A stretch of 64,000 nt of DNA from Streptomyces anulatus (GTDB lineage: Bacteria; Actinomycetota; Actinomycetes; Streptomycetales; Streptomycetaceae): positions 1-64,000 of the forward strand of contig NZ_JOEZ01000007.1 in assembly GCF_000721175.1 (NCBI RefSeq), written 5' to 3'. Numbering within the stretch: position 1 is the first letter of the stretch; the number at the start of each line of letters is the position of its first letter. The translations under genes and the position numbers were made by a program. Positions 1-64,000 of this stretch are shown in pieces. The notes under the pieces were generated by a model that was not told the origin of the DNA, made no database searches, and saw only the letters and a program-made list of their open reading frames with translations.

Positions 1-1457
1 GATGGCCGGTCTGAAGGGCATGGGCCGCGTCGAGATCCCGCCACTGCCACCGGGTGCGGTCACCCTGCCGGACGGTGCGTTCAAACTCGGCGACGGCACC
101 CTGCACCTACCCGAGGGCGCAGCCGTCCCGGAAGGCGCGTTCGAAATCCCGAAGGGCTCGGTCAAACTTCCCGACGGCGCGGAGATCCCCACCGGAGCCA
201 TCGACCTGGGCGACGGCGTGTACCACCTCCCCGAAGGCGTGATCCCGCCCGCGGGCTCCCTGCCGATCCAGGAAGGCGCCCTCAAACTGCCCGGGGGCAC
301 CACCGCCCTGCCCGAAGGCACCTTCAAGGGCACCGACAAGGACGGCAACGTCATCCACCTCGACCGCCAGGGCAACATCCTCGGCGAAGACGGCACCCTC
401 AGACAGCACCACACGGCCGCCCAACGCGAGAACCCGACGGACGGCTCGGACAGGCGACAACCTCGGCCGTACGGGCGACGACGCCTCGAACCCCAACAGG
501 TCACCGGGCGGAACCGCGAACAACCTGCCGACCAACAGCGCGGACCACACTCCTGCCACGGGCAATAACTCGGGCGAAGGTGCCGGCCAATCGCCAGGGG
601 GCGGCCACGAACATCCTGTCAGCAGCGGCGATCGAGCTGCGGGTACCGGACCGCCTCACCTCGACGGACACAGCACCTCTGAAGGGACTCACGGGGGCGG
701 CCATAGAGTAATCGATCACTTCTCGGGCAACAATCCTGGCAGGCCTAGCAGTGAAGGACCTGAGCTGCCAGGGCCTCGGCACGGCGACGGCCCCGTGGCC
801 CCCGGCGAACCACAGCCTTTCGAACGCGGAGGAGAGACCGAAAAGAGGATCCGGGAAAACCTGCGAGGCTCCAAGGTGAAACCGGGCGATCTGGATAAGG
901 CGCTGACCAACCTGGCAGATCACCCGGCCGGGGGAGAAGTAGCCAACTGGCTCGCCTCAGGCCGGTTCAATGGGCTCCCGAATTACGAACAGGTCGTATC
1001 CAGCTTCACCCAGAAGAACGCAATGTCAGGAGGTGTCGAGCAGCTTCGCCTTGGGAGGACGCTGCAGGAGAGCGGCATCACAGATATCAGTTTCGAGATC
1101 AAGAAGGACGTCGAAATCAGGCCCGGGGTTGTAACGGGACCAAGAACAGACATGGACGTCATGGCCCGCGACCGTGATGGCAAAGTCTACGGATACCAGT
1201 TCAAAGAGGTATCGAATCCGAAGAAGGTCGGCAGTAAGATGTGGCAGAACATCGGCCAGCTTGCTGATTCCCAAGCGGATGTGAAAGTCTATGTCGTTGA
1301 CACAAAGGGTACTCTCGCGGACATGATGGCATCCGGCATAGAGAGAGACCTCAGCCGGATTCATTCCGAGCGCGGTGTGATCGTAGTGCTGCGCGTGGAG
1401 GATGGGACACTTATGTACCCACCGGGCGCGAACTTCATGCCAGGAGGACGACCTTGA
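1..1457 (+). pseudogene. C-terminal part of a polymorphic toxin, apparently frameshifted (nuclease-like tip)
   Basis: The gene enters from the left edge. Positions 2-450 read in one frame as a repetitive stalk of LPDGA/LPEGA/LGDG units. From about 455 the protein-like reading moves to the next frame and runs unbroken to the stop at 1457: a Gly/Asn/Ser linker (GDNLGRTGDDASNPN...) followed by a compact domain of about 150 residues. The original frame ends in an Arg-rich nonsense tail at 568, so one extra base or two missing bases near 440-455 would explain the break. The C-terminal domain carries D119 and D121 and a Q-F-K at 135-137 (counted from the Met at 795), which resembles a PD-(D/E)xK restriction-endonuclease-fold toxin with a Q-x-K variant; this call is tentative. 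A likely immunity gene overlaps its stop. The break could be real decay, phase variation or a sequencing error. Confidence 0.6.
50..345 (+). repeat. Periodic LPDGA-type peptide repeats in the toxin stalk
   Basis: About ten imperfect units of roughly 10 residues follow one another, with the core pattern LP-[DE]-GA or LGDG (for example LPDGAFKLGDG and LPEGAAVPEGAF). At DNA level the recurring core is ctgcccgacggc or gaaggcgcg. Such periodicity suggests an elongated repeat stalk that presents the C-terminal toxin domain; that role is inferred. Confidence 0.7.
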
Positions 1458-2434
1458 TTTCTAGCACACCGATCGCACAATGGGCCTGGGGCGAACGCGG
1501 ACACGACACCGATCTGGTTTGCGAGGCGATCCGCAGGTTTTCGGTCGCACTTGAGGTTCTCAATCGCCACCGTCTCGGCACACCACACGGCGGTCAAGTA
1601 TCTGTGCAGGTTACCGAACCAGGAAACAAGAGCTTCCCGACCCGACAGCAACACCATTTCACCGGCACGCTCGCGGACAGCATCAAGAGGAACACAAAAA
1701 GGGGAGCCATCGGTGTGGTGGAAATTTCCACATCGTGCGACGGGCTTTTGGAAACCAAGAATGGAACGGTCGCGACAGAGGGGCTATTCACTCTGTTCGT
1801 AGACGTGTCCGAAAGCTATTTCACCGTAGCGTTGGCAACTTTTTCGGATGCATGGATGCGCTACAACCTCAAGGGCCAGGACAATGCTTCCTTGTGTCGA
1901 TTGAACCGACCGCGACTTGAGAAACTTCTGAAAGATATTTCCACTGCGCTGGAAACAGAAGTGGAACCCGAGGATCCAACCCGGCTCGGCATCTCCACCG
2001 AGGAAGGGGTTGAGAACCACTTCGACGAAGATGGCTCCGCCTCCGACGTCTGGATCCGATTCGAGATCCCCCAGCGAAACAGCGTGTTCAGCCAAACACC
2101 ACCGTTCCAGTCAACATATCGACGCGAGACTTCTGGCCAGGTCTCCTACCTTCCCGTACACGGCGAGGGTCAGATTCTGGGCTATTTGTGGGCATCGGAT
2201 GCCGATACGGCAGCGAGCTTCGAGCCCCGTGACGAGGCTGATCTCGCCGGGTACCATGCCGGTCTGGTGTGGCTGAAAAGACTGCAGGAAACTTTCGAGC
2301 GAGGCTTGACACCTTCTGCAGCCCTGGAGAGCTTCAGAAATTCTCCGGATGACAGGACAGCAGGACATATCCCAAATGGGTCGCCGACCACCGTCGCTGA
2401 TTTCTGGGTTCTGCGCGGAATGGCCAGTGCGTGA
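1454..2434 (+). CDS. Probable immunity protein for the upstream toxin
   Basis: This 326-residue soluble protein has no signal peptide or membrane segment and no family I recognise. The start is TTG at 1454, overlapping the toxin stop by four bases (TTGA), with AGGAGG at 1442-1447 as a strong ribosome-binding site. Translational coupling directly behind a polymorphic toxin tip is the classic position of the cognate immunity gene, and that is the only basis for the functional call. The base composition is visibly AT-richer than the housekeeping genes downstream, as is the toxin tip, which fits a horizontally exchanged toxin-immunity cassette. The last ~40 residues are rich in polar residues and run up to the second linker copy at about 2500. 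Confidence 0.5.
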   Translation: MISSTPIAQWAWGERGHDTDLVCEAIRRFSVALEVLNRHRLGTPHGGQVSVQVTEPGNKSFPTRQQHHFTGTLADSIKRNTKRGAIGVVEISTSCDGLLETKNGTVATEGLFTLFVDVSESYFTVALATFSDAWMRYNLKGQDNASLCRLNRPRLEKLLKDISTALETEVEPEDPTRLGISTEEGVENHFDEDGSASDVWIRFEIPQRNSVFSQTPPFQSTYRRETSGQVSYLPVHGEGQILGYLWASDADTAASFEPRDEADLAGYHAGLVWLKRLQETFERGLTPSAALESFRNSPDDRTAGHIPNGSPTTVADFWVLRGMASA

Positions 2435-2500
2435 GTCTCTTTCATCCTGGGCTGGCAGGTGAAACTCACTGGTCAGGGTACGTGGGGACGAGACAGGGCC

Positions 2501-3134
2501 TCTCGGCCGGACGGGCGACGACGCCTCGAACCTCAACAGGTCACGGGGCGGAACCGCGAACCACCTGCCGACCAACAGCGCGGACAACGGCACGCCGGGT
2601 GGTGGCCCACGAGGCGGCCACGGCGGCCACGCCCCGGCGAACAGCCTGGACGGGGACGGCCCGACCGGCACAGGCGGCCGGGACATGCACGGGGGCACCG
2701 GCACCAATGCGTCGGACGGAGGAACCACCCGGGAACCACCCACCAGGGTGACAGCGGGGGCCACGGTGCCCCGGGTGGCTCCGATGCGGGCAGCCCTGAC
2801 GATGCACCCAAATCGTCGCCCGGTGGTGCGGGAGGACTTCGACGACATCGAGGACTTCGACGACGCCACCGAGGCCTGGGACGAGCGGTGGGAGGCCGTC
2901 ATGTTCGCCCCGGAGCGCACCGTCGGCGCCATCGTGATCTCCCACCTGGGCTGCGCCCAGAGAGAATGGCTGATCATCAGCGGCAGCAACCGCGGCACGA
3001 TTTGGTCCGACTGCCGGGTGGACGACGTAGACCTCGCCCCGCTGCTCGACGACGACTCTGCGCCGGTGACGTTCGCCCGCTGGTACACCGACTGGCTGGA
3101 GAAGGCCGAACGCACAGCCCTGTCGGCCCTGTAG
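2501..3134 (+). pseudogene. Orphan toxin-linker copy joined to a SUKH (SMI1/KNR4-like) immunity remnant
   Basis: Bases 2501-2587 repeat the toxin linker at 461-547 with only a few substitutions, exactly 2040 bp downstream and in the same frame. Gly/Asn/Pro-rich linker reading follows, but the plausible frame changes around 2740-2830 (GDSGGHGAPGGSDAG is in the neighbouring frame). It then returns to a frame encoding REDFDDIEDFDD... and ending with PVTFARWYTDWLEKAERTAL, a tail typical of SMI1/KNR4 (SUKH) immunity proteins. There is no toxin domain. This looks like a recombined or decayed orphan cassette: a linker scar plus the 3' part of an immunity gene. An intact small immunity protein starting at an internal Met (2685 or 2790) cannot be excluded. 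Confidence 0.55.
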
Positions 3135-3663
3135 GCCCGTCGGCCTGTGCTGTTGAGCGTTGCGGTTGGCCAAACGGGCTGAGTAGGCCCTCAGCCACAC
3201 TGAGGGCCGGTGCGGCAACGGGTGCGGCGACCGTTGATCAGAAAGGGCTCGCACCCGGTCCTGCACCAGCCATGACCGACGACAAGCCGCGTCCCGGACA
3301 TGAAGATCACGATCTGCAGCCGGAGTATCGGACGATCAGGCCCCGTCGCGTGCGGTCGCGTCGGAGGGTCGACCGGATCGTACGGTGCGAACTTCGTCGA
3401 AGCTTCTCTCCGCGGGGTCGACGTCCTCGGCCGGTTCGCCAGGGAGCCTTCCACCTGTAGTGGCCCACCTGGCGGCCCAGCCATGGCAAGAAACCGGCCA
3501 CATGCTCTCCGGGCCCGTCACCCGAACGGCGGACCGTCGTTTGTGTTGTGGGCCGGAATACGGACTGGGTGGCGTAGCAGACTGTGACGCGACGCGCGCC
3601 GCGGACACATGCGTCAGGTGGGGTGCCGGGGTGCACATACGGACAGGCGTCGAGGAGGGTGTG
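3135..3663. other. Intergenic, no gene seen
   Basis: This stretch follows the toxin-immunity remnant. Frames open here on both strands have no ribosome-binding site and no protein-like composition. It ends with GAGGAGG at 3652-3658, the ribosome-binding site of the next gene. No RNA gene or strong terminator is visible. Confidence 0.5.
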
Positions 3664-5214
3664 ATGGGTGTGGAGGCCCACGCGACGAACGAGCGGGTGA
3701 CGGGGCGCACGTGGACGGTGCGGCTCGATCCCGTCGGGCGCGGCCGTGCGGACGTACGCGTGTCGTGCAGCCGCCCGGCCTGCGCCGCGCAGGCGCTGCC
3801 CTCCGCGGCCGTCGGCCGCACGGCGGCGGTCGAGCATCTCAAGGCCCACCTGCGCGCGGGTCCGGCCCCCCGTCCCTCGGTGTACTGCGCCTGCCGGGCC
3901 GAGGAGTGCCACACCCACATCCGCCCCGCCGGTCCGCGTGAGCGTCCCGCGCCCTGGCGGTGCGGGGGCGCGGTCGTCCTGGCCGTCGTCACGGACCGGG
4001 AAGGGCGCTGGTGGCGGGTCATGGAGTGCTGCTCGCGCTGTGCGGCCGCCCACCCCACCGCGAAGGTCGTCGCCACCGCCCCGGTCCCCGCCCGGCCGGA
4101 TCCGGCCGGGGGCTTCAGGGCCGCCGCCGCCCCCGCGTCGACCGTGTCGGCCGTCGGCCCGCACTTCTCGCACAGCGCCCCCGGGGCCGCCGTCCCGCAG
4201 CAGGTGCCGGTTCGCCGGCCCGCGAGGCCGACGCGGCAGCGCGCCCGGCGAGGGAGGATCGCGCAGCGCTTCGTCCCGCACGACCTGCGGCCCATCGCGC
4301 TGCGGGACGAACTCACCGAACTCGGTGAGCTCTTCCGCGCCTACCAGCAACGCGCCGAACCCGACCTCGAGGTGCTCGCCGACCTCCACGCCCGCAAGGC
4401 GAAGGCCTTCTCCGCCTGGGCCGAAGTCACCGCTGACACAGGACTGCGCCTCGACGCCCAGCGAGCCGAACAGGCCGCCGCCACCGTCCGGCGCCAGCAT
4501 CTGCATCGCATCGGCGAGGCTCCGGACGGTCACGGGCCCGCTGTGGCAAGGCTGTTGACCGCGCCCGCGCAGTGGGATCACGCGCGGGCCGTCCTCACCC
4601 ACGTGGCCGACCATGCTCCCCTGCCGGGCCCGGACGCCCGCCTGCTGGTGGTGATGCTGACGCTGCGCGTCGCGCAGTCCGGCGTCGGCAACCTCGTCGG
4701 GCAGGACCTCAAAGGGCTGCCCCTGCGGGAGCCCGAGCAGCTGGTGGGGCAGCTGGTGGAGTGCGGTTGGCTGGGTATCGCCGGGACCGTCGACGAACTG
4801 ATCGCCTCCCGCCCGGAGAACCCCACCCGGATCAGCGTGCCGTCCCTGACACCCGACGAGAGCGACCCGGGCCCGTTCACGTTCGGCAGGAAGATGCGCC
4901 CCAAGCTCAGCGGATGGGCGCAGAGAGTCGTCGGGGAGAAGAAGCTCCGCAAGGCCAAGACCGCGGCCGACGTGCGGCTGCTCGCCCTGGCCCTGGTCAC
5001 CGGGGCCGACGCCCACGGACAACTGGGCCCCCAGGGCCGGGGCATCGGCCTGGAAGCCCTCGCCTCCTGGTGCGCCATCGGGCCCGGCGACCTCCCGGAG
5101 CTCGTGGACCGGCTGACCGCGGCGGACTGGCTGACCGAGGCGGCCGTCACCGACGACCTCCTCACCGGCCGGCTGACCGAACGCGTCCTCCCTCTCAGCT
5201 GCCCGCTGACCTGA
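3664..5214 (+). CDS. Conserved actinobacterial Cys-rich protein of unknown function
   Basis: This 516-residue protein has its start set by GAGGAGG at 3652-3658, five bases before ATG 3664; the same frame is open further upstream without a better start. The N-terminal third has Cys/His clusters (CSRPAC, CACRAEECHTHIRP, CCSRCAAAHP) spaced like zinc-ribbon ligands. A Pro/Ala-rich linker follows. The C-terminal half looks like tandem winged-helix units (for example residues around LLVVMLTLRVAQSGVGNLVGQDL) resembling replication- or conjugation-associated DNA-binding proteins of streptomycetes. I do not recognise a named family. It is monocistronic and separated from the HAD gene by a tandem-repeat-containing spacer. 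Nucleic-acid binding is an inference from the fold-like pattern only. Confidence 0.65.
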   Translation: MGVEAHATNERVTGRTWTVRLDPVGRGRADVRVSCSRPACAAQALPSAAVGRTAAVEHLKAHLRAGPAPRPSVYCACRAEECHTHIRPAGPRERPAPWRCGGAVVLAVVTDREGRWWRVMECCSRCAAAHPTAKVVATAPVPARPDPAGGFRAAAAPASTVSAVGPHFSHSAPGAAVPQQVPVRRPARPTRQRARRGRIAQRFVPHDLRPIALRDELTELGELFRAYQQRAEPDLEVLADLHARKAKAFSAWAEVTADTGLRLDAQRAEQAAATVRRQHLHRIGEAPDGHGPAVARLLTAPAQWDHARAVLTHVADHAPLPGPDARLLVVMLTLRVAQSGVGNLVGQDLKGLPLREPEQLVGQLVECGWLGIAGTVDELIASRPENPTRISVPSLTPDESDPGPFTFGRKMRPKLSGWAQRVVGEKKLRKAKTAADVRLLALALVTGADAHGQLGPQGRGIGLEALASWCAIGPGDLPELVDRLTAADWLTEAAVTDDLLTGRLTERVLPLSCPLT

Positions 5215-5285
5215 GAAGCAGTGCGCGGCCGAGGCCCGCGCCGCGCCGGATCTCGAGCCGGGGCCTGCCGGCGTCGCCAGGACCC

Positions 5286-5323
5286 ACGGAGGCCCGGAGG
5301 CCCGGAGGCCCGGAGGCCCGGAA
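5286..5323. repeat. Short tandem repeat, unit GAGGCCCG, about four copies
   Basis: An 8-bp unit is repeated head to tail in the spacer between the Cys-rich gene and the convergent HAD gene. It is probably simple-sequence slippage with no evident function. Confidence 0.8.
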
Positions 5324-5392
5324 ATCATCCGGGCATGACATCAGAGACGGTCATCCCGCCGCGTCGGGTGTCTGGAGCCCCCGGGAAAGGTC

Positions 5393-6082
5393 CTACGACA
5401 CCCCCAGTCGCCCCGCCAGGTCCGCCAGGTCCTCCGCGTACAGGTCGAACCGGTCCGAGGCCGTGGGCGGGTCGCCGACCGGGCGGGCCACATAGGCGGT
5501 GCGCAGGCCCAGTGCCTGCGCACCGCGCAGGTCCCAGGCATGGGCGGCGATCATCAGCAGGCGCTCCGGCGGACGCCCGGCGACGGTGACGGCCAGTCGG
5601 TAGACCGCCGGGTCCGGCTTGTAGGTGCGGGCGTCCTCGGCGGACAGGGCCTGGTGCCAGCGCAGTCCGGCGTGGGCGTTCAGTTCCAGCAGCGCCGTCC
5701 GGCTCGCGTTGGAGAGGCCGATCAGCGGGAAGTGTCCGGCGAGCCGGGCGAGCCCGGCCACGGTGTCGGGCCACGGCGGGAGGCGGCGGGCCGACCGGGC
5801 CAGCTCCTCCACCACGGCCGGATCCCCGACCCCGGCGGCCTCCGCGACGACCCCCGCGGCCTCCCGGTCGAGGACGTCGCTGGGGAGGTACGGCCGGTCG
5901 CCGTCGAGGACGCGACGCTGTTCCCGCTCGATGTGCCGCTGCCACAGCAGCAGAAGCCGTTCGGTCCCGGGACCGTCCAGGGACGGGTCGAGGGCGCGGA
6001 TGCCGGCGCGGAGCCCGGCGGGTTCGTCGACGAGTGTGCCGAGCACGTCGAACACGAGGGCGTCGTATTTCGGCTCTGCCAT
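5393..6082 (-). CDS. HAD-superfamily hydrolase, haloacid dehalogenase type II
   Basis: This 229-residue cytosolic enzyme opens with YDALVFDVLGTLVDE, the DxxGT motif I of L-2-haloacid dehalogenases. The Asp nucleophile is followed by Leu instead of a second Asp, as in the dehalogenase branch rather than the phosphatase branch. Motif II is GLSNASR (Ser/Asn). Motif III is the Lys-containing KPDPAVYRLAV segment, and motif IV lies in LLMIAAHAWDLRGAQALGLRTAYV. Length and motif order match haloacid dehalogenase type II, which hydrolyses the C-halogen bond of short 2-haloacids. The true substrate in Streptomyces is usually unknown. The start is ATG 6082, preceded by a purine-rich stretch. It faces the Cys-rich gene convergently and is followed by no terminator that I can see. 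Confidence 0.85.
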   Translation of the reverse strand: MAEPKYDALVFDVLGTLVDEPAGLRAGIRALDPSLDGPGTERLLLLWQRHIEREQRRVLDGDRPYLPSDVLDREAAGVVAEAAGVGDPAVVEELARSARRLPPWPDTVAGLARLAGHFPLIGLSNASRTALLELNAHAGLRWHQALSAEDARTYKPDPAVYRLAVTVAGRPPERLLMIAAHAWDLRGAQALGLRTAYVARPVGDPPTASDRFDLYAEDLADLAGRLGVS

Positions 6083-6156
6083 GGCGGCGGTCTCCTGGAG
6101 GACGGCGGGGGAAGGGAAACAGAGGGAACAACGCCGCGACGTCAGCTTCCGATGCC

Positions 6157-6807
6157 CTATTTCACCGTGATCGACCCCACGAACGCGTCCAAGTCCTTCG
6201 CGTCGACGGCGTCCTTCACCGCGTTCAGACGCACCACGAACGGAACGCCCTTCGAGTCCACGCCCGCGACCAGGACCCCGGTCATCGGCGTCCCCGCGTT
6301 CGGGGTGTCCTCCTGGCCGTCCGCCGTGAAGTCGTAGTCGATCCGGCGGGCTTCGCGGGCCTCACCCGCGCTGTCCGGGCCCGCGAGGCGTACGTCCTCC
6401 GTGGCCTTGCGGGTGGAACCCAGGCCGATGCCCGCGCCCGCCGCTGCCGCCGCGCCGGCCGCGTCGTCCACCCCCGTCGCGAAGTCCAGCTGGACCGAGA
6501 CCATACCGGTGCGGATGCCGTCCTCCACCTTGAGCGCGACGGCCGCGTTGGCCTCGGCCCGCTCGCCCGCCGGCTGTTCCGCGTACCCCTGGTTCTTCGG
6601 GTAGCCGACGCCCAGGCTCTTCGTGTCCAGCGTGCCCCAGCCCTCGGGCACGGACGCCGTGCCCTGGTCGCCGCCGCACCCGGTCAGCAGGAGGGCCGCT
6701 CCCATGACGGCCATGCCCATGACGGCCGCCGTGGTGGCCCTCATGCGCCCCCGGATCCGCCCCGGCCCCGGAGTCCTGTCTGTCCCGGCACTCATCGCCC
6801 GTGTCAC
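6157..6807 (-). CDS. Secreted lipoprotein of unknown function
   Basis: This protein has about 216 residues from GTG 6807; an ATG at 6792 is an alternative start. An Arg-rich N-region precedes the hydrophobic stretch AVMGMAVMGAALLLTGC, with LLTGC as lipobox, so the mature protein should be diacylglyceryl-anchored through Cys on the outer face of the membrane. The rest is a soluble alpha/beta domain of about 170 residues with no recognised family; it ends AFVGSITVK. GGGGAG lies just before the GTG. It starts 30 bp after the stop of the large membrane protein 6838-8859, same strand, so the two are very likely cotranscribed and may work together at the cell surface. Confidence 0.75.
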   Translation of the reverse strand: MTRAMSAGTDRTPGPGRIRGRMRATTAAVMGMAVMGAALLLTGCGGDQGTASVPEGWGTLDTKSLGVGYPKNQGYAEQPAGERAEANAAVALKVEDGIRTGMVSVQLDFATGVDDAAGAAAAAGAGIGLGSTRKATEDVRLAGPDSAGEAREARRIDYDFTADGQEDTPNAGTPMTGVLVAGVDSKGVPFVVRLNAVKDAVDAKDLDAFVGSITVK

Positions 6808-6837
6808 CGTCTCCCCGCTCCCCGTGTCTCCGCCTCG

Positions 6838-8859
6838 TCAGTTCGCGCAGTAGCTGTACGGAAGATACGTGCGCAGGTCGCCCTGTGGGGCCCCGAGGAA
6901 CCGCGCGTCCGCCAGCGTCTCCTTCTTCTCCTCCGTGCCGAGCGAGAATCCGAGGCTCATGCCGAGGGAGATCTCGAAGCCGAACTCCTGGGCGTCGCTC
7001 TCGCCGGTGTACCGCATGCTGCTGGACAACCCGTCCTCGAACATCAGCTGCTGGAACGGGTCGTTGCCCTCCGGGCGGGTCTCCATGCCGTGGTCGCCGA
7101 AGAGGTACTCGAACGGGGCGGTGTTGTTGCCCGAGCCGCCCAGCCACTGCTCGGCGACGGCACGGTTCGCCTCGGTGGCCGCGTCCGTGTCCTTGCCGAA
7201 GACGATCGAGTTCGTGACCACGTCGATGCCGGTGTCGCCCGAGGAGTCGGAGACGCTGCCCTTGCCGCCGCGCTTGTCCTGGCCGCTCTCGCCGTTGTCG
7301 CCGCCGACCTCGACCTTGCCGGACGTCGAGCCGCTCTCCACCGTCTGCGTCATGTCGATGCGGACGATTTTGCCGGTCTTCTGGTCGCGGGTGACGGTGA
7401 TGGCGCCCGTACGGTTCTGCTTGCCGCCCACGGTCCCCTTGACCGGGCCCACGTTCCCGCCGGCCTTGCCCTCCAGTTCGAGCTTGGCGGTGTACGTGTA
7501 CGACTCGTTGCCGTTTACGTCGTCCTTGGTGATCGTCACCTCGGGCGAGAACTTCGCCTTGCCGCCCAGTCTGGCGCCGAGTTCGTCCTCGTCGCCGCCT
7601 TTGACGGAAAGGCCACCGTCCGCGTAGGCGTTGAGGCCGACGGTCGAGTAGGAGATCTTCTTGTCGCCGATCTTCCTCTCGATGTCCTCCTTCTTCTCCG
7701 CCCACTTCATCGCGGAGTACCAGCCACCGCCGTAGCCGCCGCTGTGCTTGGTGGAGGTCTCCCACATCTTCATTTCCTCGATGTCGTCCCGCATCTTCTC
7801 CGCCTCCTCCTCGCTGGAGAAGATCCAGGTGTCACCGTTGGTGATCTTGATCCCGCCGCCGATGTCGACGTCCGCCTTGCCGAGGCTCCCGAGCTTGGCG
7901 CCCGGGGTGCTGGCGGTGGCCCCGGCGGACGCGGCGTCGGTGAACGTCATGGAGACGACCTTGTCGTTGCCGTCGACCTTGCCGTCGCCGTTCACATCGG
8001 TGCTCGCCTGGGAGACCTTCTGCTGGAAGCCGTACTCCTCGCCCCACTCGAACCAGCCGATCTTGACCTTGCCGCCCGCCGTGTCCGAGATGCTGGAGAC
8101 CTGGCACATCTTGGGCTCGTAGTCGGCGTCCGTCTTCGGCTGCGCCTCGGGATCCGGGCCGCCGGTCGAGCACGAGCCGCCGCCACCGGCCAGGGAGCTG
8201 ATCGCGCACCGCAGCCGCTCCCCGATCTTCCCGCCGACCCCGGCCATCGCCATCGCGCCGATCAGCATGGTGACCAGCACGACGAGGCCCAGGTACTCCG
8301 TCGCCGTCGCGCCGCCGTCGCGCCAGTTGTACGAGTACTGCGGCGGGGCCGGGGACCGGGTGGCGCGCTCCTCCAGCAGCCGGTCGACCGCCACCCCCGA
8401 CGCCGCGCCGGCCGCCAGCGAGACGGCCGGCATGAGGACGCCCTCGATGCCGACGACGTCCCCGGCGACGGCGAAGCCGTACAGCAGGCCGGCCAGCGGT
8501 ACGGCCAGGGCGGCGAGCAGGTACAGGGTGCGGGAGGACTCGCGGTGCTCGTCGGGGAGGATCCGGGCGGCGGCCAGGACGGTCAGGAGCGTCACCAGGA
8601 GAGCAGGCAGGTGGAACAGCGCCAGTCGCCAGCCGAAGGACTCCAGCCGTGCCTCGGTGCCCAGCAGTTCGACCAGGACGCGGCTCGTGACGAATCCGGC
8701 GGCGAGGTAGACGAGCGCGCCCGTCACCCAACTGCGGGTCAACGCGAAGAACCGGCCGCCCTGTCGGCCGTGGCGTGGGGCGCCCGACCCCGCGATGCCG
8801 TGGCGCCCCGGCGGTGTGTGCCCCGCGCTCCGGTCTCCCCAGCCCCCGCCACCGCTCAC
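6838..8859 (-). CDS. Polytopic membrane protein with embedded pilin-like segment and large exported domain
   Basis: This protein has 673 residues from GTG 8859, chosen because GAGGAGAGG lies just upstream; the frame is open further back without support. The first ~170 residues contain four or more hydrophobic helices (VTGALVYLAAGFVTSRVL, LALFHLPALLVTLLTVLAAA, LYLLAALAVPLAGLLYGFAVA, then a fourth). At residues ~182-200 comes G-ATATEY-LGLVVLVTMLIGAMAMAG. This matches the Flp/TadE class-III signal: Gly, then a Glu at +5 and a hydrophobic helix. The remaining ~450 residues are hydrophilic and Gly/Asp/Lys-rich, with DVNGDGKVDGNDK resembling an EF-hand-like calcium loop. A prepilin peptidase lies at 11687-12586. 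The function is unknown, and the exported domain could be processed and surface displayed. Confidence 0.6.
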   Translation of the reverse strand: MSGGGGWGDRSAGHTPPGRHGIAGSGAPRHGRQGGRFFALTRSWVTGALVYLAAGFVTSRVLVELLGTEARLESFGWRLALFHLPALLVTLLTVLAAARILPDEHRESSRTLYLLAALAVPLAGLLYGFAVAGDVVGIEGVLMPAVSLAAGAASGVAVDRLLEERATRSPAPPQYSYNWRDGGATATEYLGLVVLVTMLIGAMAMAGVGGKIGERLRCAISSLAGGGGSCSTGGPDPEAQPKTDADYEPKMCQVSSISDTAGGKVKIGWFEWGEEYGFQQKVSQASTDVNGDGKVDGNDKVVSMTFTDAASAGATASTPGAKLGSLGKADVDIGGGIKITNGDTWIFSSEEEAEKMRDDIEEMKMWETSTKHSGGYGGGWYSAMKWAEKKEDIERKIGDKKISYSTVGLNAYADGGLSVKGGDEDELGARLGGKAKFSPEVTITKDDVNGNESYTYTAKLELEGKAGGNVGPVKGTVGGKQNRTGAITVTRDQKTGKIVRIDMTQTVESGSTSGKVEVGGDNGESGQDKRGGKGSVSDSSGDTGIDVVTNSIVFGKDTDAATEANRAVAEQWLGGSGNNTAPFEYLFGDHGMETRPEGNDPFQQLMFEDGLSSSMRYTGESDAQEFGFEISLGMSLGFSLGTEEKKETLADARFLGAPQGDLRTYLPYSYCAN

Positions 8860-9160
8860 GGCGCACCTCTCCTCGACCCCGCGCATGCTGCCCGACGGCT
8901 GAGAGCGTACGGCCGAAAAGCTGCCCCCACCCGGGCCCCCGGCCCCAAAGCCGGGCCCAAGTGCCGGATGGGGGAGTTGTGTTACGGCGCCGGAGTGCGG
9001 ACGCGGGGTTATGTCGCCGGGGGTGCGGCGCCGTTCCGCTTGGGGCCGCCCGTGGGCCCGTGGGCCCACGCGGCCGGGGCCGCCGCTCAGTACGCTCGGA
9101 GGTGCCGGGGGTCGCCGACCACGACGCCGGTGCGATGCGGAGCGATGGGGGTGGGCGTCG
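8860..9160. other. Divergent intergenic region, GC-rich, no gene
   Basis: This is the promoter region for the membrane protein (minus) and the 9161 gene (plus). It has several GC-rich inverted repeats (for example gtgggcccgtgggcccac near 9053-9070). No RNA gene or clear -10/-35 pair could be assigned. Confidence 0.4.
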
Positions 9161-9754
9161 ATGGGTGCCGGATTCTTCTACTCGTACCACCTGGGCTGGA
9201 CCCGGCTGGACGCCCGGACGCTGCTGGGCGACCTGGAGGCCGAAGGGCTCCGCCCGGCGCACCCGGTGACCGGCCGCGTGGTGCTCGTCAGCCTCGACTC
9301 CCCCTCCCTGGGGGCCCGTTCTCCGGTCACCCGCGAGCAGTTGCTGTCCATCGCCGGCCTCCAGCGGCTGCACGAGGTCGGATTCCGGTTGTGGACCGAC
9401 GATGGCCTCGACCTCCTGGTGCGCATCCGGCGGGCCCGGACCGGTGTCGTCGCCGTCGAGTTCTCCGTCGGGGAGCTGCCCGAGCCGGAGCGGGAGCGCG
9501 CGGTGAGCGCCATCCGGCGGACCGTGGGACGGGCCTCCGTGCTGTGCATCGGCTTCGTCGTCGACCGGGGCGGTGCGACGGCCGCCACCGACTGGGACGG
9601 CGTCGTCATCGAGGGCGCGGCGCACCTCGACGCCTGGCCGGACACCGTCGCCGTACGGGACGAGACGGCGGCCCGGCACCCGCAGTTGGCGGTCATGGAC
9701 GCGGTGGAGATGTCGCCGTGGAAGGTCTTCGGGAACGAGGTGCTCGGCGTCTGA
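9161..9754 (+). CDS. Conserved hypothetical protein
   Basis: This 197-residue soluble protein starts MGAGFFYSYHLGWTRLDARTLLGDLEAEG and ends NEVLGV, with no signal peptide or transmembrane helix. Codon use is typical of the chromosome. ATG 9161 is the best start by codon bias; the frame is open to 9011 but that extension is low-complexity and overlaps the divergent promoter region. I do not recognise a domain. The alternation of beta-type (VLVSLDSPSL, GVVAVEFSVGELP, SVLCIGFVVDRGG) and helical segments suggests an alpha/beta fold. It stands alone; the next gene starts 76 bp downstream on the same strand. Confidence 0.6.
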   Translation: MGAGFFYSYHLGWTRLDARTLLGDLEAEGLRPAHPVTGRVVLVSLDSPSLGARSPVTREQLLSIAGLQRLHEVGFRLWTDDGLDLLVRIRRARTGVVAVEFSVGELPEPERERAVSAIRRTVGRASVLCIGFVVDRGGATAATDWDGVVIEGAAHLDAWPDTVAVRDETAARHPQLAVMDAVEMSPWKVFGNEVLGV

Positions 9755-9830
9755 GCCGAGCCACCCGGCCGGGACGGGCCCCGGCTGCCCGTGGCGGGGA
9801 GAGCCCACCGCCGACGTCATAATCGGCCGT

Positions 9831-11030
9831 ATGTCCGATCACCAGCTCCGCACCCGGACGGCCGCCGGTCCGGCCCCGGGCCCCCGCGATCCAGGGTCCC
9901 GTGCCGCCGCCGCGTTCCGGGCCGCCGTGCCCGCGCTCGCGGTCTACGCCGCCGTGCGGGCCCTGGGGCTCCTGGGCTTCTGGGCAGCCGCGGCGGCCGC
10001 CGGGAAAGACCCCCTGGGGCCGCTCAGCGGACGCTGGGACTCCGTCTGGTACCAGCGCATCGCCGAGAACGGCTACCGCTACACCGTCACCCTCCCGGAC
10101 GGCTCCGTCCACTCCGACCTGGCGTTCTTCCCTCTCCTCCCGGCTCTGGAACGCGCCATCTCCGCCGTGACCCCGCTCACCCTCGGCGGCGCCGGCCTCC
10201 TGGTCGCCTGGACGGCCGGGCTGCTCGCCGCCTGGGGCATCTACGCGGTCGGCGCCCATCTGCACGCTCGGCGTACGGGCGTGGTGCTGGCCGCGCTCTG
10301 GGGTGTCCACCCGACGGCGTTCGTCCAGTCGATGGCCTACACCGAGACCCTGTTCACCGCGCTCGCCGCCTGGGCGCTGTACGCCGTCCTCAAGGGCCGC
10401 TGGATCGTCGCGGGCGCGTTGTCCGTCCTGGCGGGGCTCACCCGGCCCACGGCGGCGGCGCTCATCGCGGCCCTGGCGGTCACCGCCGCCGTCACCCTCG
10501 TACGGGAGTACCGCGCCGGCGACCGCATCGGTCCGGTCCTCCGCCGCAACGTCCGGATGATCGCGGGCGTGGCACTCGCACCGCTGGGCTGGCTGGCGTA
10601 CGTGGTGTTCGTGGCGGTACGCGAAGGCAGCCCGTTCGCCTACTTCGACGTCCAGGCGCAGTGGGGCAACGACATCGACGGCGGTCGCGCGCTCGGCGCC
10701 TTCATCGCCGGCCTCCCGTGGCCCGCCGCCCTCGGCCTGTGCGCGGCGCTCGGGCTGCTCGGGTGGCTGGTGGTCCTCTGCGTACGGCAGCGGCAGCCGC
10801 TCCCCGTCCTCGTCTACGCCATCACGATCGTCGTCATCTCGCTGATCGGCGCCGGATACTTCGGCTCCCGGCCGCGCCTGATGATGCCCGCGTTCCCGCT
10901 GCTGCTCCCGCCCGCCGTGGCCCTGCTGCGGCTGCGCACCACGGGGCGCACGGCCGCCGTGCTCGCCGTCCTCGCCTGCGCGTCCGCCGGTTACGGGGCC
11001 TGGACCCTCCTCGGCGCGGGCCCGCCGTAG
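9831..11030 (+). CDS. Integral membrane glycosyltransferase-like protein (PIG-V/mannosyltransferase-like)
   Basis: This protein has 399 residues. A Pro/Arg-rich cytoplasmic N-terminus is followed by about nine to ten hydrophobic helices. The first extracytoplasmic loop carries RWDSVWYQRIAENGYRY, the W-D-xx-W/Y-xx-I-A-xx-GY signature of PIG-V/GPI-mannosyltransferase-like GT-C proteins, with a presumed catalytic Asp. It ends with a helix-loop of SRPRLMMPAFPLLLPPAVALLRL. GT-C enzymes move sugars from polyprenyl-phosphate donors to extracellular acceptors; actinobacterial homologues are mostly uncharacterised. ATG 9831 is the natural start. No partner genes lie beside it: a DUF192 gene converges from the other side 31 bp downstream. 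Confidence 0.75.
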   Translation: MSDHQLRTRTAAGPAPGPRDPGSRAAAAFRAAVPALAVYAAVRALGLLGFWAAAAAAGKDPLGPLSGRWDSVWYQRIAENGYRYTVTLPDGSVHSDLAFFPLLPALERAISAVTPLTLGGAGLLVAWTAGLLAAWGIYAVGAHLHARRTGVVLAALWGVHPTAFVQSMAYTETLFTALAAWALYAVLKGRWIVAGALSVLAGLTRPTAAALIAALAVTAAVTLVREYRAGDRIGPVLRRNVRMIAGVALAPLGWLAYVVFVAVREGSPFAYFDVQAQWGNDIDGGRALGAFIAGLPWPAALGLCAALGLLGWLVVLCVRQRQPLPVLVYAITIVVISLIGAGYFGSRPRLMMPAFPLLLPPAVALLRLRTTGRTAAVLAVLACASAGYGAWTLLGAGPP

Positions 11031-11060
11031 GGCCGCGCCACGTTTGGTCGCGGGCGCGCG

Positions 11061-11561
11061 CTAAGCCCCGGGGGCGCCGGAAGCCCCGGAAGTGCCGGAA
11101 GCCTCGGGGGCCCCGGGACCGCCGGGGGCCCCGGGAGCCCCCGGAGCCCCCGACGCCTCAGCCGTGGAGGCCGTCGCCCGCAGCTCCACCCGTACGCCCG
11201 GCCGCACCCCCCACCGCCCCATCGCTCCGGCCTCCGCCTCGACCACGTGCCGGGCCCGCAATCGGGGCAGCCCGAGGCGGCCGGGCTTCATCGTGCGAAC
11301 CGCCAGGACCCTGAACTTCCGGTCCAGGTACGCCACATCGATGGCGAACCGCATCCGGAAGGTGTGCACACTCCCGCACGGGGTGAGCATCAGCGCCCCC
11401 TCGATCCCGTCCCGCCCGAGCAGCCCCCGGGTACGCGCCCGGTACGAGGCCGCGATCCGCAGCGGCACCTCCCGGACCCCGGCCCCGATCCCGGCCCCTT
11501 CCGCGGCCCCGGAGTCCGTGCCGACCGTGAGCGTCCCGTCGCCATCGCGCCATGTCCTCAT
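11061..11561 (-). CDS. DUF192 family protein with low-complexity tail
   Basis: This protein has about 166 residues from ATG 11561; GTG 11567 two codons upstream is possible. The core (residues ~30-130) reads VPLRIAASYRARTRGLLGRDGIEGALMLTPCGSVHTFRMRFAIDVAYLDRKFRVLAV, the DUF192 pattern of an R-G-L-L/M-x-R motif and an H-T-F-x-M-x-F-x-I-D motif. The biochemical role of the family is unknown. The last ~35 residues are a Gly/Ala/Pro/Ser repeat (GAPGAPGAPGG...) encoded by a near-tandem gccccgggg/gcccccgga run that may be slippage-prone. It lies close to the prepilin peptidase gene, which diverges from it. Confidence 0.8.
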   Translation of the reverse strand: MRTWRDGDGTLTVGTDSGAAEGAGIGAGVREVPLRIAASYRARTRGLLGRDGIEGALMLTPCGSVHTFRMRFAIDVAYLDRKFRVLAVRTMKPGRLGLPRLRARHVVEAEAGAMGRWGVRPGVRVELRATASTAEASGAPGAPGAPGGPGAPEASGTSGASGAPGA

Positions 11562-11686
11562 GGGCACCGACCGTAGCCCCGGCCGGGCGTCCGTGGTTCC
11601 CGAACGCCGACGCCTGGGCCCCGAACGGCCATTCCTGGGCCCCCGGACCCAAGCCCCCTGCTCCCGCGGCCCATTAGGGTCGTCCC

Positions 11687-12586
11687 GTGGACGCCGCGCT
11701 GCTCGCCCTCGCCGCGGTCTGGGGTGCCGTCACCGGACTGCTGATCCCACGCGCCGCCTACCGGTTCGCCGTCGAGCCGGAGGAGCCCTGGCGTACGGCG
11801 TGCCCCGCGGGCCACCCGCTCACCGGCCCGGGCCGCGGCTGGCTCGGCCCGGCCCGGTGCGCGCCCTGCGCCGCCCCCGGAACCTCCGCCTCCGGGGTCG
11901 ACACCGCCCCCGGAACCTCCGCCTCCGGGGTTGACGCCGCCCCCGGAACCTCCGCCTCCAGCCCGTCCGCCTCCGGGACACCCGACCACCGCCCGCCCGC
12001 CATCGGAACTCCCGACCCCGGAACTTCCGCCTCCGGCCCGTCCGCCTACGCCCCGGGTGTCCTCGCCCCCCTGGTCACCGTGGTCGCCTGTGTCGTGCTC
12101 GCCGCCGCCACCGGGGCCAGGCCCGAGCTCATCGGGTGGCTGGCGCTGGCCCCCGTCGCTGTGCTCCTCGCCGTCGTCGACCGGCGGGTCCACCGGCTGC
12201 CCGACCCGCTGACCCTGCCCCTTGCGGGCGCGGCCGTCCTGCTGCTCGGCGGTGCCGCTCTGCTTCCCGGGCACGCCGGATCCTGGACCTCCGGCCTGCT
12301 GGGCGGTCTGGCCCTCGGCGGCTTCTACTTCCTGCTCTTCCTGATCAACCCGAACGGCATGGGCTTCGGCGATGTGAAACTCGCCCTCGCCCTGGGCGTC
12401 GCCCTCGGCTGGTACGGCTGGGCGGTGCTGTTCCTGGGCGGGTTCGCCGGGTTCCTGTTCGGGGCGGCGTACGGACTCTCCCTGGTGCTGCTGCGCCGGG
12501 CGGGGCGCAGGACCGGCATTCCGTTCGGCCCGTTCATGATCGCCGGAGCGCTGGCCGGCCTGCTGCTGGGGGCCCTGGCCGTGTGA
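11687..12586 (+). CDS. Prepilin peptidase (A24 family)
   Basis: This polytopic aspartic protease has 299 residues from GTG 11687. The two catalytic Asp motifs are present: VVDRRVHRLPDPLTLPL and GMGFGDVKLALALG (GxGDVKL), followed by PFGPFMIAGALAG at the end. Cytoplasmic Cys residues (CPAGHPL...ARCAPC) near residues 38-66 echo the zinc-binding loop of longer PilD enzymes. Just after it lies a low-complexity insert with the unit APGTSASGVD repeated about three times (DNA 11872-11960). The enzyme cleaves type IV or Flp-type prepilin signals at the inner membrane. No pilin operon is in the window, but the pilin-like segment of the 6838-8859 protein is a possible substrate. Confidence 0.85.
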   Translation: MDAALLALAAVWGAVTGLLIPRAAYRFAVEPEEPWRTACPAGHPLTGPGRGWLGPARCAPCAAPGTSASGVDTAPGTSASGVDAAPGTSASSPSASGTPDHRPPAIGTPDPGTSASGPSAYAPGVLAPLVTVVACVVLAAATGARPELIGWLALAPVAVLLAVVDRRVHRLPDPLTLPLAGAAVLLLGGAALLPGHAGSWTSGLLGGLALGGFYFLLFLINPNGMGFGDVKLALALGVALGWYGWAVLFLGGFAGFLFGAAYGLSLVLLRRAGRRTGIPFGPFMIAGALAGLLLGALAV

Positions 12587-12687
12587 GGACGCGGGACCCG
12601 CGCGCGGCCTCCCGCGCGCCCCGTACCCGCCCGGAGTCCCACCGGAATCCGTTCGCGTCCCCCGGGCCCGCCTGACACGATTCCCGC

Positions 12688-13512
12688 ATGTCCGGACCTT
12701 CCTCTCCCGCCCCCTTCGCCCTCCCCTCCGACGCCTTCGCCTCCTCGGCCTCCCGCGACCGGTTCGAGGCTCTCGTCGCCGAGGCCGACGCCGTCTCCGT
12801 GGACGGATGGGACTTCTCCTGGCTCGACGGCCGGGCCACCGAGGAGCGCCCCTCCTGGGGGTACGCCAGCGCGATGGCCGACCGGCTCGGCCGGGCCCGT
12901 GCCGCGCTCGACCTCCAGACCGGCGGCGGCGAGGTGCTGGCATCCGCGCCGAAGCTTCCGCCGGTCACCGTGGCCACGGAGGCCTGGCCGCCGAACATCG
13001 CCCGCGCCACCGCCCTGCTGCACCCGCTCGGGGCGGTCGTCGTCGCCGACGAGGACGAACCGCCACTGCCCTTCGGGGACGCCGCATTCGACCTCGTGGT
13101 CAGCCGCCATCCGGTCACCACGTGGTGGGAGGAGATCGCGCGCGTCCTGACCCCCGGCGGCACGTACTTCTCCCAGCAGGTCGGCCCCGCCAGCGTCTTC
13201 GAAATCGTCGAGTACTTCCTCGGCCCCCAGCCGCCCGAGGTCCGCCGCGGCCGGCACCCCGAGGACGCGCGGGCCGCCGCGACGGCGGCCGGTCTCGACG
13301 TGGTGGATCTGCGCTCCGAGACCCTGCGCACGGAGTTCCACGACATCGGCGCGGTGGTCTACTTCCTGCGCAAGGTGATCTGGATGGTGCCCGGATTCAC
13401 CGTCGAGCAGTACCTTCCCCAACTGGCCGCGCTGCACCGGCGGATCGAGACGGAAGGGCCGTTCCCCGCCCGCACCGCCCGCTTCCTCGTCGAGGCCCGA
13501 AAGCCCCGATGA
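12688..13512 (+). CDS. Class I SAM-dependent methyltransferase
   Basis: This cytosolic protein has 274 residues. The Rossmann core is recognisable: LDLQTGGGEVLA (motif I, a D-xxTGGGE variant), VTVATEAWPPNI (motif II acidic residue), LPFGDAAFDLVVSRHPVTTWWEEIARVLTPGGTYFSQQVG (motifs III to post-III). The L-D-x-x-x-G-G-G-E variant is common in actinobacterial small-molecule methyltransferases. ATG 12688 begins 101 bp after the prepilin peptidase stop. The substrate is unknown. It stands alone and its codon use is normal. Confidence 0.85.
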   Translation: MSGPSSPAPFALPSDAFASSASRDRFEALVAEADAVSVDGWDFSWLDGRATEERPSWGYASAMADRLGRARAALDLQTGGGEVLASAPKLPPVTVATEAWPPNIARATALLHPLGAVVVADEDEPPLPFGDAAFDLVVSRHPVTTWWEEIARVLTPGGTYFSQQVGPASVFEIVEYFLGPQPPEVRRGRHPEDARAAATAAGLDVVDLRSETLRTEFHDIGAVVYFLRKVIWMVPGFTVEQYLPQLAALHRRIETEGPFPARTARFLVEARKPR

Positions 13513-13649
13513 CGGTGGCCGGATCCCGTCGCACCGGTCAACCCGCCTATCCCGTACGCCAGTTCAGCATCGTCCCGGAGGCAACGGGATCGGGCGGGCG
13601 GCCGTCCTACTCGTCGTGAGGCACGCACAGTGAAGGAGTGGGAGCCGTC

Positions 13650-14096
13650 ATGACCGTGGAGAGGGAAGACTGTGCGGGGCCGGCCAGGCGCGCGCGGCAC
13701 GGCAACGCCGACTGGCTCACGGGTGCCAGGATCACCGCCGTACTCGGGGTCTACTACCGGCCCGAGGGCCGGGCGGGCGAGCCGGAGGCCGTCGAGTTCG
13801 TCCTCGCGGGGGACCAGTCCGTCCTGCTGACCTGTGCCTCCGACCGGACGCTGCGCGTCACCCCGGGCACCTGGCCCCGGCTGCCCGACTGGTGCGTACC
13901 GGCGACCCGGTGGCAGCACGCCCCGCCCGCCCTCCTGCCGCCGGTGCCGTACGGGGGAGCGTGGACGGTCGTGGGCACCCAGGAGCTCAGGGACGCCGGC
14001 GGGGAGGTGCTCCAGGCCGTCATCCGGTGCGAGGAAGGGGACTTCGTGGTGGTCGCCGGGGACACGGTGACGGTCCGATTCGACCCCCGCTCCTGA
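13650..14096 (+). CDS. Small conserved hypothetical protein
   Basis: This protein has 148 residues from ATG 13650, preceded by GGGAG at 13640-13644; a GTG at 13638 in frame is less likely. It is soluble and Trp/Pro-rich in the middle (RLPDWCVPATRWQHAPPALLPPVPYGGAW), with beta-rich ends. No recognised domain and no operon partner. The stop is followed by the tandem repeat tract 14118-14270. Confidence 0.6.
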   Translation: MTVEREDCAGPARRARHGNADWLTGARITAVLGVYYRPEGRAGEPEAVEFVLAGDQSVLLTCASDRTLRVTPGTWPRLPDWCVPATRWQHAPPALLPPVPYGGAWTVVGTQELRDAGGEVLQAVIRCEEGDFVVVAGDTVTVRFDPRS

Positions 14097-14117
14097 CCCG
14101 CACGCCCCACCACGACC

Positions 14118-14270
14118 TACGCCCGGCCCGTACGCCCGACCCCCAGCCGTACGCCCGACCCTCCCAGCCGTACGCCCAGCCCCCGGCCGTACGCGCAAGC
14201 CCCGGCCCGTACGCCCGCCCTCCGGCCCGTACGCCCGCCCCCCGGCCCGTACGCGCAAGCCCGCTCCACC
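14118..14270. repeat. Degenerate tandem repeats with core CCGTACGCCCG
   Basis: About nine imperfect units carrying cgtacgcccg or cgtacgcgca at 12-20 bp intervals fill the spacer between the small protein gene and the convergent winged-helix gene. The unit contains the palindrome GTAC. It appears to be a local expansion, with no evidence for function. Confidence 0.75.
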
Positions 14271-14283
14271 CGCACACCCCGCC

Positions 14284-15477
14284 CTACGCGTGCGGTCCCA
14301 CCGTCACCGGGCCGACCGTCAGTTCCGCCGTCCCCTCCATGACCGCGGCGACCCGCTCCACCTGCTCCTCCAGGGCCCGCAGCCCGGCCGCGGGCAGGGG
14401 CTCCAGCGGTTCCACCGTCACCGCGATCCGGCGGCCCGAGCGGCGCTGGTGCCAGACACCGGCCACCGTGCCGTCCACCAGCAGCACCGGGAAGTTCCCC
14501 GCCTGACCGCCCGCGAGGGCCCGCTCGTACGCCGCCCCCGGGAACAGCTTCTCGCGGGGCTGGGAGGCGATGGTGAACGCGTCGAAGTACGGGAGCAGGC
14601 GCACGCCCCGCACCGGCTCGTCCGGGAAGACCGTGTCGCCCGCCACCACCCACGCCGTCCCCTCATCCGCGAACGTCACCTTCTCGATCGCCCCCGACGC
14701 GGCCAGCGCGGCGAACCGCTCGGCCACCCAGGGCCTCGGCGCGGCGAGCCACCGGGCGAAGTGCGCGGGGGTGGCCGGCCCGTACGCGTACAGGTACCGC
14801 TCGATCAGGGCCGGCAGTGCCCCGGGGCCGGGCAGCGGGGTACACGCGGGGTTGGTGTACGTCGCCTTCCGGCCCCGGTTCGGGGCGTAGGCGAGGGCGC
14901 CCCGGTGGCCCGCCAGGTGCAGGACCTGCCGCCAGCGCGGCCACATCCCCTGGAACCCCGGCATCACCAGGTCCCCGGCCCACGGCCCGGTCCGTGCGAC
15001 GACCTCCTCGGAGAGCTCGTCGATCGTGAGCTCCGCCCCGGTCAGCGCCGCCGCGATGGCCGCGACGACCTCCTCCACCTGCTCCGGGGTCATCCGGGCG
15101 TCCTTGGAGAACGGGTACGTGCCGGCCGGTACGGCGGACAGGGCCCCGGTCCACAGGGGCAGGTCCGCCGCGGGCAGCAGGTGGACCGTGCCGCGCGGCC
15201 CGAACGTCTTGACCAGGGTCCGGTCGGTCCACAGGGCCGTCACGACGTCCGTGCGGGTCAGCCCGTCCCCGCGCAGCCCCACGGACAGCTCGGCCGCCGA
15301 CAGCACCTGGGCGTGCGCGCCGAGCATCGCGGCCACCGCTCCGCCGGGCGAGGTGAAGGGCGACGCGGTGCCGGCGGCGTCCGGGTGGAGACGCTGGCGG
15401 GCCAGCCGTCGGGCGTTCGCCCCGGCCCAGGTCACTGTCGCGGTCGAGGCCGAGGTCGCACGGGAACGTGTCGTCAT
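14284..15477 (-). CDS. Winged helix DNA-binding domain-containing protein (HTH_42/YcaQ-like)
   Basis: This protein has 397 residues from ATG 15477, where MTTRSRATSASTATVTWAGANARRLARQRL begins; the frame extends upstream without support. It follows the actinobacterial winged-helix (PF06224, AlkZ/YcaQ superfamily) pattern: an N-terminal ARRLARQRLHP segment, GLTRTDVVTALWTDRTLVKTFGPRGTVHLLPAADLPLW, and a C-terminal VRLLPYFDAFTIASQPREKLFP. Members of the superfamily include AlkZ-type DNA glycosylases that open interstrand crosslinks. This shorter branch is uncharacterised, so a repair role is only a family-level possibility. It is monocistronic. Confidence 0.75.
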   Translation of the reverse strand: MTTRSRATSASTATVTWAGANARRLARQRLHPDAAGTASPFTSPGGAVAAMLGAHAQVLSAAELSVGLRGDGLTRTDVVTALWTDRTLVKTFGPRGTVHLLPAADLPLWTGALSAVPAGTYPFSKDARMTPEQVEEVVAAIAAALTGAELTIDELSEEVVARTGPWAGDLVMPGFQGMWPRWRQVLHLAGHRGALAYAPNRGRKATYTNPACTPLPGPGALPALIERYLYAYGPATPAHFARWLAAPRPWVAERFAALAASGAIEKVTFADEGTAWVVAGDTVFPDEPVRGVRLLPYFDAFTIASQPREKLFPGAAYERALAGGQAGNFPVLLVDGTVAGVWHQRRSGRRIAVTVEPLEPLPAAGLRALEEQVERVAAVMEGTAELTVGPVTVGPHA

Positions 15478-15664
15478 GCCTCGAAACCTAGAGCCCTCAA
15501 CGGTCAGGTTCCGTCCTCTACCGCACCGCGGCGGCGTCAAGGCGACGGCGCCCGACGACCCCTCGATACGGGGGCCGATATCGGGGCCGATACAAGGGTC
15601 GATACCGGGCGTCCCTCGGGCGTCCGCCCTGCCCGGAACGCAGTCCGGCGCATCCGGAGAGTAA

Positions 15665-15768
15665 TGGTGGAGTGGCGCGGCACGCGACAGCACTTACGAA
15701 GGGTTATGGTGGAAACCCCCCCTCGGGCCGGTCCGTATCCCCCCCCACGGACCGGCCCGTTTTTTGTG
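15665..15768 (+). ncRNA. 6C-like small RNA
   Basis: This intergenic segment contains two C-runs of seven and eight (ggaaaccccccctcg and gtatccccccccacg). The second sits in the loop of a 12-bp stem, GGGCCGGTCCGT/ACGGACCGGCCC, followed directly by six Ts. Two loops of at least six cytosines, the second in an intrinsic terminator, is the definition of the actinobacterial 6C RNA. The first stem is less clear by eye. Neither strand has a protein-coding signal here. The 5' end is a guess. Confidence 0.6.
15725..15768 (+). terminator. Strong intrinsic terminator
   Basis: A perfect 12-bp stem closes a C-rich loop and is followed by tttttt, which is rare in this GC-rich sequence. It ends the 6C-like transcript and could also shield the convergent aldo/keto reductase gene. 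Confidence 0.85.
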
Positions 15769-15842
15769 GGCCGGGGCGGGCGCCGGCCTCCGTGCCCCCG
15801 CGGCCTCCGTTCTTCCTCCAGTGGAAGCCCTGTCGAGCGACG

Positions 15843-16892
15843 TCAGCTGCGACCGGCCCAGATGTTCGTGCCCGCCGTGTCCACCGCGAAGGCGTCGATC
15901 GCCTCTCGCTCCTCGGCGGTCAGCGCCGGACCCGCGAGGGCCGCCACGTTCTCCTCCAGCTGCTTCACGCTCGACGCGCCGATCAGCGCCGAGGTCATCC
16001 GGCTGTCGCGCAGCACCCACGCGATGGCGAGCTGGGCGAGCGACTGGCCGCGGCCCCGCGCGATGTCGTTGAGCCCGTTGAGCCGGCGGACCACCTCGTC
16101 GGAGAGCAGACCGGGGTCGAGGGACTTGCCCTGGGTGGCGCGCGAGCCCTCCGGGATGCCCTTCAGGTACTTGTCCGTGAGCAGGCCCTGCGCGAGCGGC
16201 ACGAAGGAGATGCAGCCCATCCCGGCCGCCTCCAGGGTGTCGAGCAGCCCGTCGTCCTCGATCCAGCGGTTGATCATGGAGTAGGACGGCTGGTGGATCA
16301 GCGCCGGCACACCCATCTCCTTGAGCAGCCCGGCCGCCTCGGCGGTCTGCTCCGCGTTGTACGAGGAGACACCCACGTACAGCGCCTTGCCCTGCTGGAC
16401 GGCGGACGCCAGGGCGCCCATCGTCTCCTCCAGCGGAGTGTGCGGGTCGAAGCGGTGGGAGTAGAAGACGTCGACGTAATCGAGGCCCATCCGCTTCAGG
16501 GAGGCGTCGAGCGAGGACAGCAGGTACTTCCGCGAGCCCCACTCGCCGTACGGGCCGGGGTGCATCAGATACCCGGCCTTGGTGGAAATGATCAGTTCGT
16601 CACGGTATGGGGCGAAGTCCTGGGCGAAGAGCCTGCCGAAGTTCAGCTCGGCCGAACCGGGCGGCGGACCGTAGTTGTTGGCCAGGTCGAAGTGGGTGAC
16701 CCCGAGGTCGAAGGCGCGGCGCAGGATCGCCCGCTGGGAGTCCAGGGCCCGGTCGTCGCCGAAGTTGTGCCACAGGCCCAGCGAGAGGGCGGGCAGCTTG
16801 AGGCCGCTGTGCCCGGTCCTGCGGTACTCCATGGAGTCGTAGCGCGAACCGGCGGCGCGGTAGTACAGGTCGGGGGAGAGGTGATCAGTCAC
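15843..16892 (-). CDS. Aldo/keto reductase (YghZ/MgrA-like)
   Basis: This NAD(P)H-dependent oxidoreductase has 349 residues. It carries DLGVTHFDLANNYGPPPGSAELNFGRLF (catalytic D and Y of the AKR barrel), LISTKAGYLMHPGPYGEWGSRKYLLSSLDASLKRMGLDYVDVFYSHRFDP (catalytic K and H), and the C-terminal cofactor loop RDSRMTSALIGASSVKQLEENV. The N-terminal YRRTGHSGLKLPALSLGLW and the Y-G-E-W-G-S-R-K-Y insert are typical of L-glyceraldehyde-3-phosphate reductase (YghZ)-type AKRs, which detoxify aldehydes such as methylglyoxal. ATG 16892 starts the gene. The cis-prenyltransferase gene diverges from it. Confidence 0.9.
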   Translation of the reverse strand: MTDHLSPDLYYRAAGSRYDSMEYRRTGHSGLKLPALSLGLWHNFGDDRALDSQRAILRRAFDLGVTHFDLANNYGPPPGSAELNFGRLFAQDFAPYRDELIISTKAGYLMHPGPYGEWGSRKYLLSSLDASLKRMGLDYVDVFYSHRFDPHTPLEETMGALASAVQQGKALYVGVSSYNAEQTAEAAGLLKEMGVPALIHQPSYSMINRWIEDDGLLDTLEAAGMGCISFVPLAQGLLTDKYLKGIPEGSRATQGKSLDPGLLSDEVVRRLNGLNDIARGRGQSLAQLAIAWVLRDSRMTSALIGASSVKQLEENVAALAGPALTAEEREAIDAFAVDTAGTNIWAGRS

Positions 16893-17111
16893 GTTTCATT
16901 CCTTATCACGGAGTTGTGACAGACCGGGTTGGGCCCCTGAGACCCGGTCGCAGTAATGTGGCGGCTTCGGGGAATGCCGATGTGCGGCGCGGCGAAGGCC
17001 CGCGCGGGTCCATGCGGACCGCGCAGCGCTCCCCCGCGGGGGCGGACCCCGGACCCCCGGCGACGGGGAGGGCGGGCCCCGGGCCCGTACGGAACCGAGA
17101 GGGTGAACTCA

Positions 17112-17873
17112 GTGAACTTCCGCGACCTGGTGTACAGGCTCTACGCGCGCCGGGTGGAAGGCCGCCTGGACCACGACCAGGTGCCGAAGCACATCGGGGT
17201 CATCCTCGACGGCAACCGCCGGTGGGCGAAGGCGTCCGGCGGCTCGGCGGTGCAGGGCCACCAGGCGGGCGCGGACAAGATCTCCGAGCTGCTCGGCTGG
17301 TGCAGCGAGACCGATGTCGAGGTCGTCACCCTCTGGATGCTCTCCACGGACAACTTCGACCGGCCCGAGCACGAGCTGAAGCCGCTCCTGGGCATCATCG
17401 AGAACACCGTACGCAACCTCGCCGCCGACGGGCGGTGGCGCGTTCACCACGTCGGCACCCTCGACCTGCTGCCCGCCGGGACCCAGACCGTGCTCAAGGA
17501 GGCCGAGCAGGCGACGTCCCATGTCGACGGGATAATCGTCAACGTCGCCGTGGGCTACGGCGGCCGCCAGGAGATCGCGGACGCGGTGCGCTCGCTGCTC
17601 CTGGAGCACTCGGAGAAGGGCACGAGCTTCGAGGAGCTCGCCGAGGTCGTCTCCACCGACCTGATCTCCGAGCACCTCTACACCCGGGGCCAGCCCGACC
17701 CCGACCTGGTGATCCGCACGAGCGGCGAGCAGCGGCTCTCGGGCTTCATGCTCTGGCAGAGCGCCCACTCGGAGTACTACTTCTGCGAGGTCTTCTGGCC
17801 GGCCTTCCGTAAGGTCGACTTCCTGCGGGCGCTGCGCGACTACGCCGCCCGCCACCGCCGCTACGGCGCCTGA
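17112..17873 (+). CDS. uppS: Isoprenyl transferase (cis-prenyltransferase, UppS family)
   Basis: This cytosolic/peripheral membrane protein has 253 residues. HIGVILDGNRRWAK carries the catalytic Asp and the DGNRRWA signature, and the C-terminal RTSGEQRLSGFMLWQSAHSEYYF is the second family motif. The enzyme condenses isopentenyl diphosphate units in cis to give polyprenyl diphosphates for cell-wall lipid carriers. GTG 17112 (VNFRDLVYRLYARR) is chosen because GAGAGG lies nine bases upstream; GTG 17103 would leave no spacing and the longer frame is low-complexity. Streptomycetes usually have two homologues, and which chain length this one makes cannot be told here. Confidence 0.9.
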   Translation: MNFRDLVYRLYARRVEGRLDHDQVPKHIGVILDGNRRWAKASGGSAVQGHQAGADKISELLGWCSETDVEVVTLWMLSTDNFDRPEHELKPLLGIIENTVRNLAADGRWRVHHVGTLDLLPAGTQTVLKEAEQATSHVDGIIVNVAVGYGGRQEIADAVRSLLLEHSEKGTSFEELAEVVSTDLISEHLYTRGQPDPDLVIRTSGEQRLSGFMLWQSAHSEYYFCEVFWPAFRKVDFLRALRDYAARHRRYGA

Positions 17874-17898
17874 ACCCTTCCCGTTCACTCCTCCCGCC

Positions 17899-17929
17899 CG
17901 ATGGCTCTCCTGTACAAGGGGGGCCATCG
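17899..17929 (+). terminator. Hairpin after the prenyltransferase gene
   Basis: CGATGGC...GCCATCG forms a stem 26 bp after the uppS stop, without a T-run. Such hairpins commonly act as terminators in Streptomyces. Confidence 0.55.
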
Positions 17930-18258
17930 CGTATGTGAGGGGGTAACCGCGCGTCCACCGGGACTTCTCCACACCGTGTCATATGCGGCGGCATGGCTGC
18001 CCGCGGAAAAGGGAATACCCCTGTCAGGTCGACGTCCGGTCATCAACCAGGCGGATGTCGCATCCAAGTGAGCGGCACCCAGCCCGTTCGCCCGGGAGGC
18101 CCTTTGCACACGAAGGACCGTACGCAGCGTGCGGCCGACGCGGAGGCCGTGGTCCGGCCCGAGCACAAGGGCCCGATCCCGGTCCGTCCTCTCCCTTCGG
18201 GAAGCTCCGCGACCGTTCGTCGCACTCCCCGACCTCGTCCGAGGGGGTACGTCCTTCC
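17930..18258. other. Leader region upstream of phoH, no convincing gene
   Basis: A frame of about 90 codons (from ATG 17993) is open but has no good ribosome-binding site and an Arg/Pro-rich, shadow-like composition. I treat the stretch as promoter and long leader of the PhoH gene. Confidence 0.4.
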
Positions 18259-19581
18259 GTGGTGACCAGTACCAAGCGCCGCATGTCCGACAGGCGCACC
18301 TACGTTCTCGACACCAGCGTCCTGCTGGCCGACCCAGGCGCCATGGCCCGCTTCGACGAGCACGAAGTCGTGCTGCCGATCGTGGTGGTCACGGAACTGG
18401 AGGCCAAACGGCACCATCCCGAGCTCGGGTACTTCGCCCGGCAGGCCCTGCGCCTGCTGGACGACTTCCGGGTCCGGTACGGCCGGCTGGACGCCCCGAT
18501 CCCGCTCGGGGACCTGGGCGGGACGCTCCGTGTCGAACTCAACCACTCCGATCCCGGCGTCCTGCCCGCCGGCTACCGGTTGGGGGACAACGACTCACGG
18601 ATTCTCGCGGTCGCACGCAACCTCCAGGCCGAGGGGTACGACGTCACGGTCGTCTCCAAGGACCTGCCACTCCGCATCAAGGCGTCCTCCGTGGGCCTCC
18701 TCGCCGAGGAGTACCGCGCGGAGCTCGCCATCACCGACTCCGGCTGGACCGGCATGAGCGAACTGTCCCTCGCCGGGGAACAGATCGACCTGCTGTTCAG
18801 CGAGGAGACGCTGTACGTCCCCGAGGCCGCCGAACTGCCCGTGCACACCGGACTGGTCCTCCAGTCCGAGCGCGGCAAGGCGCTCGGCCGGGTGACGGCC
18901 GAGGGCAACGTACGGCTCGTGCGGGGCGACCGGGAGGCCTTTGGCATCCACGGGCGCAGCGCCGAGCAGCGGATCGCCCTCGACCTCCTCCTCGACGCCG
19001 ACGTCGGCATCGTGTCGCTGGGCGGACGCGCGGGCACCGGCAAGTCGGCGCTGGCCCTCTGCGCGGGCCTGGAGGCGGTGCTGGAGCGCCGGCAGCACAA
19101 GAAGGTGATGGTCTTCCGTCCGCTGTACGCGGTGGGCGGACAGGAGCTCGGCTATCTCCCCGGCAGCGAGGCCGAGAAGATGAGCCCCTGGGCGCAGGCG
19201 GTCTTCGACACGCTCTCGGCGGTCGCCGGGCGCGAGGTCATCGAGGAGGTGCTCGGGCGCGGGATGCTGGAGGTCCTGCCGCTCACCCACATCCGCGGCC
19301 GCTCGCTGCACGACGCGTTCGTGATCGTCGACGAGGCGCAGTCGCTCGAACGGAACGTCCTGCTGACCGTGTTGTCCCGAATCGGGGCGAATTCTCGTGT
19401 CGTGCTCACCCACGACGTGGCCCAGCGGGACAACCTCCGGGTCGGCCGGTACGACGGAGTCGTCGCCGTCGTCGAGAAGCTGAAGGGTCATCCGCTGTTC
19501 GCCCACGTCACCCTCACACGTTCCGAGCGTTCACAGATCGCCGCGCTGGTGACCGAAATGCTAGAGGAAGGCCACATCTGA
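18259..19581 (+). CDS. PIN domain-PhoH fusion ATPase (YlaK-like)
   Basis: This protein has about 440 residues. The N-terminal PIN domain (residues ~12-150) shows [25 protein letters not shown] and [12 protein letters not shown] with its acidic metal ligands. The C-terminal PhoH domain has Walker [13 protein letters not shown] and Walker [11 protein letters not shown], then [16 protein letters not shown]-PhoH proteins are ATP-driven RNA helicase/RNases in mycobacteria. GTG 18259 or 18262 is the start ([20 protein letters not shown]), with GAGGGGG 11 bases upstream; an ATG ten codons in is less likely. It is monocistronic and followed by a long leader for the next gene. Confidence 0.88.
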
Positions 19582-19970
19582 CGCGCATGTCCCTTTGATG
19601 CCGTCCGGCGAGCCAAGGAGCTTAGCCGGGCGGCATTGTGCTGCGCCGTCATTTCCGGAAAACCGGTGGCCCAAACGGGGTGTGACCTTTCCCACGCAAC
19701 AGAGAATTGCCTCCCGGCGTCCCCATCCGGCAGAGTCTTGCTTCCGTCAGGCCCCGCATACGGCACTTGGGCACCTCCAGAGGCGCCACGCACCACACAA
19801 CTCAACACGAGACGCCCGTATGCCGCCCGCGAGCACCACGCGGCAGCCTCCTCGCCGGGGTTGCCCAACGGGCCCGTGCCTCCCGTGACCCACGCAGTAG
19901 GGAGGCCAGTGCCAGGGGCACGATTGCGCCCGCGAGGTCACCTAAGCGGGCGATGCTGGAAGGACACCAT
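19582..19970 (+). promoter_or_regulatory. 389-nt leader of the lytic transglycosylase gene, possible structured RNA
   Basis: No gene is seen. The stretch is rich in potential stems and contains segments such as ccggtggcccaaacggggtg and cttccgtcaggccccg. Leaders of Streptomyces cell-wall hydrolase genes often carry ydaO-type cyclic di-AMP riboswitches, and the length and position fit, but I cannot match the consensus by eye. Confidence 0.3.
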
Positions 19971-20693
19971 GTGAGCCGGATCTCGGTCCGGGGGTTCGCC
20001 GTGGCATCTGCCACCGCGGTCACCACCGTAGGCGCCGTCGTAGGCGTTGCTGCGGGCGGCGCACCTGCCGCCGACGACAACAACTTCGAGGCGGCCGCAG
20101 CCGACACCACGCTGCTCGCAGACATCCCCGCGGGCCAGCAGGCCGTGGTCCAGACCGCTTCGCTGACGCAGCAGGCCGATGCCCAGGCATCCGCCGCAGA
20201 CGCCGCCGCGAAGAAGTCGGCCGAGGAATCTGCCCGCATCCAGGCCGCCAAGGACGCCAAGTCCAAGAAGCAGGCGGCCGAGGACCGGGTCGAGGCCGAG
20301 CGCAAGGCGGAGCAGGCCGAGAAGGCGAAGAAGGAAGCCGCCGAGCGCGCCAGCCGTTCTTCCGTCCGCGACGCCGCCTCGTTCTCCGCGCAGGGCTCCT
20401 ACAGCGTGGCCGACGTCAAGGCGATGGCCCGTCAGATGGTCCCCGCGGACCAGTTCCAGTGCTTCAGCAACATCGTGAACCACGAGTCGACCTGGAACTA
20501 CCGCGCGACCAACCCGTCCTCCGGGGCGTACGGTCTGATGCAGGCGCTCCCGGGTCACAAGATGTCGTCCGCCGGCGCCGACTGGCAGACCAACCCGGCC
20601 ACCCAGATCAAGTGGGGCCTCAGCTACATGGACGGCCGTTACGGCAGCCCGTGCGGCGCCTGGTCCTTCTGGCAGGCCAACAACTGGTATTAG
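19971..20693 (+). CDS. Secreted lytic transglycosylase (SLT domain)
   Basis: This exported protein has 240 residues. GTG 19971 is the start; an ATG two bases earlier is out of frame and stops at once, and GGAAGGA lies upstream. Residues 1-35 form a signal peptide (SRISVRGFAVASATAVTTVGAVVGVAAGGAPA). Residues ~70-125 are an Ala/Lys/Glu-rich coiled coil. The SLT domain follows: FQCFSNIVNHESTWNYRATNPSSGAYGLMQALPGHKM, with the catalytic Glu in NHESTWN, and the GAYGLMQ motif; it ends AWSFWQANNWY. The enzyme cleaves the glycan strands of peptidoglycan to 1,6-anhydro ends during growth. The long leader suggests post-transcriptional control. Confidence 0.88.
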   Translation: MSRISVRGFAVASATAVTTVGAVVGVAAGGAPAADDNNFEAAAADTTLLADIPAGQQAVVQTASLTQQADAQASAADAAAKKSAEESARIQAAKDAKSKKQAAEDRVEAERKAEQAEKAKKEAAERASRSSVRDAASFSAQGSYSVADVKAMARQMVPADQFQCFSNIVNHESTWNYRATNPSSGAYGLMQALPGHKMSSAGADWQTNPATQIKWGLSYMDGRYGSPCGAWSFWQANNWY

Positions 20694-20731
20694 AGAGAGC
20701 GGGCGAAGTCCACGGACCGCCCTCTCGACCT

Positions 20732-20771
20732 CGCGAGGCCCCTCACCGTCCGGACGGTGAGGGGCCTCGCG
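20732..20771. terminator. Perfect 40-bp palindromic terminator
   Basis: Arms CGCGAGGCCCCTCACCGTCC and its exact complement abut at 20751/20752. It lies 38 bp after the transglycosylase stop and should fold in either direction. Confidence 0.85.
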
Positions 20772-20868
20772 CGTGTACGGTCGCATTCCGGCGCACCCGG
20801 GGGCGTCGCGAGGCGTCCGGACGGGCCGAGGAGCGCTGGGTGGCGAATATGGGGGAAGGAAAGCAAGC

Positions 20869-22260
20869 ATGTCGAAACTGCCGGGCTGGCTGGGCCGCTT
20901 CGGGTCCGAACTGACGGAGCTGGGAGCGCGACTGGACGAGCGGCGGGCGCGCGCCGCCGCCGACGACCCCCTCGCGGCGCGAGATGCCTCCGCCGTCCCC
21001 GAGTACGACCCCGGTCAGGTGCCCGCGCCGCCCTCGTACGCCCCCTCCGTCGCCGCGAAGCCGGATCCGGTGGCGGCGCTCCCGTGGGGGATGCGGGTCG
21101 CCGCCGAGGCCGGCTGGCGGCTCCTCGTCCTCGCGGGGACGCTCTGGGTGCTGATGCGGGTGATCAGCGCGGTCCAGCTCGTGGTGCTGGCCTTCGCCGC
21201 CGCGCTGCTCGTCACCGCGATGCTCCAGCCGACCGTCGTCCGGCTCAAGCGGCTCGGGCTGCCCCACGGGTTCGCCACCGCCGTGACCGCCGTACTCGGG
21301 TTCGTCGTCATCGGCCTGGTCGGCTGGTTCGTGGTGTGGCAGGTGATGGAGAACCTCGACACGCTCTCCGACCGGGTCCGCGACGGCATCGACGAGCTGA
21401 AGCGCTGGCTGCTCGACAGCCCCTTCCACGTCACCGAGTCGCAGATCAACGACATCGCCGAGAACCTCAACGACACCATCGGCACCAATACCGAGGAGAT
21501 CACCTCCGCCGGGCTCCAGGGCGTCACCGTGATGGTGGAGTTCCTCACGGGGCTGCTGCTGGCGATGTTCTCCACGCTGTTCCTGCTCTACGACGGCCGG
21601 CGCATCTGGGAGTGGTCGCTCAAGCTGGTGCCCGCCGCGGCCCGCCCCGGGGTCGCCGGCGCCGGACCGCGCGCCTGGCGCACCCTGACCGCGTATGTGC
21701 GCGGCACGGTGCTCGTCGCATTGATCGACGCCATCTTCATCGGATTCGGCCTCTACGTCCTCAATGTGCCGCTCGCGGTGCCGCTGGCCGTGTTCATCTT
21801 CCTGTTCGCCTTCATCCCGCTCGTCGGCGCCGTGGTCTCCGGGGCGCTCGCGGTGGTCGTCGCACTGGTCACCGAGGGGGTGTGGACCGCGCTGTGGGCG
21901 CTGGTGGTGGTCCTGGCGGTGCAGCAGATCGAGGGCCACATCCTGCAGCCGTTCATCCTCGGCCGCGCCGTCCGGGTCCATCCGCTCGCGGTGGTCCTCT
22001 CGGTCGCGACCGGCGGTCTGGTCGCGGGCATCGGCGGCGCGGTGGTCGCCGTACCGCTGGTCGCCGTGATCAACACGGTGGTCGGCTATCTGCGTTCGTA
22101 CGGGGCGCCCGGCGCACCGGGCGGGCGCGGCGGGCACCACGGGGCCACCGCCCTGTCGACGACCCCGGCGCACGCCGCCACCGAGGCACCGGCGCCACCG
22201 GGCCCGCGGGACGCCCCGGACGAACGCGCGCAGGAGAACGCACCTCCGCCGCAGGAGTAA
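20869..22260 (+). CDS. AI-2E family transporter
   Basis: This integral membrane protein has 463 residues. ATG 20869 is preceded by GGGGAAGGAAAG. A hydrophilic N-terminus of ~75 residues is followed by about eight hydrophobic segments, including the family signature FIFLFAFIPLVGAVVSGALAVVVALVTEG and VQQIEGHILQPFILGRAVRVHPLAVVLSV (Q-x-x-E-x-x-x-L-x-P). The family (PF01594) includes TqsA of E. coli and proteins with proposed Na+/Li+ antiport activity; the actinobacterial substrates are unknown. The C-terminal ~60 residues are a Pro/Ala/Gly-rich tail. It is monocistronic, with terminators on both sides. Confidence 0.9.
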   Translation: MSKLPGWLGRFGSELTELGARLDERRARAAADDPLAARDASAVPEYDPGQVPAPPSYAPSVAAKPDPVAALPWGMRVAAEAGWRLLVLAGTLWVLMRVISAVQLVVLAFAAALLVTAMLQPTVVRLKRLGLPHGFATAVTAVLGFVVIGLVGWFVVWQVMENLDTLSDRVRDGIDELKRWLLDSPFHVTESQINDIAENLNDTIGTNTEEITSAGLQGVTVMVEFLTGLLLAMFSTLFLLYDGRRIWEWSLKLVPAAARPGVAGAGPRAWRTLTAYVRGTVLVALIDAIFIGFGLYVLNVPLAVPLAVFIFLFAFIPLVGAVVSGALAVVVALVTEGVWTALWALVVVLAVQQIEGHILQPFILGRAVRVHPLAVVLSVATGGLVAGIGGAVVAVPLVAVINTVVGYLRSYGAPGAPGGRGGHHGATALSTTPAHAATEAPAPPGPRDAPDERAQENAPPPQE

Positions 22261-22280
22261 CGGCGCGGGACGCGGAAAAG

Positions 22281-22318
22281 AAGAGCCCCGGGGACGGTCG
22301 GTCGTCCTCGGGGCTCTT
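22281..22318. terminator. Bidirectional terminator
   Basis: AAGAGCCCCG/CGGGGCTCTT arms lie between the convergent AI-2E and ahpD genes, with A/T-richer edges on both sides. Confidence 0.8.
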
Positions 22319-22344
22319 CTCGTATCAGGGGTGGTGCGGTGTCA

Positions 22345-22878
22345 CTACTCGGCGAGTACGGCCTCGGCGTCGAGGGTCACACCGACCGCCTGGATCACCG
22401 AAGCGACCTTGACGGCTTCCTGAATGGTCTCACGGTCCATGCCGGCCTTGCGCAGCACCTGCTCGTGGGAGTCCAGGCACTGGCCGCAGCCGTTGATCGC
22501 GGAGACGGCGAGCGACCACAGCTCGAAGTCGACCTTCTCCACACCCGGGTTGCCGATGACGTTCATCCGCAGGCCCGCGCGGAGCGTGCCGTACTCCGGG
22601 TCCGACAGCAGGTGCCGGGTCCGGTAGAAGACGTTGTTCATCGCCATGATGGCGGCCGCCGACTTCGCCGCGGTGTACGCCTCGGCGGAGAGGTTGGCCT
22701 TCGCCTCGGGCTCCAGCTCCCGCAGCACCTTCGGCGAACGCGAGGCGATCGCACAGGCCAGCACGGTGCCCCACAGCTGCTGCTGCGGGAGGTCGCTGTT
22801 GCCGATGACCGAGCCGAGGTTCAGCTTCAGGTCCTTGGCGAAGTCGGGTATGGCGGACTTCAGTTCGTCGAGAGCCAT
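22345..22878 (-). CDS. ahpD: Alkyl hydroperoxide reductase AhpD
   Basis: This cytosolic protein has 177 residues of the carboxymuconolactone decarboxylase-like fold. The redox centre CGQCLDSHE has C131 and C134 with H138, and E119 supplies the proton relay. AhpD reduces oxidised AhpC using electrons from lipoamide-type donors. It lies 12 bp after ahpC in the same operon, divergent from oxyR, the standard actinobacterial peroxide-defence arrangement. Length and motif spacing match the family; nothing is missing. Confidence 0.96.
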
Positions 22879-22890
22879 ATCGGTGTCAGC

Positions 22891-23445
22891 TCACTCGCCC
22901 GAGAGGAGCGCGACCGGGTCGAGGGTGTTCTCGCCCTTGGTCCAGTTGCACGGGCACAGCTCGTCGGTCTGCAGGGCGTCGAGGACCCGCAGGACCTCCT
23001 TGGGGTTACGGCCCACGGAACCGGCGGTCACCATCGTGAACTGGATCTCGTTGTTCTGGTCGACGATGAAGACGGCGCGCTGGGCGAAGCCGTCCTCGCC
23101 CTCGATGCCGAGGTCACGCATGAGCTCGTGCTTCGAGTCGGCCAGCATCGGGAAGGGCAGGTCGGTCAGGTCCGGGTGGTCCTTGCGCCAGGCGTGGTGC
23201 ACGAACTCGGAGTCACCGGAGAAGCCGAGGACCTGGGCGTCGCGGTCGGCGAACTCCTCGTTCAGCTTGCCGAAGGCGGCGATCTCGGTGGGGCACACGA
23301 AGGTGAAGTCCTTCGGCCACGCGAAGACGATCTTCCACTTGCCCTCGTAGGTCTTGTGGTTGATCTGCTCGAACTCCTTGCCGCTCTCCAGCGAAACACA
23401 AGCGGTCAGGTCGAACTCGGGGAACTTGTCACCGACAGTGAGCAC
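22891..23445 (-). CDS. ahpC: Peroxiredoxin AhpC
   Basis: This typical 2-Cys peroxiredoxin has 184 residues. Peroxidatic Cys lies in DFTFVCPTE and resolving Cys in DELCPCNW near the C-terminus. It reduces alkyl hydroperoxides and H2O2, and is recycled by AhpD. GTG 23445 is the start (LTVGDKFPEFDLTA follows), with AAGGAGAG just upstream; the frame is open 30 codons further but that part is non-homologous. It is transcribed divergently from oxyR and presumably controlled by it. Confidence 0.96.
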   Translation of the reverse strand: MLTVGDKFPEFDLTACVSLESGKEFEQINHKTYEGKWKIVFAWPKDFTFVCPTEIAAFGKLNEEFADRDAQVLGFSGDSEFVHHAWRKDHPDLTDLPFPMLADSKHELMRDLGIEGEDGFAQRAVFIVDQNNEIQFTMVTAGSVGRNPKEVLRVLDALQTDELCPCNWTKGENTLDPVALLSGE

Positions 23446-23578
23446 GCGCTCTCCTTGCAACGTCTGGAACTCCCTTTTTGGGGGCGTTCCTGAGGGTTGG
23501 ACGAGCTCCACCTTGGCACAGAGTGCATTGATCACGGAAATAGCTACACTCGGTCGAGATGATCGGAGGTGCCTATCA

Positions 23579-24604
23579 GTGGGCCAGGGTAATCAGGGCA
23601 TACGCCCCAAGCAGCACACCAGGCAGCACACCAGGCAGCACACCAGGCAGCACACCAAGCAGCCGAGCCTGTCACAGCTGCGCGCCTTCACGGCCGTGGC
23701 GGAACATCTGCACTTCCGGGACGCGGCTGCGGCAATCGGGATGAGTCAGCCGGCACTCTCCGGAGCGGTGTCCACCCTGGAGGAGACACTGGGTGTCCAG
23801 CTCATCGAGCGTACGACGCGCAAGGTGCTGCTCTCCCCCGCGGGGGAGCGGCTCGCGGTGCGGGCCGGGGCGGTGCTGGAGGCCGTCGCCGCGCTGATGG
23901 AGGAGGCGGAGGCGGTCCGGGCCCCGTTCACCGGAGTCCTCCGGCTCGGCGTCATTCCGACCGTCGCCCCCTATCTGCTGCCCACCGTGCTCCGGCTGGT
24001 CCATGAGCGGTACGTCGACCTCGACCTCCAGGTCCACGAGGAGCAGACCTCCTCGCTGCTGGAGGGCCTCGCCGCGGGCCGGCTCGACCTGCTGCTGCTC
24101 GCGGTGCCGCTCGGGGTGCCGGGCGTCACCGAGATCCCGCTCTTCGACGAGGACTTCGTGCTGGTCATGGAGCAGGAGCACTGGCTCGGCGGCCGCTCGG
24201 ACATCCCCCGCGACGCGCTGCGCGAACTGCCGCTGCTGCTTCTGGACGAGGGGCACTGCCTGCGCGACCAGGCCCTGGACATCTGCCGCGAGGCGGGCCG
24301 CACCGAGGGCGCCCCGGTGACCACGACCGCCGCCGGGCTCTCCACCCTGGTCCAGCTGGTCGCCGGCGGGCTCGGGGTGACCCTGCTGCCGCGGACCGCG
24401 GTGACGGTGGAGACCGGCCGCAACGAGGCGCTGGCCACCGGGTACTTCGCGGACCCGGCGCCCGCCCGGCGCGTGGCGCTGGCGATGCGGGCCGGGTCGG
24501 CGCGGGGCGGCGAGTTCGAGGAGCTCGCCGCCGCCCTGCGCGAGGCGATGAAGCCCCTGCCGGTGCGGCTGGTGGAGAAGTCCGACGACGCTCCCCGGGG
24601 CTGA
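23579..24604 (+). CDS. oxyR: LysR-family peroxide sensor OxyR
   Basis: This protein has 341 residues from GTG 23579, with GGAGG ten bases upstream. The N-terminal winged helix (LSQLRAFTAVAEHLHFRDAAAAIGMSQPALSGAVSTLEETLGVQLIERTTR) binds DNA. The sensor domain carries GHCLRDQALDIC, with the two redox Cys (C227, C236) at the spacing of OxyR. Peroxide oxidation to the disulfide activates ahpCD. Oddity: the residues before the HTH are a QHTR repeat encoded by a 12-bp tandem repeat, so the protein has an extended basic N-terminus or the real start lies after it. It is divergent from ahpCD. Confidence 0.93.
   Translation: MGQGNQGIRPKQHTRQHTRQHTRQHTKQPSLSQLRAFTAVAEHLHFRDAAAAIGMSQPALSGAVSTLEETLGVQLIERTTRKVLLSPAGERLAVRAGAVLEAVAALMEEAEAVRAPFTGVLRLGVIPTVAPYLLPTVLRLVHERYVDLDLQVHEEQTSSLLEGLAAGRLDLLLLAVPLGVPGVTEIPLFDEDFVLVMEQEHWLGGRSDIPRDALRELPLLLLDEGHCLRDQALDICREAGRTEGAPVTTTAAGLSTLVQLVAGGLGVTLLPRTAVTVETGRNEALATGYFADPAPARRVALAMRAGSARGGEFEELAAALREAMKPLPVRLVEKSDDAPRG
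23612..23659 (+). repeat. 12-bp tandem repeat CAGCACACCAGG, four copies, in the oxyR 5' end
   Basis: Three perfect units and one variant (CAGCACACCAAG) encode QHTR-QHTR-QHTR-QHTK. The 12-bp unit keeps the reading frame if copy number changes. Confidence 0.9.
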
Positions 24605-24674
24605 CCGGCGCCCCGGGGCCGGCTGCCCTTCCCGGGGCTGACGGCGCCCGGGGGTGCCTGTGCTCCCCGGGGCT

Positions 24675-25889
24675 TCAGAGCGAGATCTCGGCCACCGTCC
24701 GCCAGATCTCGGCCGCCAGGTCGGGCATATTGGTCGTCTCCACCTGGGTGACCAGCTTCCTGAGCCGGCCGCTCGCTTCCTGGTCGCCCGCCTTCAGGTC
24801 GAGCGCACCGCGCAGGACCTTCAGCCGCACCTGGTCACGGTAGGTGAGCGACTGGGCGCTCTCCTCGACCCTGGCCACGAGTTCCGTGGCGCTCGCAGCG
24901 TTCCCCTGGTGGTAGGCGAGCTTGGCCTTGAGGAAGAGGAGTTCGTGCCAGTGCCGCAGCGGGCCGGTGACCTTCAGCAGCGGTTCGACGCTGTCGAGGA
25001 AGGACTCCGCCTCGGCGAGCCGGGGCGGCATGGCCTGCATGGACAGGGATGCCGCGGCCAGCCGCAGCCTGATCCAGAGCACCAGGTCGTCCCGGCCGCC
25101 GAGGGCCCCCAGGGCCCTCAGGATGAAGGCGAAGGCGCGGGTGTGGTTGCCCTGTCGGGTGCTGACCGTGGCCGCGGTCCAGAACACCTCGGCCGCAAGC
25201 GCCCCGTCGGTGTCGCCCAGTGACTCGCTCAGCTCGTCAACGAGCTGAGCGGCCTCCGCGAGGTCGCCCAGCTCCGCCTCCGCCGAAACCAGGACGAGCT
25301 TGCTACGAACCAGGTCGGAGGTGGAGATCCGGACGCCGTGCGCCTGGCTGATGGCCAGCACCTGGCGCACGGCCGTACGGGCCGCCTCCGCGTCGCCGAG
25401 ATTGCGGGCGCAGCGCGCCAGCCGGAGTTGGGCCCGGACCTGGAGGGTGGGCCGGTCCATGTCGTCGCTCAGCTCGCGCAGGTGGATCAGCGTGGCGCGC
25501 TGGCGGGGGAAGTCGCCGAGCGCCTCGTAGCACCTGGCGAGCTGGGCGAGCGCCTGCCAGCGCATGGCGGGGTCGGCGTCCTCGGCGGAGCTGAGGGCCT
25601 CGACGAGAATGCCCGCCGCTTCCTCGTCGACCTCCCGTTCCGAGAGCGCGGCGACAGAGGCGACCGCGTCGGTCAGGTTCTCCCAGGGCTGTCTCTCGAA
25701 GCTTTCGGCCGGAACGTCGAGGCGGGCGGCCAGATAGGCGACCGAGCGCTCTGTCGGCCGGCGGCTGCCGGACTCCAGGCGCGACAGATAGGTGGCGGAC
25801 ATGCCGGGTCCCGTCAGTTGGACCTGGGACTTGCCGCGCTCCTGCCTCAACTGGCGCAGGCGTTTACCGAATGCTGGCTGTTCGAGCAA
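24675..25889 (-). CDS. XRE-family regulator with TPR-like C-terminal domain (candidate cluster switch)
   Basis: This protein has 404 residues from TTG 25889. An N-terminal XRE helix-turn-helix (residues ~5-65: FGKRLRQLRQERGKSQVQLTGPGMSATYLSRLESGSRRPTERSVAYLA) is followed by ~330 residues of helical repeats with TPR-like A-L-x-x-x-G spacing (ARCYEALGDFPRQRATL, LARCARNLGDAEAARTAV, AEAELGDLAEAAQLVDEL, LAYHQGNAASATELV). The architecture is that of RRNPP-type peptide receptors and related actinobacterial XRE-TPR regulators. A small exported-peptide gene lies directly upstream on the same strand, and TTGGCAA direct repeats sit before its own start. The same motif occurs in the pepM promoter. I infer it is the pathway-specific regulator of the phosphonate cluster; binding is not shown. 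Confidence 0.75.
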   Translation of the reverse strand: MLEQPAFGKRLRQLRQERGKSQVQLTGPGMSATYLSRLESGSRRPTERSVAYLAARLDVPAESFERQPWENLTDAVASVAALSEREVDEEAAGILVEALSSAEDADPAMRWQALAQLARCYEALGDFPRQRATLIHLRELSDDMDRPTLQVRAQLRLARCARNLGDAEAARTAVRQVLAISQAHGVRISTSDLVRSKLVLVSAEAELGDLAEAAQLVDELSESLGDTDGALAAEVFWTAATVSTRQGNHTRAFAFILRALGALGGRDDLVLWIRLRLAAASLSMQAMPPRLAEAESFLDSVEPLLKVTGPLRHWHELLFLKAKLAYHQGNAASATELVARVEESAQSLTYRDQVRLKVLRGALDLKAGDQEASGRLRKLVTQVETTNMPDLAAEIWRTVAEISL

Positions 25890-26001
25890 CTTCCACCTCT
25901 GCGTGGAAAACGTGATGCCTTGCCCCCCGACAGGACAACTTCAAGCCGACCGTGAGGCGGGCTTGGATACTGACTTCCGATAGTTCCATGCTGTGGACAG
26001 C

Positions 26002-26029
26002 TTGGCAAATTTTGACCCAATGTTGGCAA
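26002..26029. promoter_or_regulatory. TTGGCAA direct repeat upstream of the XRE gene
   Basis: TTGGCAA occurs at 26002-26008 and 26023-26029, 21 bp apart (two helical turns), in an AT-rich island between the XRE start and the peptide gene stop. The same heptamer is present at 26364 and in the pepM region. It is a candidate operator for autoregulation. Confidence 0.55.
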
Positions 26030-26071
26030 CCAGTCAGGTGGCCGGTCGTCCGGCCACCCGACTGCTGGTAC

Positions 26072-26230
26072 CTACGGCCAGTCGATGTTGCCGATCGGCT
26101 GCCCCTCGGCCTGCGTGCTCACGCTCGTGGCGACGAGGCGCTCGGGCGCGGCTCCCAGCGAGAAACTGGCGGACAGGGCGAGGGTGGCCAGCCCCCCGGC
26201 GGCGATCTTGACAAGCTTGTCGATCTTCAC
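26072..26230 (-). CDS. Small exported peptide, candidate signal for the XRE-TPR regulator
   Basis: This peptide has 52 residues from GTG 26230, with AAGGAG seven bases upstream. A basic start (KIDKLVK) is followed by a hydrophobic stretch IAAGGLATLALSASFSLGA, a Sec-type signal ending near Ala-Ala. About 25 residues remain, ending GQPIGNIDWP. It is far shorter than an enzyme and has no lipobox. Placed directly upstream of an XRE-TPR regulator and preceded by its own promoter with the TTGCCAA motif, it fits a secreted pheromone precursor whose C-terminal fragment could be re-imported. A RiPP precursor is an alternative given the TldD/TldE pair in the cluster, but the export-type leader argues against it. 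The function is inferred from context only. Confidence 0.6.
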   Translation of the reverse strand: MKIDKLVKIAAGGLATLALSASFSLGAAPERLVATSVSTQAEGQPIGNIDWP

Positions 26231-26328
26231 GATCCGGCTCCTTGCTGTCCATGAATCAGTCCCGCGCCATCGACCGCTGCGTCCGGCCGAAAGGAGTGGC
26301 GGAGCCCCGGTCGCGCGGGTCGATTCGA

Positions 26329-26370
26329 ACACTAGATGGCCGGTGGGTATATGGGCAAAGGGTTTGGCAA
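26329..26370 (-). promoter_or_regulatory. Promoter of the peptide gene with TTGCCAA box
   Basis: Read on the minus strand: TTGCCAA at 26370-26364, a -35-like TTGCCC at 26358-26353, an 18-bp spacer, and a -10-like TAGTGT at 26334-26329. The peptide start is about 98 bp downstream. The heptamer-to-hexamer offset of 12 bp is identical to that at the pepM promoter. Confidence 0.5.
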
Positions 26371-26403
26371 TAAATTGACACGAGATAGCAAGTGTCCGCT
26401 CCG

Positions 26404-27045
26404 TCATGCGGATTCGGGCGGTTGCGGGTAGAGGCGCCGCTCGTACTCGGGACCGTAGCGGTGTTCCAGCTCGTCCTGCGGGGTGTCGGTCCGCTCCGTG
26501 GCGTGGGCGATCAGGGCCCGCGAGGGCACGGCGTCCGGCGCCCAGCTGGAGGGGTCCCAGAGCCGGGCGCGCAGGAAGGACTTCCCGCAGTGGAAGTAGA
26601 CCTCCTCCACCTCCACGAGCAGGGCGAGCCGGGGCCTGCTGTTCCGGACCGTCATGAGGTCGAAGAACGGCGCGTCCCGGAGCAGCCTCGCCCGGCCGTT
26701 GATCCGCAGTGTGTCCGGTCTGCCGGGCACGACGAACGCGAGGTCCACCCGTGGGTTGTCGAGTACGTTGCGCCAGCTGTCGACCCGGCGGTTGCCCGGC
26801 CGGTCCGGGATCGCCAGGGTCGTCTCGTCCATGACATGGGCGAACCCCGGCGGATCGCCCCTGGGCGAGACGTCGCACGTGCCGTCGGCCGCCGCCGTCG
26901 CGAGCAGGCAGAAGGGAGAGCGGGCCAGCCACTGGCGGTCCACGTCCCGGAGCGTCGCCGACGCCTTGTCGAACACCCGGCGCGAGGCCGGTCCGACCAC
27001 CTCGTGCAGTTCCTCCGGGGAGGTGATCTCGGAGTAACTCACCGA
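26404..27045 (-). CDS. FMN-dependent PPOX-type flavoprotein (MSMEG_1061-like)
   Basis: This protein has 213 residues from GTG 27045, overlapping the preceding ligase stop by seven bases. A split-barrel flavin-binding domain is evident: CLLATAAADGTCDVSPRGDPPGFAHVMDETTLAIPDRPGNRRVDSWRNVLDNPRVDLAFVVPGRPDTLRINGRARL, the pattern of pyridoxamine 5'-phosphate oxidase-related proteins. EEVYFHCGKSFLRARLW is the C-terminal signature of the MSMEG_1061 subfamily. Such proteins bind FMN, F420 or haem and reduce small substrates. It is the last gene of the 20-gene operon. Its role may be a redox tailoring step; the substrate is unknown. Confidence 0.8.
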   Translation of the reverse strand, partial: SVSYSEITSPEELHEVVGPASRRVFDKASATLRDVDRQWLARSPFCLLATAAADGTCDVSPRGDPPGFAHVMDETTLAIPDRPGNRRVDSWRNVLDNPRVDLAFVVPGRPDTLRINGRARLLRDAPFFDLMTVRNSRPRLALLVEVEEVYFHCGKSFLRARLWDPSSWAPDAVPSRALIAHATERTDTPQDELEHRYGPEYERRLYPQPPESA

Positions 27046-28286
27046 CCCGTCCCGGCCGCCGCGCCCTCCCCGGTGACGACGACCGTCGAGGCGCATACCT
27101 CGTCACAGGTGGCCAGGGCCGCGTCGGCGTCGGTGCCGACCGCTATCACCTGGCCGATCCGGTCCCAGCTGGATCTGAGCGCGGCCACCTCGTCCCCGGC
27201 GGACACCTGGAGAGCCAGCTCCACGACCCCCTCCAGGGCGCGGGCCTCGTCGACGCCCTCGATCCGTGACACCACCCCGGGCTCGGCGGTCAGGAAACGG
27301 GTCGCGGCGGCCCGCGCCAGTGGGGGCCGCCCGGCCGGGGCCGGCAGTCCGGGGCACGGCCAGGCGACCGTGTACGCCTCCATGTCGAAGCCGTACGCCT
27401 CCTCCACCAGGTCTCTGATCCGGTCGCCGCCAGGCCGGTTGTGGGACTCGATCACCCGGGGCCCGTCCGGGGAGAGCCGCAGCTCGGTGTGGGTGGGGCC
27501 GTGCGTCACCCCCACGGCGTCCAGGAACTCCACGGCGGCCGCCTCGAGGGCGCGTTCGGCGTCCGCGTCGATCCGGGCCGGGATCACATGGCCCGCCTCC
27601 ACGAAGTTGGCGTCGGTCAGCTTCTCCGTGACGGCGACGACCACGTGCCGGCCCTCGAAGGTGAACGCCTCGACGCTGAACTCGGGCCCATCGACATAGG
27701 CCTCGGCGATGAAGCGGTCCAGCGGGAAGTACTGGACGAACTGGTGCTCGGAGGAACGCAGTTCGCGGATAAGGTCCCAGGCCGCGCCGACTTCCCCGGG
27801 CCCGCGCACCAACTGGACGCCGAGGCTCGCGATGCCGTCGACAGGTTTCACGATGAACGGGTAGCCGTGCGCGGCGCCGAACGCCTCCAGTGCCGCCCGG
27901 TCGGTCACCTCGGCCGCCGGCACGGTGGGAGCCCCGACGCGGGCGAGGTGCTCGCGCATGCTCAGCTTGTCCCGGAGCCGACGTGCGACCTTGTGGGAGA
28001 CGCCGCCGAGACCCAGCAGGTCGTTGATCCGCCCGGCGACCTCCACGCCCGCCTCACCCGTGGTGGCCACCCGGGTGAAGCCGTAGACCTTGTGGGCGGC
28101 CGCCACGACCGGCTCGACCACGGACCAGTCCGCGAAGTCGACGAGGAAGGCCGCGTCGACCAGCTTCGCGTGCTCGGGGGTGAACTGCCCCGGCTGCTGG
28201 AGGTACACGACACCGAGGCCCTGCTCCACGGCCTTGCGTACGTTTTCGATCCGGCCGCCGATGATCAAGACTCGTTCTGCTGACAT
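27039..28286 (-). CDS. ATP-grasp carboxylate-amine ligase 1
   Basis: This protein has 415 residues from ATG 28286. After a Rossmann-like N-domain (RVLIIGGRIENVRKAVEQGLGVVYLQQPG) comes the ATP-grasp core: KLSMREHLARVGAPTVPA, YPFIVKPVDGIASLGVQLV (ATP-binding Lys in the VKP loop), FIAEAYVDGPEFSVEAFTFEGRHV, and HTELRLSPDGPRVIESHNRPGGDRI with the Mg-binding E and N. The family forms amide bonds through acyl phosphates and builds small peptides such as dapdiamide and rhizocticin. It is one of three homologous but divergent ligases in this operon and is separated by 64 bp from ligase 2. The substrates cannot be read from sequence. Confidence 0.9.
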   Translation of the reverse strand: MSAERVLIIGGRIENVRKAVEQGLGVVYLQQPGQFTPEHAKLVDAAFLVDFADWSVVEPVVAAAHKVYGFTRVATTGEAGVEVAGRINDLLGLGGVSHKVARRLRDKLSMREHLARVGAPTVPAAEVTDRAALEAFGAAHGYPFIVKPVDGIASLGVQLVRGPGEVGAAWDLIRELRSSEHQFVQYFPLDRFIAEAYVDGPEFSVEAFTFEGRHVVVAVTEKLTDANFVEAGHVIPARIDADAERALEAAAVEFLDAVGVTHGPTHTELRLSPDGPRVIESHNRPGGDRIRDLVEEAYGFDMEAYTVAWPCPGLPAPAGRPPLARAAATRFLTAEPGVVSRIEGVDEARALEGVVELALQVSAGDEVAALRSSWDRIGQVIAVGTDADAALATCDEVCASTVVVTGEGAAAGTGR

Positions 28287-28350
28287 AGGTCTTCCTTGTT
28301 CTGTGCGTGCTGGGGTCAGAGGGGGTACGAGGGCCGGGCCCGGGTGCGGG

Positions 28351-29589
28351 TCAGGCCGGGGCGCGGGTGATCTCCACACGGGCGGTCGTCCGCAACCGCT
28401 CGGCCAGGGAGACGAGTTCCGTCGCCCCCGGGCAGGCGAGCACCGCGTAGGCCAGCCGGTCCCCGGAGTTCTCGGCGGGACGCACGGCCGTGCCGGGTGC
28501 CAGCCGGGCCGCATGGTGGACCACGTCCTTCTGGGCGGCCCAGTCCGACAGGTCCAGCGCGGCGAGGACACCGGCCCGATCGGTGCCCAGGAACAGGCTG
28601 CCCGCGGAGCGCGCGGGTTCCCGGCCGGCCGGCGGCAGCCGCGGCGGCTCGCCCAGGGCCATCCGCAGGCAGGCCTCGTACACGTCGAAGTCGTGCGCCA
28701 GGGAGATGATCTCCAGGATGTGGTCGCCCGGGGTGCGCACCGCGACCTCCATGATCACGAGGTCGTCGTCGGCGCGGGCCCTGAACTCCAGATGCGCGAT
28801 CCCGGTACCGAGGCGCAGGGCGGCCACCACACCGCGGCACAGCTCGTCCGCGGCCTTCCGCAGTACCGGGTGACGGGCGCCGTGGCCGGCCTCGTGGAAC
28901 AGCTCCACGAAGAACGGGGTTCCGGTGGTCTCCTTGCGGGTCAGGTTGGTGAACAGCACCTGCCCGTCCCGGACCAGCGCCTCGACGCTGTACTCCGGCC
29001 CCTCGACGTAGCCCTCGACCAGCAGGGGGCCCTCGTCGTCGCGGCGGCGCACGGCGTCCCGCCACTGCTCGGGGGTGTCGACCCGCTCGACCCCCATACT
29101 GCCCTGCATGGACACGGGCTTGACGACCACGGGCAGTCTCTCCAGGGCCCACTCGGCCGCGTCCGACAGCCGTACCGTGTGCCGGTGCGCGGGTTGCGGC
29201 AGGCCCGCGCGGTCAAACTCGCCGCGCTGCATCGCCTTGTTGCGGGAGACCGTGGCGGCGTCGAGGCCCGGCCCCGGCACACCGAGCCGGTGCTGGAGGA
29301 TCGCCGCGGCGAGCACGTGCGGCTCGGCGAACCCCAGCACCGCGTCCGGAGCCAGCCGGTGGGCCAGTGTCATCGCCGGGGGCAGCCACGACTCGTCCCG
29401 GGCCGCGACACCCTCCACCGGCTCGAAGTCGACGACGCACGGGAACCGGGGGGCCAGTTCGGCGTGCCGGGCGACGGTCTCCACCAGGCCCACCCGCAGG
29501 TCCATCCGCTGGGCCGCGCGGAGATAGCCCTCTGCCATGACGCCGCCGCCTACCAGCACCATGGACCGTTGCGTACCACTCAGCGACAT
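28351..29589 (-). CDS. ATP-grasp carboxylate-amine ligase 2
   Basis: This protein has 412 residues from ATG 29589, overlapping the condensation-domain gene by ten bases, with GGAG upstream. N-domain: MVLVGGGVMAEGYLRAAQRMDLRVGLVE. ATP-grasp core: RNKAMQRGEFDRAGLPQPAHR, LPVVVKPVSMQGSMGVERVDT, LLVEGYVEGPEYSVEALVRDGQV, and IAHLEFRARADDDLVIMEVAVRTPGDHI. In the last motif the metal-site Asn is replaced: EVAVRTPGDH instead of E-x-N-x-R-x-G. That replacement may shift metal binding or substrate choice and is worth testing. It probably couples a carboxylate and an amine in building the phosphonopeptide. Confidence 0.88.
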   Translation of the reverse strand: MSLSGTQRSMVLVGGGVMAEGYLRAAQRMDLRVGLVETVARHAELAPRFPCVVDFEPVEGVAARDESWLPPAMTLAHRLAPDAVLGFAEPHVLAAAILQHRLGVPGPGLDAATVSRNKAMQRGEFDRAGLPQPAHRHTVRLSDAAEWALERLPVVVKPVSMQGSMGVERVDTPEQWRDAVRRRDDEGPLLVEGYVEGPEYSVEALVRDGQVLFTNLTRKETTGTPFFVELFHEAGHGARHPVLRKAADELCRGVVAALRLGTGIAHLEFRARADDDLVIMEVAVRTPGDHILEIISLAHDFDVYEACLRMALGEPPRLPPAGREPARSAGSLFLGTDRAGVLAALDLSDWAAQKDVVHHAARLAPGTAVRPAENSGDRLAYAVLACPGATELVSLAERLRTTARVEITRAPA

Positions 29590-31022
29590 CTCGACTCCTG
29601 ATGTGTCGGTTGTGACTCTCTCACCATGTGCCGCAGCTCCTCCGCGGTCACCTCCCGGGTCGCTGCCGCGCACAGCAGCCGCTCCAGCGCGGCCATCCAG
29701 TGCTCGGCCCAGCGGGGGGTGTGCACCCGGGTGTCCACCTGGAGCACCAGCCGGATACCGGACTCGCTCACGTCGGCGCTCAGATAGCGGGTGGACCGCC
29801 AGACCAGATCGCTGGGAACCCAGCGGGTGACACCGGCCGCGGCGGACTGCTCCAGCTCCGCCGCGACGACGTCGCGGCGCAGCAGGGCGCTCGCCCGGGG
29901 CCGGTAGTTGAACGTGGGCGTGATGTCCAGGCGGACTCCCCGCTCCTGTTCGGCGGCACGGTGCAGCGCGGCCAGCCGGTCCGGTGGGTACGAGCCGGAG
30001 CGCAGTGCTCCCAGAGTGGCCGCGGCGGTGGCACCGACCAGCTCGGAAAAGGCCGAGCCCGCCACCGGCACGCAGAACGGCACGGGCTGGGAACAGGGCA
30101 CCACGGCGTTGACGGTCTCGGGGCGCGACCGGTTGGCGGCGAGCAGCCGGAGGTACCCCGTGGGGCTGTCCGCGAGGTGGGCGTCGACCGCGACCATGGC
30201 AGCCGCGAGCACGGTGGCGACGCTCTCCCCCGTGCGCAGCGACACGGCGCCGGCCGCCAGGTCCAGCGCGGGCGAGGTACGGGACAGGAACCGGTACCGG
30301 TCGGCGAGGAGGGAACGGTCCGGGACGTCCTGGGCGGGGAGCGCCGCCGGCATGGCACGGAGGACGTCGGCCGCTCGGCGCAGGGCACGCTCCGTCGTGC
30401 GACGGGCCGGCTCGGCAGCTTCGGCGGCGGCCTGTTCGCGAGGACTGAGGCCCGCGTCCCGGCTCCGGGCGGGCGGCCACTCGGGATGGCGTACGGCGAC
30501 GGCGGAGACGAGGTGGTCGGTGACCGGCAGCAGAGCGAACGCGTCCACGGCGACATGGCTGAACACCAGTGCCAGGAAACGCGGCGAGCCCGTACGGCCG
30601 ATCAGTGCCGCGCGCACCGGCCACTCCTCGCAGACCTCGAACGGCGTCCCGGCCAGCCCGTCCAGCACGGCGGCGGCCACCACCGAGGTCTCCCCGTCGT
30701 CGGCCGCGTCGTGGACGGCGAGGCGCAGGGTGCCCTCGGCGTGGACGCGCTGGGCGGGCCCGGCCGTCGCGTCGGCCGGGCCGCGGTCGACCGTGCTGCG
30801 CAGGCCCTCGAAACGGTTCAGCAGGTCCCGCAGGGCCGCCACGACGTCCTGTTCGCCCACGCCGGGCCGCAGTTCGTAGAGCCTCCTGATGGCGAGCCCG
30901 CGCCCCGATGGCCGGGCGGCGTCCGTCTCGGCCAGGTAGTACCGCTGGCTCCAGGTGAGTGGCGCCCGGTGTGCCTCGCCCGCCGCGAAGCACACCGGGC
31001 GGTAATCGGGGGTGGTCGGCAC
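29580..31022 (-). CDS. Free-standing NRPS condensation-like domain with degenerate active site
   Basis: This protein has 480 residues from GTG 31022, five bases after the stop of ligase 3. It shows condensation-domain landmarks: LTWSQRYYLAE (C1-like), RFEGLRSTVD (C2-like), and SHVAVDAFALLPVTDHL at residues 155-171 for the HHxxxDG core motif. The first His is Ser, the catalytic second His (156) and the Asp (160) are kept, and Gly is Ala. Together with a free adenylation domain and carrier protein in the same operon it forms a dissociated minimal NRPS module. It may form an amide or ester on the carrier-bound amino acid, or release it onto a soluble acceptor such as the phosphonate. Confidence 0.7.
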   Translation of the reverse strand: MPTTPDYRPVCFAAGEAHRAPLTWSQRYYLAETDAARPSGRGLAIRRLYELRPGVGEQDVVAALRDLLNRFEGLRSTVDRGPADATAGPAQRVHAEGTLRLAVHDAADDGETSVVAAAVLDGLAGTPFEVCEEWPVRAALIGRTGSPRFLALVFSHVAVDAFALLPVTDHLVSAVAVRHPEWPPARSRDAGLSPREQAAAEAAEPARRTTERALRRAADVLRAMPAALPAQDVPDRSLLADRYRFLSRTSPALDLAAGAVSLRTGESVATVLAAAMVAVDAHLADSPTGYLRLLAANRSRPETVNAVVPCSQPVPFCVPVAGSAFSELVGATAAATLGALRSGSYPPDRLAALHRAAEQERGVRLDITPTFNYRPRASALLRRDVVAAELEQSAAAGVTRWVPSDLVWRSTRYLSADVSESGIRLVLQVDTRVHTPRWAEHWMAALERLLCAAATREVTAEELRHMVRESQPTHQESRCR

Positions 31023-31027
31023 GACGG

Positions 31028-32308
31028 CTAGCCCCCGACCGCGGACTCGTCCACCGGCGACCAGGTGAAGGTCAGCCTCCCGCCCGCCGCCACGGCGCGG
31101 CCGAGCGCCTCGTCGCGGTCGGCTCCCTCGGCGATGATCCAGGCGGCGCGGTCCCGGTTCGACCCGTTGGCCCGGTAGACCATGCCCGGTTGCACGCCGG
31201 GACGCATGTGCACCTCGTGCACGCCCTCCACGGCCTGCGCGTCGGCGACGCCGTCGATGGCGTCCAGGCGGCCGAGCGGCGCGGACATCAGGAAGTGGAC
31301 GATCGCGGTGCGGTCGCAGACGACGTTCAGGTCGGGGGTGGCGCCCAGCAGGGCGGTCATGTGGAGGCGGCACATGTCGACGCCGCTCGCGATCCGTACC
31401 GCTTCGGGGATCCGGTCACCGGCGATCCGCCCGTTGACCTCGATGATCCGGGCGTCCTTGCCGTCGGCAGTCAGCTTGAGCTCGACGTGGGCGGGGCCCC
31501 AGGTCAGCCCGATCGCCTTGACGGCCTGCTCGGCCTTCTCGACGAGCAGCCGTTCCCGGTCACCCGTGACCGCCGCCGGGAAGATGTGGCCCATCTCCAG
31601 AAACAGCGGGGGCGGGCTGCAGATCTTCTCGGTGAGGCCGAGGACCTTGCCGTGCATGACCTCCGCGGAGTACTCGGCGCCGGGGACGTACTCCTCGACG
31701 ACCACCCGGGGGGTGACCCGCTGGCCGAGGTAGTCGCCGATCCCCATGATCTCCCGGGTGATCACGCCGACCTCCTTGGCCGTCTCGCACCGGCGGACCC
31801 ACAGACTGCCGGTGAGGTCCAGCGGCTTGACCACCACGGGGAACCCGATGGAGGACGCGGCGGACGCGGCCTCCTCCGCCGACGAGCAGACCTCGAAGCC
31901 CGGGTTGAGGCCCGGCGTCGCGGCCATCGCGGCACGCATGGAGGCCTTGGAGCGGCAGGCGGCGACGGCCGCCGGATCGGGGCCGGGCAGCCCCAGCCGT
32001 GCGGCCACCTGGGCGCCCATGTCGCAGTAGTACTCGTACACCGAGGCGACTCCGACGAGTTCGCCGTCCGCGGCGATCTCCCGGCAGGCGTCGGTGACGG
32101 CGGCGACGTCGTGGGTGTCGCAGGCGCGGACCTCCACGCCCAGCTCGGCGTAGTCGCGGATCAGTGAGGGCGCCATGGCTGCGGGCCGGGCCGCCACCAC
32201 GACGGGTGTCACGCCCTGCTCCAGCAGGAAACGGGCGCAGTCCTGGCCCGCGCCGGTCAGGGGGGACTCGACGAAGACCACGTAACGGGGAGTCTTCCGG
32301 TCGGACAT
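31028..32308 (-). CDS. ATP-grasp carboxylate-amine ligase 3
   Basis: This protein has 426 residues from ATG 32308. N-domain: YVVFVESPLTGAGQDCARFLLEQGVTPVVVAAR. ATP-grasp core: RSKASMRAAMAATPGLNPGFEV, FPVVVKPLDLTGSLWVRRCE, VVVEEYVPGAEYSAEVMHGKVLGLTEK, and HVELKLTADGKDARIIEVNGRIAGDRIP, with intact E-V-N-G-R. The C-terminal region VEGVHEVHMRPGVQPGMVY resembles the tail of dipeptide-forming ligases such as BacD or DdaF. It follows the MFS gene by 49 bp and precedes the condensation-domain gene by 5 bp. It is the most canonical of the three ligases. Substrate not known. Confidence 0.9.
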   Translation of the reverse strand: MSDRKTPRYVVFVESPLTGAGQDCARFLLEQGVTPVVVAARPAAMAPSLIRDYAELGVEVRACDTHDVAAVTDACREIAADGELVGVASVYEYYCDMGAQVAARLGLPGPDPAAVAACRSKASMRAAMAATPGLNPGFEVCSSAEEAASAASSIGFPVVVKPLDLTGSLWVRRCETAKEVGVITREIMGIGDYLGQRVTPRVVVEEYVPGAEYSAEVMHGKVLGLTEKICSPPPLFLEMGHIFPAAVTGDRERLLVEKAEQAVKAIGLTWGPAHVELKLTADGKDARIIEVNGRIAGDRIPEAVRIASGVDMCRLHMTALLGATPDLNVVCDRTAIVHFLMSAPLGRLDAIDGVADAQAVEGVHEVHMRPGVQPGMVYRANGSNRDRAAWIIAEGADRDEALGRAVAAGGRLTFTWSPVDESAVGG

Positions 32309-32357
32309 GGGTGCTCCTTGATCAGGTTCTTCGGGGCCGGTCGGATTCGGGGGCTCG

Positions 32358-33614
32358 TCAGGAGGAGGGGGCCGGGTCCGGAACCGCCCGTGGCTCCTCG
32401 GCGGGCAGGTCGCGCATCCGCACCAGGCGGGACAGGAGCAGCCACAGGACGCCGGCGGTCATGCCGACGCCCGCGACGAGCAGCCCGCCGCGCAGGCCGA
32501 TCCACTCGCCGAGGGCGCCGCCGGTGAGCGAGCCCAGCGCGAGGATGCCCCAGACGATGAAGCGGACGCTGGCGTTCATCCGGCCCAGCATGTCCGGCGG
32601 GCACAGGGCCTGCCGGATGCTGACCTGACCGACGTTGTAGACGACGATGCCGAAGCTGACGGTGAACCAGGGCACGGCGAACAGCGCGATCCCCCACCCG
32701 CCGTGGGTGAGCGGAATGAGCAGGGTGGTCGGTACGGTCACCAGGTACGCCAGCCACATGACGCGGACCTGCCCGAACCGGCGGGCGAGGCGGCCGGCCG
32801 CCGCCGCGCCGAGGATGCCGCCGAGTCCGCTGACCGCCATCAGGACGCCGACGACGGTGCCGGAGAGCTTCAGCTCCTCGACCAGCAGGAGCATCATCAG
32901 CGGCAGCATGACCGCGTAGAAGAAGTTGTACGTCGCGGCCGAGCCGGTGATGGCCCGGAACACCGGCTGCCGCAGCACGAAGCGCAGACCGCTGCTGATC
33001 TCGGCCGCCATCCGGGGCCGTTCCCCGCGGGGCGGCCGCTCCTCGACGGTGCGTATCCGGGTCACCAGCAGCGCCGACAGCACGTGGCCGACCGTCTGGG
33101 AGGCCACGGCGAGCGTGGCGCCCAGGAGCTGCACGAGCGAGCCGCCGAGGGTCGGGCCGGCGAGCCGGGCCACCGCGTTGGTGCTCTCCAGCTTGGCGTT
33201 GCCCTCGACGAGGCGGGCGCGGCCCACCACGGCCGGGATGTACGACTGGTAGGCGATCTCGTAGAAGGCGGTGGCGAAGCCGATCGCCAGGGTCGCCGCC
33301 ATCAGCACGGTGAAGTCCACGCGGTCCAGGGCGAACCCGATGACCAGGAACAACAGGAAGAGCGCGCGCAGCGCGTCGCAGGCGATGAGGATCGGCCGTC
33401 GGCGCATCCGGTCGACCAGCGTGCCCGCCGGCAGGCCGATGAGGAGGAAGGCGATCGTCTGCGCGGCCTGGAGCAGCCCCATCTGGAGCGGGGTGGCGGC
33501 CAGCATCGTCGCGGCCAGGAGGGGCAGTGAGACCCGGCTCATGTTGGCGCCGAACGTACTGGCCGTCTGGGCCGCCCAGAAGAATCGGAAGTCCCGCTGC
33601 TTGATCAAGGACAT
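32358..33614 (-). CDS. MFS exporter of the cluster
   Basis: This protein has 418 residues from ATG 33614. About twelve hydrophobic helices start with QRDFRFFWAAQTASTFGANMSRVSLPLLAATMLAATPLQMGLLQAAQTIAFLLIGLPAGTLVDRMRRRPILIACDALRAL, the MFS_3 (EntS/TetV-like) pattern with G-x-L-x-D-R-x-x-R-R between helices 2 and 3. The family exports siderophores and antibiotics by proton antiport. Its position in the middle of the biosynthetic operon, 7 bp after the TldE gene, points to export of, and resistance to, the product. Confidence 0.9.
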   Translation of the reverse strand: MSLIKQRDFRFFWAAQTASTFGANMSRVSLPLLAATMLAATPLQMGLLQAAQTIAFLLIGLPAGTLVDRMRRRPILIACDALRALFLLFLVIGFALDRVDFTVLMAATLAIGFATAFYEIAYQSYIPAVVGRARLVEGNAKLESTNAVARLAGPTLGGSLVQLLGATLAVASQTVGHVLSALLVTRIRTVEERPPRGERPRMAAEISSGLRFVLRQPVFRAITGSAATYNFFYAVMLPLMMLLLVEELKLSGTVVGVLMAVSGLGGILGAAAAGRLARRFGQVRVMWLAYLVTVPTTLLIPLTHGGWGIALFAVPWFTVSFGIVVYNVGQVSIRQALCPPDMLGRMNASVRFIVWGILALGSLTGGALGEWIGLRGGLLVAGVGMTAGVLWLLLSRLVRMRDLPAEEPRAVPDPAPSS

Positions 33615-33621
33615 GGTGCGG

Positions 33622-34926
33622 CTACCGCCCGACCGTGAGCCCGGTCGCCCAGACACCGGGGCTCGCGACGAAGGAGGTGTGACCTCGGTTGAGCCGCTGC
33701 CGTCCGTCGTGACCGTCGATCCGGGTGAGCAGGTCGAACACATTGCCGGCGAGGGTGATGTTGCCGGCGTTGTGCTGGACGCCGTCCGGGGTGACGAGGA
33801 CCGCGTTGGCGCCGATGGAGAAGTCGCCGGTGATGACGTTCGAGGTATGGGCGCCGTTGGCCTGGACCACCTTCAACAGAGTCCTGCCGTCGAGCGGGGC
33901 GTCCCCCAGCGCGGCGGCGGGGCGCAGGGCCAGGAAGCCCGGCTGCACGGTGGGCATCTCGCCGGAGGACCCGCGGCGGCCCGAGCCGGTGCTCACCGTC
34001 CCCGCTTCGGCGGCGGTGCGGCGGGAGCTGAGGAAGCCGCGCAGCACGCCGTCCTTCAGCAGGGTGGTGGGCGCGCACACGGTGCCCTCGTCGTCCCACG
34101 GCACGGGCAGGGGGCTGTCCGCGGCCATCGGATCGTCCACGAGGGACAGGCCCGCGCTTCCGATCCGCTCGCCGGTGCGGCCGGCCAGCGGCGAACGGCC
34201 CTCCAGGACGGAGTCCAGCTGGAAGGCGGGAACGGCGAGCATGAACAGCTTCGCCATCACCCGCCCGTCGAGGAGGACGTCGTCGTGGGTCAGGCGCGGC
34301 ACGGGCTCGGCGGCCAGCACCCGGGCGAGGGCCGTCAGGTCGTCCAGCTCGGTGGCCTCGACGTCCTTGAGGACGGCGTCCACCGACCGCCCGAACATCT
34401 GGTGCGCGATGAACCCGACGCGCCGGCCCTTGGCGGTGATCCGGGCCTGCAACTGGAAGGTGCCCGTCGTGTGCCGCAACGGCTCGCAGCCGGCCCGGTG
34501 CAGGAGCACCCCGGACCGGTCGGCTCTGGCGCGCAGTTCGACGTCCACGTCGGAGGCGCCCGCGGTGAGTCCGGCGAGGCGCTGGGCCACCGCCTCGTCG
34601 AGCCGCGGGTCCGCGAGCGTCCGCGGCTGCTCGGCCTGCCCGGTGCGGCGGGCGGGCACGGGCGTCCCGGGACCCAGGGCCCGGCCGACCGCGAGGGCGG
34701 TGTCGACGAGCGAGGCGTCGGCTCCGCCAGGGACGTGCACGGCGTATCCCTCGCACCCGTCCTGCCAGACGGTCAGGGCGGTGGCCGTGGCGGCGGTGGA
34801 GACCCGGCGTTCCACCGCGCCGCCCCGGCAGACCAGCTCGTCGGTCTCGTGGGCGTTCTCCCAGACCTCGGAGTCGGCGCCCCGGTCGGCGGCGGTCACG
34901 TTCAGGAAGTCGGAGGCCTCGCTCAT
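33622..34926 (-). CDS. TldE/PmbA-like subunit of a TldD/TldE peptidase
   Basis: This protein has 434 residues from ATG 34926, overlapping the TldD stop (ATGA). It shows the PmbA/TldE fold and C-terminal signature: GRTLLKVVQANGAHTSNVITGDFSIGANAVLVTPDGVQHNAGNITLAGNVFDLLTRI, with no HExxxH metal motif, as expected of the structural partner. TldE pairs with TldD to form a chamber that degrades unstructured peptides or removes leader peptides (microcin B17). In a phosphonate cluster it may trim a peptide intermediate or act as an amide-forming or hydrolysing enzyme; the role is inferred. Confidence 0.88.
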   Translation of the reverse strand: MSEASDFLNVTAADRGADSEVWENAHETDELVCRGGAVERRVSTAATATALTVWQDGCEGYAVHVPGGADASLVDTALAVGRALGPGTPVPARRTGQAEQPRTLADPRLDEAVAQRLAGLTAGASDVDVELRARADRSGVLLHRAGCEPLRHTTGTFQLQARITAKGRRVGFIAHQMFGRSVDAVLKDVEATELDDLTALARVLAAEPVPRLTHDDVLLDGRVMAKLFMLAVPAFQLDSVLEGRSPLAGRTGERIGSAGLSLVDDPMAADSPLPVPWDDEGTVCAPTTLLKDGVLRGFLSSRRTAAEAGTVSTGSGRRGSSGEMPTVQPGFLALRPAAALGDAPLDGRTLLKVVQANGAHTSNVITGDFSIGANAVLVTPDGVQHNAGNITLAGNVFDLLTRIDGHDGRQRLNRGHTSFVASPGVWATGLTVGR

Positions 34927-36278
34927 CGCCCGGTACCGCCGACCAGGAGCGACCGCACACGCAGGGTCGGACCCACCACGCCCACCGGGACCCACTGGCC
35001 GAACTTGCCGCACTTGGCGGCCCCGACGACGGGGTCGTCGGCTATCGCGTCGATGTCCCTGAGCACCTGGGTCCCCGTTCCTGTGATGGTGGTCTCCTCG
35101 ATGGGATCGGTGATCCTGCCGTTCTCGATCAGGAAGCCGTTGGTCACACGGAAGGTGAACTCGCCCGTGGACTCGATGACTTCGCCACCGCCGACGTGCT
35201 GGGCGAAGATCCCGAACTCGGTGCCGGCGACGATGTCCTCGACGCCGGATGTGCCGGCCGCGAGGCAGGTGTTCGTCATCCGGGGCTGCGGAGGGTGCAG
35301 CACGGTGGTGCACCGGCCGTTGCCGCTGGGCGGCAGGCCGAGCCGCGCCGCCGACTCCTGGTCCGTCAGATAGCCCTTGAGGACGCCGTTCTCGATGAGC
35401 GTCGTCGGGGTCCCGGCCGTGCCCTCGTCGTCGTGGCCGAACGAGCCGACCGCCCCGGGGACGGTGGGATCGTCCGTGATGGTGACCAGCGGGGAGGCGA
35501 TCGTCTCGCCGAGCCGCCCGGCGTAGACGGAACCGCGCAGCACCTCGTCGCCCTCCAGCGGATGGCAGCACGCCTCGTGGAGCAGCACCATGCCGCGCCC
35601 GCCGGCCACCACGACCGGGAGGTGGCCCATCGGAGCCGGCCGGGCGTCGAGTCCGATCACCGCGCGCCGTGCGACCTCGGCGCCGGCGCCCGCGGCGTCG
35701 ATGCCGTCCAGGGAGCCGCTGATGCCCGGGGTGTAGAAGCCTGTGGACATCCGGCCGCCCCTGCGGGCGATGACCCGGACGGTGAGATAGCTGAGCAGCC
35801 GGTGCTCCTCGCGTATCCGGTCGTCCTGGGCGAGGACCATGTCCTGTTCGCTCAGCTCGAAGTCGATGACGACCTGCGCCACCGCCGGGTCGAAGTCCCG
35901 GGCCGACTTCTCCAGTTCGCCGAGCACGGACAGGACGGAGGAAATCTCCATCCACTCCGGCCCGGAGCCGCCCCCGGCGGCCGTGCCCCGGCGGGCGCCC
36001 GCCGGGGCACGGCCGCCCTCCCCGTCGAGGACGGCGGCGTACGGATCGAGCCCCGACACCGAGCGGTGCCGGAAGCCGTCGCGGAGTACGTACCTGGCGG
36101 AGGTGCCCTCGCCCCGCTGGACGCTGATGTCGCTGACCCGGCCCTCCGCGAAGCGCCCGCTGGTGCGGTGCCAGGACTGGACGGCGCCCGAGGTGCCCGT
36201 GCAGTCCGGCGGGCGGTGCCGGCGTATCTCACTGACCAGATCGCCTGCCACTGCCCGGAGCGGCTCGGTAGCGTACAT
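34923..36278 (-). CDS. TldD-like zinc metallopeptidase subunit
   Basis: This protein has 451 residues from ATG 36278, with GGAGAG upstream. The TldD active-site motif is present as LLHEACCHPLEGD (H234, E235, H239). The zinc-ligand Cys near the C-terminus could be in AKCGKFGQWVPVG. The paired TldE gene follows with ATGA overlap. Residues ~88-106 (GEGGRAPAGARRGTAAGGG) are a Gly/Ala/Arg insert encoded by a perfect 42-bp palindrome, absent from what I recall of the family. The pair should act on peptides in the cytoplasm. The substrate may be the phosphonopeptide or the small exported peptide. Confidence 0.9.
   Translation of the reverse strand: MYATEPLRAVAGDLVSEIRRHRPPDCTGTSGAVQSWHRTSGRFAEGRVSDISVQRGEGTSARYVLRDGFRHRSVSGLDPYAAVLDGEGGRAPAGARRGTAAGGGSGPEWMEISSVLSVLGELEKSARDFDPAVAQVVIDFELSEQDMVLAQDDRIREEHRLLSYLTVRVIARRGGRMSTGFYTPGISGSLDGIDAAGAGAEVARRAVIGLDARPAPMGHLPVVVAGGRGMVLLHEACCHPLEGDEVLRGSVYAGRLGETIASPLVTITDDPTVPGAVGSFGHDDEGTAGTPTTLIENGVLKGYLTDQESAARLGLPPSGNGRCTTVLHPPQPRMTNTCLAAGTSGVEDIVAGTEFGIFAQHVGGGEVIESTGEFTFRVTNGFLIENGRITDPIEETTITGTGTQVLRDIDAIADDPVVGAAKCGKFGQWVPVGVVGPTLRVRSLLVGGTGR
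35976..36017. repeat. Perfect 42-bp palindrome inside the tldD-like gene
   Basis: Arms of 21 bp (35976-35996 and 35997-36017) are exact reverse complements with no loop; the left arm begins GGCGGCCGTGCCCCGG. It lies in frame within the coding sequence and encodes a low-complexity insert. It could be a mobile palindromic element or an RNA hairpin that tunes expression within the operon. Confidence 0.9.
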
Positions 36279-36322
36279 GAGGTCTCTCCAAGGTTGTCGC
36301 TGATCGGATGAGGGCTGGGACC

Positions 36323-36964
36323 TCAGGGCTGGAGCCGCTGGTGCGCCCAGCCGGAGGTCTCCGCACCGCGGTCGTAGCGCAGCCGCCGGTGCAGCCGGTC
36401 GGGGCTGCCGTACCAGAACTCGATGTGCTGCGGAACGAGCCGGTAACCGGTCCACTCGTCGGGGCGGGGCACCGGGCCCCCACCGGCGGCGAGCGCCTTC
36501 GCACCGGCCTTGAGCGCGGCCTCGTCATCAAGAGGCCGGCTCTGCCGCGAGATCGCCGTGGTGGCCTGCGCGGCGAGCGGCCGCCGGGCGAACAGCTCGT
36601 CGGACTCCGGGCCGGTGAGGACCTCCACCGGCCCCTGCACCGTGAGCTGCTGGAGCGTCTCCCGCCAGTAGAAGGTGAGCGACCCCCACGGCGTCCCGGC
36701 CAGCTCCTGGCCCTTGCGGCTGCCCTTGAAGCTGGTGAACTGGAGCCCCCGGTCGTCGATCTCCTTGACCAGCAGCACCCGGCTCGACGCCCTGCCCGAC
36801 CGGTCGGCGGTGGCCAGCACCGCCGCGTACGGCTCGCGGACCTCACGGGCCACTGCGGAGTCCAGCCAGGCGCGCATCAGCGGGTAGGGGTCCTGCGGCG
36901 GGGTGTCGAACTCGGGCAGCACCAGGGTGGTGTCACCGCTCAGACTCTGTGTCCGTGCCGCCAT
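36323..36964 (-). CDS. PdxH/PhzG-like FMN oxidase
   Basis: This protein has 213 residues from ATG 36964. It has the pyridoxamine 5'-phosphate oxidase fold: PYPLMRAWLDSAVAREVREPYAAVLATADRSGRASSRVLLVKEIDDRGLQFTSFKGSRKGQELAGTPWGSLTFYWRETLQQLTVQGPVEVL, with the FMN contacts R-x-V-L-L-K and T-x-x-x-S-x-K. The C-terminal half ends HIEFWYGSPDRLHRRLRYDR, as in PdxH. Clustered homologues such as PhzG oxidise pathway intermediates. It may supply PLP for the three PLP enzymes or oxidise a C-N bond of the product. It sits between the TldD and mycothiol-enzyme-like genes in the same operon. Confidence 0.88.
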   Translation of the reverse strand: MAARTQSLSGDTTLVLPEFDTPPQDPYPLMRAWLDSAVAREVREPYAAVLATADRSGRASSRVLLVKEIDDRGLQFTSFKGSRKGQELAGTPWGSLTFYWRETLQQLTVQGPVEVLTGPESDELFARRPLAAQATTAISRQSRPLDDEAALKAGAKALAAGGGPVPRPDEWTGYRLVPQHIEFWYGSPDRLHRRLRYDRGAETSGWAHQRLQP

Positions 36965-37030
36965 ACCTGTCGTCTCCTTCGGTCGTGCGGGGTGTTCCGG
37001 GCCGCGGGCGCGGCGTTTCCGGTGCGCCGG

Positions 37031-37744
37031 TCAGGGCCAGGGGCCCAGGTCCGGCAGCGAATCGGAGGACCCGTAGGCCTTGGGCCGCTGGGCGGCGGAC
37101 CGCCCGGCGAGCCAGGCCGCCAGGGTGTTCTGGGTGCCGTGGACCGTGGTCGGGGCGCCCGAGCCGTGCTCCCAGCGCCGCGTCGTGTCGGCGGAGAGCA
37201 GCACCGTGGTGCGCGTCTGCGGCAGCCGGGGCAGCAGATAGCCGACGAGGTGAGCGCCGAGTGCGTCGCCCCACTCCTCGGGCCGGTAGCCGGTGCCCAG
37301 ATCGGAGTAGTGGACGTGCGCCTCCCGCCACCAGCACAGCTGGGTGGCCAGCAGGTCCGCGCCGCGGTAGGAGCAGGGCAGGCTCCAGTCGTCGGGCCCC
37401 AGCTCGGCCCACGCCTCCTCCAACTGCGTGAGCCCGTCCTCCAGCGATTCCCGCAGTTGAGCCGCCGGACGCCCGGCGCCCCGTTCGATGCCCGCGTCAC
37501 GGCCGGGGCGGCCGCCGTCGTACACCTCGACGGTGCGGCCCTCGACGGCGTAGCGCGCCTGCCGGGCGAAGGCGCGGGACAGGTCGCCGAGGTGGGTGAG
37601 GAGGTGTCCCCTGCTCCAGCCCGGCAGTTCGGTCGCCCCGCGCGCCGCCGCGTCGTCCAGCGCCGCCGCGTCCTCGCGCAGGCGGGCGTGGATCGCCGCG
37701 ATCCCGTCGAGCCGTTCGGCGTTGTCGCCGTGTGTGTTCGTCAT
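37031..37744 (-). CDS. Maleylpyruvate isomerase-like mycothiol-dependent/DinB-fold protein
   Basis: This protein has 237 residues from ATG 37744, three bases after the FAD-protein stop. The N-terminal four-helix bundle carries ELPGWSRGHLLTHLGDLSRAF (metal-ligand His of the MDMPI/DinB fold) and later CWWREAHVHYSDLGTGY (E-x-x-x-H). Members use mycothiol as cofactor for isomerisation or for thiol transfer to metabolites. In a cluster with a Dap route and an acyl carrier, it may handle an isomerisation or a sulfur-containing adduct. The exact reaction is unknown. Confidence 0.8.
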   Translation of the reverse strand: MTNTHGDNAERLDGIAAIHARLREDAAALDDAAARGATELPGWSRGHLLTHLGDLSRAFARQARYAVEGRTVEVYDGGRPGRDAGIERGAGRPAAQLRESLEDGLTQLEEAWAELGPDDWSLPCSYRGADLLATQLCWWREAHVHYSDLGTGYRPEEWGDALGAHLVGYLLPRLPQTRTTVLLSADTTRRWEHGSGAPTTVHGTQNTLAAWLAGRSAAQRPKAYGSSDSLPDLGPWP

Positions 37745-37747
37745 CCC

Positions 37748-39976
37748 TCAGACCCCAGTGGTGATGCGCTCGCCGACCGTGTCGGCGGCGCTGCCGTCCT
37801 GCCCCCAGAACTCCCTTATCCAGCACAGGATGTCCTGCATGACGTGGTGGTTCTGGTTCGGGCGCAACGCGCCCAGCTGGAAGAACATCACGCCCTCGCT
37901 GGGCGGGCCGAGCAGGGTGAGCCGTCGGTCCACCTCGCCGTCCGCCCGTACCGGGTGGAAGTCCTCCGTGAGGTCCAGGCCGCCGGGGGCGAAGTCCGGC
38001 TCGCCCGCGCCCGGGTTGCACCACTTGCGCACGAGCCCGTGCCGCAGCAGGTTCGGATAGATCGGCAGGATGTCGTTCTCGGCGTCGAACGGGTGCACGC
38101 GCGAGTCGACGAGGATGTCGACCGGCAGTTCGGCGCCGGTGACACCACCGCGCACCACGAAGCGTCCGCTGCTCGCGTCCGGTTCGACCTCGGCCCCGGG
38201 TCCGGCTGAGACATCGACCAGGCCGTGCTGGATCAGGGCCCGGATCTTCTCCATGACCTCCAGCGCGGCACCGTTGCAGAGCCGGTTGTGGTGGCGCATG
38301 AAGACGTCCAGGAAGTCGCGGTGCGACGCCGCGTGCAGCCCGCCGAAGTCGACCGCCGCCGCCAGGACGTCACGCAGGTCGCGCCAGACACCGTCCGCCG
38401 CCGCCTTGGCCGGATTGGACAGGTTGTCCTGGGCGGCCCAGCGGTGGTCGAGGTCGAGGAAGTCCAGCATCGCCGCACGGTACTCCGCGGGCGTGCTGAA
38501 CGATTCGCGGTCGATCGGCCGGATCGAGCGCTCCCAGGAGAACCGCTGGGCCCCGACGCTCCTCGGGTGGCGCCAGGGGGACTCCGTGGCCGCGACACCG
38601 GCCGCGAACAGGGCCGGGTCGTCGATCCGCGCGGCGAGGCCGGCCGCCTGCTCGGGCCCGAACACCACGTCCAGGAAACGGTGCAGCGCCGCCTCGGCGT
38701 CCCACTCCCGATCCTTCGCCGCGGCCAGTCCCGACGTGCCCGCAAGGACCGCGTCGAGGGTCTGCGCCGCCTCGTCGACCAGAGCCTCCAGCGGAGCCAG
38801 GAGCCGTCGTACGGAGTCCTCGGACGGTGCGCCGCGCCCGCCGTCGGCGAGGAACGCCGCGTACTCGGGCCGGGCGGCCGCCTCCAGACGGCGACCGAAG
38901 CCGGCGCCGAGCAGGGTGGTGTAGTAGAGGTGGGCCATCTCCAGCACGATGACGGGGAAGACGTGGTCGCGGAAGTCGAGCTGCCGCTGTTCGGCGCCGC
39001 CGATGGTCACGGGCCGGCCCGCCGACCGGCGCAGCCGGTGCACCGCGTCCTCGACCAGGAAGACGCCCCGGTGCTCCAGGCGCTCGGGGTCGCGTTCCTT
39101 GGCGTTGTAGGGCCGGGCGAAGGTGAACAACCCGGCGCGGCTGAACAGGACGATGGAGTCGGGCTCCCGGCCGGAGGCCCGGTACGACAGGGTGCCGTCG
39201 GGCCGCTCCTCGAAGACTCCGCCCCGGCCCTCGGTCAGGTGGAGGATGACGTCGATGCCGGTGAGGCCCATTCCGACGCACCCGACGGTGCTGCCGGGGC
39301 CGGCCTGTCCGGGCCCGAAAGCCTTCTCCAGCGGGTAGGCGGACGGTACGAAGGCCGCCCGGCGCTCCTCGGCGAACCGCGCCCACTCGGCCTGACGCGG
39401 GTAGCGGGCCGGGTTGTTGGACGAGTGTCCGGTCAGCATCAGAACATGGTCGGCGTCGAGCACGTGCTCGCCGGAACCGCCGATGACGGCCAGCGAGCCG
39501 TCCGGCAGATCCTGGAGGTCGGTCACCTCGCTGTGATGCAAATGAACCTCCACGCCCGGCACTTGCCGCAGTATCCTGACATACCGCTGGAACTGGTCGG
39601 CGAGCGCCAGGCCGTGGACGTAACGCTTCGGCCAGTCCTCGGCGGCCAGGTCGAAGACCGGGTCCCCGGTCTCCTCGAACCTGGCGCGGCACCAGTCGAG
39701 CAGGGTGGGCCGGTCCTCCCGTGGCAGCAGCGGTCCCGCGCCGACGACGCTCTCGTCCGCCGCGAACGCCACCTGGCCGACGATGCGGTTGAGGAAGCTG
39801 GTGACCGGCTGCTCCGAGCTGTGGACCTGCCCGGCGCCGAACTGCCCCGCGCGGTCGAAGATGTGGATGTCGAGCGACAGGGCCGTCGTAGCCGCCTGCG
39901 CCGTCGCGGCGAGCCGGTCCAGCACGTAGGTGCAGCTGGGGCCCGCGCCGACGATGGCGAGTCGGTTGGAACGCAT
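37748..39976 (-). CDS. Large FAD/NAD(P)-binding oxidoreductase-like protein
   Basis: This protein has 742 residues from ATG 39976. The N-terminal dinucleotide fold starts RLAIVGAGPSCTYVLDRLAA (GxGPxx). A second site reads PGSTVGCVGMGLTGIDVILHLTEGRG (GxGxTG). It matches the FAD-NAD(P)-binding (PF13454-type) proteins of about 600-750 residues, which are found in many actinobacterial gene clusters and are distantly related to N-hydroxylating monooxygenases. RPNQNHHVMQDILCWIREFW marks the C-terminus. A flavin-dependent oxidation (possibly N-oxidation of the diamino acid or amine) is a guess. It lies 50 bp after the transaminase gene. Confidence 0.75.
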   Translation of the reverse strand: MRSNRLAIVGAGPSCTYVLDRLAATAQAATTALSLDIHIFDRAGQFGAGQVHSSEQPVTSFLNRIVGQVAFAADESVVGAGPLLPREDRPTLLDWCRARFEETGDPVFDLAAEDWPKRYVHGLALADQFQRYVRILRQVPGVEVHLHHSEVTDLQDLPDGSLAVIGGSGEHVLDADHVLMLTGHSSNNPARYPRQAEWARFAEERRAAFVPSAYPLEKAFGPGQAGPGSTVGCVGMGLTGIDVILHLTEGRGGVFEERPDGTLSYRASGREPDSIVLFSRAGLFTFARPYNAKERDPERLEHRGVFLVEDAVHRLRRSAGRPVTIGGAEQRQLDFRDHVFPVIVLEMAHLYYTTLLGAGFGRRLEAAARPEYAAFLADGGRGAPSEDSVRRLLAPLEALVDEAAQTLDAVLAGTSGLAAAKDREWDAEAALHRFLDVVFGPEQAAGLAARIDDPALFAAGVAATESPWRHPRSVGAQRFSWERSIRPIDRESFSTPAEYRAAMLDFLDLDHRWAAQDNLSNPAKAAADGVWRDLRDVLAAAVDFGGLHAASHRDFLDVFMRHHNRLCNGAALEVMEKIRALIQHGLVDVSAGPGAEVEPDASSGRFVVRGGVTGAELPVDILVDSRVHPFDAENDILPIYPNLLRHGLVRKWCNPGAGEPDFAPGGLDLTEDFHPVRADGEVDRRLTLLGPPSEGVMFFQLGALRPNQNHHVMQDILCWIREFWGQDGSAADTVGERITTGV

Positions 39977-40026
39977 GCGGTGGGTCTCCTTGGTCAGAGG
40001 GGTGGGAGCGTGCCGTCGCGGCCCGG

Positions 40027-41145
40027 TCACAAGCCCTGGTCGGCGTACTTGGCGAGCACGCGGTCGAACGCGGCGAGGAAGCCAGTGATGTCGTCGCCGT
40101 CCAGCTGGCCCATGTTGGCCACGCGGAAGACGCCCTCCAGCTGCTCCTGCGTGGAGTAGACGACGTACCCCTCCGCCTTGAGTCCGGTGTGCAGTTCGTC
40201 GTACGTCATGCCCTCGGGCACGTACACGTTCGTCACGGAGTTGGCGCGCTGCTCGGCCGGCAGCAGGAAGCGGACGCCGCGCTCGGCCAGGCCCGTCCGG
40301 ATCTGCTCGGCGAGCGCGGTGTAGCGGGCGGCGCGTCCCCGGACGCCCTCGGTGAGGGACCGGTCCAGGGCCTCCTCCAGCGCGGTCATGACCTGGAGAG
40401 CGGGGGTGAACAGGGGCGCGTTCTTGCGGTCCTGGGAGATGAAGTGCCCGTACAGGTCCAGGTAGAAGGTGCGGGCGGGCACGCCGTCGAGTCCCTCGAA
40501 GCGGTGGCGCGGTGCGGTGACGAAGCTGACGCCGGGAAGTCCTTCGACGCACTTGTTGGCGGTGCCCACACACCAGTCGATGTGGTCGGCCCGCAGGTCC
40601 AGGCGCTCGGAGCCGAGGCTGCTGATGGCGTCCACGGCGAGCTGCCGGCCGTGCTTGGCTACGACGGCGCCGATCTCCCGGAGCGGGTTGAGCATGCCGG
40701 TGCTGGTCTCGTGGTGGACGAGGCCCACGTGGGTGATGCCGGGGTCCTCGGCGAGGGCGCGGTCGACGGCGTCCACGTCGATCGGGTTGCACCAGCCGAA
40801 CTCCATGCGGCGGTGCGGGATGCCGTGCACGTCGACGATGCGCCAGAGCCGCTCGCCGTAGTTGCCGTTGTCGAGGATCAGGATGCGGCCGTCCGCCGGG
40901 ACGATGGAGGAGAACGCGGCCTCCAGCGCGGCGGTGCCCGAGCCGGCGAGGAGCACCGAGGTGTCGGTGCTGTCGCCGCCGCTGAGGCGGGTGGCCTTCT
41001 CACGGACCCGGGTCATCAGTGCGGCGGCCTCCGGCTCGCGGTGGCACTGGTCGGGCGAGGTCATGGCGGCGCGCACGTCCTCGTGGACGTTGACGGGGCC
41101 GGGGTTGAGCAGTACCAGACGGCTGGTGGTGGGCGTGGCGGACAT
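40027..41145 (-). CDS. PhnW-like aminotransferase (2-aminoethylphosphonate:pyruvate transaminase family)
   Basis: This class V PLP enzyme has 372 residues from ATG 41145. LLNPGPVNVHEDVRAAM, HREPEAAALM and LLAGSGTAALEAAFSSIV match PhnW. VDAISSLGSERLDLRADHIDWCVGTANKCVEGLPG contains the PLP Lys (K198 in NKCVEGLPG). PhnW interconverts 2-aminoethylphosphonate and phosphonoacetaldehyde. As no phosphonopyruvate decarboxylase is in the cluster, its partner is more likely a C3 aldehyde or ketone made by the 49018-54526 enzymes, giving an aminohydroxypropylphosphonate; this is inference. It follows the FomA-like gene by 12 bp. Confidence 0.88.
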   Translation of the reverse strand: MSATPTTSRLVLLNPGPVNVHEDVRAAMTSPDQCHREPEAAALMTRVREKATRLSGGDSTDTSVLLAGSGTAALEAAFSSIVPADGRILILDNGNYGERLWRIVDVHGIPHRRMEFGWCNPIDVDAVDRALAEDPGITHVGLVHHETSTGMLNPLREIGAVVAKHGRQLAVDAISSLGSERLDLRADHIDWCVGTANKCVEGLPGVSFVTAPRHRFEGLDGVPARTFYLDLYGHFISQDRKNAPLFTPALQVMTALEEALDRSLTEGVRGRAARYTALAEQIRTGLAERGVRFLLPAEQRANSVTNVYVPEGMTYDELHTGLKAEGYVVYSTQEQLEGVFRVANMGQLDGDDITGFLAAFDRVLAKYADQGL

Positions 41146-41157
41146 GCGGGAACCTCC

Positions 41158-42063
41158 TCAGGAGCGGGCTGACGTGATGCCGGGGTCGGACGGGGGCGGG
41201 GCGGTGCGGGGGTGCGGGAGGGACGCGGGGCGGGTGCGGGAGATCAGTGTGTGCGGCACGTCCGCCGGCCATCGGTCCATCGGTGCGAGCAGGTGGTGCA
41301 ACGAGGCCGAGGCGCGGTCGCCGCGGGTGATCACGCACTCGGCTCCGCGCCGGGCGTGCGCGGCCAGGGCGTCGACCTTGCCGCGCATCGCGTCGCTGGT
41401 GTCCCAGGGAGCGGTCTCCCACACCAGGGCGTGCGCGGACGCCGTGTCGTCGGGGCTTACCCAGGGCAGAACGGGCCCGTCGGGACCGGTTCCGGTCAGG
41501 ATGCCCGGCACATCGGTGAGGGTGACGATCCGTACGGGGCCGAGCGACCCGTCGACGAGCATGCCGGGCACATGGTCGCTGCCGTAGATCCGCAGACTGC
41601 CGTCGGCGGTCAGGATGCAGTCGCCGGAGAGCACCGGCAGCACGCCCTCGGCCAGCAGCCTGCGCACCACGGTCAGGTCGGCCACCGCCCCGGACCGCTG
41701 GTCCGTGCACATGGCCGCTACCTGGAGCGGCAGAGCACGGATGCCCGCCTCCCGGAAGGCCGCGGTCCAAGCCCATTTGACGGCGAACGTGGCCCGGGTC
41801 AGGTCGAGGGCGGCGAAGCCGTCGGCGGCGTCGAGGTCACGGACCGCGCCGTGGCCCAGGGCGCCGCCGCCGGCCACGAACACCGTACGGCCCGGGAAGG
41901 TCCGTACGAGGTCGGCGACGAGCGCCGCGTAGGCGTGTATCGCTGCCGTGTCCAGGTGGTCGTCGGTGCGCTTGTCGGAGACGAGGCTCCCGCCGACCTT
42001 GACGACGAGAGTCCGCGGCCCCCCGGCCCGCGCCGGCGGCGGGGCCGCCGCGGCCGCGCTCAC
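41158..42063 (-). CDS. FomA-like amino acid kinase-family phosphonate kinase
   Basis: This protein has 301 residues from GTG 42063, overlapping the upstream kinase stop (GTGA). TLVVKVGGSLVSDKRTDDHLD, VFVAGGGALGHGAVRDLDAADGF, ATFAVKWAWTAAFREAGIRALPLQVAAMCT, GVLPVLSGDCILTADGSLRIYGSDHVPGMLV, VTLTDVPGILTG and AMRGKVDALAAHARRGAECVITRGD follow, as I recall it, the fosfomycin kinase FomA and the isopentenyl phosphate kinases almost motif by motif. FomA phosphorylates the phosphonate group of fosfomycin for self-protection. In a pepM cluster the likely role is reversible masking of the phosphonate product, or an activation step. The C-terminal ~30 residues are a Pro-rich extension. Confidence 0.85.
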   Translation of the reverse strand: MSAAAAAPPPARAGGPRTLVVKVGGSLVSDKRTDDHLDTAAIHAYAALVADLVRTFPGRTVFVAGGGALGHGAVRDLDAADGFAALDLTRATFAVKWAWTAAFREAGIRALPLQVAAMCTDQRSGAVADLTVVRRLLAEGVLPVLSGDCILTADGSLRIYGSDHVPGMLVDGSLGPVRIVTLTDVPGILTGTGPDGPVLPWVSPDDTASAHALVWETAPWDTSDAMRGKVDALAAHARRGAECVITRGDRASASLHHLLAPMDRWPADVPHTLISRTRPASLPHPRTAPPPSDPGITSARS

Positions 42064-42707
42064 CGCTCCTCCGCGAGCGCCCCGGTCACGGTGGTGACGA
42101 CCTGGCCGACGACATCGTCGAGGGGTTCCTCCGCGTCGAGGGTGAGCCAGCCGAACCGGGCGGCCCAGTCGTCGAGCACGGCCAGGATCCGGTTCTGGTG
42201 CGTCAGGAAGTTCTCCTGGGAGCACGCGGGGTCCATGCCGCACTCGTAGGGCACGACGTCCCGTCCGACCTTGCGTTCCCAGGCGTGCTTCGGGTCGAGC
42301 CGCAGGTACAGCACCCGCCCGGAGACGGGCAGCGCGGAGACGACGCCCTCCGCCCAGGTGCGGTCCAGGCCGTAGACGATCTCGGCGGCTGCGTGCTTCA
42401 TCCAGTAGCCGTCGAGCAGGGTGACGGTGCCGGGCCGGATCGCGTCGGGGGTTCGGGCCAGCAGGGCGTGGGAGATGGACCACATGAGGAACAGGAAGCG
42501 GGTCGGGTTCGGCATCTCCGCGACGCAGAGCCGGGTGTCGGGCACGTCGGGCTTCATGAAGCGGGTCGCCGGGTACGCCGGGTTGTCGACGATGTCCCAG
42601 CGGTCCACCCGCTCGATCGGCGTCCCGGCCGCCGCCAGCCGCTCGGTGGCCAGCCGCGAGACGGTCGACTTGCCGGCTCCGTCCGAGCCCACGAGGGAGA
42701 CGATCAC
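42060..42707 (-). CDS. Thymidylate kinase-like P-loop kinase
   Basis: This protein has 215 residues from GTG 42707, with GGGAGG six bases upstream, overlapping the carrier-protein stop. VIVSLVGSDGAGKST is a P-loop at residues 7-15. RVDRWDIVDNP, LLDGYWMKHAAAEIVYGLDRTWAEGVVSALPVSGRVLYLRLDP fit the thymidylate-kinase-like fold (DRY-like D-G-Y-W and Arg-rich lid). It is longer than adenylylsulfate kinases and lacks a TMP-specific signature. Together with the FomA-like kinase it could give two consecutive phosphorylations, as FomA and FomB do for fosfomycin, or it may phosphorylate a pathway hydroxyl. The substrate is unknown. Confidence 0.75.
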   Translation of the reverse strand: MIVSLVGSDGAGKSTVSRLATERLAAAGTPIERVDRWDIVDNPAYPATRFMKPDVPDTRLCVAEMPNPTRFLFLMWSISHALLARTPDAIRPGTVTLLDGYWMKHAAAEIVYGLDRTWAEGVVSALPVSGRVLYLRLDPKHAWERKVGRDVVPYECGMDPACSQENFLTHQNRILAVLDDWAARFGWLTLDAEEPLDDVVGQVVTTVTGALAEER

Positions 42708-42976
42708 GCGACACCCTCCCGGCTCGTCTCCGGCCGCAGCAGGCCGGAGACGACCGACCACAGGACGCCCGGGGTGGTGAACGACTGCTGGCTGAGCCGC
42801 TCGTCGGGGATCTCGATGCCGTAGGTCTCCTCCAGGGAGACGACGAGTTCGACGATGGCGATGGAGTCGAGTCCGTGGCTCAGCAGGTCGTCGTCCGGCC
42901 TCAGTCCGCCGTCGCGGCCCAGCTCGACGTGGCGCATCACCAGCGCCTCGAAACGGCTGTCCCAGGGTGTGTTCAT
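42704..42976 (-). CDS. Free-standing acyl/peptidyl carrier protein
   Basis: This protein has 90 residues from ATG 42976. LLSHGLDSIAIVELVVSLEETYGIEIPDERL carries the phosphopantetheine attachment Ser (S38) in GLDS, with the helix II pattern of carrier proteins. It lies one gene from the adenylation domain in the same operon and shares a GTGA overlap with the kinase gene. It should hold the amino acid activated by the 44216-45868 enzyme, for use by the condensation-like protein or the nucleotidyltransferase-like protein. Confidence 0.93.
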   Translation of the reverse strand: MNTPWDSRFEALVMRHVELGRDGGLRPDDDLLSHGLDSIAIVELVVSLEETYGIEIPDERLSQQSFTTPGVLWSVVSGLLRPETSREGVA

Positions 42977-43034
42977 GAATGGTCCCGATGTCGGTGGCGG
43001 GGTGGTCGGTGGGGGAGCTGTGGTGCCGCCCGGT

Positions 43035-44219
43035 TCAGTCATGGGGGACGTTGGAGCGTTCGCTGTCGTCCCCGCGGCCGATGTCGAAGAGCCGCCCCAG
43101 GAAGGGCAGCGCCCACCGGGCGGTCTGGCCGTCGAAGGTCCCGTACTGGTCCAGGTAGGTGGTGTCCTCGGGCCGCAGCGCCGCGAGCACCTCCGGCGGC
43201 ACCGCGTCCGGGTACAGCTCGGCCGTGAAGTGCAGGGCGTAGTACGCGATGGGGCCGGCCTCGTACTCCTCGACCCGGACCAGGAACGCCCGCCACACCT
43301 CCTCGTCGTAACCGGCGGCGACGAGTGCCACGTCCAGGAACTTGCTGATCTGCAGATCGACGCTGTCCTCGATGAACTGCAGGCTCGTCGCTTCCTTGTG
43401 CAGATGGGAGCAGAGGTCCAGCAGCCGGTCGGCGGGTTCGGGCACCCAGGTCGGGGCACCGCACAGGACCATGGGCACGGAGCGGTCGAGCAGTTCGCGC
43501 GCGGGCGCGCTGACGCCGGACTTCTTCTGGAAGATGTCGTGGCACAGGTCCACGTTGAACTCGGGGACGTCCGGACGGTTCCCGGCCTTACGGTACGGCA
43601 GTTGGTTGCTGAGGTTGACGCGCCAGAAGATCTGGGTCTTGCGGCTGAACGGCACGACCTGCTCGCCGTCCTCGGCGAGCTTGCCCTGCACGTAGCCGAG
43701 CCGCTCCAGGACCTCGTGCGCCCGCGGCACGTCGTCCCGGTCGACGAGCAGGTCCACGTCGTTGATCCGGCGCAGGGCGGGGTCGCCGTATTCGCCCTCG
43801 GCCAGCGAGAAACCCTTGCGCACGGCGTGCCGTACCCCGGCTTCGCCGAGTTCCCGGAACACCCGGCCGAAGTCGTCGGCCAGCGCCTGGTTGCGTACGC
43901 GGTTGCCCAGGTAGGAGGTGGTGAACACCCAGCCGTACGGGAAGCCCTTGAGCCCTTCGCGATCACGGTCGAGGCGGTTGGTGAAGACATGGCGCCCGAC
44001 CAGCGGCAGCAGTTTGTGGCGGGCCGCGGCGTCGAGGAACGCACCCCAGTCGAGGTCGTTCCGGTCGGCGAGCGAGCGCGCCAGGCGCTCGTGGGCGGCG
44101 TCGAGCCGGGGCCGGGCGAGGGCGAGCAGCAGCCGGGCGTGGGCGGGCAGGGCGGAGGTGTCGGGCCCGTCGGGCGCCGGTACGTCCGGGTGTGCGGTCT
44201 TCTCCGGTGCGGTGGTCAT
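43035..44219 (-). CDS. Nucleotidyltransferase-family protein (NTP_transf_5-like)
   Basis: This protein has 394 residues from ATG 44219, overlapping the adenylation gene stop (ATGA). The core reads RKGFSLAEGEYGDPALRRINDVDLLVDRDDVPRAHEVLERLGYV: a Lys, then D-x-D in INDVDLLV, the acidic pair of pol-beta-type nucleotidyltransferases of the NTP_transf_5 family. PEFNVDLCHDIF supplies a third acidic site. The family is common in NRPS and RiPP clusters, but its reaction is mostly uncharacterised. It may transfer a nucleotide to a phosphonate or an amino acid. Because the cluster ends beside a FomD-like DUF402 gene, nucleotidylation of the phosphonate, as in fosfomycin, is an attractive but unproven option. 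Confidence 0.75.
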   Translation of the reverse strand: MTTAPEKTAHPDVPAPDGPDTSALPAHARLLLALARPRLDAAHERLARSLADRNDLDWGAFLDAAARHKLLPLVGRHVFTNRLDRDREGLKGFPYGWVFTTSYLGNRVRNQALADDFGRVFRELGEAGVRHAVRKGFSLAEGEYGDPALRRINDVDLLVDRDDVPRAHEVLERLGYVQGKLAEDGEQVVPFSRKTQIFWRVNLSNQLPYRKAGNRPDVPEFNVDLCHDIFQKKSGVSAPARELLDRSVPMVLCGAPTWVPEPADRLLDLCSHLHKEATSLQFIEDSVDLQISKFLDVALVAAGYDEEVWRAFLVRVEEYEAGPIAYYALHFTAELYPDAVPPEVLAALRPEDTTYLDQYGTFDGQTARWALPFLGRLFDIGRGDDSERSNVPHD

Positions 44220-45868
44220 CGCGTCTCCTCCTCGCTGACGGCCGCCCGCAGGGACCGGTGGTCGACCTTTCCGTTGGGAGTGAGCGGCAACGCCTCCCAC
44301 TCCCGCCAGCGCCGGGGCGCCATGGCCGGCGGGACGGCGGCGCGTACGGCTAGCTGTAGTTCTTCGGAAGCCACGGGCACGCGCAGGCTGTAGTGCGCGA
44401 CCAGTTGGCTGCGTTCGCCGTCACCGCTGACCGTGACGGCGCACTGGGTGACGGCGGGGTGGCGGCCGAGCACCGCCTCGATCTCGTCGAGTTCCATCCG
44501 TACGCCTGCCACCTTGACCTGGCGGTCGCCGCGGCCGAGGTAGTGGACGACGCCCTCGTCGAACCGCGCCAGATCGCCGGTGCGGTACAGCCGTCCGGTG
44601 GGCGAGCCGGGGTCGAACGGGTCGCGGAAGAAGGCGCGTGCGGTGTTCTCGGAATCGTTGAGGTAGCCCAGGCCCACCCCCGTGCCGCCGACGAACAGCT
44701 CGCCGGGCTCGCCCGGTTCCGCGGACCGCCAGCTCCCGTTCCCCTCGACCAGCAGGTAGAGCGCCGTGTTGATGACGGGCGAGCCCACGGGGAGCCGGAT
44801 GCGCTCCAGGTCCGCGCGGGTCACCACGTGGTGGGTGACGTCGTCGGAGCACTCGGTCGGCCCGTAGGCGTTGACCAGGGTGGCCCGGGGCAGGGCCGTC
44901 ATCGCGCGCTCCGCCACCGCGGGGTGCAGCTCCTCGCCGGTGGACATCAGCCACCGCAGGTCCCGCAGGGGCGCCGGGTCGCGCCGGAGGGTCTCGTCGA
45001 CCAGCCAGCCCACGACCGTCGGGACCAGCTCGACGACCGTGACGCGATGGCCGTCGATGGCCTTGACGAGGCGCCGGGGAAAGCGCATGACGGTGTCGTC
45101 CAGGACCACGACGTGTGCGCCGACGAGCAGCGGGCAGAGCATCTGCCAGATCGAGATGTCGAAGACGAGCGGTGCGGTGAAGGCCACCACGTCATCGGGG
45201 CCCAGGGACAGGTCCACGACCTTGGCCCACAGGTGGTTGAGCATGCCCCGGTGCTCGACGGTGGCGCCCTTCGGTCGCCCGGTGGTGCCCGAGGTGAAGA
45301 TCGTGTAGCGCGTCTCGTCGGAGCGGTCCGAGGTGTTCCGGGGCGGCACGTCGGCTGCCGCCGGGCCGGCCGGCAGTGGCACGGCCTTCACCCGGGCGGC
45401 CTCGGCGGCGGCGCGGGCGGGTCCGGCCGGCGTTCCGGTGAGGGCGGCGTAGTCGAGGAGGAGCGCGGCGCGGCTGCGCTCCAGCACGTCGCGAACCCGC
45501 TCCTGCGGCCAGTCGAGGTCGATCGGCAGGTAGGAGGCGCCGACGCTCTCCAGGGCCAGGAACACGGCCGGCGTCTCGGCGCTGCGAGGACCCACGCAGG
45601 CGACGACCTCCCCGGCGCCCACGCCCTCGTCGAGCAGGACGGCGCGGATGGCGGCGACCCGGAGCAGCAGAGCACGGTAGCCGAGGGTCCGTCCGCCTTC
45701 GGTCAGCGCCGGACTGTCCGGGGCGCGCTCGGCGTACCAGGCGACGTACTCCAGGACGCCGGTGGCCGTGTCCACCTCCTTGGCGCTGGTCAGGGCCAAG
45801 GAGGTGGCCCGCTCCACCGTGCCGGGGACGAGGGGGAGCTCGGCCCAGTCGTGGCGGGCGGTCATCAC
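44216..45868 (-). CDS. Free-standing NRPS adenylation domain with Dab/Dap-like code
   Basis: This protein has 550 residues from GTG 45868 (ATG 45865 next to it), coupled to the cyclodeaminase stop. All core motifs are present: A3 FTSGTTGRPKG at ~191-201, A5 NAYGPTE at 333-339, A7/A8 YRTGDLARFDEG and GRGDRQVKVAGVRMELDEIE, and A10 LPLTPNGKVDHRSL. Specificity residues aligned by eye to PheA: D237, I238, W241, E280, M308, T310, A334, D342, D343, and the A10 Lys, i.e. DIWEMTADDK. This is one residue from the 2,4-diaminobutyrate code DIWELTADDK. With a diaminopropionate pathway directly upstream in the same operon, L-2,3-diaminopropionate is the likely substrate. It loads the free carrier protein. 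Confidence 0.93.
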   Translation of the reverse strand: MMTARHDWAELPLVPGTVERATSLALTSAKEVDTATGVLEYVAWYAERAPDSPALTEGGRTLGYRALLLRVAAIRAVLLDEGVGAGEVVACVGPRSAETPAVFLALESVGASYLPIDLDWPQERVRDVLERSRAALLLDYAALTGTPAGPARAAAEAARVKAVPLPAGPAAADVPPRNTSDRSDETRYTIFTSGTTGRPKGATVEHRGMLNHLWAKVVDLSLGPDDVVAFTAPLVFDISIWQMLCPLLVGAHVVVLDDTVMRFPRRLVKAIDGHRVTVVELVPTVVGWLVDETLRRDPAPLRDLRWLMSTGEELHPAVAERAMTALPRATLVNAYGPTECSDDVTHHVVTRADLERIRLPVGSPVINTALYLLVEGNGSWRSAEPGEPGELFVGGTGVGLGYLNDSENTARAFFRDPFDPGSPTGRLYRTGDLARFDEGVVHYLGRGDRQVKVAGVRMELDEIEAVLGRHPAVTQCAVTVSGDGERSQLVAHYSLRVPVASEELQLAVRAAVPPAMAPRRWREWEALPLTPNGKVDHRSLRAAVSEEETR

Positions 45869-46923
45869 GCACCGTCCCGGGAGCCGGGGCCGCGGTGGCG
45901 TTCGAGGTCGTGGAAGAAGCCGTCGACCACGGTGAGGGCGTTCGTCTCCCGTGCCCGGCCGTGTACGAAGTCGCCGACGGCCAGGTCCAGTACGCCGAGG
46001 CCGAACGGGGAGAAGACGACGGTGCGGCCGGTCGGCGGATCGACCTTGCCGGTGAGTACGTCGTACAGCGTGCCGAGAATGAAGTCCCGGTCCCCGGTGC
46101 GCTGTTCGGCGAGGTGGACGGAGGTGTCGGCCTTGAGGACGTGCTCGACGTCGTCGACCACGTTGACGCTGTCGAGGATGACGTCGGTGCCCAGGTCGCG
46201 CAGCGAGACGTGCAGGACGAGCGGGTGGTGGTCGAACCAGGACGGGTCCTCGGCGTGGGGCGTTGCGGCCGTGGTGGCGAAGACCACGACGTCCGACGAG
46301 CGGACCAGGCTCTCCGCGCTGTCGTGGACGCGGACGGCGGCGCCGTCCGCGGTCTCGCGCAGATGCCCGGCGAATCCCTCGGCGTACTCCCGCGACAGGT
46401 CGTACACCCCGAACTCCTCTGGCTCCCAGCCCAGTACGGACAGGTAGTCGTGCAGGTAGCGGGCGATCAGGCCGGTGCCGACGAAGCCGACGCGGCGGGG
46501 CGCGGGCCTACCGCGGGTGAGCGCGCGGGCGGCGACGGCGGCCGAGGCGGCGGTGCGTACGGCGCTGATGATGGAGCTCTCCAGGCACGCGTACGGATAC
46601 CCCGTCACCGGGTCGTTGAGGATCAGCACGGCGGACGCGCGCGGGATGCCGCGGTCCAGGTTGGCGGGGAAGCTGGAGATCCACTTGAGGCCGTCGACCG
46701 GCCGCTCGCCGCGCACGGAGGCGGGCAGGGCGATGATGCGGGCGGTGGGCCGGTCGGGGAACCGCAGGAAGTAGGAGGGCGGATTCACGGTGCCCGCCTC
46801 GCCGTGCAGGAGGTAGGTCCGCTCGACCAGCTCGCAGACCTCCCGCCGCCTGCCGTCCAGCACATGGTGCACGGTGGCACCCGTGACCACAGAGAAGTCC
46901 GGTGTCTCGGACGGGTTGTTCAC
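45865..46923 (-). CDS. SbnB-like ornithine cyclodeaminase-family dehydrogenase
   Basis: This protein has 352 residues from GTG 46923, coupled to the SbnA-like stop (GTGA). The family pattern: PPSYFLRFPDRPTARIIALPASVRGERPVDGLKWISSFPANLDRGIPRASAVLILNDPVTGYPYACLESSIISAVRTAASAAVAA, then the NAD fold RVGFVGTGLIARYLHDYL. SbnB oxidises N-(1-amino-1-carboxyl-2-ethyl)-glutamate to release L-2,3-diaminopropionate and 2-oxoglutarate. Direct pairing with an SbnA-like gene makes this assignment strong; the alternative of an ornithine cyclodeaminase giving proline has no contextual support. Confidence 0.9.
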   Translation of the reverse strand: MNNPSETPDFSVVTGATVHHVLDGRRREVCELVERTYLLHGEAGTVNPPSYFLRFPDRPTARIIALPASVRGERPVDGLKWISSFPANLDRGIPRASAVLILNDPVTGYPYACLESSIISAVRTAASAAVAARALTRGRPAPRRVGFVGTGLIARYLHDYLSVLGWEPEEFGVYDLSREYAEGFAGHLRETADGAAVRVHDSAESLVRSSDVVVFATTAATPHAEDPSWFDHHPLVLHVSLRDLGTDVILDSVNVVDDVEHVLKADTSVHLAEQRTGDRDFILGTLYDVLTGKVDPPTGRTVVFSPFGLGVLDLAVGDFVHGRARETNALTVVDGFFHDLERHRGPGSRDGA

Positions 46924-47888
46924 TGGTTCTCCAAGAGGTCCTGCGCGCCCCGGTGGTAGTGGCGCGTCACCCAGGCGTCGTTGTAGATCGTGTCGATGTA
47001 CCGCTCGCCGAGGTCGGGGGCGATGGCCACCGAGGTCCGGTCCGCGGAGCCGTGCCGCGCCAGCCACTCGGTGGCCGCGCTGATCACGGTGCCGGAGGAG
47101 CCGCCGAGGAGGACGCCGCGAGCGGCCAGGCGCCGGCACATGCGGATGGCGTCCCGCTCGTCGCCCCAGACGACCTCGTCCACGAGGGACGGGTCGATCA
47201 GCGGCATGGGTGTGCTCGCGCCCAGCCCCGGGATGTGCCGGGGACCGGGCGCCCCCGAGAAGTTCACCGAGCCGACGCTGTCGACGGCCACGATACGTAC
47301 GCCCGGCCGGTGTTCGCGGAAGTAGCGGGCGCAGCCCATGAGGGTTCCGCCGGTACCCGTGCCGATGAACAGTGTGTCGAGGTCCGGGAACTCCTTGGCG
47401 ATCAACGACGCCGTGTTCTCGTAGTGCGCGGTCCAGTTCGCCGGGTTCTCGTACTGGTTGAGCCAGACGTACCGGCGGTCCTGCGCGCAGCGCTGGCGCA
47501 CATGGGACTTGCGCGCGGCGAGGTAGCTGCCGGTGGCGTCCGGTTCGTCGACCACGACGACCTCGGCGCCGTAGGCCTTCATCAGGTCGGTGGCGGCCGG
47601 GTTGCACTTGGGGTCGGTCACGCAGACGAACCTGAGCCCCTTCGCCGCCGCGATGACGGCGAGCGCGACCCCGAGGTTGCCGGAGGAGGACTCGATCAGG
47701 ATGGATTCGGGGCCGATGGTGCCCTCGCGCTGAGCGGTGTTCACCATCCAGGCCGCGGGCCGGACCTTCACCGATCCCGCGAAGTTGAAGCCCTCGCACT
47801 TCAGGTAGAGGCGGCAGTCCAGGAGCCGCCGCAGATCGAGGTAGATCTCGCTGTCGAGGAGCTCGTCGGCCCCCGTGATGACTGTCAT
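46920..47888 (-). CDS. SbnA-like cysteine synthase-family enzyme (diaminopropionate biosynthesis)
   Basis: This fold-type II PLP enzyme has 322 residues from ATG 47888. DCRLYLKCEGFNFAGSVKVRPAAWMV contains the PLP Lys (K41). ESSSGNLGVALAVIAAAKGLRFVCVTDP binds the substrate carboxylate, and GTGTGGTLMGCARYF binds the PLP phosphate. SbnA condenses O-phospho-L-serine with L-glutamate to N-(1-amino-1-carboxyl-2-ethyl)-glutamate. The adjacent SbnB-like gene completes L-2,3-diaminopropionate synthesis. It starts 53 bp after pepM. GGSSGTVISAATEWLA closes the active site. A plain cysteine synthase is the alternative but is less likely here. Confidence 0.9.
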   Translation of the reverse strand: MTVITGADELLDSEIYLDLRRLLDCRLYLKCEGFNFAGSVKVRPAAWMVNTAQREGTIGPESILIESSSGNLGVALAVIAAAKGLRFVCVTDPKCNPAATDLMKAYGAEVVVVDEPDATGSYLAARKSHVRQRCAQDRRYVWLNQYENPANWTAHYENTASLIAKEFPDLDTLFIGTGTGGTLMGCARYFREHRPGVRIVAVDSVGSVNFSGAPGPRHIPGLGASTPMPLIDPSLVDEVVWGDERDAIRMCRRLAARGVLLGGSSGTVISAATEWLARHGSADRTSVAIAPDLGERYIDTIYNDAWVTRHYHRGAQDLLENQ

Positions 47889-47941
47889 GCCCCCCCGCTC
47901 GCCTTCACCCGTCCGCCGTGTGCTGTCCGAACGAGCGGTGC

Positions 47942-48802
47942 TCACGCGTCGAGCTTTTGCCAGTCGGCCATCCGCTGGAGGTCGAAGATGTCCCGCACCG
48001 AGGCGATCTCCGATTCCAGCGCGGTGGTGTCGCCCGCCTCGTAGATGGCGCGGTAGGCGTCGCGCATGGCGGAGAGCGCGGCGCGCATGCCCTGGTTGGC
48101 GTAGATGACGACGGAGACGCCGGCCGCGCGTACCTCGTCGATGTGCCAGTCCGGGTAGGTGGTGGGGACGATGACCACCGGGACGCGGTTGTCCCACCGG
48201 TCCAGGAAGGAGACCACCTCGTCCTTGGTGCGCGCCTTGGAGTGGATGAGTACGGCGTCGGCGCCGGCGTCGGCGTAGGCGTTGCAGCGGTTCACCGCCT
48301 CCTCGACGCCCGCGCCGGAGATCAGGGCCTCGGTGCGGGCGATGAAGAAGAAGTCCTCGGTGGACTGCACGGCCTTGGCGGTCTGTATCTTGCCGGCGAA
48401 GGCGGGGATGTCGAGCAGCGTCTGGTCGCCGTTGGCGAAGCTGTTCATCTTCGGGAAGAGCTTGTCCTCCATGCACACGGCCGTGATGCCGGCGCTCTCG
48501 AACTCGTGGACCATGTGGGCCACGTTGTAGTTGCCGCCGTACCCGGTGTCGACGTCGGCGACGACGGGGATGTCGAGGGCCTTCTGGATGTTGGCGGCCG
48601 CCTCCAGGTACTCGGTCATGCTCAGGATGCTGGCGTCGGGCAGGCATCGGGAGGCCGACACCTCCAGGCTCGACGACCACACCGCCTGGAATCCGGCCTC
48701 CTGGGCCAGGACTCCGCTGAGCGCGTGGTGGGCGCCCGCGAGCCGCACCACGTCGTGTGCGGCGAGTACGGAGCGGAACGAGGGATAGCTGCGCTTGAGC
48801 AT
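47942..48802 (-). CDS. pepM: Phosphoenolpyruvate phosphomutase (phosphonate biosynthesis, first step)
   Basis: This protein has 286 residues from ATG 48802. It has the diagnostic EDKLFPKMNSF (112-122), matching EDKxxPKxNSF that separates PEP mutase from isocitrate lyase and methylisocitrate lyase. VVADVDTGYGG (81-90) holds the metal-binding Asp residues, and VWSSSLEVSAS the phosphate-binding Ser. It converts phosphoenolpyruvate to phosphonopyruvate, forming the C-P bond. The reaction is uphill and needs a driving step. The gene heads the 20-gene minus-strand operon and faces a hydroxyacid dehydrogenase across a shared promoter region, so that reductase probably supplies the drive. Confidence 0.96.
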   Translation of the reverse strand: MLKRSYPSFRSVLAAHDVVRLAGAHHALSGVLAQEAGFQAVWSSSLEVSASRCLPDASILSMTEYLEAAANIQKALDIPVVADVDTGYGGNYNVAHMVHEFESAGITAVCMEDKLFPKMNSFANGDQTLLDIPAFAGKIQTAKAVQSTEDFFFIARTEALISGAGVEEAVNRCNAYADAGADAVLIHSKARTKDEVVSFLDRWDNRVPVVIVPTTYPDWHIDEVRAAGVSVVIYANQGMRAALSAMRDAYRAIYEAGDTTALESEIASVRDIFDLQRMADWQKLDA

Positions 48803-48934
48803 CTACTGCCTTCCTCAGGCGGAGATTCCCGGATGTCTCGGCCTCGACGGAAACCGGGAGCGCCGGGTGACCCGGCAATCTTTGTCATCGAATTGACTGA
48901 GTGTTCCTGCTGCAATGCCGTGGCTCTGGAGGTG

Positions 48935-48994
48935 AAGCTAGCACGGACCTGAGCATCGAAGTCAACGGCCTTGGCAATTTCTTGCCAAGGCCGT
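48935..48994 (-). promoter_or_regulatory. pepM promoter with TTGGCAA palindrome
   Basis: A perfect inverted repeat, ACGGCCTTGGCAA at 48965-48977 and its complement at 48982-48994 with a 4-bp spacer, is the strongest symmetry of the region. On the minus strand TTGCCAA begins 12 bp before a -35-like TTGACT (48965-48960); TAGCTT (48940-48935) is a -10 candidate with a 19-bp spacer. The same heptamer and 12-bp offset occur at the peptide gene. Confidence 0.6.
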
Positions 48995-49010
48995 CATGGC
49001 AGTGCAGGAT
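48982..49010 (+). promoter_or_regulatory. Candidate promoter giving leaderless mRNA for the plus-strand operon
   Basis: TTGCCA (48982-48987, inside the palindrome), a 17-bp spacer and CAGGAT (49005-49010) are followed seven bases later by ATG 49018, consistent with a transcript that starts at or near the start codon. Binding to the palindrome would overlap this -35. Confidence 0.4.
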
Positions 49011-49017
49011 CTTTGAC

Positions 49018-49968
49018 ATGACCTATCGAGCCCGCGTCGTCGTACTGGACCCCGTTTCCCCCAGCGCCCTTGCGGACCTGGAACAGGACCATGAGGTCGT
49101 GGTGCGCCTGCACCCAGGCCATGACGAACTCCTCGGACTGGCCGCCGACGCCGACGCCCTCGTCGTACGCAGCGGTGTGACCATCACCGGCGACGTCATC
49201 CGTTCCGGGCGCCGCCTGCGAGCGGTGGCGAGGGCCGGCTCGGGGACCGACAACATCGACCTGGACGCCTGCCGCGAGGCGGGAGTGCAGGTGTTCAACT
49301 TCCCAGGCGTCTCCGCACCCGCCGTCGCCGATCTGGCAGTCGGCCTCATGCTCGCCGTGACCCGCAACATCGCCCTCGCCGACCGGCAGGTTCGCGGCGG
49401 CCAGTGGAACAAACCCCGGCTTGCCGGGCCGGGCCTCGCGGACCGGGTGCTCGGCGTGGTGGGCCTCGGCCCGATCGGCTCCCGGATCGCCAGGCTCGGC
49501 GCGGCGTTCGACATGCGTGTCCTCGCCGCCGTGGACCGCGTCACTCCGGCCCGCGACGAGGAACTGCGCGGCCGCGGGATCAAACGCGTCCCCCTGCCCG
49601 ACCTTCTCGACGCGGCCGACATGGTCTGCCTCGCCGTACCCCTCACCGACCGGACCAGGAACCTCATCGGCGCCGGGGAACTGGCCCGCATGCACACCGG
49701 CTCCTACCTCATCAACGTCTCCCGCGGAGGCGTCGTCGACGAGGACGCCTTGCTGCGCGCGCTGGAGGACGGAGTGATCGCCGGCGCCGCCCTCGACGTG
49801 CACGGGCAGGAGTCCGGCACCCCGGCGCTGGCCGCGCTGGACAACGTGGTGCTCACCCCGCACCTCGGCGCCACCACCTCCGACGCCCAGGAACGGGTCG
49901 GGCGGCTGCTCGCCGCGGACCTGCGCGCCGTCCTGGCCGACGGCCGGGCGACGAGCAGGGTGTGCTGA
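49018..49968 (+). CDS. D-2-hydroxyacid dehydrogenase, candidate phosphonopyruvate reductase
   Basis: This protein has 316 residues. The NAD fold VLGVVGLGPIGSRIARLG (GxGxxG) lies at ~140-158. Catalytic residues of the D-isomer family are in NVSRGGVVDEDALLRAL (Arg/Glu environment) and LTPHLGATTSDAQ (His). It resembles phosphoglycerate dehydrogenase without the ACT domain. Facing pepM across the shared promoter, it most likely reduces phosphonopyruvate to phosphonolactate, which would pull the PEP mutase equilibrium. A phosphonopyruvate reductase of this kind is reported for valinophos (VlpB, from memory). It is the first of five plus-strand genes. Confidence 0.85.
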   Translation: MTYRARVVVLDPVSPSALADLEQDHEVVVRLHPGHDELLGLAADADALVVRSGVTITGDVIRSGRRLRAVARAGSGTDNIDLDACREAGVQVFNFPGVSAPAVADLAVGLMLAVTRNIALADRQVRGGQWNKPRLAGPGLADRVLGVVGLGPIGSRIARLGAAFDMRVLAAVDRVTPARDEELRGRGIKRVPLPDLLDAADMVCLAVPLTDRTRNLIGAGELARMHTGSYLINVSRGGVVDEDALLRALEDGVIAGAALDVHGQESGTPALAALDNVVLTPHLGATTSDAQERVGRLLAADLRAVLADGRATSRVC

Positions 49969-49970
49969 AC

Positions 49971-51074
49971 ATGGGGCCGAACTCCGCCGGTACCGGGACC
50001 GCCGGACCGAAGACGATGAAGGCGGCGGTGCTCACCGGCCGTCGCACCATCGCCCACCAGGACACCGCCACCCCCGGCCACGGCCCCGGAGAGCTGCTCG
50101 TCCGGGTCGACGCCACCGGGATCTGCGGGTCCGACCTCGCCGCCTACCGAGGCACCCACCCCTACAAGACGGCACCCGCAGTCCTCGGCCACGAGTTCTC
50201 CGGGACCGTGGTGGCCGTCGGCGAGGAGGTAACCGGCTTCGCCGCAGGGGACAGGGTGTGCTCGGCGGCCTTCTCGCACTGTGACGCCTGCGCCGAGTGC
50301 CTGAGCGGCGCACCCCACCTGTGCACCCGGAAACTGAATCTCAGCCACCTCGACTGGACCGGCTCCTTCGCCGAACTCGTCGCCCTGCGGCCCAACATGG
50401 CCCATCGCCTGCCCCCCGGCCTGCACCCCGTGGCCGGCGCCCTCGTCGAACCGCTCTCCATCGGCCTGCACGCGGTCCGGCTCGTCGGCGAGGGCGCCGG
50501 CCGCGGCGTCCTCGTCCTCGGCTCCGGCACGATCGGCCTCAGCTGCCTGATCGCCGCCCGGCAGCTCGGCCACGCCGCGGTGGTCTGCGTGGACATCGGG
50601 CCCGAGAAGGGCGGACTGGCACGCGGGCTCGGCGCCGACGCCTACGTCGACGCCCACGAGGGCGACCCGGTGCCCGCGGCGCTGGAGGTCCTGGGCGGTC
50701 CGGCGGACGTGGTGGTGATCGCCGCCGGCTACCCCGGGGTCACCGACCAGGCGCTGCGCGCGGTGCGGCCCGGCGGCGACATCGTGATCGTCAGCTACTT
50801 CGAGGACCGGCACCCGGTCGACCTCAACGCGCTCGTCGGACGTGAAGTGACCGTGCACGGATCGGCGCTGTCCACCCCCCGCGACTTCACCGAGGTGATC
50901 GACCGGCTCGCTGCCGGGACCCTCGACGTTCTGCCCATGGTCACCCACAACTTTGCGCTCGCCGAAGCCGGTTCGGCACTGGGCCTGATGGACCGGGCCG
51001 ACGTCCCCACCGGCAAGATCATGCTGCATGTGACCACCGACCAGCACGAGTTCACGAACGGATGGAGCCAATGA
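49971..51074 (+). CDS. Zinc-dependent medium-chain alcohol dehydrogenase
   Basis: This protein has 367 residues from ATG 49971, two bases after the previous stop. VDATGICGSDLAAYRGTHPYKTAPAVLGHEFSGTVVAVG holds the catalytic-zinc Cys and His-Glu. CDACAECLSGAPHLC is the four-Cys structural zinc loop. VLVLGSGTIGLSCLIAA is the NAD site. It resembles sorbitol/threonine dehydrogenase-type enzymes that oxidise a secondary alcohol. In the pathway it might oxidise the 2-hydroxyl of a C3 phosphonate to a ketone for the PhnW-like transaminase; this order is speculative. Confidence 0.87.
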   Translation: MGPNSAGTGTAGPKTMKAAVLTGRRTIAHQDTATPGHGPGELLVRVDATGICGSDLAAYRGTHPYKTAPAVLGHEFSGTVVAVGEEVTGFAAGDRVCSAAFSHCDACAECLSGAPHLCTRKLNLSHLDWTGSFAELVALRPNMAHRLPPGLHPVAGALVEPLSIGLHAVRLVGEGAGRGVLVLGSGTIGLSCLIAARQLGHAAVVCVDIGPEKGGLARGLGADAYVDAHEGDPVPAALEVLGGPADVVVIAAGYPGVTDQALRAVRPGGDIVIVSYFEDRHPVDLNALVGREVTVHGSALSTPRDFTEVIDRLAAGTLDVLPMVTHNFALAEAGSALGLMDRADVPTGKIMLHVTTDQHEFTNGWSQ

Positions 51075-52168
51075 ACGACGGCATACGGGCAGCGGTCATC
51101 GGAGGAACCGGCTACACGGGCGGTGAAGTGTGCCGCCTGTTGCTGGGGCACCCGGGGGTCGCCGAGATCCTGCCGACCTCCCGCCACGAGGACTCCTTCG
51201 AGCGGACCCACCCGAACCTCCTCGGCTCCGGGCTGCGGTTCCACGACGCCGACGAGGTCACCGCGGCCGCCGGCGAACTGGACGTCGTCTTCCTGTGCAC
51301 ACCGTCCGGCGAGGCCATGCGGCGGGCGCCCGGACTGATCGGGGCCGGGGTCCGCGTCATCGACCTCAGCGCCGACTTCCGGTTCGCCGACCCGCAGGCG
51401 TACCGGGCGGCGTACGGCACCGAGCACACCGCCCCCGAGCTGCTGCCGGAAGCGGTGTACGGCGTCACCGAGTTCCACCGGGACCTGCTGCCCGACGCCC
51501 GCCTGGTGGCGAACCCGGGCTGCTACGTCATCACGGCGCTGCTCGGTCTCGAACCGCTGCTGTCCGCGGGCCTCGCCGATCCCGGCGCCCTGCTGCACAT
51601 CGCGGCGGTCAACGGGACGACCGGCGCCGGGGTCAAGCCCCGCACCGAGATCCTGCACGCCGAGGTGTTCGGATCGATGCTGCCGTACAGCCTCCAGGGC
51701 CACCGGCACGCGCCCGAGCTGGAGGACCGGCTGTCCGGTCCGGCCGGCGGGCCGGTCACCGTCGACCTCAGCACCGCGCACGGCCCCTTCGCCCGCGGCA
51801 TCCACATCCAGGCGAGCGTCCGCGTCCGCGAGGACCTGCGCGAGGAGCTCTCGCGCGATCTGCTCCTCGCCCGCTACACCGAGCGCTACGGTGCCGGAGC
51901 TGAGGGCGAGTTCTTCGTCCGCGTCAACGCCGAACCTCAGCTCGGCGGCCTCACCGGCAAGGACTACCGCAGGTACCCGGGCGTCGCCGGGGTGGTCGGG
52001 TCCAACTTCTGCCACATCGGCGTGGACTACGACGCCCGCCGCGGAATCGCCAAGGTCGTTTCCGTCAGCGACAACCTGGTCAAGGGCGCGGCGGGTTCAG
52101 CCATACAGAACATGAACGTGATGTTCGGGCACGACGAGACGACCGGGCTGCGCACCTATGGCCTCTGA
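51071..52168 (+). CDS. ArgC-like acyl-phosphate reductase (N-acetyl-gamma-glutamyl-phosphate reductase family)
   Basis: This protein has 365 residues from ATG 51071, overlapping the previous stop (ATGA), with GGAG upstream. AAVIGGTGYTGGEVCRLLLGHP is the NADP fold; ARLVANPGCYVITALLGLEPLL carries the nucleophilic Cys (C151); HRHAPELE has the general-base His region. ArgC reduces an acyl phosphate to an aldehyde. No other arginine gene is near, whereas a PGK-like gene follows with an 11-bp overlap. I infer it reduces a phosphonolactyl phosphate to the C3 aldehyde, replacing glyceraldehyde-3-phosphate dehydrogenase in a glycolysis-like reverse sequence. Confidence 0.88.
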   Translation: MNDGIRAAVIGGTGYTGGEVCRLLLGHPGVAEILPTSRHEDSFERTHPNLLGSGLRFHDADEVTAAAGELDVVFLCTPSGEAMRRAPGLIGAGVRVIDLSADFRFADPQAYRAAYGTEHTAPELLPEAVYGVTEFHRDLLPDARLVANPGCYVITALLGLEPLLSAGLADPGALLHIAAVNGTTGAGVKPRTEILHAEVFGSMLPYSLQGHRHAPELEDRLSGPAGGPVTVDLSTAHGPFARGIHIQASVRVREDLREELSRDLLLARYTERYGAGAEGEFFVRVNAEPQLGGLTGKDYRRYPGVAGVVGSNFCHIGVDYDARRGIAKVVSVSDNLVKGAAGSAIQNMNVMFGHDETTGLRTYGL

Positions 52169-53408
52169 CAGCGGGTGGGCCGACCCGCTCGACGGCGTAC
52201 CGCTCCTGAGCACACAGGACTTCACCCCGGGCGAACGCTGGATATTCTCGGCCGGGTTCAACGTGGACGCGGCCCTCACCAGCACCGGCCGGATCGACAG
52301 CGAACTGGCCGACCTGCGACGGCTCTCCGACGCCGGCGTGCGTGTGGCGGTGTTGTCCCACCAGGGCAGCCACCACGACGGGAGCGCGACCCCCCTGGAC
52401 CACGTCGCCGGTCACCTCTCGCGGCGGTTGGGCCGCCAGGTGCGCTACGTCCCCGAGAACGCCACGGACGCGGCGGTACGGGCCGCCGAGGCGCTGGCGC
52501 CCGGTGAGATCGCAGTGTTCGGCAACACCCGCCACCACGCGGGGGAGGAACGGGGTGACCCCGAACTGGCCCGGCGGTTCGCACTGCTGGGCGACGCTGT
52601 CGCCGTGGGCGGCTTCTCCAAGGCCCACCGCGCCCACGCCTCCAACACCGGTGTGCTGCGCCTGCTGCCGGGCCACGCTGCACAGAGCCTGGAACAGGAG
52701 ATCCGGTTCCTCGCTTCCTGGGCGAGTCCCCCGCGGGGGACGTTCCGCGCGGCCTCGCTCGGCGGGCGCAAACCCGAGAAGACCCTGGTGGGCCTGGTCC
52801 ACGCGATGCGCACCTGCGACCTGGTGGTGCCGGGTGGAGTGGTGCTCAACACCGTGCTGCGCGCCCGGGGCCACGACCTCGGCGCCTCCGATCAGGGCAG
52901 TCGGCCCGATGCCTGCCTGGAGGCCGTACGCGGTGTCCTGGACGCACCGGCCAGGGCCCGCCTGCACCTGCCCAGGACGGTGTGGGTGGCACCGGTGGAC
53001 GGGAGGCGGATCGTGGGTGAGGCCCGGCCCGTCGCCGTCGTCCGCGGAGTGCCGACCGGACACGCCGTCGTGGACTTCGACCTGGAGCCGTGGGCGGCCG
53101 AGGCACTGGCCGGCGCCGGCTCCGCCGTGCTGGCCGGGACCCCCTCCCGGTACCTCGACGGGCAGACCCGGTCCGCGGAAGCCATCCTGTCCGCCCTGTC
53201 GCGGACCTCCGGGGCAGCGCTGCTGCTCGGTGGCGACACGGTGGCCGAACTGCCCTGGGCGGGACCGGTGTCGACGGGCGGAGGCTCGGCGCTGCAACTG
53301 CTCGCCACCGGCACCTGCGCGGTGCTCGACGCGCTGCGCGACAACCCCCGCCGCACCGGGGCCCGTACTGAGCCGCCCCGCGGTGTCAAGGATGGAGTGA
53401 GCACATGA
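52158..53408 (+). CDS. Phosphoglycerate kinase-like enzyme
   Basis: This protein has 416 residues from ATG 52158, overlapping the ArgC-like gene by 11 bp. PGK landmarks survive in altered form: SAGFNVDAALTSTGRI for RxDFNVP, VLSHQGSHHDGS for SHLGRP, VFGNTRHHAGEE for the ENxRF loop, VGGFSKAHRAHASNTGV for NDAFGTAHRAHAS, LGGRKPEKTLVGL for LGGAKVxDKI, GGDTVAEL and VSTGGGSALQLLATG for the nucleotide loop. The conserved RADF Arg and Asp are replaced (A-G-F). It is divergent enough to have a new substrate. 3-Phosphonolactate is a close analogue of 3-phosphoglycerate, so phosphorylation of its carboxylate is the natural prediction. Confidence 0.9.
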   Translation: MASDSGWADPLDGVPLLSTQDFTPGERWIFSAGFNVDAALTSTGRIDSELADLRRLSDAGVRVAVLSHQGSHHDGSATPLDHVAGHLSRRLGRQVRYVPENATDAAVRAAEALAPGEIAVFGNTRHHAGEERGDPELARRFALLGDAVAVGGFSKAHRAHASNTGVLRLLPGHAAQSLEQEIRFLASWASPPRGTFRAASLGGRKPEKTLVGLVHAMRTCDLVVPGGVVLNTVLRARGHDLGASDQGSRPDACLEAVRGVLDAPARARLHLPRTVWVAPVDGRRIVGEARPVAVVRGVPTGHAVVDFDLEPWAAEALAGAGSAVLAGTPSRYLDGQTRSAEAILSALSRTSGAALLLGGDTVAELPWAGPVSTGGGSALQLLATGTCAVLDALRDNPRRTGARTEPPRGVKDGVST

Positions 53409-54526
53409 AGCTGGAACTCGGAGTTCCCACCCACGTGGAGTTCGGCCGCGGTGAGCTGGACCGGGCCGGGACCCACGCGAGGGAGCTGGGCACGCACGCG
53501 CTCCTGGTCACCGGGCGGAACGCGGCACGCTCCCACGGTTATCTGGACCGCGTCGTGACGTCCCTGGAATCCGCCGGGGTGCGCGCCACGGTCTTCGACC
53601 AGCTGTCGGCCAACCCGCGGTCCGACGAGGTGGACGAGGCGACCGCACTGGCCCGCGCGAAGGGCTGCGACCACGTCGTCGGCCTCGGCGGCGGCAGCGC
53701 CCTGGACGCGGCCAAGGGGGTGAGCGTCACCGCGCCCGCCGGCGGCAGCGTGCGGGAGCTCATCGGCGAGACACTCGGCCCGCAGGCGCCCAGGCTGCCA
53801 CTGCTCGCCGTGCCCACGACGGCGGGCAGCGGATCCGAGGTCACCAAGGGGGCGATCATCACCGACACGGTGCGCCACTTCCGCTCCGGCATCCGCGGTG
53901 ACGCCGTCTTCCCGCGCACGGCGATCGTCGACCCCGACCTCATCGCGTCGCTGCCGCGCCCGATCATGGCGGAGACGGTCTTCGACTCGTTCGCCCACGC
54001 CGTCGAGGGCTGCGTCGCGGCCCGCGCGGACGAGGCGAGCCGGGCCCGCGCGCACCAGGCCATCGAGCTGATCGCCGCGCATCTACCGAAGATGCTGAGA
54101 GGAGAGGACTCTCCCGAGGCCCGTGAGGCGCTGTGCCGGGCGTCCCTGCTCGGGGGCGTGAACGTCGCCAACGTCAGCACCTGCCTGCCCCACCGGCTCC
54201 AGCAGGCCATGGGCTCGCTGCCCGGGATCGACCTCTCCCACGGCCGGGGCCTGGCGGTGCTGTACCCGAGCTGGCTGCGGTACACCGCACCCCTGGTGCC
54301 GGAGGAGTTCGCCGCGGTCGCCGAACTGATGGGCGGCGACACCGTCCACGACGCGGTGGGCGGGCTTCTGGCCTCGGCGGGCCTGGCGGCCCGCCTGCGC
54401 GACTGCGGGGTGGCCCGGGGCGACCTCGACCGGCTGGTCGACGGCGTGACGGGCAATCTCGGCAACGACCCGGCGGGCCAGGTGGACCGCGACTATCTGT
54501 TCACCCTGTACGCCGAGTCGTTCTGA
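53405..54526 (+). CDS. Iron-containing (group III) alcohol dehydrogenase
   Basis: This protein has 373 residues from ATG 53405, overlapping the PGK-like stop (ATGA). VVGLGGGSALDAAKGVSV is the NAD motif; TTAGSGSEVTKGAIITD, FDSFAHAVEGCVAARADEASRARAHQAI and CLPHRLQQAMGSLPGIDLSHGRGLAVLYP supply the metal-binding Asp and His ligands. The family includes phosphonoacetaldehyde reductases of phosphonate pathways (PhpC, DhpG, FomC). Here it would reduce the aldehyde made by the ArgC-like enzyme, yielding 2,3-dihydroxypropylphosphonate. It is the last plus-strand gene of the cluster. Confidence 0.9.
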   Translation: MKLELGVPTHVEFGRGELDRAGTHARELGTHALLVTGRNAARSHGYLDRVVTSLESAGVRATVFDQLSANPRSDEVDEATALARAKGCDHVVGLGGGSALDAAKGVSVTAPAGGSVRELIGETLGPQAPRLPLLAVPTTAGSGSEVTKGAIITDTVRHFRSGIRGDAVFPRTAIVDPDLIASLPRPIMAETVFDSFAHAVEGCVAARADEASRARAHQAIELIAAHLPKMLRGEDSPEAREALCRASLLGGVNVANVSTCLPHRLQQAMGSLPGIDLSHGRGLAVLYPSWLRYTAPLVPEEFAAVAELMGGDTVHDAVGGLLASAGLAARLRDCGVARGDLDRLVDGVTGNLGNDPAGQVDRDYLFTLYAESF

Positions 54527-54553
54527 CGGGCACACCCGCCCGCGGACACGCCC

Positions 54554-55165
54554 TCAGCGGGCGCTCGGCGAGGTGCCGTCCTGGAGGGCCACCGCGTCCG
54601 GCGGGCCCCAGTCGGCAGGCGCCCGCCAGTCACGCCACTGCTCCCACCAGCACGCGCCACGCTCGACGAGGTCCACCACGGAGGCGGCCGCCGCCCGCAC
54701 GGCGTCCGCCTCCTCGGCGTCGAAGCCACCCGTGCGCACTCGCTCTTCGAAGTGCTCGACGTCCTTCCACCGGTACGCGGAGCCGTCGCCGGGGATGACC
54801 AGGTCCAACTCGTGGTCCAGGGTGTCGAATCCGAGCTTCGTGCGGACCAGGGGCGCCTGGAAGTTGACGTACCACTCCGACAGGGTCCCGTCGTCCGCCC
54901 AGCGGCCCCACACCGAGTAACCGTCCCCCGGGCGTTGCAGTTGCAGGACGCCACTGGACTGCCACACGTGCTCGAACTCGATCCAGGGGTGCAGACCCCA
55001 ACGGAAGTCGCCGCGCCCGAAGGTGAGCGGAGTGCCCTGCGCCAGGTGGACGGCGAGCACCTGCTCGTCGTCGCCCGCGACCCGCGTCGGATACACCAGC
55101 CAGGGGCGGCCGTCCAGGATCTCGCGCCGGACGATGACCTCACCCCTACAGAACCGTGACCTCAT
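54554..55165 (-). CDS. DUF402 protein, FomD-like
   Basis: This protein has 203 residues from ATG 55165, convergent with the alcohol dehydrogenase (27-bp gap). GRPWLVYPTRVAGDDEQVLAVHLAQGTPLTFG, SVWGRWADDGTLSEWYVNFQAPLVRT and GFDTLDHELDLVIPGDGSAYRWKDVEHFEERVR fit DUF402, whose studied member FomD hydrolyses the CMP ester of 2-hydroxypropylphosphonate in fosfomycin biosynthesis. The D-H-E-L-D acidic motif would bind divalent metal. DUF402 proteins are also common in streptomycete core genomes, so it may merely flank the cluster. Confidence 0.8.
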   Translation of the reverse strand: MRSRFCRGEVIVRREILDGRPWLVYPTRVAGDDEQVLAVHLAQGTPLTFGRGDFRWGLHPWIEFEHVWQSSGVLQLQRPGDGYSVWGRWADDGTLSEWYVNFQAPLVRTKLGFDTLDHELDLVIPGDGSAYRWKDVEHFEERVRTGGFDAEEADAVRAAAASVVDLVERGACWWEQWRDWRAPADWGPPDAVALQDGTSPSAR

Positions 55166-55242
55166 GACGGCTCACCCTAATGGGTCGCGCGACAGCCCGG
55201 CAGGCCGGTCGTCCGGGGCCTCCGCGACCGCTCCTGATCCAC

Positions 55243-55282
55243 GTACGGCCGGGGCCCCTGCTGCCCGGGGCCCCGGCCGTAC
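55243..55282. terminator. Strong GC-rich hairpin downstream of the permease operon
   Basis: GTACGGCCGGGGCCCC and its exact complement GGGGCCCCGGCCGTAC are separated by 8 bp. It lies between the minus-strand permease stop (55298) and the DUF402 start. Confidence 0.8.
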
Positions 55283-55297
55283 ACGGGGCGTGCGGCG

Positions 55298-57691
55298 TCA
55301 CTCGGTGCGCAGTCCGTCCGGGCGCATCATGCGCCACAGCGGGGGCAGCGACAGCAGGGTCACCAGCACGATCAGCGCGCCCCCGACCCCCGCCATCGGC
55401 CAGAACAGCCACCAGTCGGCCACCTGTTTCCCGATCAGCCAGGTGAGCGTCGCGCCCAGCCCCAGGCCGCCCGCGACCGCCACCGCCAGACCGAGCACCA
55501 CCGGCACGGCGGTCTGCCACAGCACCGACCAGCTGAGGGTGGAGCGCCGGGTGCCGAAGGCGACCAGCACGGACAGCAGCCGCCTGCGCTCACGCAACTG
55601 CTCCAGCTGGGAGACCAGCATCGACGCGGCGATCAGCAGCAGTACCGCGGTTGCCCCCACCCGGAGGCCGGTCTGGATGCTGGCGTACTGGCGGTCGCGT
55701 TCCACCGAGTCGAGCGTGACGAAGCGCATGCCGGGGTCGATCCTGGCCGCCGTGTTGCGTACGTACTCGGCGACGTCCGGCACGCTTCGGTCGACCCGGA
55801 TGCGGGTGGTGATCGTCGCCCCGGGCAGCTTGCCCGCGTCGACCGCGCCGGTGGTGGCCATGATCCCGTAGTGGGGGTCGCCCATCGGGTCGACGCGGCC
55901 CGTCACGGTCCGGGAACCGGCGGGCAGCGTCCACCGCATCGGCTTCTCCCCGGTGCCGACCTCGAGCACCTCGCCCTTGCGGGCGGTCTCGTCGACCCAG
56001 GCGGTCATGTCCTTGTCGCCCTGCGGGTGGACGACGAAGGTGTCGCCGTCCTCGCAGGCGCCGATCCGGGCCAGCTCGCGCAGGGTCTCGCAGGTGCCGA
56101 CGGTCAGTGAGGTGGTGGGCTGCACGTCTTCCTCGGCGTAGTCGCCCGGCTTGGAGGCGTAGGCCTCCACCGATCCGATGACCACCTCCACGCCCTTGGT
56201 GGCGCGGAACTGCTCGATGGCCGCGGTGGCGCCCTCGCGCGTGACGCTCTCGGAGTAGCCGGCGAACTGGGCCCGCGTGGGGTCGTGGCCCGTCATCCGG
56301 TTGAAGTCGGCGTTCATCGAGGCGAACAGCATCTGCAGGGCGATCGCTCCCGCCACCGCCACCGTGACCCCGCTGACCGCGCGGGACGCGGCCCCACTGC
56401 TCAACTGGAGCCTGCGGGTGGCGAGCTGCCAGGGCACCGGGCCGCCGCGCAGCCGGTTCACGCAGGCCTCGACCAGCCAGGGCAGCAGCAGGGCGAGCCC
56501 GAACAGGACCAGCACGGCACCGGCGGTGATCGGAAACGGGTTCACCGGTGCGTACTCCTCGACCCGGCCCCAGAGTCCGAGCACCGCGAGACCCGCCAGC
56601 GGTACCGGCAGCCGCCACCACAGGCGGCGTCCCCGCTCGCGGCCCCGGCGTACGACACCGAGCGGCTCGATCACCACCGACCGCATCGCCACCAGGGTGA
56701 CGAGGACGGCGGTCAGCGGCACGGCCACCCCGATCAGCACCGCCAGCCGGAGGTCGGGCACCAGGTCGGCCGGGAACGCGCTGACGTCCCAGATCTCCAC
56801 CGCGCCGACGAACTGCCGGCCCACCAGGAAGAGCGCCAGGCCGATCAGCAGCCCGAGCAGCGCGCCGAACAGCGCCTCCCCGGCGGCGATCCGCCGGGTC
56901 GTCCGGATGTCCGCGCCGACCAGCCGCAGCGCGGCGAGCCGCCGGTCGCGCCGGTCGCCGCCGAAGCGCACGGCCGTGGCGATGAAGATCGCGACCGGTG
57001 CCAGCAGCACGACGCAGACCATGATGACGAGCACGATCAGCAGCGGCGGAAGGGGATCGCCCTGGCGGTCGCCGCCGTACCCGGCGATCCGGTGGCCTCC
57101 GGCGGCCGTCGTCAGGGTGTCGCTGCCCGCGTAGTAGAGGAGCTCGCCGGGGGAGCGCAGTCCGGCGTCCCCGATCGTGCCGGTGATCGCGTACGGCAGC
57201 CGCTCGCGCAGCAGTTCGTTGCCCGGCTCGGCGAGCAGCTCCCGCAGGGCGGGGGAGACCACCATCTCGTCCGCCCCGGGGAAGCGGGCGACTCCCGGCG
57301 GGAGGACGGGAGTCGAGCCGTCCGGGCGCATCAGATATCCCGCGACGGTCCGGTCGCGGTACTCGGTGGTCGTGTTGATCCGCAGCACCGAGCTGTCCGA
57401 CTTCGTGGAGTTCGCGTCGGGCGAGTCGGAGATCGGGGTCTCGCCGCGGGCCTGCTCGCGCGCGTTCCGTTCGTCGAGCAGGTGCGGTACCGAGGAGGCG
57501 AGCAGCAGCACGGCGACGCCGAGGCCGACGCCGACGGCGGTCAGCAGCGTACGGATCCAGCCCTCGCGGCCCCCGGCGGCGGCGAACCGGATGCCGAGGC
57601 CGAGGTCGCGGAGGGTCACCGCGCCGCGCGAGGGCGGCACCGGGCGGGGTGCTTCCGCCACCGGGGCCCGGCTCTTGTCGAGCAGTGTCAT
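55298..57691 (-). CDS. FtsX-family ABC transporter permease
   Basis: This protein has 797 residues from ATG 57691, overlapping the ATPase stop (ATGA). It has the two-times FtsX/MacB-type architecture: an N-terminal helix (IRTLLTAVGVGLGVAVLLLASSVP), a large extracytoplasmic domain, two blocks of three to four helices around 200-460 and 660-780 (LPPLLIVLVIMVCVVLLAPVAIFIATAVRFGGDRRDRRLAALRLVGA), and a second ectodomain. Typically such permeases with MacB-like ATPases extrude peptides or respond to cell-envelope stress. The operon contains its own PadR regulator, suggesting substrate-induced expression. It is probably not part of the phosphonate cluster. Confidence 0.88.
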   Translation of the reverse strand: MTLLDKSRAPVAEAPRPVPPSRGAVTLRDLGLGIRFAAAGGREGWIRTLLTAVGVGLGVAVLLLASSVPHLLDERNAREQARGETPISDSPDANSTKSDSSVLRINTTTEYRDRTVAGYLMRPDGSTPVLPPGVARFPGADEMVVSPALRELLAEPGNELLRERLPYAITGTIGDAGLRSPGELLYYAGSDTLTTAAGGHRIAGYGGDRQGDPLPPLLIVLVIMVCVVLLAPVAIFIATAVRFGGDRRDRRLAALRLVGADIRTTRRIAAGEALFGALLGLLIGLALFLVGRQFVGAVEIWDVSAFPADLVPDLRLAVLIGVAVPLTAVLVTLVAMRSVVIEPLGVVRRGRERGRRLWWRLPVPLAGLAVLGLWGRVEEYAPVNPFPITAGAVLVLFGLALLLPWLVEACVNRLRGGPVPWQLATRRLQLSSGAASRAVSGVTVAVAGAIALQMLFASMNADFNRMTGHDPTRAQFAGYSESVTREGATAAIEQFRATKGVEVVIGSVEAYASKPGDYAEEDVQPTTSLTVGTCETLRELARIGACEDGDTFVVHPQGDKDMTAWVDETARKGEVLEVGTGEKPMRWTLPAGSRTVTGRVDPMGDPHYGIMATTGAVDAGKLPGATITTRIRVDRSVPDVAEYVRNTAARIDPGMRFVTLDSVERDRQYASIQTGLRVGATAVLLLIAASMLVSQLEQLRERRRLLSVLVAFGTRRSTLSWSVLWQTAVPVVLGLAVAVAGGLGLGATLTWLIGKQVADWWLFWPMAGVGGALIVLVTLLSLPPLWRMMRPDGLRTE

Positions 57692-58374
57692 ACGGCGTGC
57701 TCCAGATCGCGGGCCCGGCCGTCGCGCACGGTGACGTCACGGTCGGAATAGGCGGCGACCCGGGCCTCATGGGTCACCAGGACCACGGCGACGTTGGCGG
57801 AGCGTGCGGCCTCGGTGAGCAGCTCCATCACCCGCTCGCCGTTGAGGGAGTCCAGCGCGCCGGTCGGTTCGTCCGCGAAGATCACCTTCGGTGACGCCGC
57901 CAGCGCGCGGGCCACGGCGACCCGCTGACCCTGTCCGCCGGAGACCTCGCCGGGGCGCTTGGCCCCGAGGCCGTCGACCTCCAGGCGCTCCATCCACTCC
58001 AGGGCGGTGCGCTCGGCGGCCTTGCGCTTGACGCCGTTCAGCCGCAGCGGCAGGGCGACGTTCTCCACGCAGGTCAGCTCCGGGACGAGCTGGCCGAACT
58101 GGAAGACGAAGCCGAAGTCGCTGCGCCGCAGGGCGCTGCGCTCGGCGTCGGACATCGCGGACAGCTCGCGGCCCGCGTAGGTGATGGTGCCGGAGTCGGG
58201 CGTGATGATCCCGGCCAGGCAGTGCAGCAGGGTCGACTTGCCGGAGCCGGACGGGCCCATCACGGCGACGACCTCGCCCGGGTGCACGGAGAACGACGCG
58301 CCGTCCAGGGCGGGCGTCGCGCCGTAGGTCTTGCGCAGATCGTGCGCGGCAAGCAGGGAGCCTTCGGGAATCAC
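57688..58374 (-). CDS. ABC transporter ATP-binding protein (MacB/LolD type)
   Basis: This protein has 228 residues from GTG 58374, overlapping the PadR stop (GTGA). Walker A GPSGSGKST, Q-loop FVFQFGQLVPELTCVENVALPLRL, signature VSGGQGQRVAVARAL, Walker B VIFADEPTGALDS and H-loop VTHEARVAAYSD are all intact. The segment between the Q-loop and signature matches the MacB/LolD branch. It powers the FtsX-type permease encoded next to it. Confidence 0.95.
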   Translation of the reverse strand: MIPEGSLLAAHDLRKTYGATPALDGASFSVHPGEVVAVMGPSGSGKSTLLHCLAGIITPDSGTITYAGRELSAMSDAERSALRRSDFGFVFQFGQLVPELTCVENVALPLRLNGVKRKAAERTALEWMERLEVDGLGAKRPGEVSGGQGQRVAVARALAASPKVIFADEPTGALDSLNGERVMELLTEAARSANVAVVLVTHEARVAAYSDRDVTVRDGRARDLEHAV

Positions 58375-58895
58375 GGAGCCACCACCTTGGCGAGCTGGTC
58401 GAGTCGGGCAGCGGTCAGTTCCAGCCAGCGCAGATCGGCTTCCAGATGGAACAGGGCGTGGTCGCAGATCAACTGGTCGGCGAGGTCGCCCTTGCGCTTG
58501 CGGTCGGTCAGGATGCGCATCATCCGCAGATGCGCCGAGCGCTGGGAGTCCAGCAGCTCGGCCGCGCTGCGACCGGTCAGGAGCGCGAGGACGACCTTGG
58601 TGTAGAGCGTCGACTGGAGGTAGGGCTCCGGCTTCTCGGGCTGCGCCAGCCACTGGGAGACATCGGTGATCCCGGCGTCGGTGATGGCATACCGCTTACG
58701 CTCGGGGCCTCCTTCGCTCTCGACGCCGTCGACCTCGACGAGTCCGTTCTTCAGGAGCCGGGACATCGTCGAATAGACCTGGCCGTAGTGCAGCGGGCGG
58801 TCCTGGCCGAACTTCTCGTCGAAGGTCCGCTTCAGGTCGTAGCCGTGTCGGGGGCCGGACTCCAGGAGCCCGAGGAGGGTGTGACCGATAGACAT
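58371..58895 (-). CDS. PadR-family transcriptional regulator
   Basis: This protein has 174 residues from ATG 58895; a GTG three codons upstream is possible. The N-terminal winged helix MSIGHTLLGLLESGPRHGYDLKRTFDEKFGQDRPLHYGQVYSTMSRLLKNGLVEVDGVESEGGPERKRYAITDAG is typical PadR, and the C-terminal helices (Vir_act-type) mediate dimerisation. It is first in the operon with the ABC genes, so it should repress its own operon. Tandem GTATAC repeats lie just upstream. Confidence 0.92.
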   Translation of the reverse strand: MSIGHTLLGLLESGPRHGYDLKRTFDEKFGQDRPLHYGQVYSTMSRLLKNGLVEVDGVESEGGPERKRYAITDAGITDVSQWLAQPEKPEPYLQSTLYTKVVLALLTGRSAAELLDSQRSAHLRMMRILTDRKRKGDLADQLICDHALFHLEADLRWLELTAARLDQLAKVVAP

Positions 58896-58911
58896 GAGCA
58901 GCACTCTACAC

Positions 58912-58957
58912 GGTGTGTATACCTGCTGTGTATACCTGCTGTGTGTACGCGTCCGGA
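58912..58957. promoter_or_regulatory. Tandem GTGTATACCTGCT repeats, candidate PadR operator
   Basis: A 13-bp unit containing the palindrome GTATAC is repeated twice in full and once in part (gtgtgtatacctgct-gtgtatacctgct-gtgtgtac), starting about 17 bp before the PadR start. The position before the operon suggests the autoregulatory operator. Confidence 0.6.
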
Positions 58958-58996
58958 AAGCGACCCCGGCCCATGGGACGGGCCGGGGCCGGGGTG

Positions 58997-59284
58997 CTAC
59001 GGGTTGTCCAGGGCGTCGGGTCCGGGCGGGGGCTCCGGCTCCTTCGGCGGTTGTTTCGGGGGCCGGCCCCGGCGGGCGATCGGCCGTGCCGCCCCCGGCA
59101 GCCGGCCCGCCTCCGCGAGCGCCCGCCGCAGCAGGAACTCGATCTGCGCGTTGGCGCTGCGCAGTTCGTCGGAGGCCCAGCGGGCGAGCGCGTCGTGCAC
59201 CGCGGGGTCCAGCCGCAGCAGCATCTGCTTGCGCTGCTGCGGCCGGGACGCCGGTGTCCGCCGGGGAGGCGTCGGTTCGCTCAC
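58997..59284 (-). CDS. Ribbon-helix-helix-like small protein
   Basis: This protein has 95 residues from GTG 59284, overlapping the SPFH gene stop (GTGA). RKQMLLRLDPAVHDALARWASDELRSANAQIEFLLRRALAEAG is a ribbon-helix-helix (Arc/CopG-like) domain: a basic beta-strand, then two helices with N-A-Q-I-E-F-L-L. The C-terminal ~35 residues are Pro/Arg-rich. It is probably a DNA-binding regulator of the operon it is in; the palindrome AATGTGATTACACATT at 60290 is a candidate target. Confidence 0.8.
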   Translation of the reverse strand: MSEPTPPRRTPASRPQQRKQMLLRLDPAVHDALARWASDELRSANAQIEFLLRRALAEAGRLPGAARPIARRGRPPKQPPKEPEPPPGPDALDNP

Positions 59285-60252
59285 TGGTAGAGGGAGCCCG
59301 TGTTGAGGACCGGCTGGGCCGCGCGGTCGCCGCACAGCACCACCATCAGATTGCTGACCATGGCGGCCTTCCGCTCGGAGTCCAGCTCCACGATGTCCTG
59401 CTCGGCGATCCGGTGCAGGGCCATCTCGACCATGCCCACCGCGCCCTCGACGATCTGCTGGCGGGCGGCGACGACCGCGCCGGCCTGCTGGCGCTGGAGC
59501 ATGGCGGAGGCGATCTCGGGGGCGTACGCGAGGTGGCTGAAGCGCGACTCGATGATCAGGACGCCCGCGGCCCTCACCCGGGCCGTCAGCTCGACGGCGA
59601 GCTTCTCGGTGATCTCCTCCGCGTTGCCGCGCAGCGAGAGGCCGTCCTCCTCGTGGGCGTCGTACGGGTACTCGATGGCGATGTGCCGCACGGCCGCCTC
59701 GGTCTGGGTGGCGACGAACTCCAGGAAGTCGTCGACCTCGAAGAGCGCCTGGGCGGTGTCCTCGACCTTCCACACGACGATCGCGGCCAGCTCGATCGGG
59801 TTGCCGTAGGCGTCGTTGACCTTGAGGACGGCGGTCTCGTGGTTGCGGACGCGGGTGGAGATCTTCCGGCTGGAGGTCAGCGGGTTGATCCAGCGCAGTC
59901 CGTCGGAGCGGATGGTGCCGACGTACCGGCCGAAGAGCTGGATCACCCGGGCCTCGCCCGGGGCGACCATCTTCACACCGCTCATGCAGAAGAACGAGGT
60001 GATCACGAGGAGCACCCCGAAGACGAGGAGCGGGACGCCGACCGCGTTGTTGCCACCCGCCCCGATCACCCCGCCGACGATGGCGAGGCCGACCCCCGCG
60101 AACACCCCGAGCACCGTCAGGAGCAGGCCGACGCCACCCGGTATGGAGTGCGCGGTGACCTCCCTGACCTGCGGTGCGGGCATGTCGGGCGCATCGATGG
60201 AGAGATCCGCCTCCGGAGCGTCCGGGCGGCGGTCGTGGTGCTGTGCGGTCAT
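59281..60252 (-). CDS. SPFH/band-7 domain membrane protein
   Basis: This protein has 323 residues. Two N-terminal hydrophobic helices ([25 protein letters not shown] and [22 protein letters not shown]) precede the SPFH domain: [75 protein letters not shown]. The helical part ends [27 protein letters not shown]. Such flotillin-like proteins scaffold membrane microdomains or protease complexes. The partner RHH gene is translationally coupled. Confidence 0.9.
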
Positions 60253-60289
60253 GGGATCCCCCGTTCGGAGCGGCTTTCACCGCGCTAGC

Positions 60290-60305
60290 AATGTGATTAC
60301 ACATT
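60290..60305. promoter_or_regulatory. 16-bp palindrome AATGTGATTACACATT
   Basis: A nearly perfect inverted repeat (AATGTG/CACATT arms, ATTA centre) lies 38 bp before the SPFH start in a notably AT-rich stretch. It is a candidate operator for the RHH protein of that operon, or for a CRP/GntR-type regulator. Confidence 0.5.
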
Positions 60306-60490
60306 ATCGATTCTCGCAACCTTGTCCACCCCTGGGGAGTCGGTTCCTAGGGAGCGGGTGCTGATTCTCACGTCCGTAAAAGGCCGGATCGCTTGTCTTT
60401 TGTCCCTGTCGTCGGTGTTAGCTGGCAGGTCTGAGCGAACTGAGGAAACCGAGCGAACCGGTCGAGCAGAGAAGCGGGAGCAACACACCA

Positions 60491-62722
60491 ATGGGTCGAG
60501 CGGATGCGCGACGAGCCCAGGCGCAGGATTCGCGCCGGGCCGCGAAGAGCGGCGGCATACGCGGACTCTTCACGTGGAAGAAGCTGCTGGGCACGTTCTT
60601 CGGGATCGTCCTGCTGGGCATGGGCGCCTTCGGCGCGCTCTACCTGTACGTCGACGTCCCCGCCGCCAACGCCATGGCGGAGCGGCAGAGCAACGTCTAC
60701 AAGTACAGCGACGGCACCGTCCTCGCCCGGACCGGCAAGGGCGTCAACCGCCAGATCGTCGACCTGGACGAGGTGCCGAAGAACGTCCAGCACGCCTTCG
60801 TCGCCGCCGAGAACAAGACCTTCTACAAGGACCAGGGCGTCGACCTGAAGGGCACCACCCGCGGTCTCCTCAACACGCTCAGCGGCAAGGGCAAGCAGGG
60901 TGGCTCGACCATCACCCAGCAGTACGTGAAGAACTTCTACCTGACGCAGGACCCCACCGTGAGCCGCAAGCTCAAGGAGCTGGTGATCTCGCTCAAGGTC
61001 GACCAGAAGAAGTCCAAGGACGAGATCCTCGCCGGGTACATCAACACCGCCTACTACGGACGCGGCGCCAGCGGCATCCAGGCCGCCGCCCAGGCCTACT
61101 ACGGCGTCGACGCCAAGGACCTGGACGTCGCCCAGGGCGCCTACCTCGCCTCCCTCCTCCAGGCGCCCAGCCAGTACGACTGGAACTCCGCCACCGACAC
61201 CGGAAAGCGCCTGGTCAAGGAGCGCTGGGCCTACACCCTGCGCAACATGGTCGAGATGGACTGGCTCACCGAGTCCGAGAGGGCGAAGCTGAAGTTCGCC
61301 TACCCGCAGAAGCCCAAGCCCGCCGCGGGCATGGAGGGCCAGGCGGGCTATCTCGTCGAGGCCGCCAACAAGGAGCTGGACAAGCAGGGCGTCACCGGGG
61401 AGGACCGCGAGGCAGGCGGATGGACCTTCACCCTCACCGTCGACAAGAAGCGCCAGCAGGCGCTGGAGAAGTCGGTGGACGACCAGCTGGAGTCCAAGCT
61501 CGACCGCGAGGGCAACAAGATCGACGCCACCGTCCAGGCCGGCGCCACCTCCGTCGACCCGAAGACCGGCGAGGTCGTCGCCCTGTACGGCGGCGAGGAC
61601 TACATCAAGCACTACATCAGCAACGCCACCCGCCAGGACTACCAGCCCGCCTCGACCTTCAAGCCGCTGGTGCTCGCTTCCGCCCTGGAGAACGAGTCGA
61701 AGACGCAGGACGGCAGCCTGATCGGGCTCAACACCATCTACGACGGCACCAGCAAGCGGCCCGTCGTCGGCAGCGACACCCCGTTCGCCCCGCAGAACCA
61801 GGACGACCGCAGTTACGGTCCGGTCTCCGTCCAGAAGGCCTTGAACAGCTCGGTCAACTCCGTCTTCGCGCAGATGATCGTCGACGTGACGCCCGCCGCC
61901 GTGAAGGAGACCGCGCTCGCCCTCGGCGTACCGGACAAGAACTTCCCCGAGCGCCCCGCCGTCACCCTCGGCACCATGAACGCCTCGACCTGGGACATGG
62001 CCGGCGTGTACGCCACGCTCGACAACCACGGCCGGAAGGTCACCCCGCACATCCTCCGGTCCGCCGAGCACCGCGACCGCACGGTGAACGCCGAGAAGCC
62101 CAAGCGGGAGCAGGTCATCAGCCGCGCATCGGCCGACACCGTGACCAAGGGGCTCACCGGGGTCGTCGACGCTGGTTCCGGGGGCGCGGCCAACAGCCCC
62201 GCCTACGACGCGGCGGCCAAGACCGGCACCTCCGAGGACAACAAGTCGGCCTGGTTCGCCGGGTACACCCCGGAACTGGCCACGGTCGTGGCCCTCTTCG
62301 GCGAGGGCGACGGCGGCCGCAAGCAGGTCTCCCTGACCGGCACGGCCAACTCCGGCCGCGCCAGCGGCAGCGGCTTCCCGGCCAGGATCTGGGCCGACTA
62401 CACCCTCGGCGCCCTCGGCGGCGGGTCCGACAAGACGTTCGACCTCCAGGACGTGGAGCGCGGCGAGGTGCCCGCCCCGCCGACGCCGTCCGACACCCCC
62501 TCCGAGGACCCCACCCCGTCCGAGGACCCGACCCCGTCGGACACGCCCTCCGAGACGGCGAGCGAGACGCCCAGCGAGACCCCGACCACGCCGGCCCCGC
62601 CCACCAGCAGCAGCCCGCCCGTCACCCAGCCCCCCACGAGCCCGGAGATACCGCCGCAGCCCGGGGAGGGCGACGGCCAGCCGGGCGAGCGGCCCGGCGG
62701 CGACGGACTGCTCGGACAGTGA
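60491..62722 (+). CDS. Class A penicillin-binding protein (transglycosylase/transpeptidase)
   Basis: This protein has 743 residues. A cytoplasmic basic N-terminus and one membrane helix (LLGTFFGIVLLGMGAFGALYLYVDV, ~32-56) anchor it. The GT51 domain: FVAAENKTFYKDQGVDLKGTTRGLLNTLSGKGKQGGSTITQQYVKNFYLTQ, with the catalytic Glu in AAENKTF and QGGSTITQQ. The transpeptidase domain: PASTFKPL (Ser nucleophile, SxxK), SSVNSV (SxN) and AKTGTSEDNKSAWFAGY (KTG). The last ~100 residues are a Pro/Ser/Thr/Glu tail with PTPSDTPSEDP repeats. It polymerises and cross-links peptidoglycan outside the membrane. Confidence 0.95.
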   Translation: MGRADARRAQAQDSRRAAKSGGIRGLFTWKKLLGTFFGIVLLGMGAFGALYLYVDVPAANAMAERQSNVYKYSDGTVLARTGKGVNRQIVDLDEVPKNVQHAFVAAENKTFYKDQGVDLKGTTRGLLNTLSGKGKQGGSTITQQYVKNFYLTQDPTVSRKLKELVISLKVDQKKSKDEILAGYINTAYYGRGASGIQAAAQAYYGVDAKDLDVAQGAYLASLLQAPSQYDWNSATDTGKRLVKERWAYTLRNMVEMDWLTESERAKLKFAYPQKPKPAAGMEGQAGYLVEAANKELDKQGVTGEDREAGGWTFTLTVDKKRQQALEKSVDDQLESKLDREGNKIDATVQAGATSVDPKTGEVVALYGGEDYIKHYISNATRQDYQPASTFKPLVLASALENESKTQDGSLIGLNTIYDGTSKRPVVGSDTPFAPQNQDDRSYGPVSVQKALNSSVNSVFAQMIVDVTPAAVKETALALGVPDKNFPERPAVTLGTMNASTWDMAGVYATLDNHGRKVTPHILRSAEHRDRTVNAEKPKREQVISRASADTVTKGLTGVVDAGSGGAANSPAYDAAAKTGTSEDNKSAWFAGYTPELATVVALFGEGDGGRKQVSLTGTANSGRASGSGFPARIWADYTLGALGGGSDKTFDLQDVERGEVPAPPTPSDTPSEDPTPSEDPTPSDTPSETASETPSETPTTPAPPTSSSPPVTQPPTSPEIPPQPGEGDGQPGERPGGDGLLGQ

Positions 62723-62740
62723 GAGCCTGAGCGCACGAGT

Positions 62741-62770
62741 GAGGGGCGGACCCGTGCGGGTCCGCCCCTC
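62741..62770. terminator. Hairpin between the convergent PBP and phosphatase genes
   Basis: GAGGGGCGGACCC and GGGTCCGCCCCTC are perfect 13-bp arms with a 4-bp loop. Confidence 0.85.
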
Positions 62771-62792
62771 GCCCATGACCGCACCGGCGCGC

Positions 62793-64000
62793 CTACTGCC
62801 CCCGGGTCGCCATCTCGAACCAGACGACCTTGCCCGTCGAGAGGCGCGTCGCGCCCCAGCGCCGGGCCAGCCGGTTGACCAGGAACAGCCCGCGCCCGCC
62901 CTCGTCCGTGTCCCGTGCCCGGCGCTGCCGGGGCAGCTGCGGGGAGTCGTCGCCGACCTCGCAGCGCAGGATGTCGGTCCGCAGCAGCCGCAGCGTCACC
63001 GGCCGCTCCGCATAGCGCACGGCGTTGGTGACGACCTCGCTGACCAGCAGCTCCACCTCGTCGGCCAGATCGTCCAGACCCCAGCGGCTCAGCGCCCGCC
63101 GGGCCAGCCTCCGGGCCCGGCCCGGGGCCGCGTCCTCCGGTTCCAAGGACCAGTACGCCACATCGCTCGGCGCGATCCCGTCGAAGCGGGCGGCGAGCAG
63201 CGCGATGTCGTCGTCCCGGTCACCCGGGCCGAGCATGTCCAGCACGTCGTCGCACAGGGCTTCCAGCGGCGGCGCGTGGTCCTGGCCGGTGAGCTGCGCG
63301 GTCGCCGCGAGGCGTTCCCGCAGCTGCTCGATGCCCGTCCACACGTCCCGCAGCCGCGACTCCACCAGACCGTCGGTGTAGAGGAGCAGCGTGGCACCGG
63401 CCGGCGCGTCCAGCTCGACGGCCTCGAAGTCGACGCCGCCCACCCCGATCGGGGCGCCCGGCGGCACCCGCAGCACCTCGGCCCGCCCGCCCAGGTGCAG
63501 CAGCACGGGCGGCGGGTGGCCGGCGTTGGCGATGGTGATCCGGTGCGCGACCGGGTCGTACACCGCGTACAGGCAGGTCGCCATCCGGTCGCTGCCCAGG
63601 CGCTGCGCCTGCTCGTCCAGGTGGTGCAGCACCTCCTGCGGCGGCAGATCGAGCTGCGCCAGGGTCTGCGCCGTCGTCCGGAGCTGACCCATGATCGCCG
63701 CCGAGGTCATGGAGTGGCCCATCACGTCGCCGACGACCAGCGCGACCCGGCTGCCGGGCAGCGGGATCGCGTCGTACCAGTCGCCGCCGACCCGGGCCGT
63801 CTCGGCCGCCGGGAGATAGCGCGAGGCGAGCCGGACGCCGGTGGGCTGGGGGAGCGAGTCGGGCAGCATCGTGCGCTGCAGCTCGTCGGCGATGTAGGCC
63901 TCGCGCCCGTACAGCACGGCCTTGTCGATGCCGAGCGCGGTGTGCGTCGCCAGCTGCGCCGCGACCAGCAGATCACTGGCCTCGAACGGAGTGCGCTCGG
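62793..64000 (-). CDS. SpoIIE-type PP2C phosphatase with C-terminal anti-sigma-like ATPase domain (5' end cut)
   Basis: The gene is open to the window edge, so the N-terminus is missing; the visible part starts in a GAF-like segment (ERTPFEASDLLVAAQLATHTALGIDKAVLYGREAYIADELQ). The SpoIIE/RsbU phosphatase domain follows: RVGGDWYDAIPLPGSRVALVVGDVMGHSMTSAAIMGQLR, IANAGHPPPVLL, LLLYTDGLVESR, with metal-binding Asp and Gly-Asp. The C-terminal HATPase_c domain LADEVELLVSEVVTNAVRYAERPVTLRLLR...GDDSPQLPRQRRARDTDEGGRGLFLVNRLARRWG resembles RsbW-type kinases. Such fusions control partner-switching of alternative sigma factors. Confidence 0.92.
   Translation of the reverse strand, partial: ERTPFEASDLLVAAQLATHTALGIDKAVLYGREAYIADELQRTMLPDSLPQPTGVRLASRYLPAAETARVGGDWYDAIPLPGSRVALVVGDVMGHSMTSAAIMGQLRTTAQTLAQLDLPPQEVLHHLDEQAQRLGSDRMATCLYAVYDPVAHRITIANAGHPPPVLLHLGGRAEVLRVPPGAPIGVGGVDFEAVELDAPAGATLLLYTDGLVESRLRDVWTGIEQLRERLAATAQLTGQDHAPPLEALCDDVLDMLGPGDRDDDIALLAARFDGIAPSDVAYWSLEPEDAAPGRARRLARRALSRWGLDDLADEVELLVSEVVTNAVRYAERPVTLRLLRTDILRCEVGDDSPQLPRQRRARDTDEGGRGLFLVNRLARRWGATRLSTGKVVWFEMATRGQ

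Follow-up and report, generated by a model that had tools for sequence, protein, structure and literature searches.

Phosphonocystoximate is built on a C2 skeleton, and the published (hydroxy)phosphonocystoximate pathway reportedly requires phosphonopyruvate decarboxylase (Ppd) for its C2 aldehyde. The phosphonothrixin cluster encodes a split transketolase and an acetolactate-synthase-like enzyme, and the valinophos cluster an ATP-grasp ligase. The N-oxygenase of Streptomyces regensis WC-3744 is presumably HpxL. The PcxL/CreE N-oxygenase group is described in the portion of PMC10404684 available to us, in which the substrate of PcxL is 2-aminoethylphosphonate and the WC-3744 enzyme is 58% identical to PcxL (its Table 1). 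A network analysis groups Kitasatospora setae with hydroxynitrilaphos/phosphonocystoximate, and lists Saccharothrix ST-888 and K. purpeofusca with phosphonothrixin (PMC12723261).

The window, the whole stretch of 64,000 nucleotides analysed, contains a pepM locus that combines features of these systems (Table 1). Sequence comparison suggests, with a probability of roughly 0.6, that this is a (hydroxy)phosphonocystoximate/hydroxynitrilaphos-family cluster in which the route through Ppd to phosphonoacetaldehyde and hydroxylation by TauD has been exchanged for a five-gene module like that of valinophos and phosphonothrixin. The observed basis comprises the genes, their families and active-site motifs, the mutual exclusion of Ppd and module, and the lack of a Ppd match in the genome; from these we infer the reactions, the C3 amine and the peptide.

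Table 1. Features of the pepM locus, with positions in the window
Feature	Position	Strand	Evidence
g23 PPOX-type FMN flavoprotein (MSMEG_1061 family)	26404..27042	-	TIGR04025 236 bits, cut-off 170
g24 ATP-grasp ligase with LAL_C2	27039..28286	-	PF13535, PF18603
g25 ATP-grasp ligase with LAL_C2	28351..29589	-	PF13535, PF18603
g26 divergent NRPS condensation domain	29580..31022	-	PF00668 21.7 bits, below cut-off 30.6; motif SHVAVDA
g27 ATP-grasp ligase with LAL_C2	31028..32308	-	PF13535, PF18603
g28 MFS exporter	32358..33614	-	PF05977, PF07690
g29 TldE/PmbA-like subunit	33622..34926	-	PF19289; without HExxxH
g30 TldD-like metallopeptidase subunit	34923..36278	-	PF19289, HEACCH
g31 PhzG/PNPOx-like flavoprotein	36323..36964	-	NF038138 291 bits, cut-off 270
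g32 mycothiol-dependent enzyme (maleylpyruvate isomerase fold)	37031..37744	-	PF11716, TIGR03083; PDB 2nsf 8e-7
g33 FAD/NADPH N-oxygenase, PcxL/HpxL/CreE group	37748..39976	-	PF13454; PDB 8cp2 E 3.5e-41, two stretches
g34 2-aminoethylphosphonate-type transaminase (class V)	40027..41145	-	TIGR03301 347.6 bits, just below cut-off 360.8; PDB 1m32 2e-60
g35 FomA-like kinase	41158..42063	-	PDB 3d40 2.8e-59; NF000338 211 bits, cut-off 550
g36 P-loop (thymidylate-kinase-like) kinase	42060..42707	-	GSDGAGKST; PDB 2plr 1.6e-4; no Pfam family
g37 carrier protein	42704..42976	-	PF00550
g38 NTP_transf_5 nucleotidyltransferase-like	43035..44219	-	PF14907 149 bits; no PDB relative at 0.1
g39 free adenylation domain, acidic pocket	44216..45865	-	TIGR01733 343 bits; pocket residues located via the core motifs
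g40 SbnB (2,3-diaminopropionate synthesis)	45865..46923	-	TIGR03944 399 bits, cut-off 327
g41 SbnA (2,3-diaminopropionate synthesis)	46920..47888	-	TIGR03945 386 bits, cut-off 350
g42 PEP mutase (PepM)	47942..48802	-	PF13714 195.9 bits; EDKLFPKMNS; tree
Palindrome between divergent operons, candidate operator	48965..48994	.	core TTGGCAA-N4-TTGCCAA, once in genome
g43 phosphoglycerate-dehydrogenase-like, proposed phosphonopyruvate reductase	49018..49968	+	PF02826; TIGR01327 278 bits, cut-off 454; gene context
g44 Zn-alcohol dehydrogenase, proposed DHPPA dehydrogenase	49962..51074	+	PF08240/PF00107; 54% homologue in phosphonothrixin-like G241
g45 ArgC-like acyl-phosphate reductase	51071..52168	+	TIGR01850 313 bits, cut-off 234; NPGCY
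g46 PGK-like kinase, proposed phosphonolactate kinase	52158..53408	+	PF00162; PDB 1vpe 3e-35
g47 Fe-alcohol dehydrogenase, proposed phosphonolactaldehyde reductase	53405..54526	+	PF00465; metal-ligand motifs present
g48 DUF402/FomD-like protein	54554..55165	-	NF049998 88 bits, cut-off 320

A codon-usage gene model confirms the layout given in the initial annotation, of 20 minus-strand genes headed by pepM and facing five plus-strand genes, together with its outer cluster boundaries. Minus-strand neighbours overlap by 1–10 bases or are separated by at most 66 bases; a divergent gap of 215 bases precedes the plus-strand genes, which overlap. g48 probably belongs to the cluster as a 26th gene; homologues (61–90% identical) lie near the module in four other loci (G260, I6, G241 and G093), and none was found in Gordonia. 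Profile matches bear out the free adenylation domain, the carrier protein, the three LAL-type ATP-grasp proteins and, above both NCBIfam cut-offs, the SbnA/SbnB-like enzymes; the TldD/TldE pair is likewise recognizable by its motifs. Two further assignments stand in part: the condensation domain keeps its motif but is weak, and the proposed FomA-like kinase is a relative of FomA that scores below the FomA cut-off. That annotation had overlooked the N-oxygenase, the PhnW-type transaminase, the mycothiol-type enzyme and the P-loop kinase, and had missed what the plus operon appears to be for. A second ArgC elsewhere in the host genome is 42% identical to g45, and no Rfam family matched the window at gathering scores.

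The PEP mutase with its diagnostic motif was correctly named. The prpB profile TIGR02317 does score g42 at 172.6 bits (cut-off 354.4, passed by no protein of the host genome), but it is highly implausible that 47942–48802 encodes a methylisocitrate lyase within a non-phosphonate cluster: the PEP mutase profile TIGR02320 gives 305 bits, slightly below its cut-off of 319.6, and phmmer finds PEP mutase 5unc at 4.8e-83, while the top-scoring methylisocitrate lyase reaches 2.1e-29. Clustering with methylisocitrate lyases had been put forward as a refutation; in the tree, g42 instead groups with EDKx5NS proteins, apart from E. coli PrpB, and sits in an 11-row clade with Ppd-type diaminopropionate (Dap) loci (support 96/85). 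Only that separation and that membership are used from the tree, which leaves 15 of 49 inner branches open, places the outgroup on long branches and includes four badly trimmed rows (G190, G006, G262 and G042) with 32–34% of columns filled. PepM of the window is 73–76% identical to that of the Ppd-type Dap loci, a closeness that does not fix the head group. A plasmid search with PepM returned 409 records, all below 60% identity. Another PF13714 match in the genome (C48:12069), considered as a second phosphonate cluster, is 27% identical and lacks the PepM motif, and is therefore not a PepM.

The same 25 genes occur in the same order in a genome inferred to be Streptomyces sp. NRRL S-455 (G260), at 82–94% identity except for g23, which matches at 55% across roughly half of the protein, so this is not a chance arrangement. 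The minus-operon core is also common to eight other loci, one of which (G540) is probably K. setae. All eight encode TauD and a Ppd split into two genes; g31 was not found in them, and none contains g44–g47. One of them, G127, has a generic g43 match (32%). The acidic pocket residues of the g39 adenylation domain are conserved in both cluster types which, with the PepM grouping and the SbnA/SbnB scores, upholds the earlier view of a phosphonate cluster that includes a branch for a diamino acid. Membership of the (hydroxy)phosphonocystoximate family is indicated by the N-oxygenase beside an aminoethylphosphonate (AEP)-type transaminase and PepM, the comparison being with relatives of PcxL and HpxL rather than with those enzymes themselves. 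The claim that the gene set matches no phosphonate cluster is not supported, with the minus core in these eight loci and the plus operon in valinophos- and phosphonothrixin-like ones.

The plus operon encodes phosphonopyruvate-reductase-, PGK-, ArgC-, Fe-alcohol dehydrogenase- and Zn-alcohol dehydrogenase-like enzymes, and with PepM the window holds the gene set of the valinophos/phosphonothrixin 2,3-dihydroxypropylphosphonate (DHPPA) route, as matched through look-alike loci (2-hydroxyacid-dehydrogenase-type reductase, PGK-like, ArgC-like and Fe-alcohol dehydrogenase). The module was found in six loci: the window, S-455, I6 (which begins mid-g33), Gordonia sp. ABSL11-1, G241, which adds both phosphonothrixin-type enzymes named above (split transketolase, acetolactate-synthase-like), and G093, which has an ATP-grasp ligase. 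At 1e-60, g46 was found in 4 of 392 genus genomes, with PepM at most 11 kb away in each; the class-wide search matched 1 of 335, the window's own. The matches listed for g46 include proteins assigned by name to Saccharothrix ST-888 and to K. purpeofusca. At least 21 contigs carry relatives of both g33 and g46 among the 120 matches listed for each, the same contig being judged by equal length as a proxy; 119 of the 120 listed g43 rows were entered in the co-occurrence table. In Gordonia, PepM, g34, g33, g31, which adjoins the C3 module, and g43–g47 lie on one strand without Dap genes, indicating that here, too, the module is accompanied by transaminase and N-oxygenase.

The module and Ppd were never found together in 31 pepM loci, picked for g33, g46 or a close PepM and not at random: six have the module, 24 Ppd and one neither. 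The first 22 comprise the six module loci and 16 with Ppd (the eight sharing the core, seven of a pepM–Ppd–transaminase–N-oxygenase type, and G461). Eight of the nine further loci have a Ppd-like match and G343 has neither; g43, g45 and g46 occur in none of the nine. Wider stretches were read for 17 of 51 g33-positive genus genomes (window included) and for seven new genomes of 20 from the family; G340 and G290, with partial g33 matches only, enter no count. The stretches read around the six module loci contain no Ppd. Genome-wide at 1e-5, five of the six module genomes, the window's included, have no Ppd match, and Gordonia has three weak ones (32–36%); the same search recovered Ppd in all five Ppd-type genomes given. 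A stop or break lies within the Ppd matches of G113 and G375. The distribution of Ppd and module looks like a clean exchange of modules in natural-product evolution, with similar tailoring machinery behind two head-group routes.

If the module replaces Ppd, g42 would convert PEP to phosphonopyruvate, g43 would reduce this to phosphonolactate, g46 would phosphorylate it to the acyl phosphate, g45 would reduce that to phosphonolactaldehyde, g47 would yield DHPPA, and g44 would oxidize DHPPA to 3-hydroxy-2-oxopropylphosphonate, a route equivalent to glycolysis in reverse on phosphonate isosteres. g34 may then transaminate the keto group, or else phosphonolactaldehyde, two steps back, and g33 could oxidize the amine to the oxime or further. 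The exact amine is ambiguous, since the Fe-alcohol dehydrogenase would drain the aldehyde that direct transamination needs. SbnA and SbnB would make diaminopropionate, which g39 may activate on g37, and the condensation domain and ATP-grasp ligases could join the parts, C3 amine with diaminopropionate. The kinases g35 and g36 may phosphorylate for self-protection or activation, g32 may handle a mycothiol adduct, TldD/TldE may trim and g28 export. A phosphonopeptide, the product predicted in the initial annotation, is possible given the three ATP-grasp ligases and the A, carrier and C proteins; N-oxidation of an aminophosphonate is the more diagnostic step. The direct prediction is a C3 rather than a C2 amine, with no Ppd dependence. 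Against a C3 substrate, g34 is nearest to AEP transaminases, whose substrate is a C2 aldehyde, and PcxL, in the portion of PMC10404684 available, works on the C2 amine 2-aminoethylphosphonate. No PepM was found in the stretches read beside full-length g33 relatives of G301, G100, G586 (contig 4) and G419, nor genome-wide at 1e-25 in G301 and G100; relatives of g33 can thus serve a different function. In the literature as far as it was accessible, the papers listed for such C3 compounds cover syntheses of aminohydroxypropylphosphonates and, separately, nucleoside phosphonates, none of them a natural product; a search joining pepM, diaminopropionate and phosphonate found nothing, the matches listed by a looser search lacked diaminopropionate, and mycothiol with phosphonopyruvate returned Pantoea only.

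The locus could instead be a related strain's version of the pcx cluster published for Streptomyces sp. NRRL S-481, with a C2 thiohydroximate product and a plus operon that is accessory or serves a second phosphonate, a reading to which we give a little less than even odds. P0002, a g46 relative whose source is named as NRRL S-481, is 99.5% identical to the S-455 cluster copy; the locus may therefore be the known pcx cluster, in which case the C2 product would have to arise without Ppd. Genomes are reported to carry one pepM each, with three exceptions that do not include S-481 (PMC12723261), although S-481 may carry another locus, a single S-481-named protein having been compared. The 57–61% identity between window-type and TauD/Ppd-type N-oxygenases is comparable with that of the WC-3744 enzyme and PcxL (58%, in the part of PMC10404684 at hand), those of the pepM–Ppd–transaminase–N-oxygenase loci being 44–50% to the TauD/Ppd type, and G540, with one PepM at 1e-25, is TauD/Ppd-type, K. 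setae being linked with hydroxynitrilaphos (PMC12723261). Such identity is not specific, however. Pairs of enzymes within the pepM–Ppd–transaminase–N-oxygenase loci likewise reach 57–60%, and the enzymes of G461, Gordonia, G301 and G100 show 55–59% to those of the TauD/Ppd type. Phosphonocystoximate carries N-acetyl-cysteine, according to the accessible part of PMC13302981, which fits the mycothiol-type g32, but it needs no Dap, NRPS or ATP-grasp genes. The genomes of the window, S-455 and I6 have no Ppd match, which leaves aminoethylphosphonate without a known source.

A C2 product without Ppd could also arise if g34 converted phosphonopyruvate to phosphonoalanine and g33 coupled N-oxidation to decarboxylation, giving phosphonoacetaldoxime. 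This would reconcile a Ppd-free strain with the C2 product; g33 is homologous to aspartate N-hydroxylase (PDB 8cp2), phosphonoalanine is an isostere of aspartate, and PepM–N-oxygenase fusion proteins exist (nine among the 120 matches listed). It is nevertheless improbable: the known phosphonopyruvate transaminase PnaA belongs to the aspartate aminotransferase superfamily and not to class V (PMC11867202, as far as available), the g34/g33 pair sits with Ppd in TauD/Ppd-type clusters, and g43–g47 are left unexplained.

Should a cluster of this type be the source of the C2 phosphonocystoximate of S-481, the known product would not contain the C3 amine. Exchange of the head-group module could accommodate this were the true product an N-oxidized C3 aminophosphonate (e.g. 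2-amino-3-hydroxypropylphosphonate oxime) ligated with diaminopropionate, and the S-481 compound its breakdown or detoxification product, formed by loss of one carbon from the N-oxidized C3 unit and mycothiol capture. We regard this as tentative and rather unlikely; if true, it would open a route to C2 oxime phosphonates that bypasses Ppd. A question arises for the known phosphonocystoximate producer, as S-455, which shares the 99.5% identical cluster protein, has no Ppd match.

The hydroxynitrilaphos/(hydroxy)phosphonocystoximate systems (S. regensis WC-3744, Streptomyces sp. NRRL S-481 and K. setae) can be compared through the G540-type loci. PepM, SbnA/SbnB, the A domain, NTP_transf_5, the FomA-like kinase, the AEP-type transaminase, the N-oxygenase and the mycothiol-type enzyme are common to the window and all eight of these; ATP-grasp ligases, C domain and MFS are shared with six, and TldD/TldE with five. 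The window lacks their Ppd, TauD and EamA, and has g43–g47, g31 and g36 instead. With the phosphonoalamides (pna) and other ATP-grasp phosphonopeptides it has ATP-grasp ligases for peptide bonds in common (PMC11867202, in the part available), but its transaminase is class V rather than the AAT-type PnaA, and it adds an N-oxygenase. The Gordonia sp. ABSL11-1 cluster shares PepM, g34, g33, g31 and g43–g47 (54–70% identical), and differs in having its own A–PCP–C NRPS and MFS, with no Dap, ATP-grasp or FomA-like match across the 40 kb covered. Valinophos (vlp) and phosphonothrixin (ftx), compared through the look-alike loci G093 and G241, have PepM, g43, g45, g46 and g47 in common with the window, with g48 nearby; g44 is as in the phosphonothrixin-like locus and is not found inside the module of the valinophos-like one. 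Compared with these look-alikes, the window is without the split transketolase and acetolactate synthase, and adds the transaminase, the N-oxygenase and the Dap branch.

Codon-usage gene modelling reproduced the count of 20 minus-strand and five plus-strand genes given in the initial annotation, and searches of Pfam, NCBIfam and PDB sequences assigned nearly all 25 to families. Active-site motifs are intact in PepM, the SbnA-like enzyme, TldD, the adenylation (A) domain, the carrier protein, and the ArgC-like, Zn- and Fe-alcohol dehydrogenase (ADH), P-loop and amino-acid-kinase proteins. The condensation (C) domain is present but divergent, falling under its Pfam cut-off. Grouping of PepM with methylisocitrate lyases, which the initial annotation had named as a refutation of its reading, is not seen: the protein stands apart from Escherichia coli PrpB in the tree and carries EDKLFPKMNS, and EDKx5NS occurs in all 31 PepM rows compared.

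Two genes had been passed over. One (g33) encodes an N-oxygenase related to aspartate N-hydroxylase 8cp2 (3.5e-41), and therefore a relative of the PcxL/FzmM/CreE group, described in PMC10404684 as hydroxylating the amine nitrogen two or three times. The other (g34) encodes a 2-aminoethylphosphonate-transaminase-like protein (347.6 bits; cut-off, 360.8). The coherence of the plus-strand set, or module, was also overlooked. It comprises phosphoglycerate-dehydrogenase-like (g43), Zn-ADH (g44), ArgC-like (g45), PGK-like (g46) and Fe-ADH (g47) proteins, and reads as reverse glycolysis on the phosphonate isosteres of 3-phosphohydroxypyruvate, 3-phosphoglycerate, glyceraldehyde phosphate and glycerol phosphate.

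Coordinates of features in the window and in related genomes
Genome	Positions	Strand	Feature
Window	26404-48802	minus	20-gene operon (g23-g42)
Window	37748-39976	minus	N-oxygenase (g33)
Window	40027-41145	minus	transaminase-like (g34)
Window	48965-48994		inverted repeat, candidate operator
Window	49018-54526	plus	five-gene operon (g43-g47)
Window	54554-55165		g48, probable 26th cluster gene
G301	18572-22155 (joined stretches)		possible three-gene cassette
G100	18183-21793 (joined stretches)		possible three-gene cassette
G461	~10-31 kb		further pepM cluster
G540	17752-19725		kinase and transaminase in one frame

An N-oxygenase search of the genus (392 genomes) gave 51 positives at 1e-30, the window's own included, and stretches were fetched around 16 of the other 50; family-wide, 20 of 394 were positive at 1e-120 and seven more loci were fetched. 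Module genomes and further PepM loci were added, and the set is a non-random sample. Type A comprises the window and loci in Streptomyces sp. NRRL S-455 (G260) and Streptomyces sp. I6. S-455 has 25 of the 25 cluster genes, at 82–94% identity except that g23 is matched over only half its length; I6, as far as its locus extends, has ten minus-strand genes starting mid-g33, the five plus-strand genes and g48. The eight type B loci (G020, G295, G127, G113, G540, G475, G614 and G404) share PepM, the diaminopropionate (Dap) genes, A domain, NTP_transf_5 protein, kinase, transaminase, N-oxygenase and mycothiol-type enzyme. Unlike the window, they have a two-gene split phosphonopyruvate decarboxylase (Ppd) and a TauD dioxygenase; g31 (flavoprotein), g36 (P-loop kinase) and g44–g47 are absent from all eight, and G127 has only a 32% generic g43 match. 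ATP-grasp ligases, C domain and MFS transporter occur at window-like identity in six, are not in G540, and have 27–36% matches or none in G475; TldD/TldE is found in five of the eight. In G540 (inferred to be K. setae), the FomA-like kinase and transaminase seemingly form one 657-aa open frame.

Type C groups seven loci that combine PepM and Ppd with a transaminase and an N-oxygenase at ~50%, plus G461, where a cluster with Ppd, N-oxygenase and homologues of g36, g35 (FomA-like kinase) and g31 is intermediate between types. Type D, Gordonia sp. ABSL11-1, has PepM, an A-PCP-C NRPS, MFS, transaminase, N-oxygenase, g31 and g43–g47. Type E (G241, G093) has PepM with g43, g45–g47 and g48, without transaminase or N-oxygenase; to these the phosphonothrixin-like G241 adds g44, an acetolactate-synthase-like enzyme and a transketolase split in two, and the valinophos-like G093 an ATP-grasp ligase.

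Across the 22 type A–E loci, 16 have Ppd only, six have the module (g43/g45/g46/g47) only, and none has both. Nine further pepM loci all lack g43, g45 and g46; eight have a Ppd-like match, and G343 has neither Ppd nor module. A whole-genome search with one Ppd query at 1e-5 found no match in the window, S-455, I6, G241 or G093 genomes and three weak partial matches in Gordonia; the query recovered the expected Ppd in five of five Ppd-type genomes (G020, G113, G127, G295, G337). Type A therefore has no visible phosphonoacetaldehyde source. In the PepM tree types A and B are joined (96/85); D, E, G343 and G372 lie around them, and together these make up a clade of 17 rows (100/99). Types A and B have much machinery in common and differ in head-group supply. 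This looks like a testable head-group exchange, and the cluster like a variant of a known phosphonate kind. The initial annotation's reading of it as a phosphonate cluster is supported; its statement that the gene set matches no phosphonate cluster it could name is not, the core being common to type B and the module to types D and E. Four loci count against the exchange reading, having a full-length N-oxygenase but no PepM in the stretch (G301, G100, G586 contig 4, G419); PepM was not found anywhere in the G301 and G100 genomes.

In G301 and G100, a g36-type P-loop kinase (75–80% to g36) is followed by the N-oxygenase (76–77% to g33) and a small gene (106–110 aa, no Pfam family), a trio that is possibly a cassette in genomes without a PepM match. 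Among the matches listed, at least nine single proteins of 982–1118 aa combine PEP mutase and N-oxygenase (PF13714 + PF13454: P0201, P0209, P0210, P0212, P0213, P0214, P0226, P0227, P0229); two are named for Solirubrobacterales, and three apparently lie, among those matches, on contigs with g43 or g46 relatives.

We infer each reaction of the following scheme from sequence. PEP would pass through phosphonopyruvate, phosphonolactate, an acyl phosphate and phosphonolactaldehyde to 2,3-dihydroxypropylphosphonate (DHPPA) and then 3-hydroxy-2-oxopropylphosphonate, which g34 would transaminate to 2-amino-3-hydroxypropylphosphonate; alternatively, g34 may convert the aldehyde to 3-amino-2-hydroxypropylphosphonate. 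The resulting amine would be N-oxidized by g33. The 2-hydroxyacid dehydrogenase step from phosphonopyruvate to phosphonolactate is described as a known branch (PMC12871164), and DHPPA and VlpF are named in PMC12723261. That g44 occurs in G241 but not in the G093 module (G093 has only a 35% match, ~11 kb from g47) suggests that g44 oxidizes DHPPA to 3-hydroxy-2-oxopropylphosphonate. Bown et al. (2023) reportedly described DHPPA oxidation to 3-hydroxy-2-oxopropylphosphonate. Gordonia gives the best independent support for transaminase and N-oxygenase working on the module's product, since it has both with the module and no Dap gene match; 21 contigs apparently carrying both g33 and g46 relatives, among the matches listed, point in the same direction.

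SbnA/SbnB would supply diaminopropionate. The A-domain pocket, taken from core motifs, has D, I, W, A, D and D at 235, 236, 239, 322, 330 and 331 in each of the 11 domains from types A and B; the E278 stretch is matched in nine (not G540 or G475) and position 299 is variable. The acidic residues would suit a diamino acid.

Homologues of g48 lie near the module in G260, I6, G241 and G093, but none was found there in Gordonia. Between the divergent operons is a perfect 13-base inverted repeat. All three type A genomes contain a single copy of the core, TTGGCAA-N4-TTGCCAA, always beside pepM, making the repeat a candidate regulator-binding site. A similar repeat with a 3-base spacer occurs in G475 (type B).

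In PMC12723261, hydroxynitrilaphos is associated with K. setae and phosphonocystoximate with S-481, within related cluster families. G540, of type B, has one PepM at 1e-25. Table 1 of PMC10404684 gives 58% identity between the WC-3744 enzyme and PcxL. N-oxygenases are 57–61% identical between types A and B and 44–50% between C and B, several other pairs also being near 58%. The WC-3744 enzyme is presumably HpxL, and the likeness of its 58% to the A–B distance supports, without proving, a pcx link. The PGK-like protein of S-455 shares 99.5% identity with one named for NRRL S-481, and a single PepM was found in S-455 at 1e-25; type A may therefore well be the pcx cluster. Should S-481 have another locus, type A would be without a product known to us. 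If type A is pcx, the puzzle is a C2 thiohydroximate from a strain without Ppd, for which one-carbon loss from an N-oxidized C3 unit would do, as would decarboxylation of N-oxidized phosphonoalanine.
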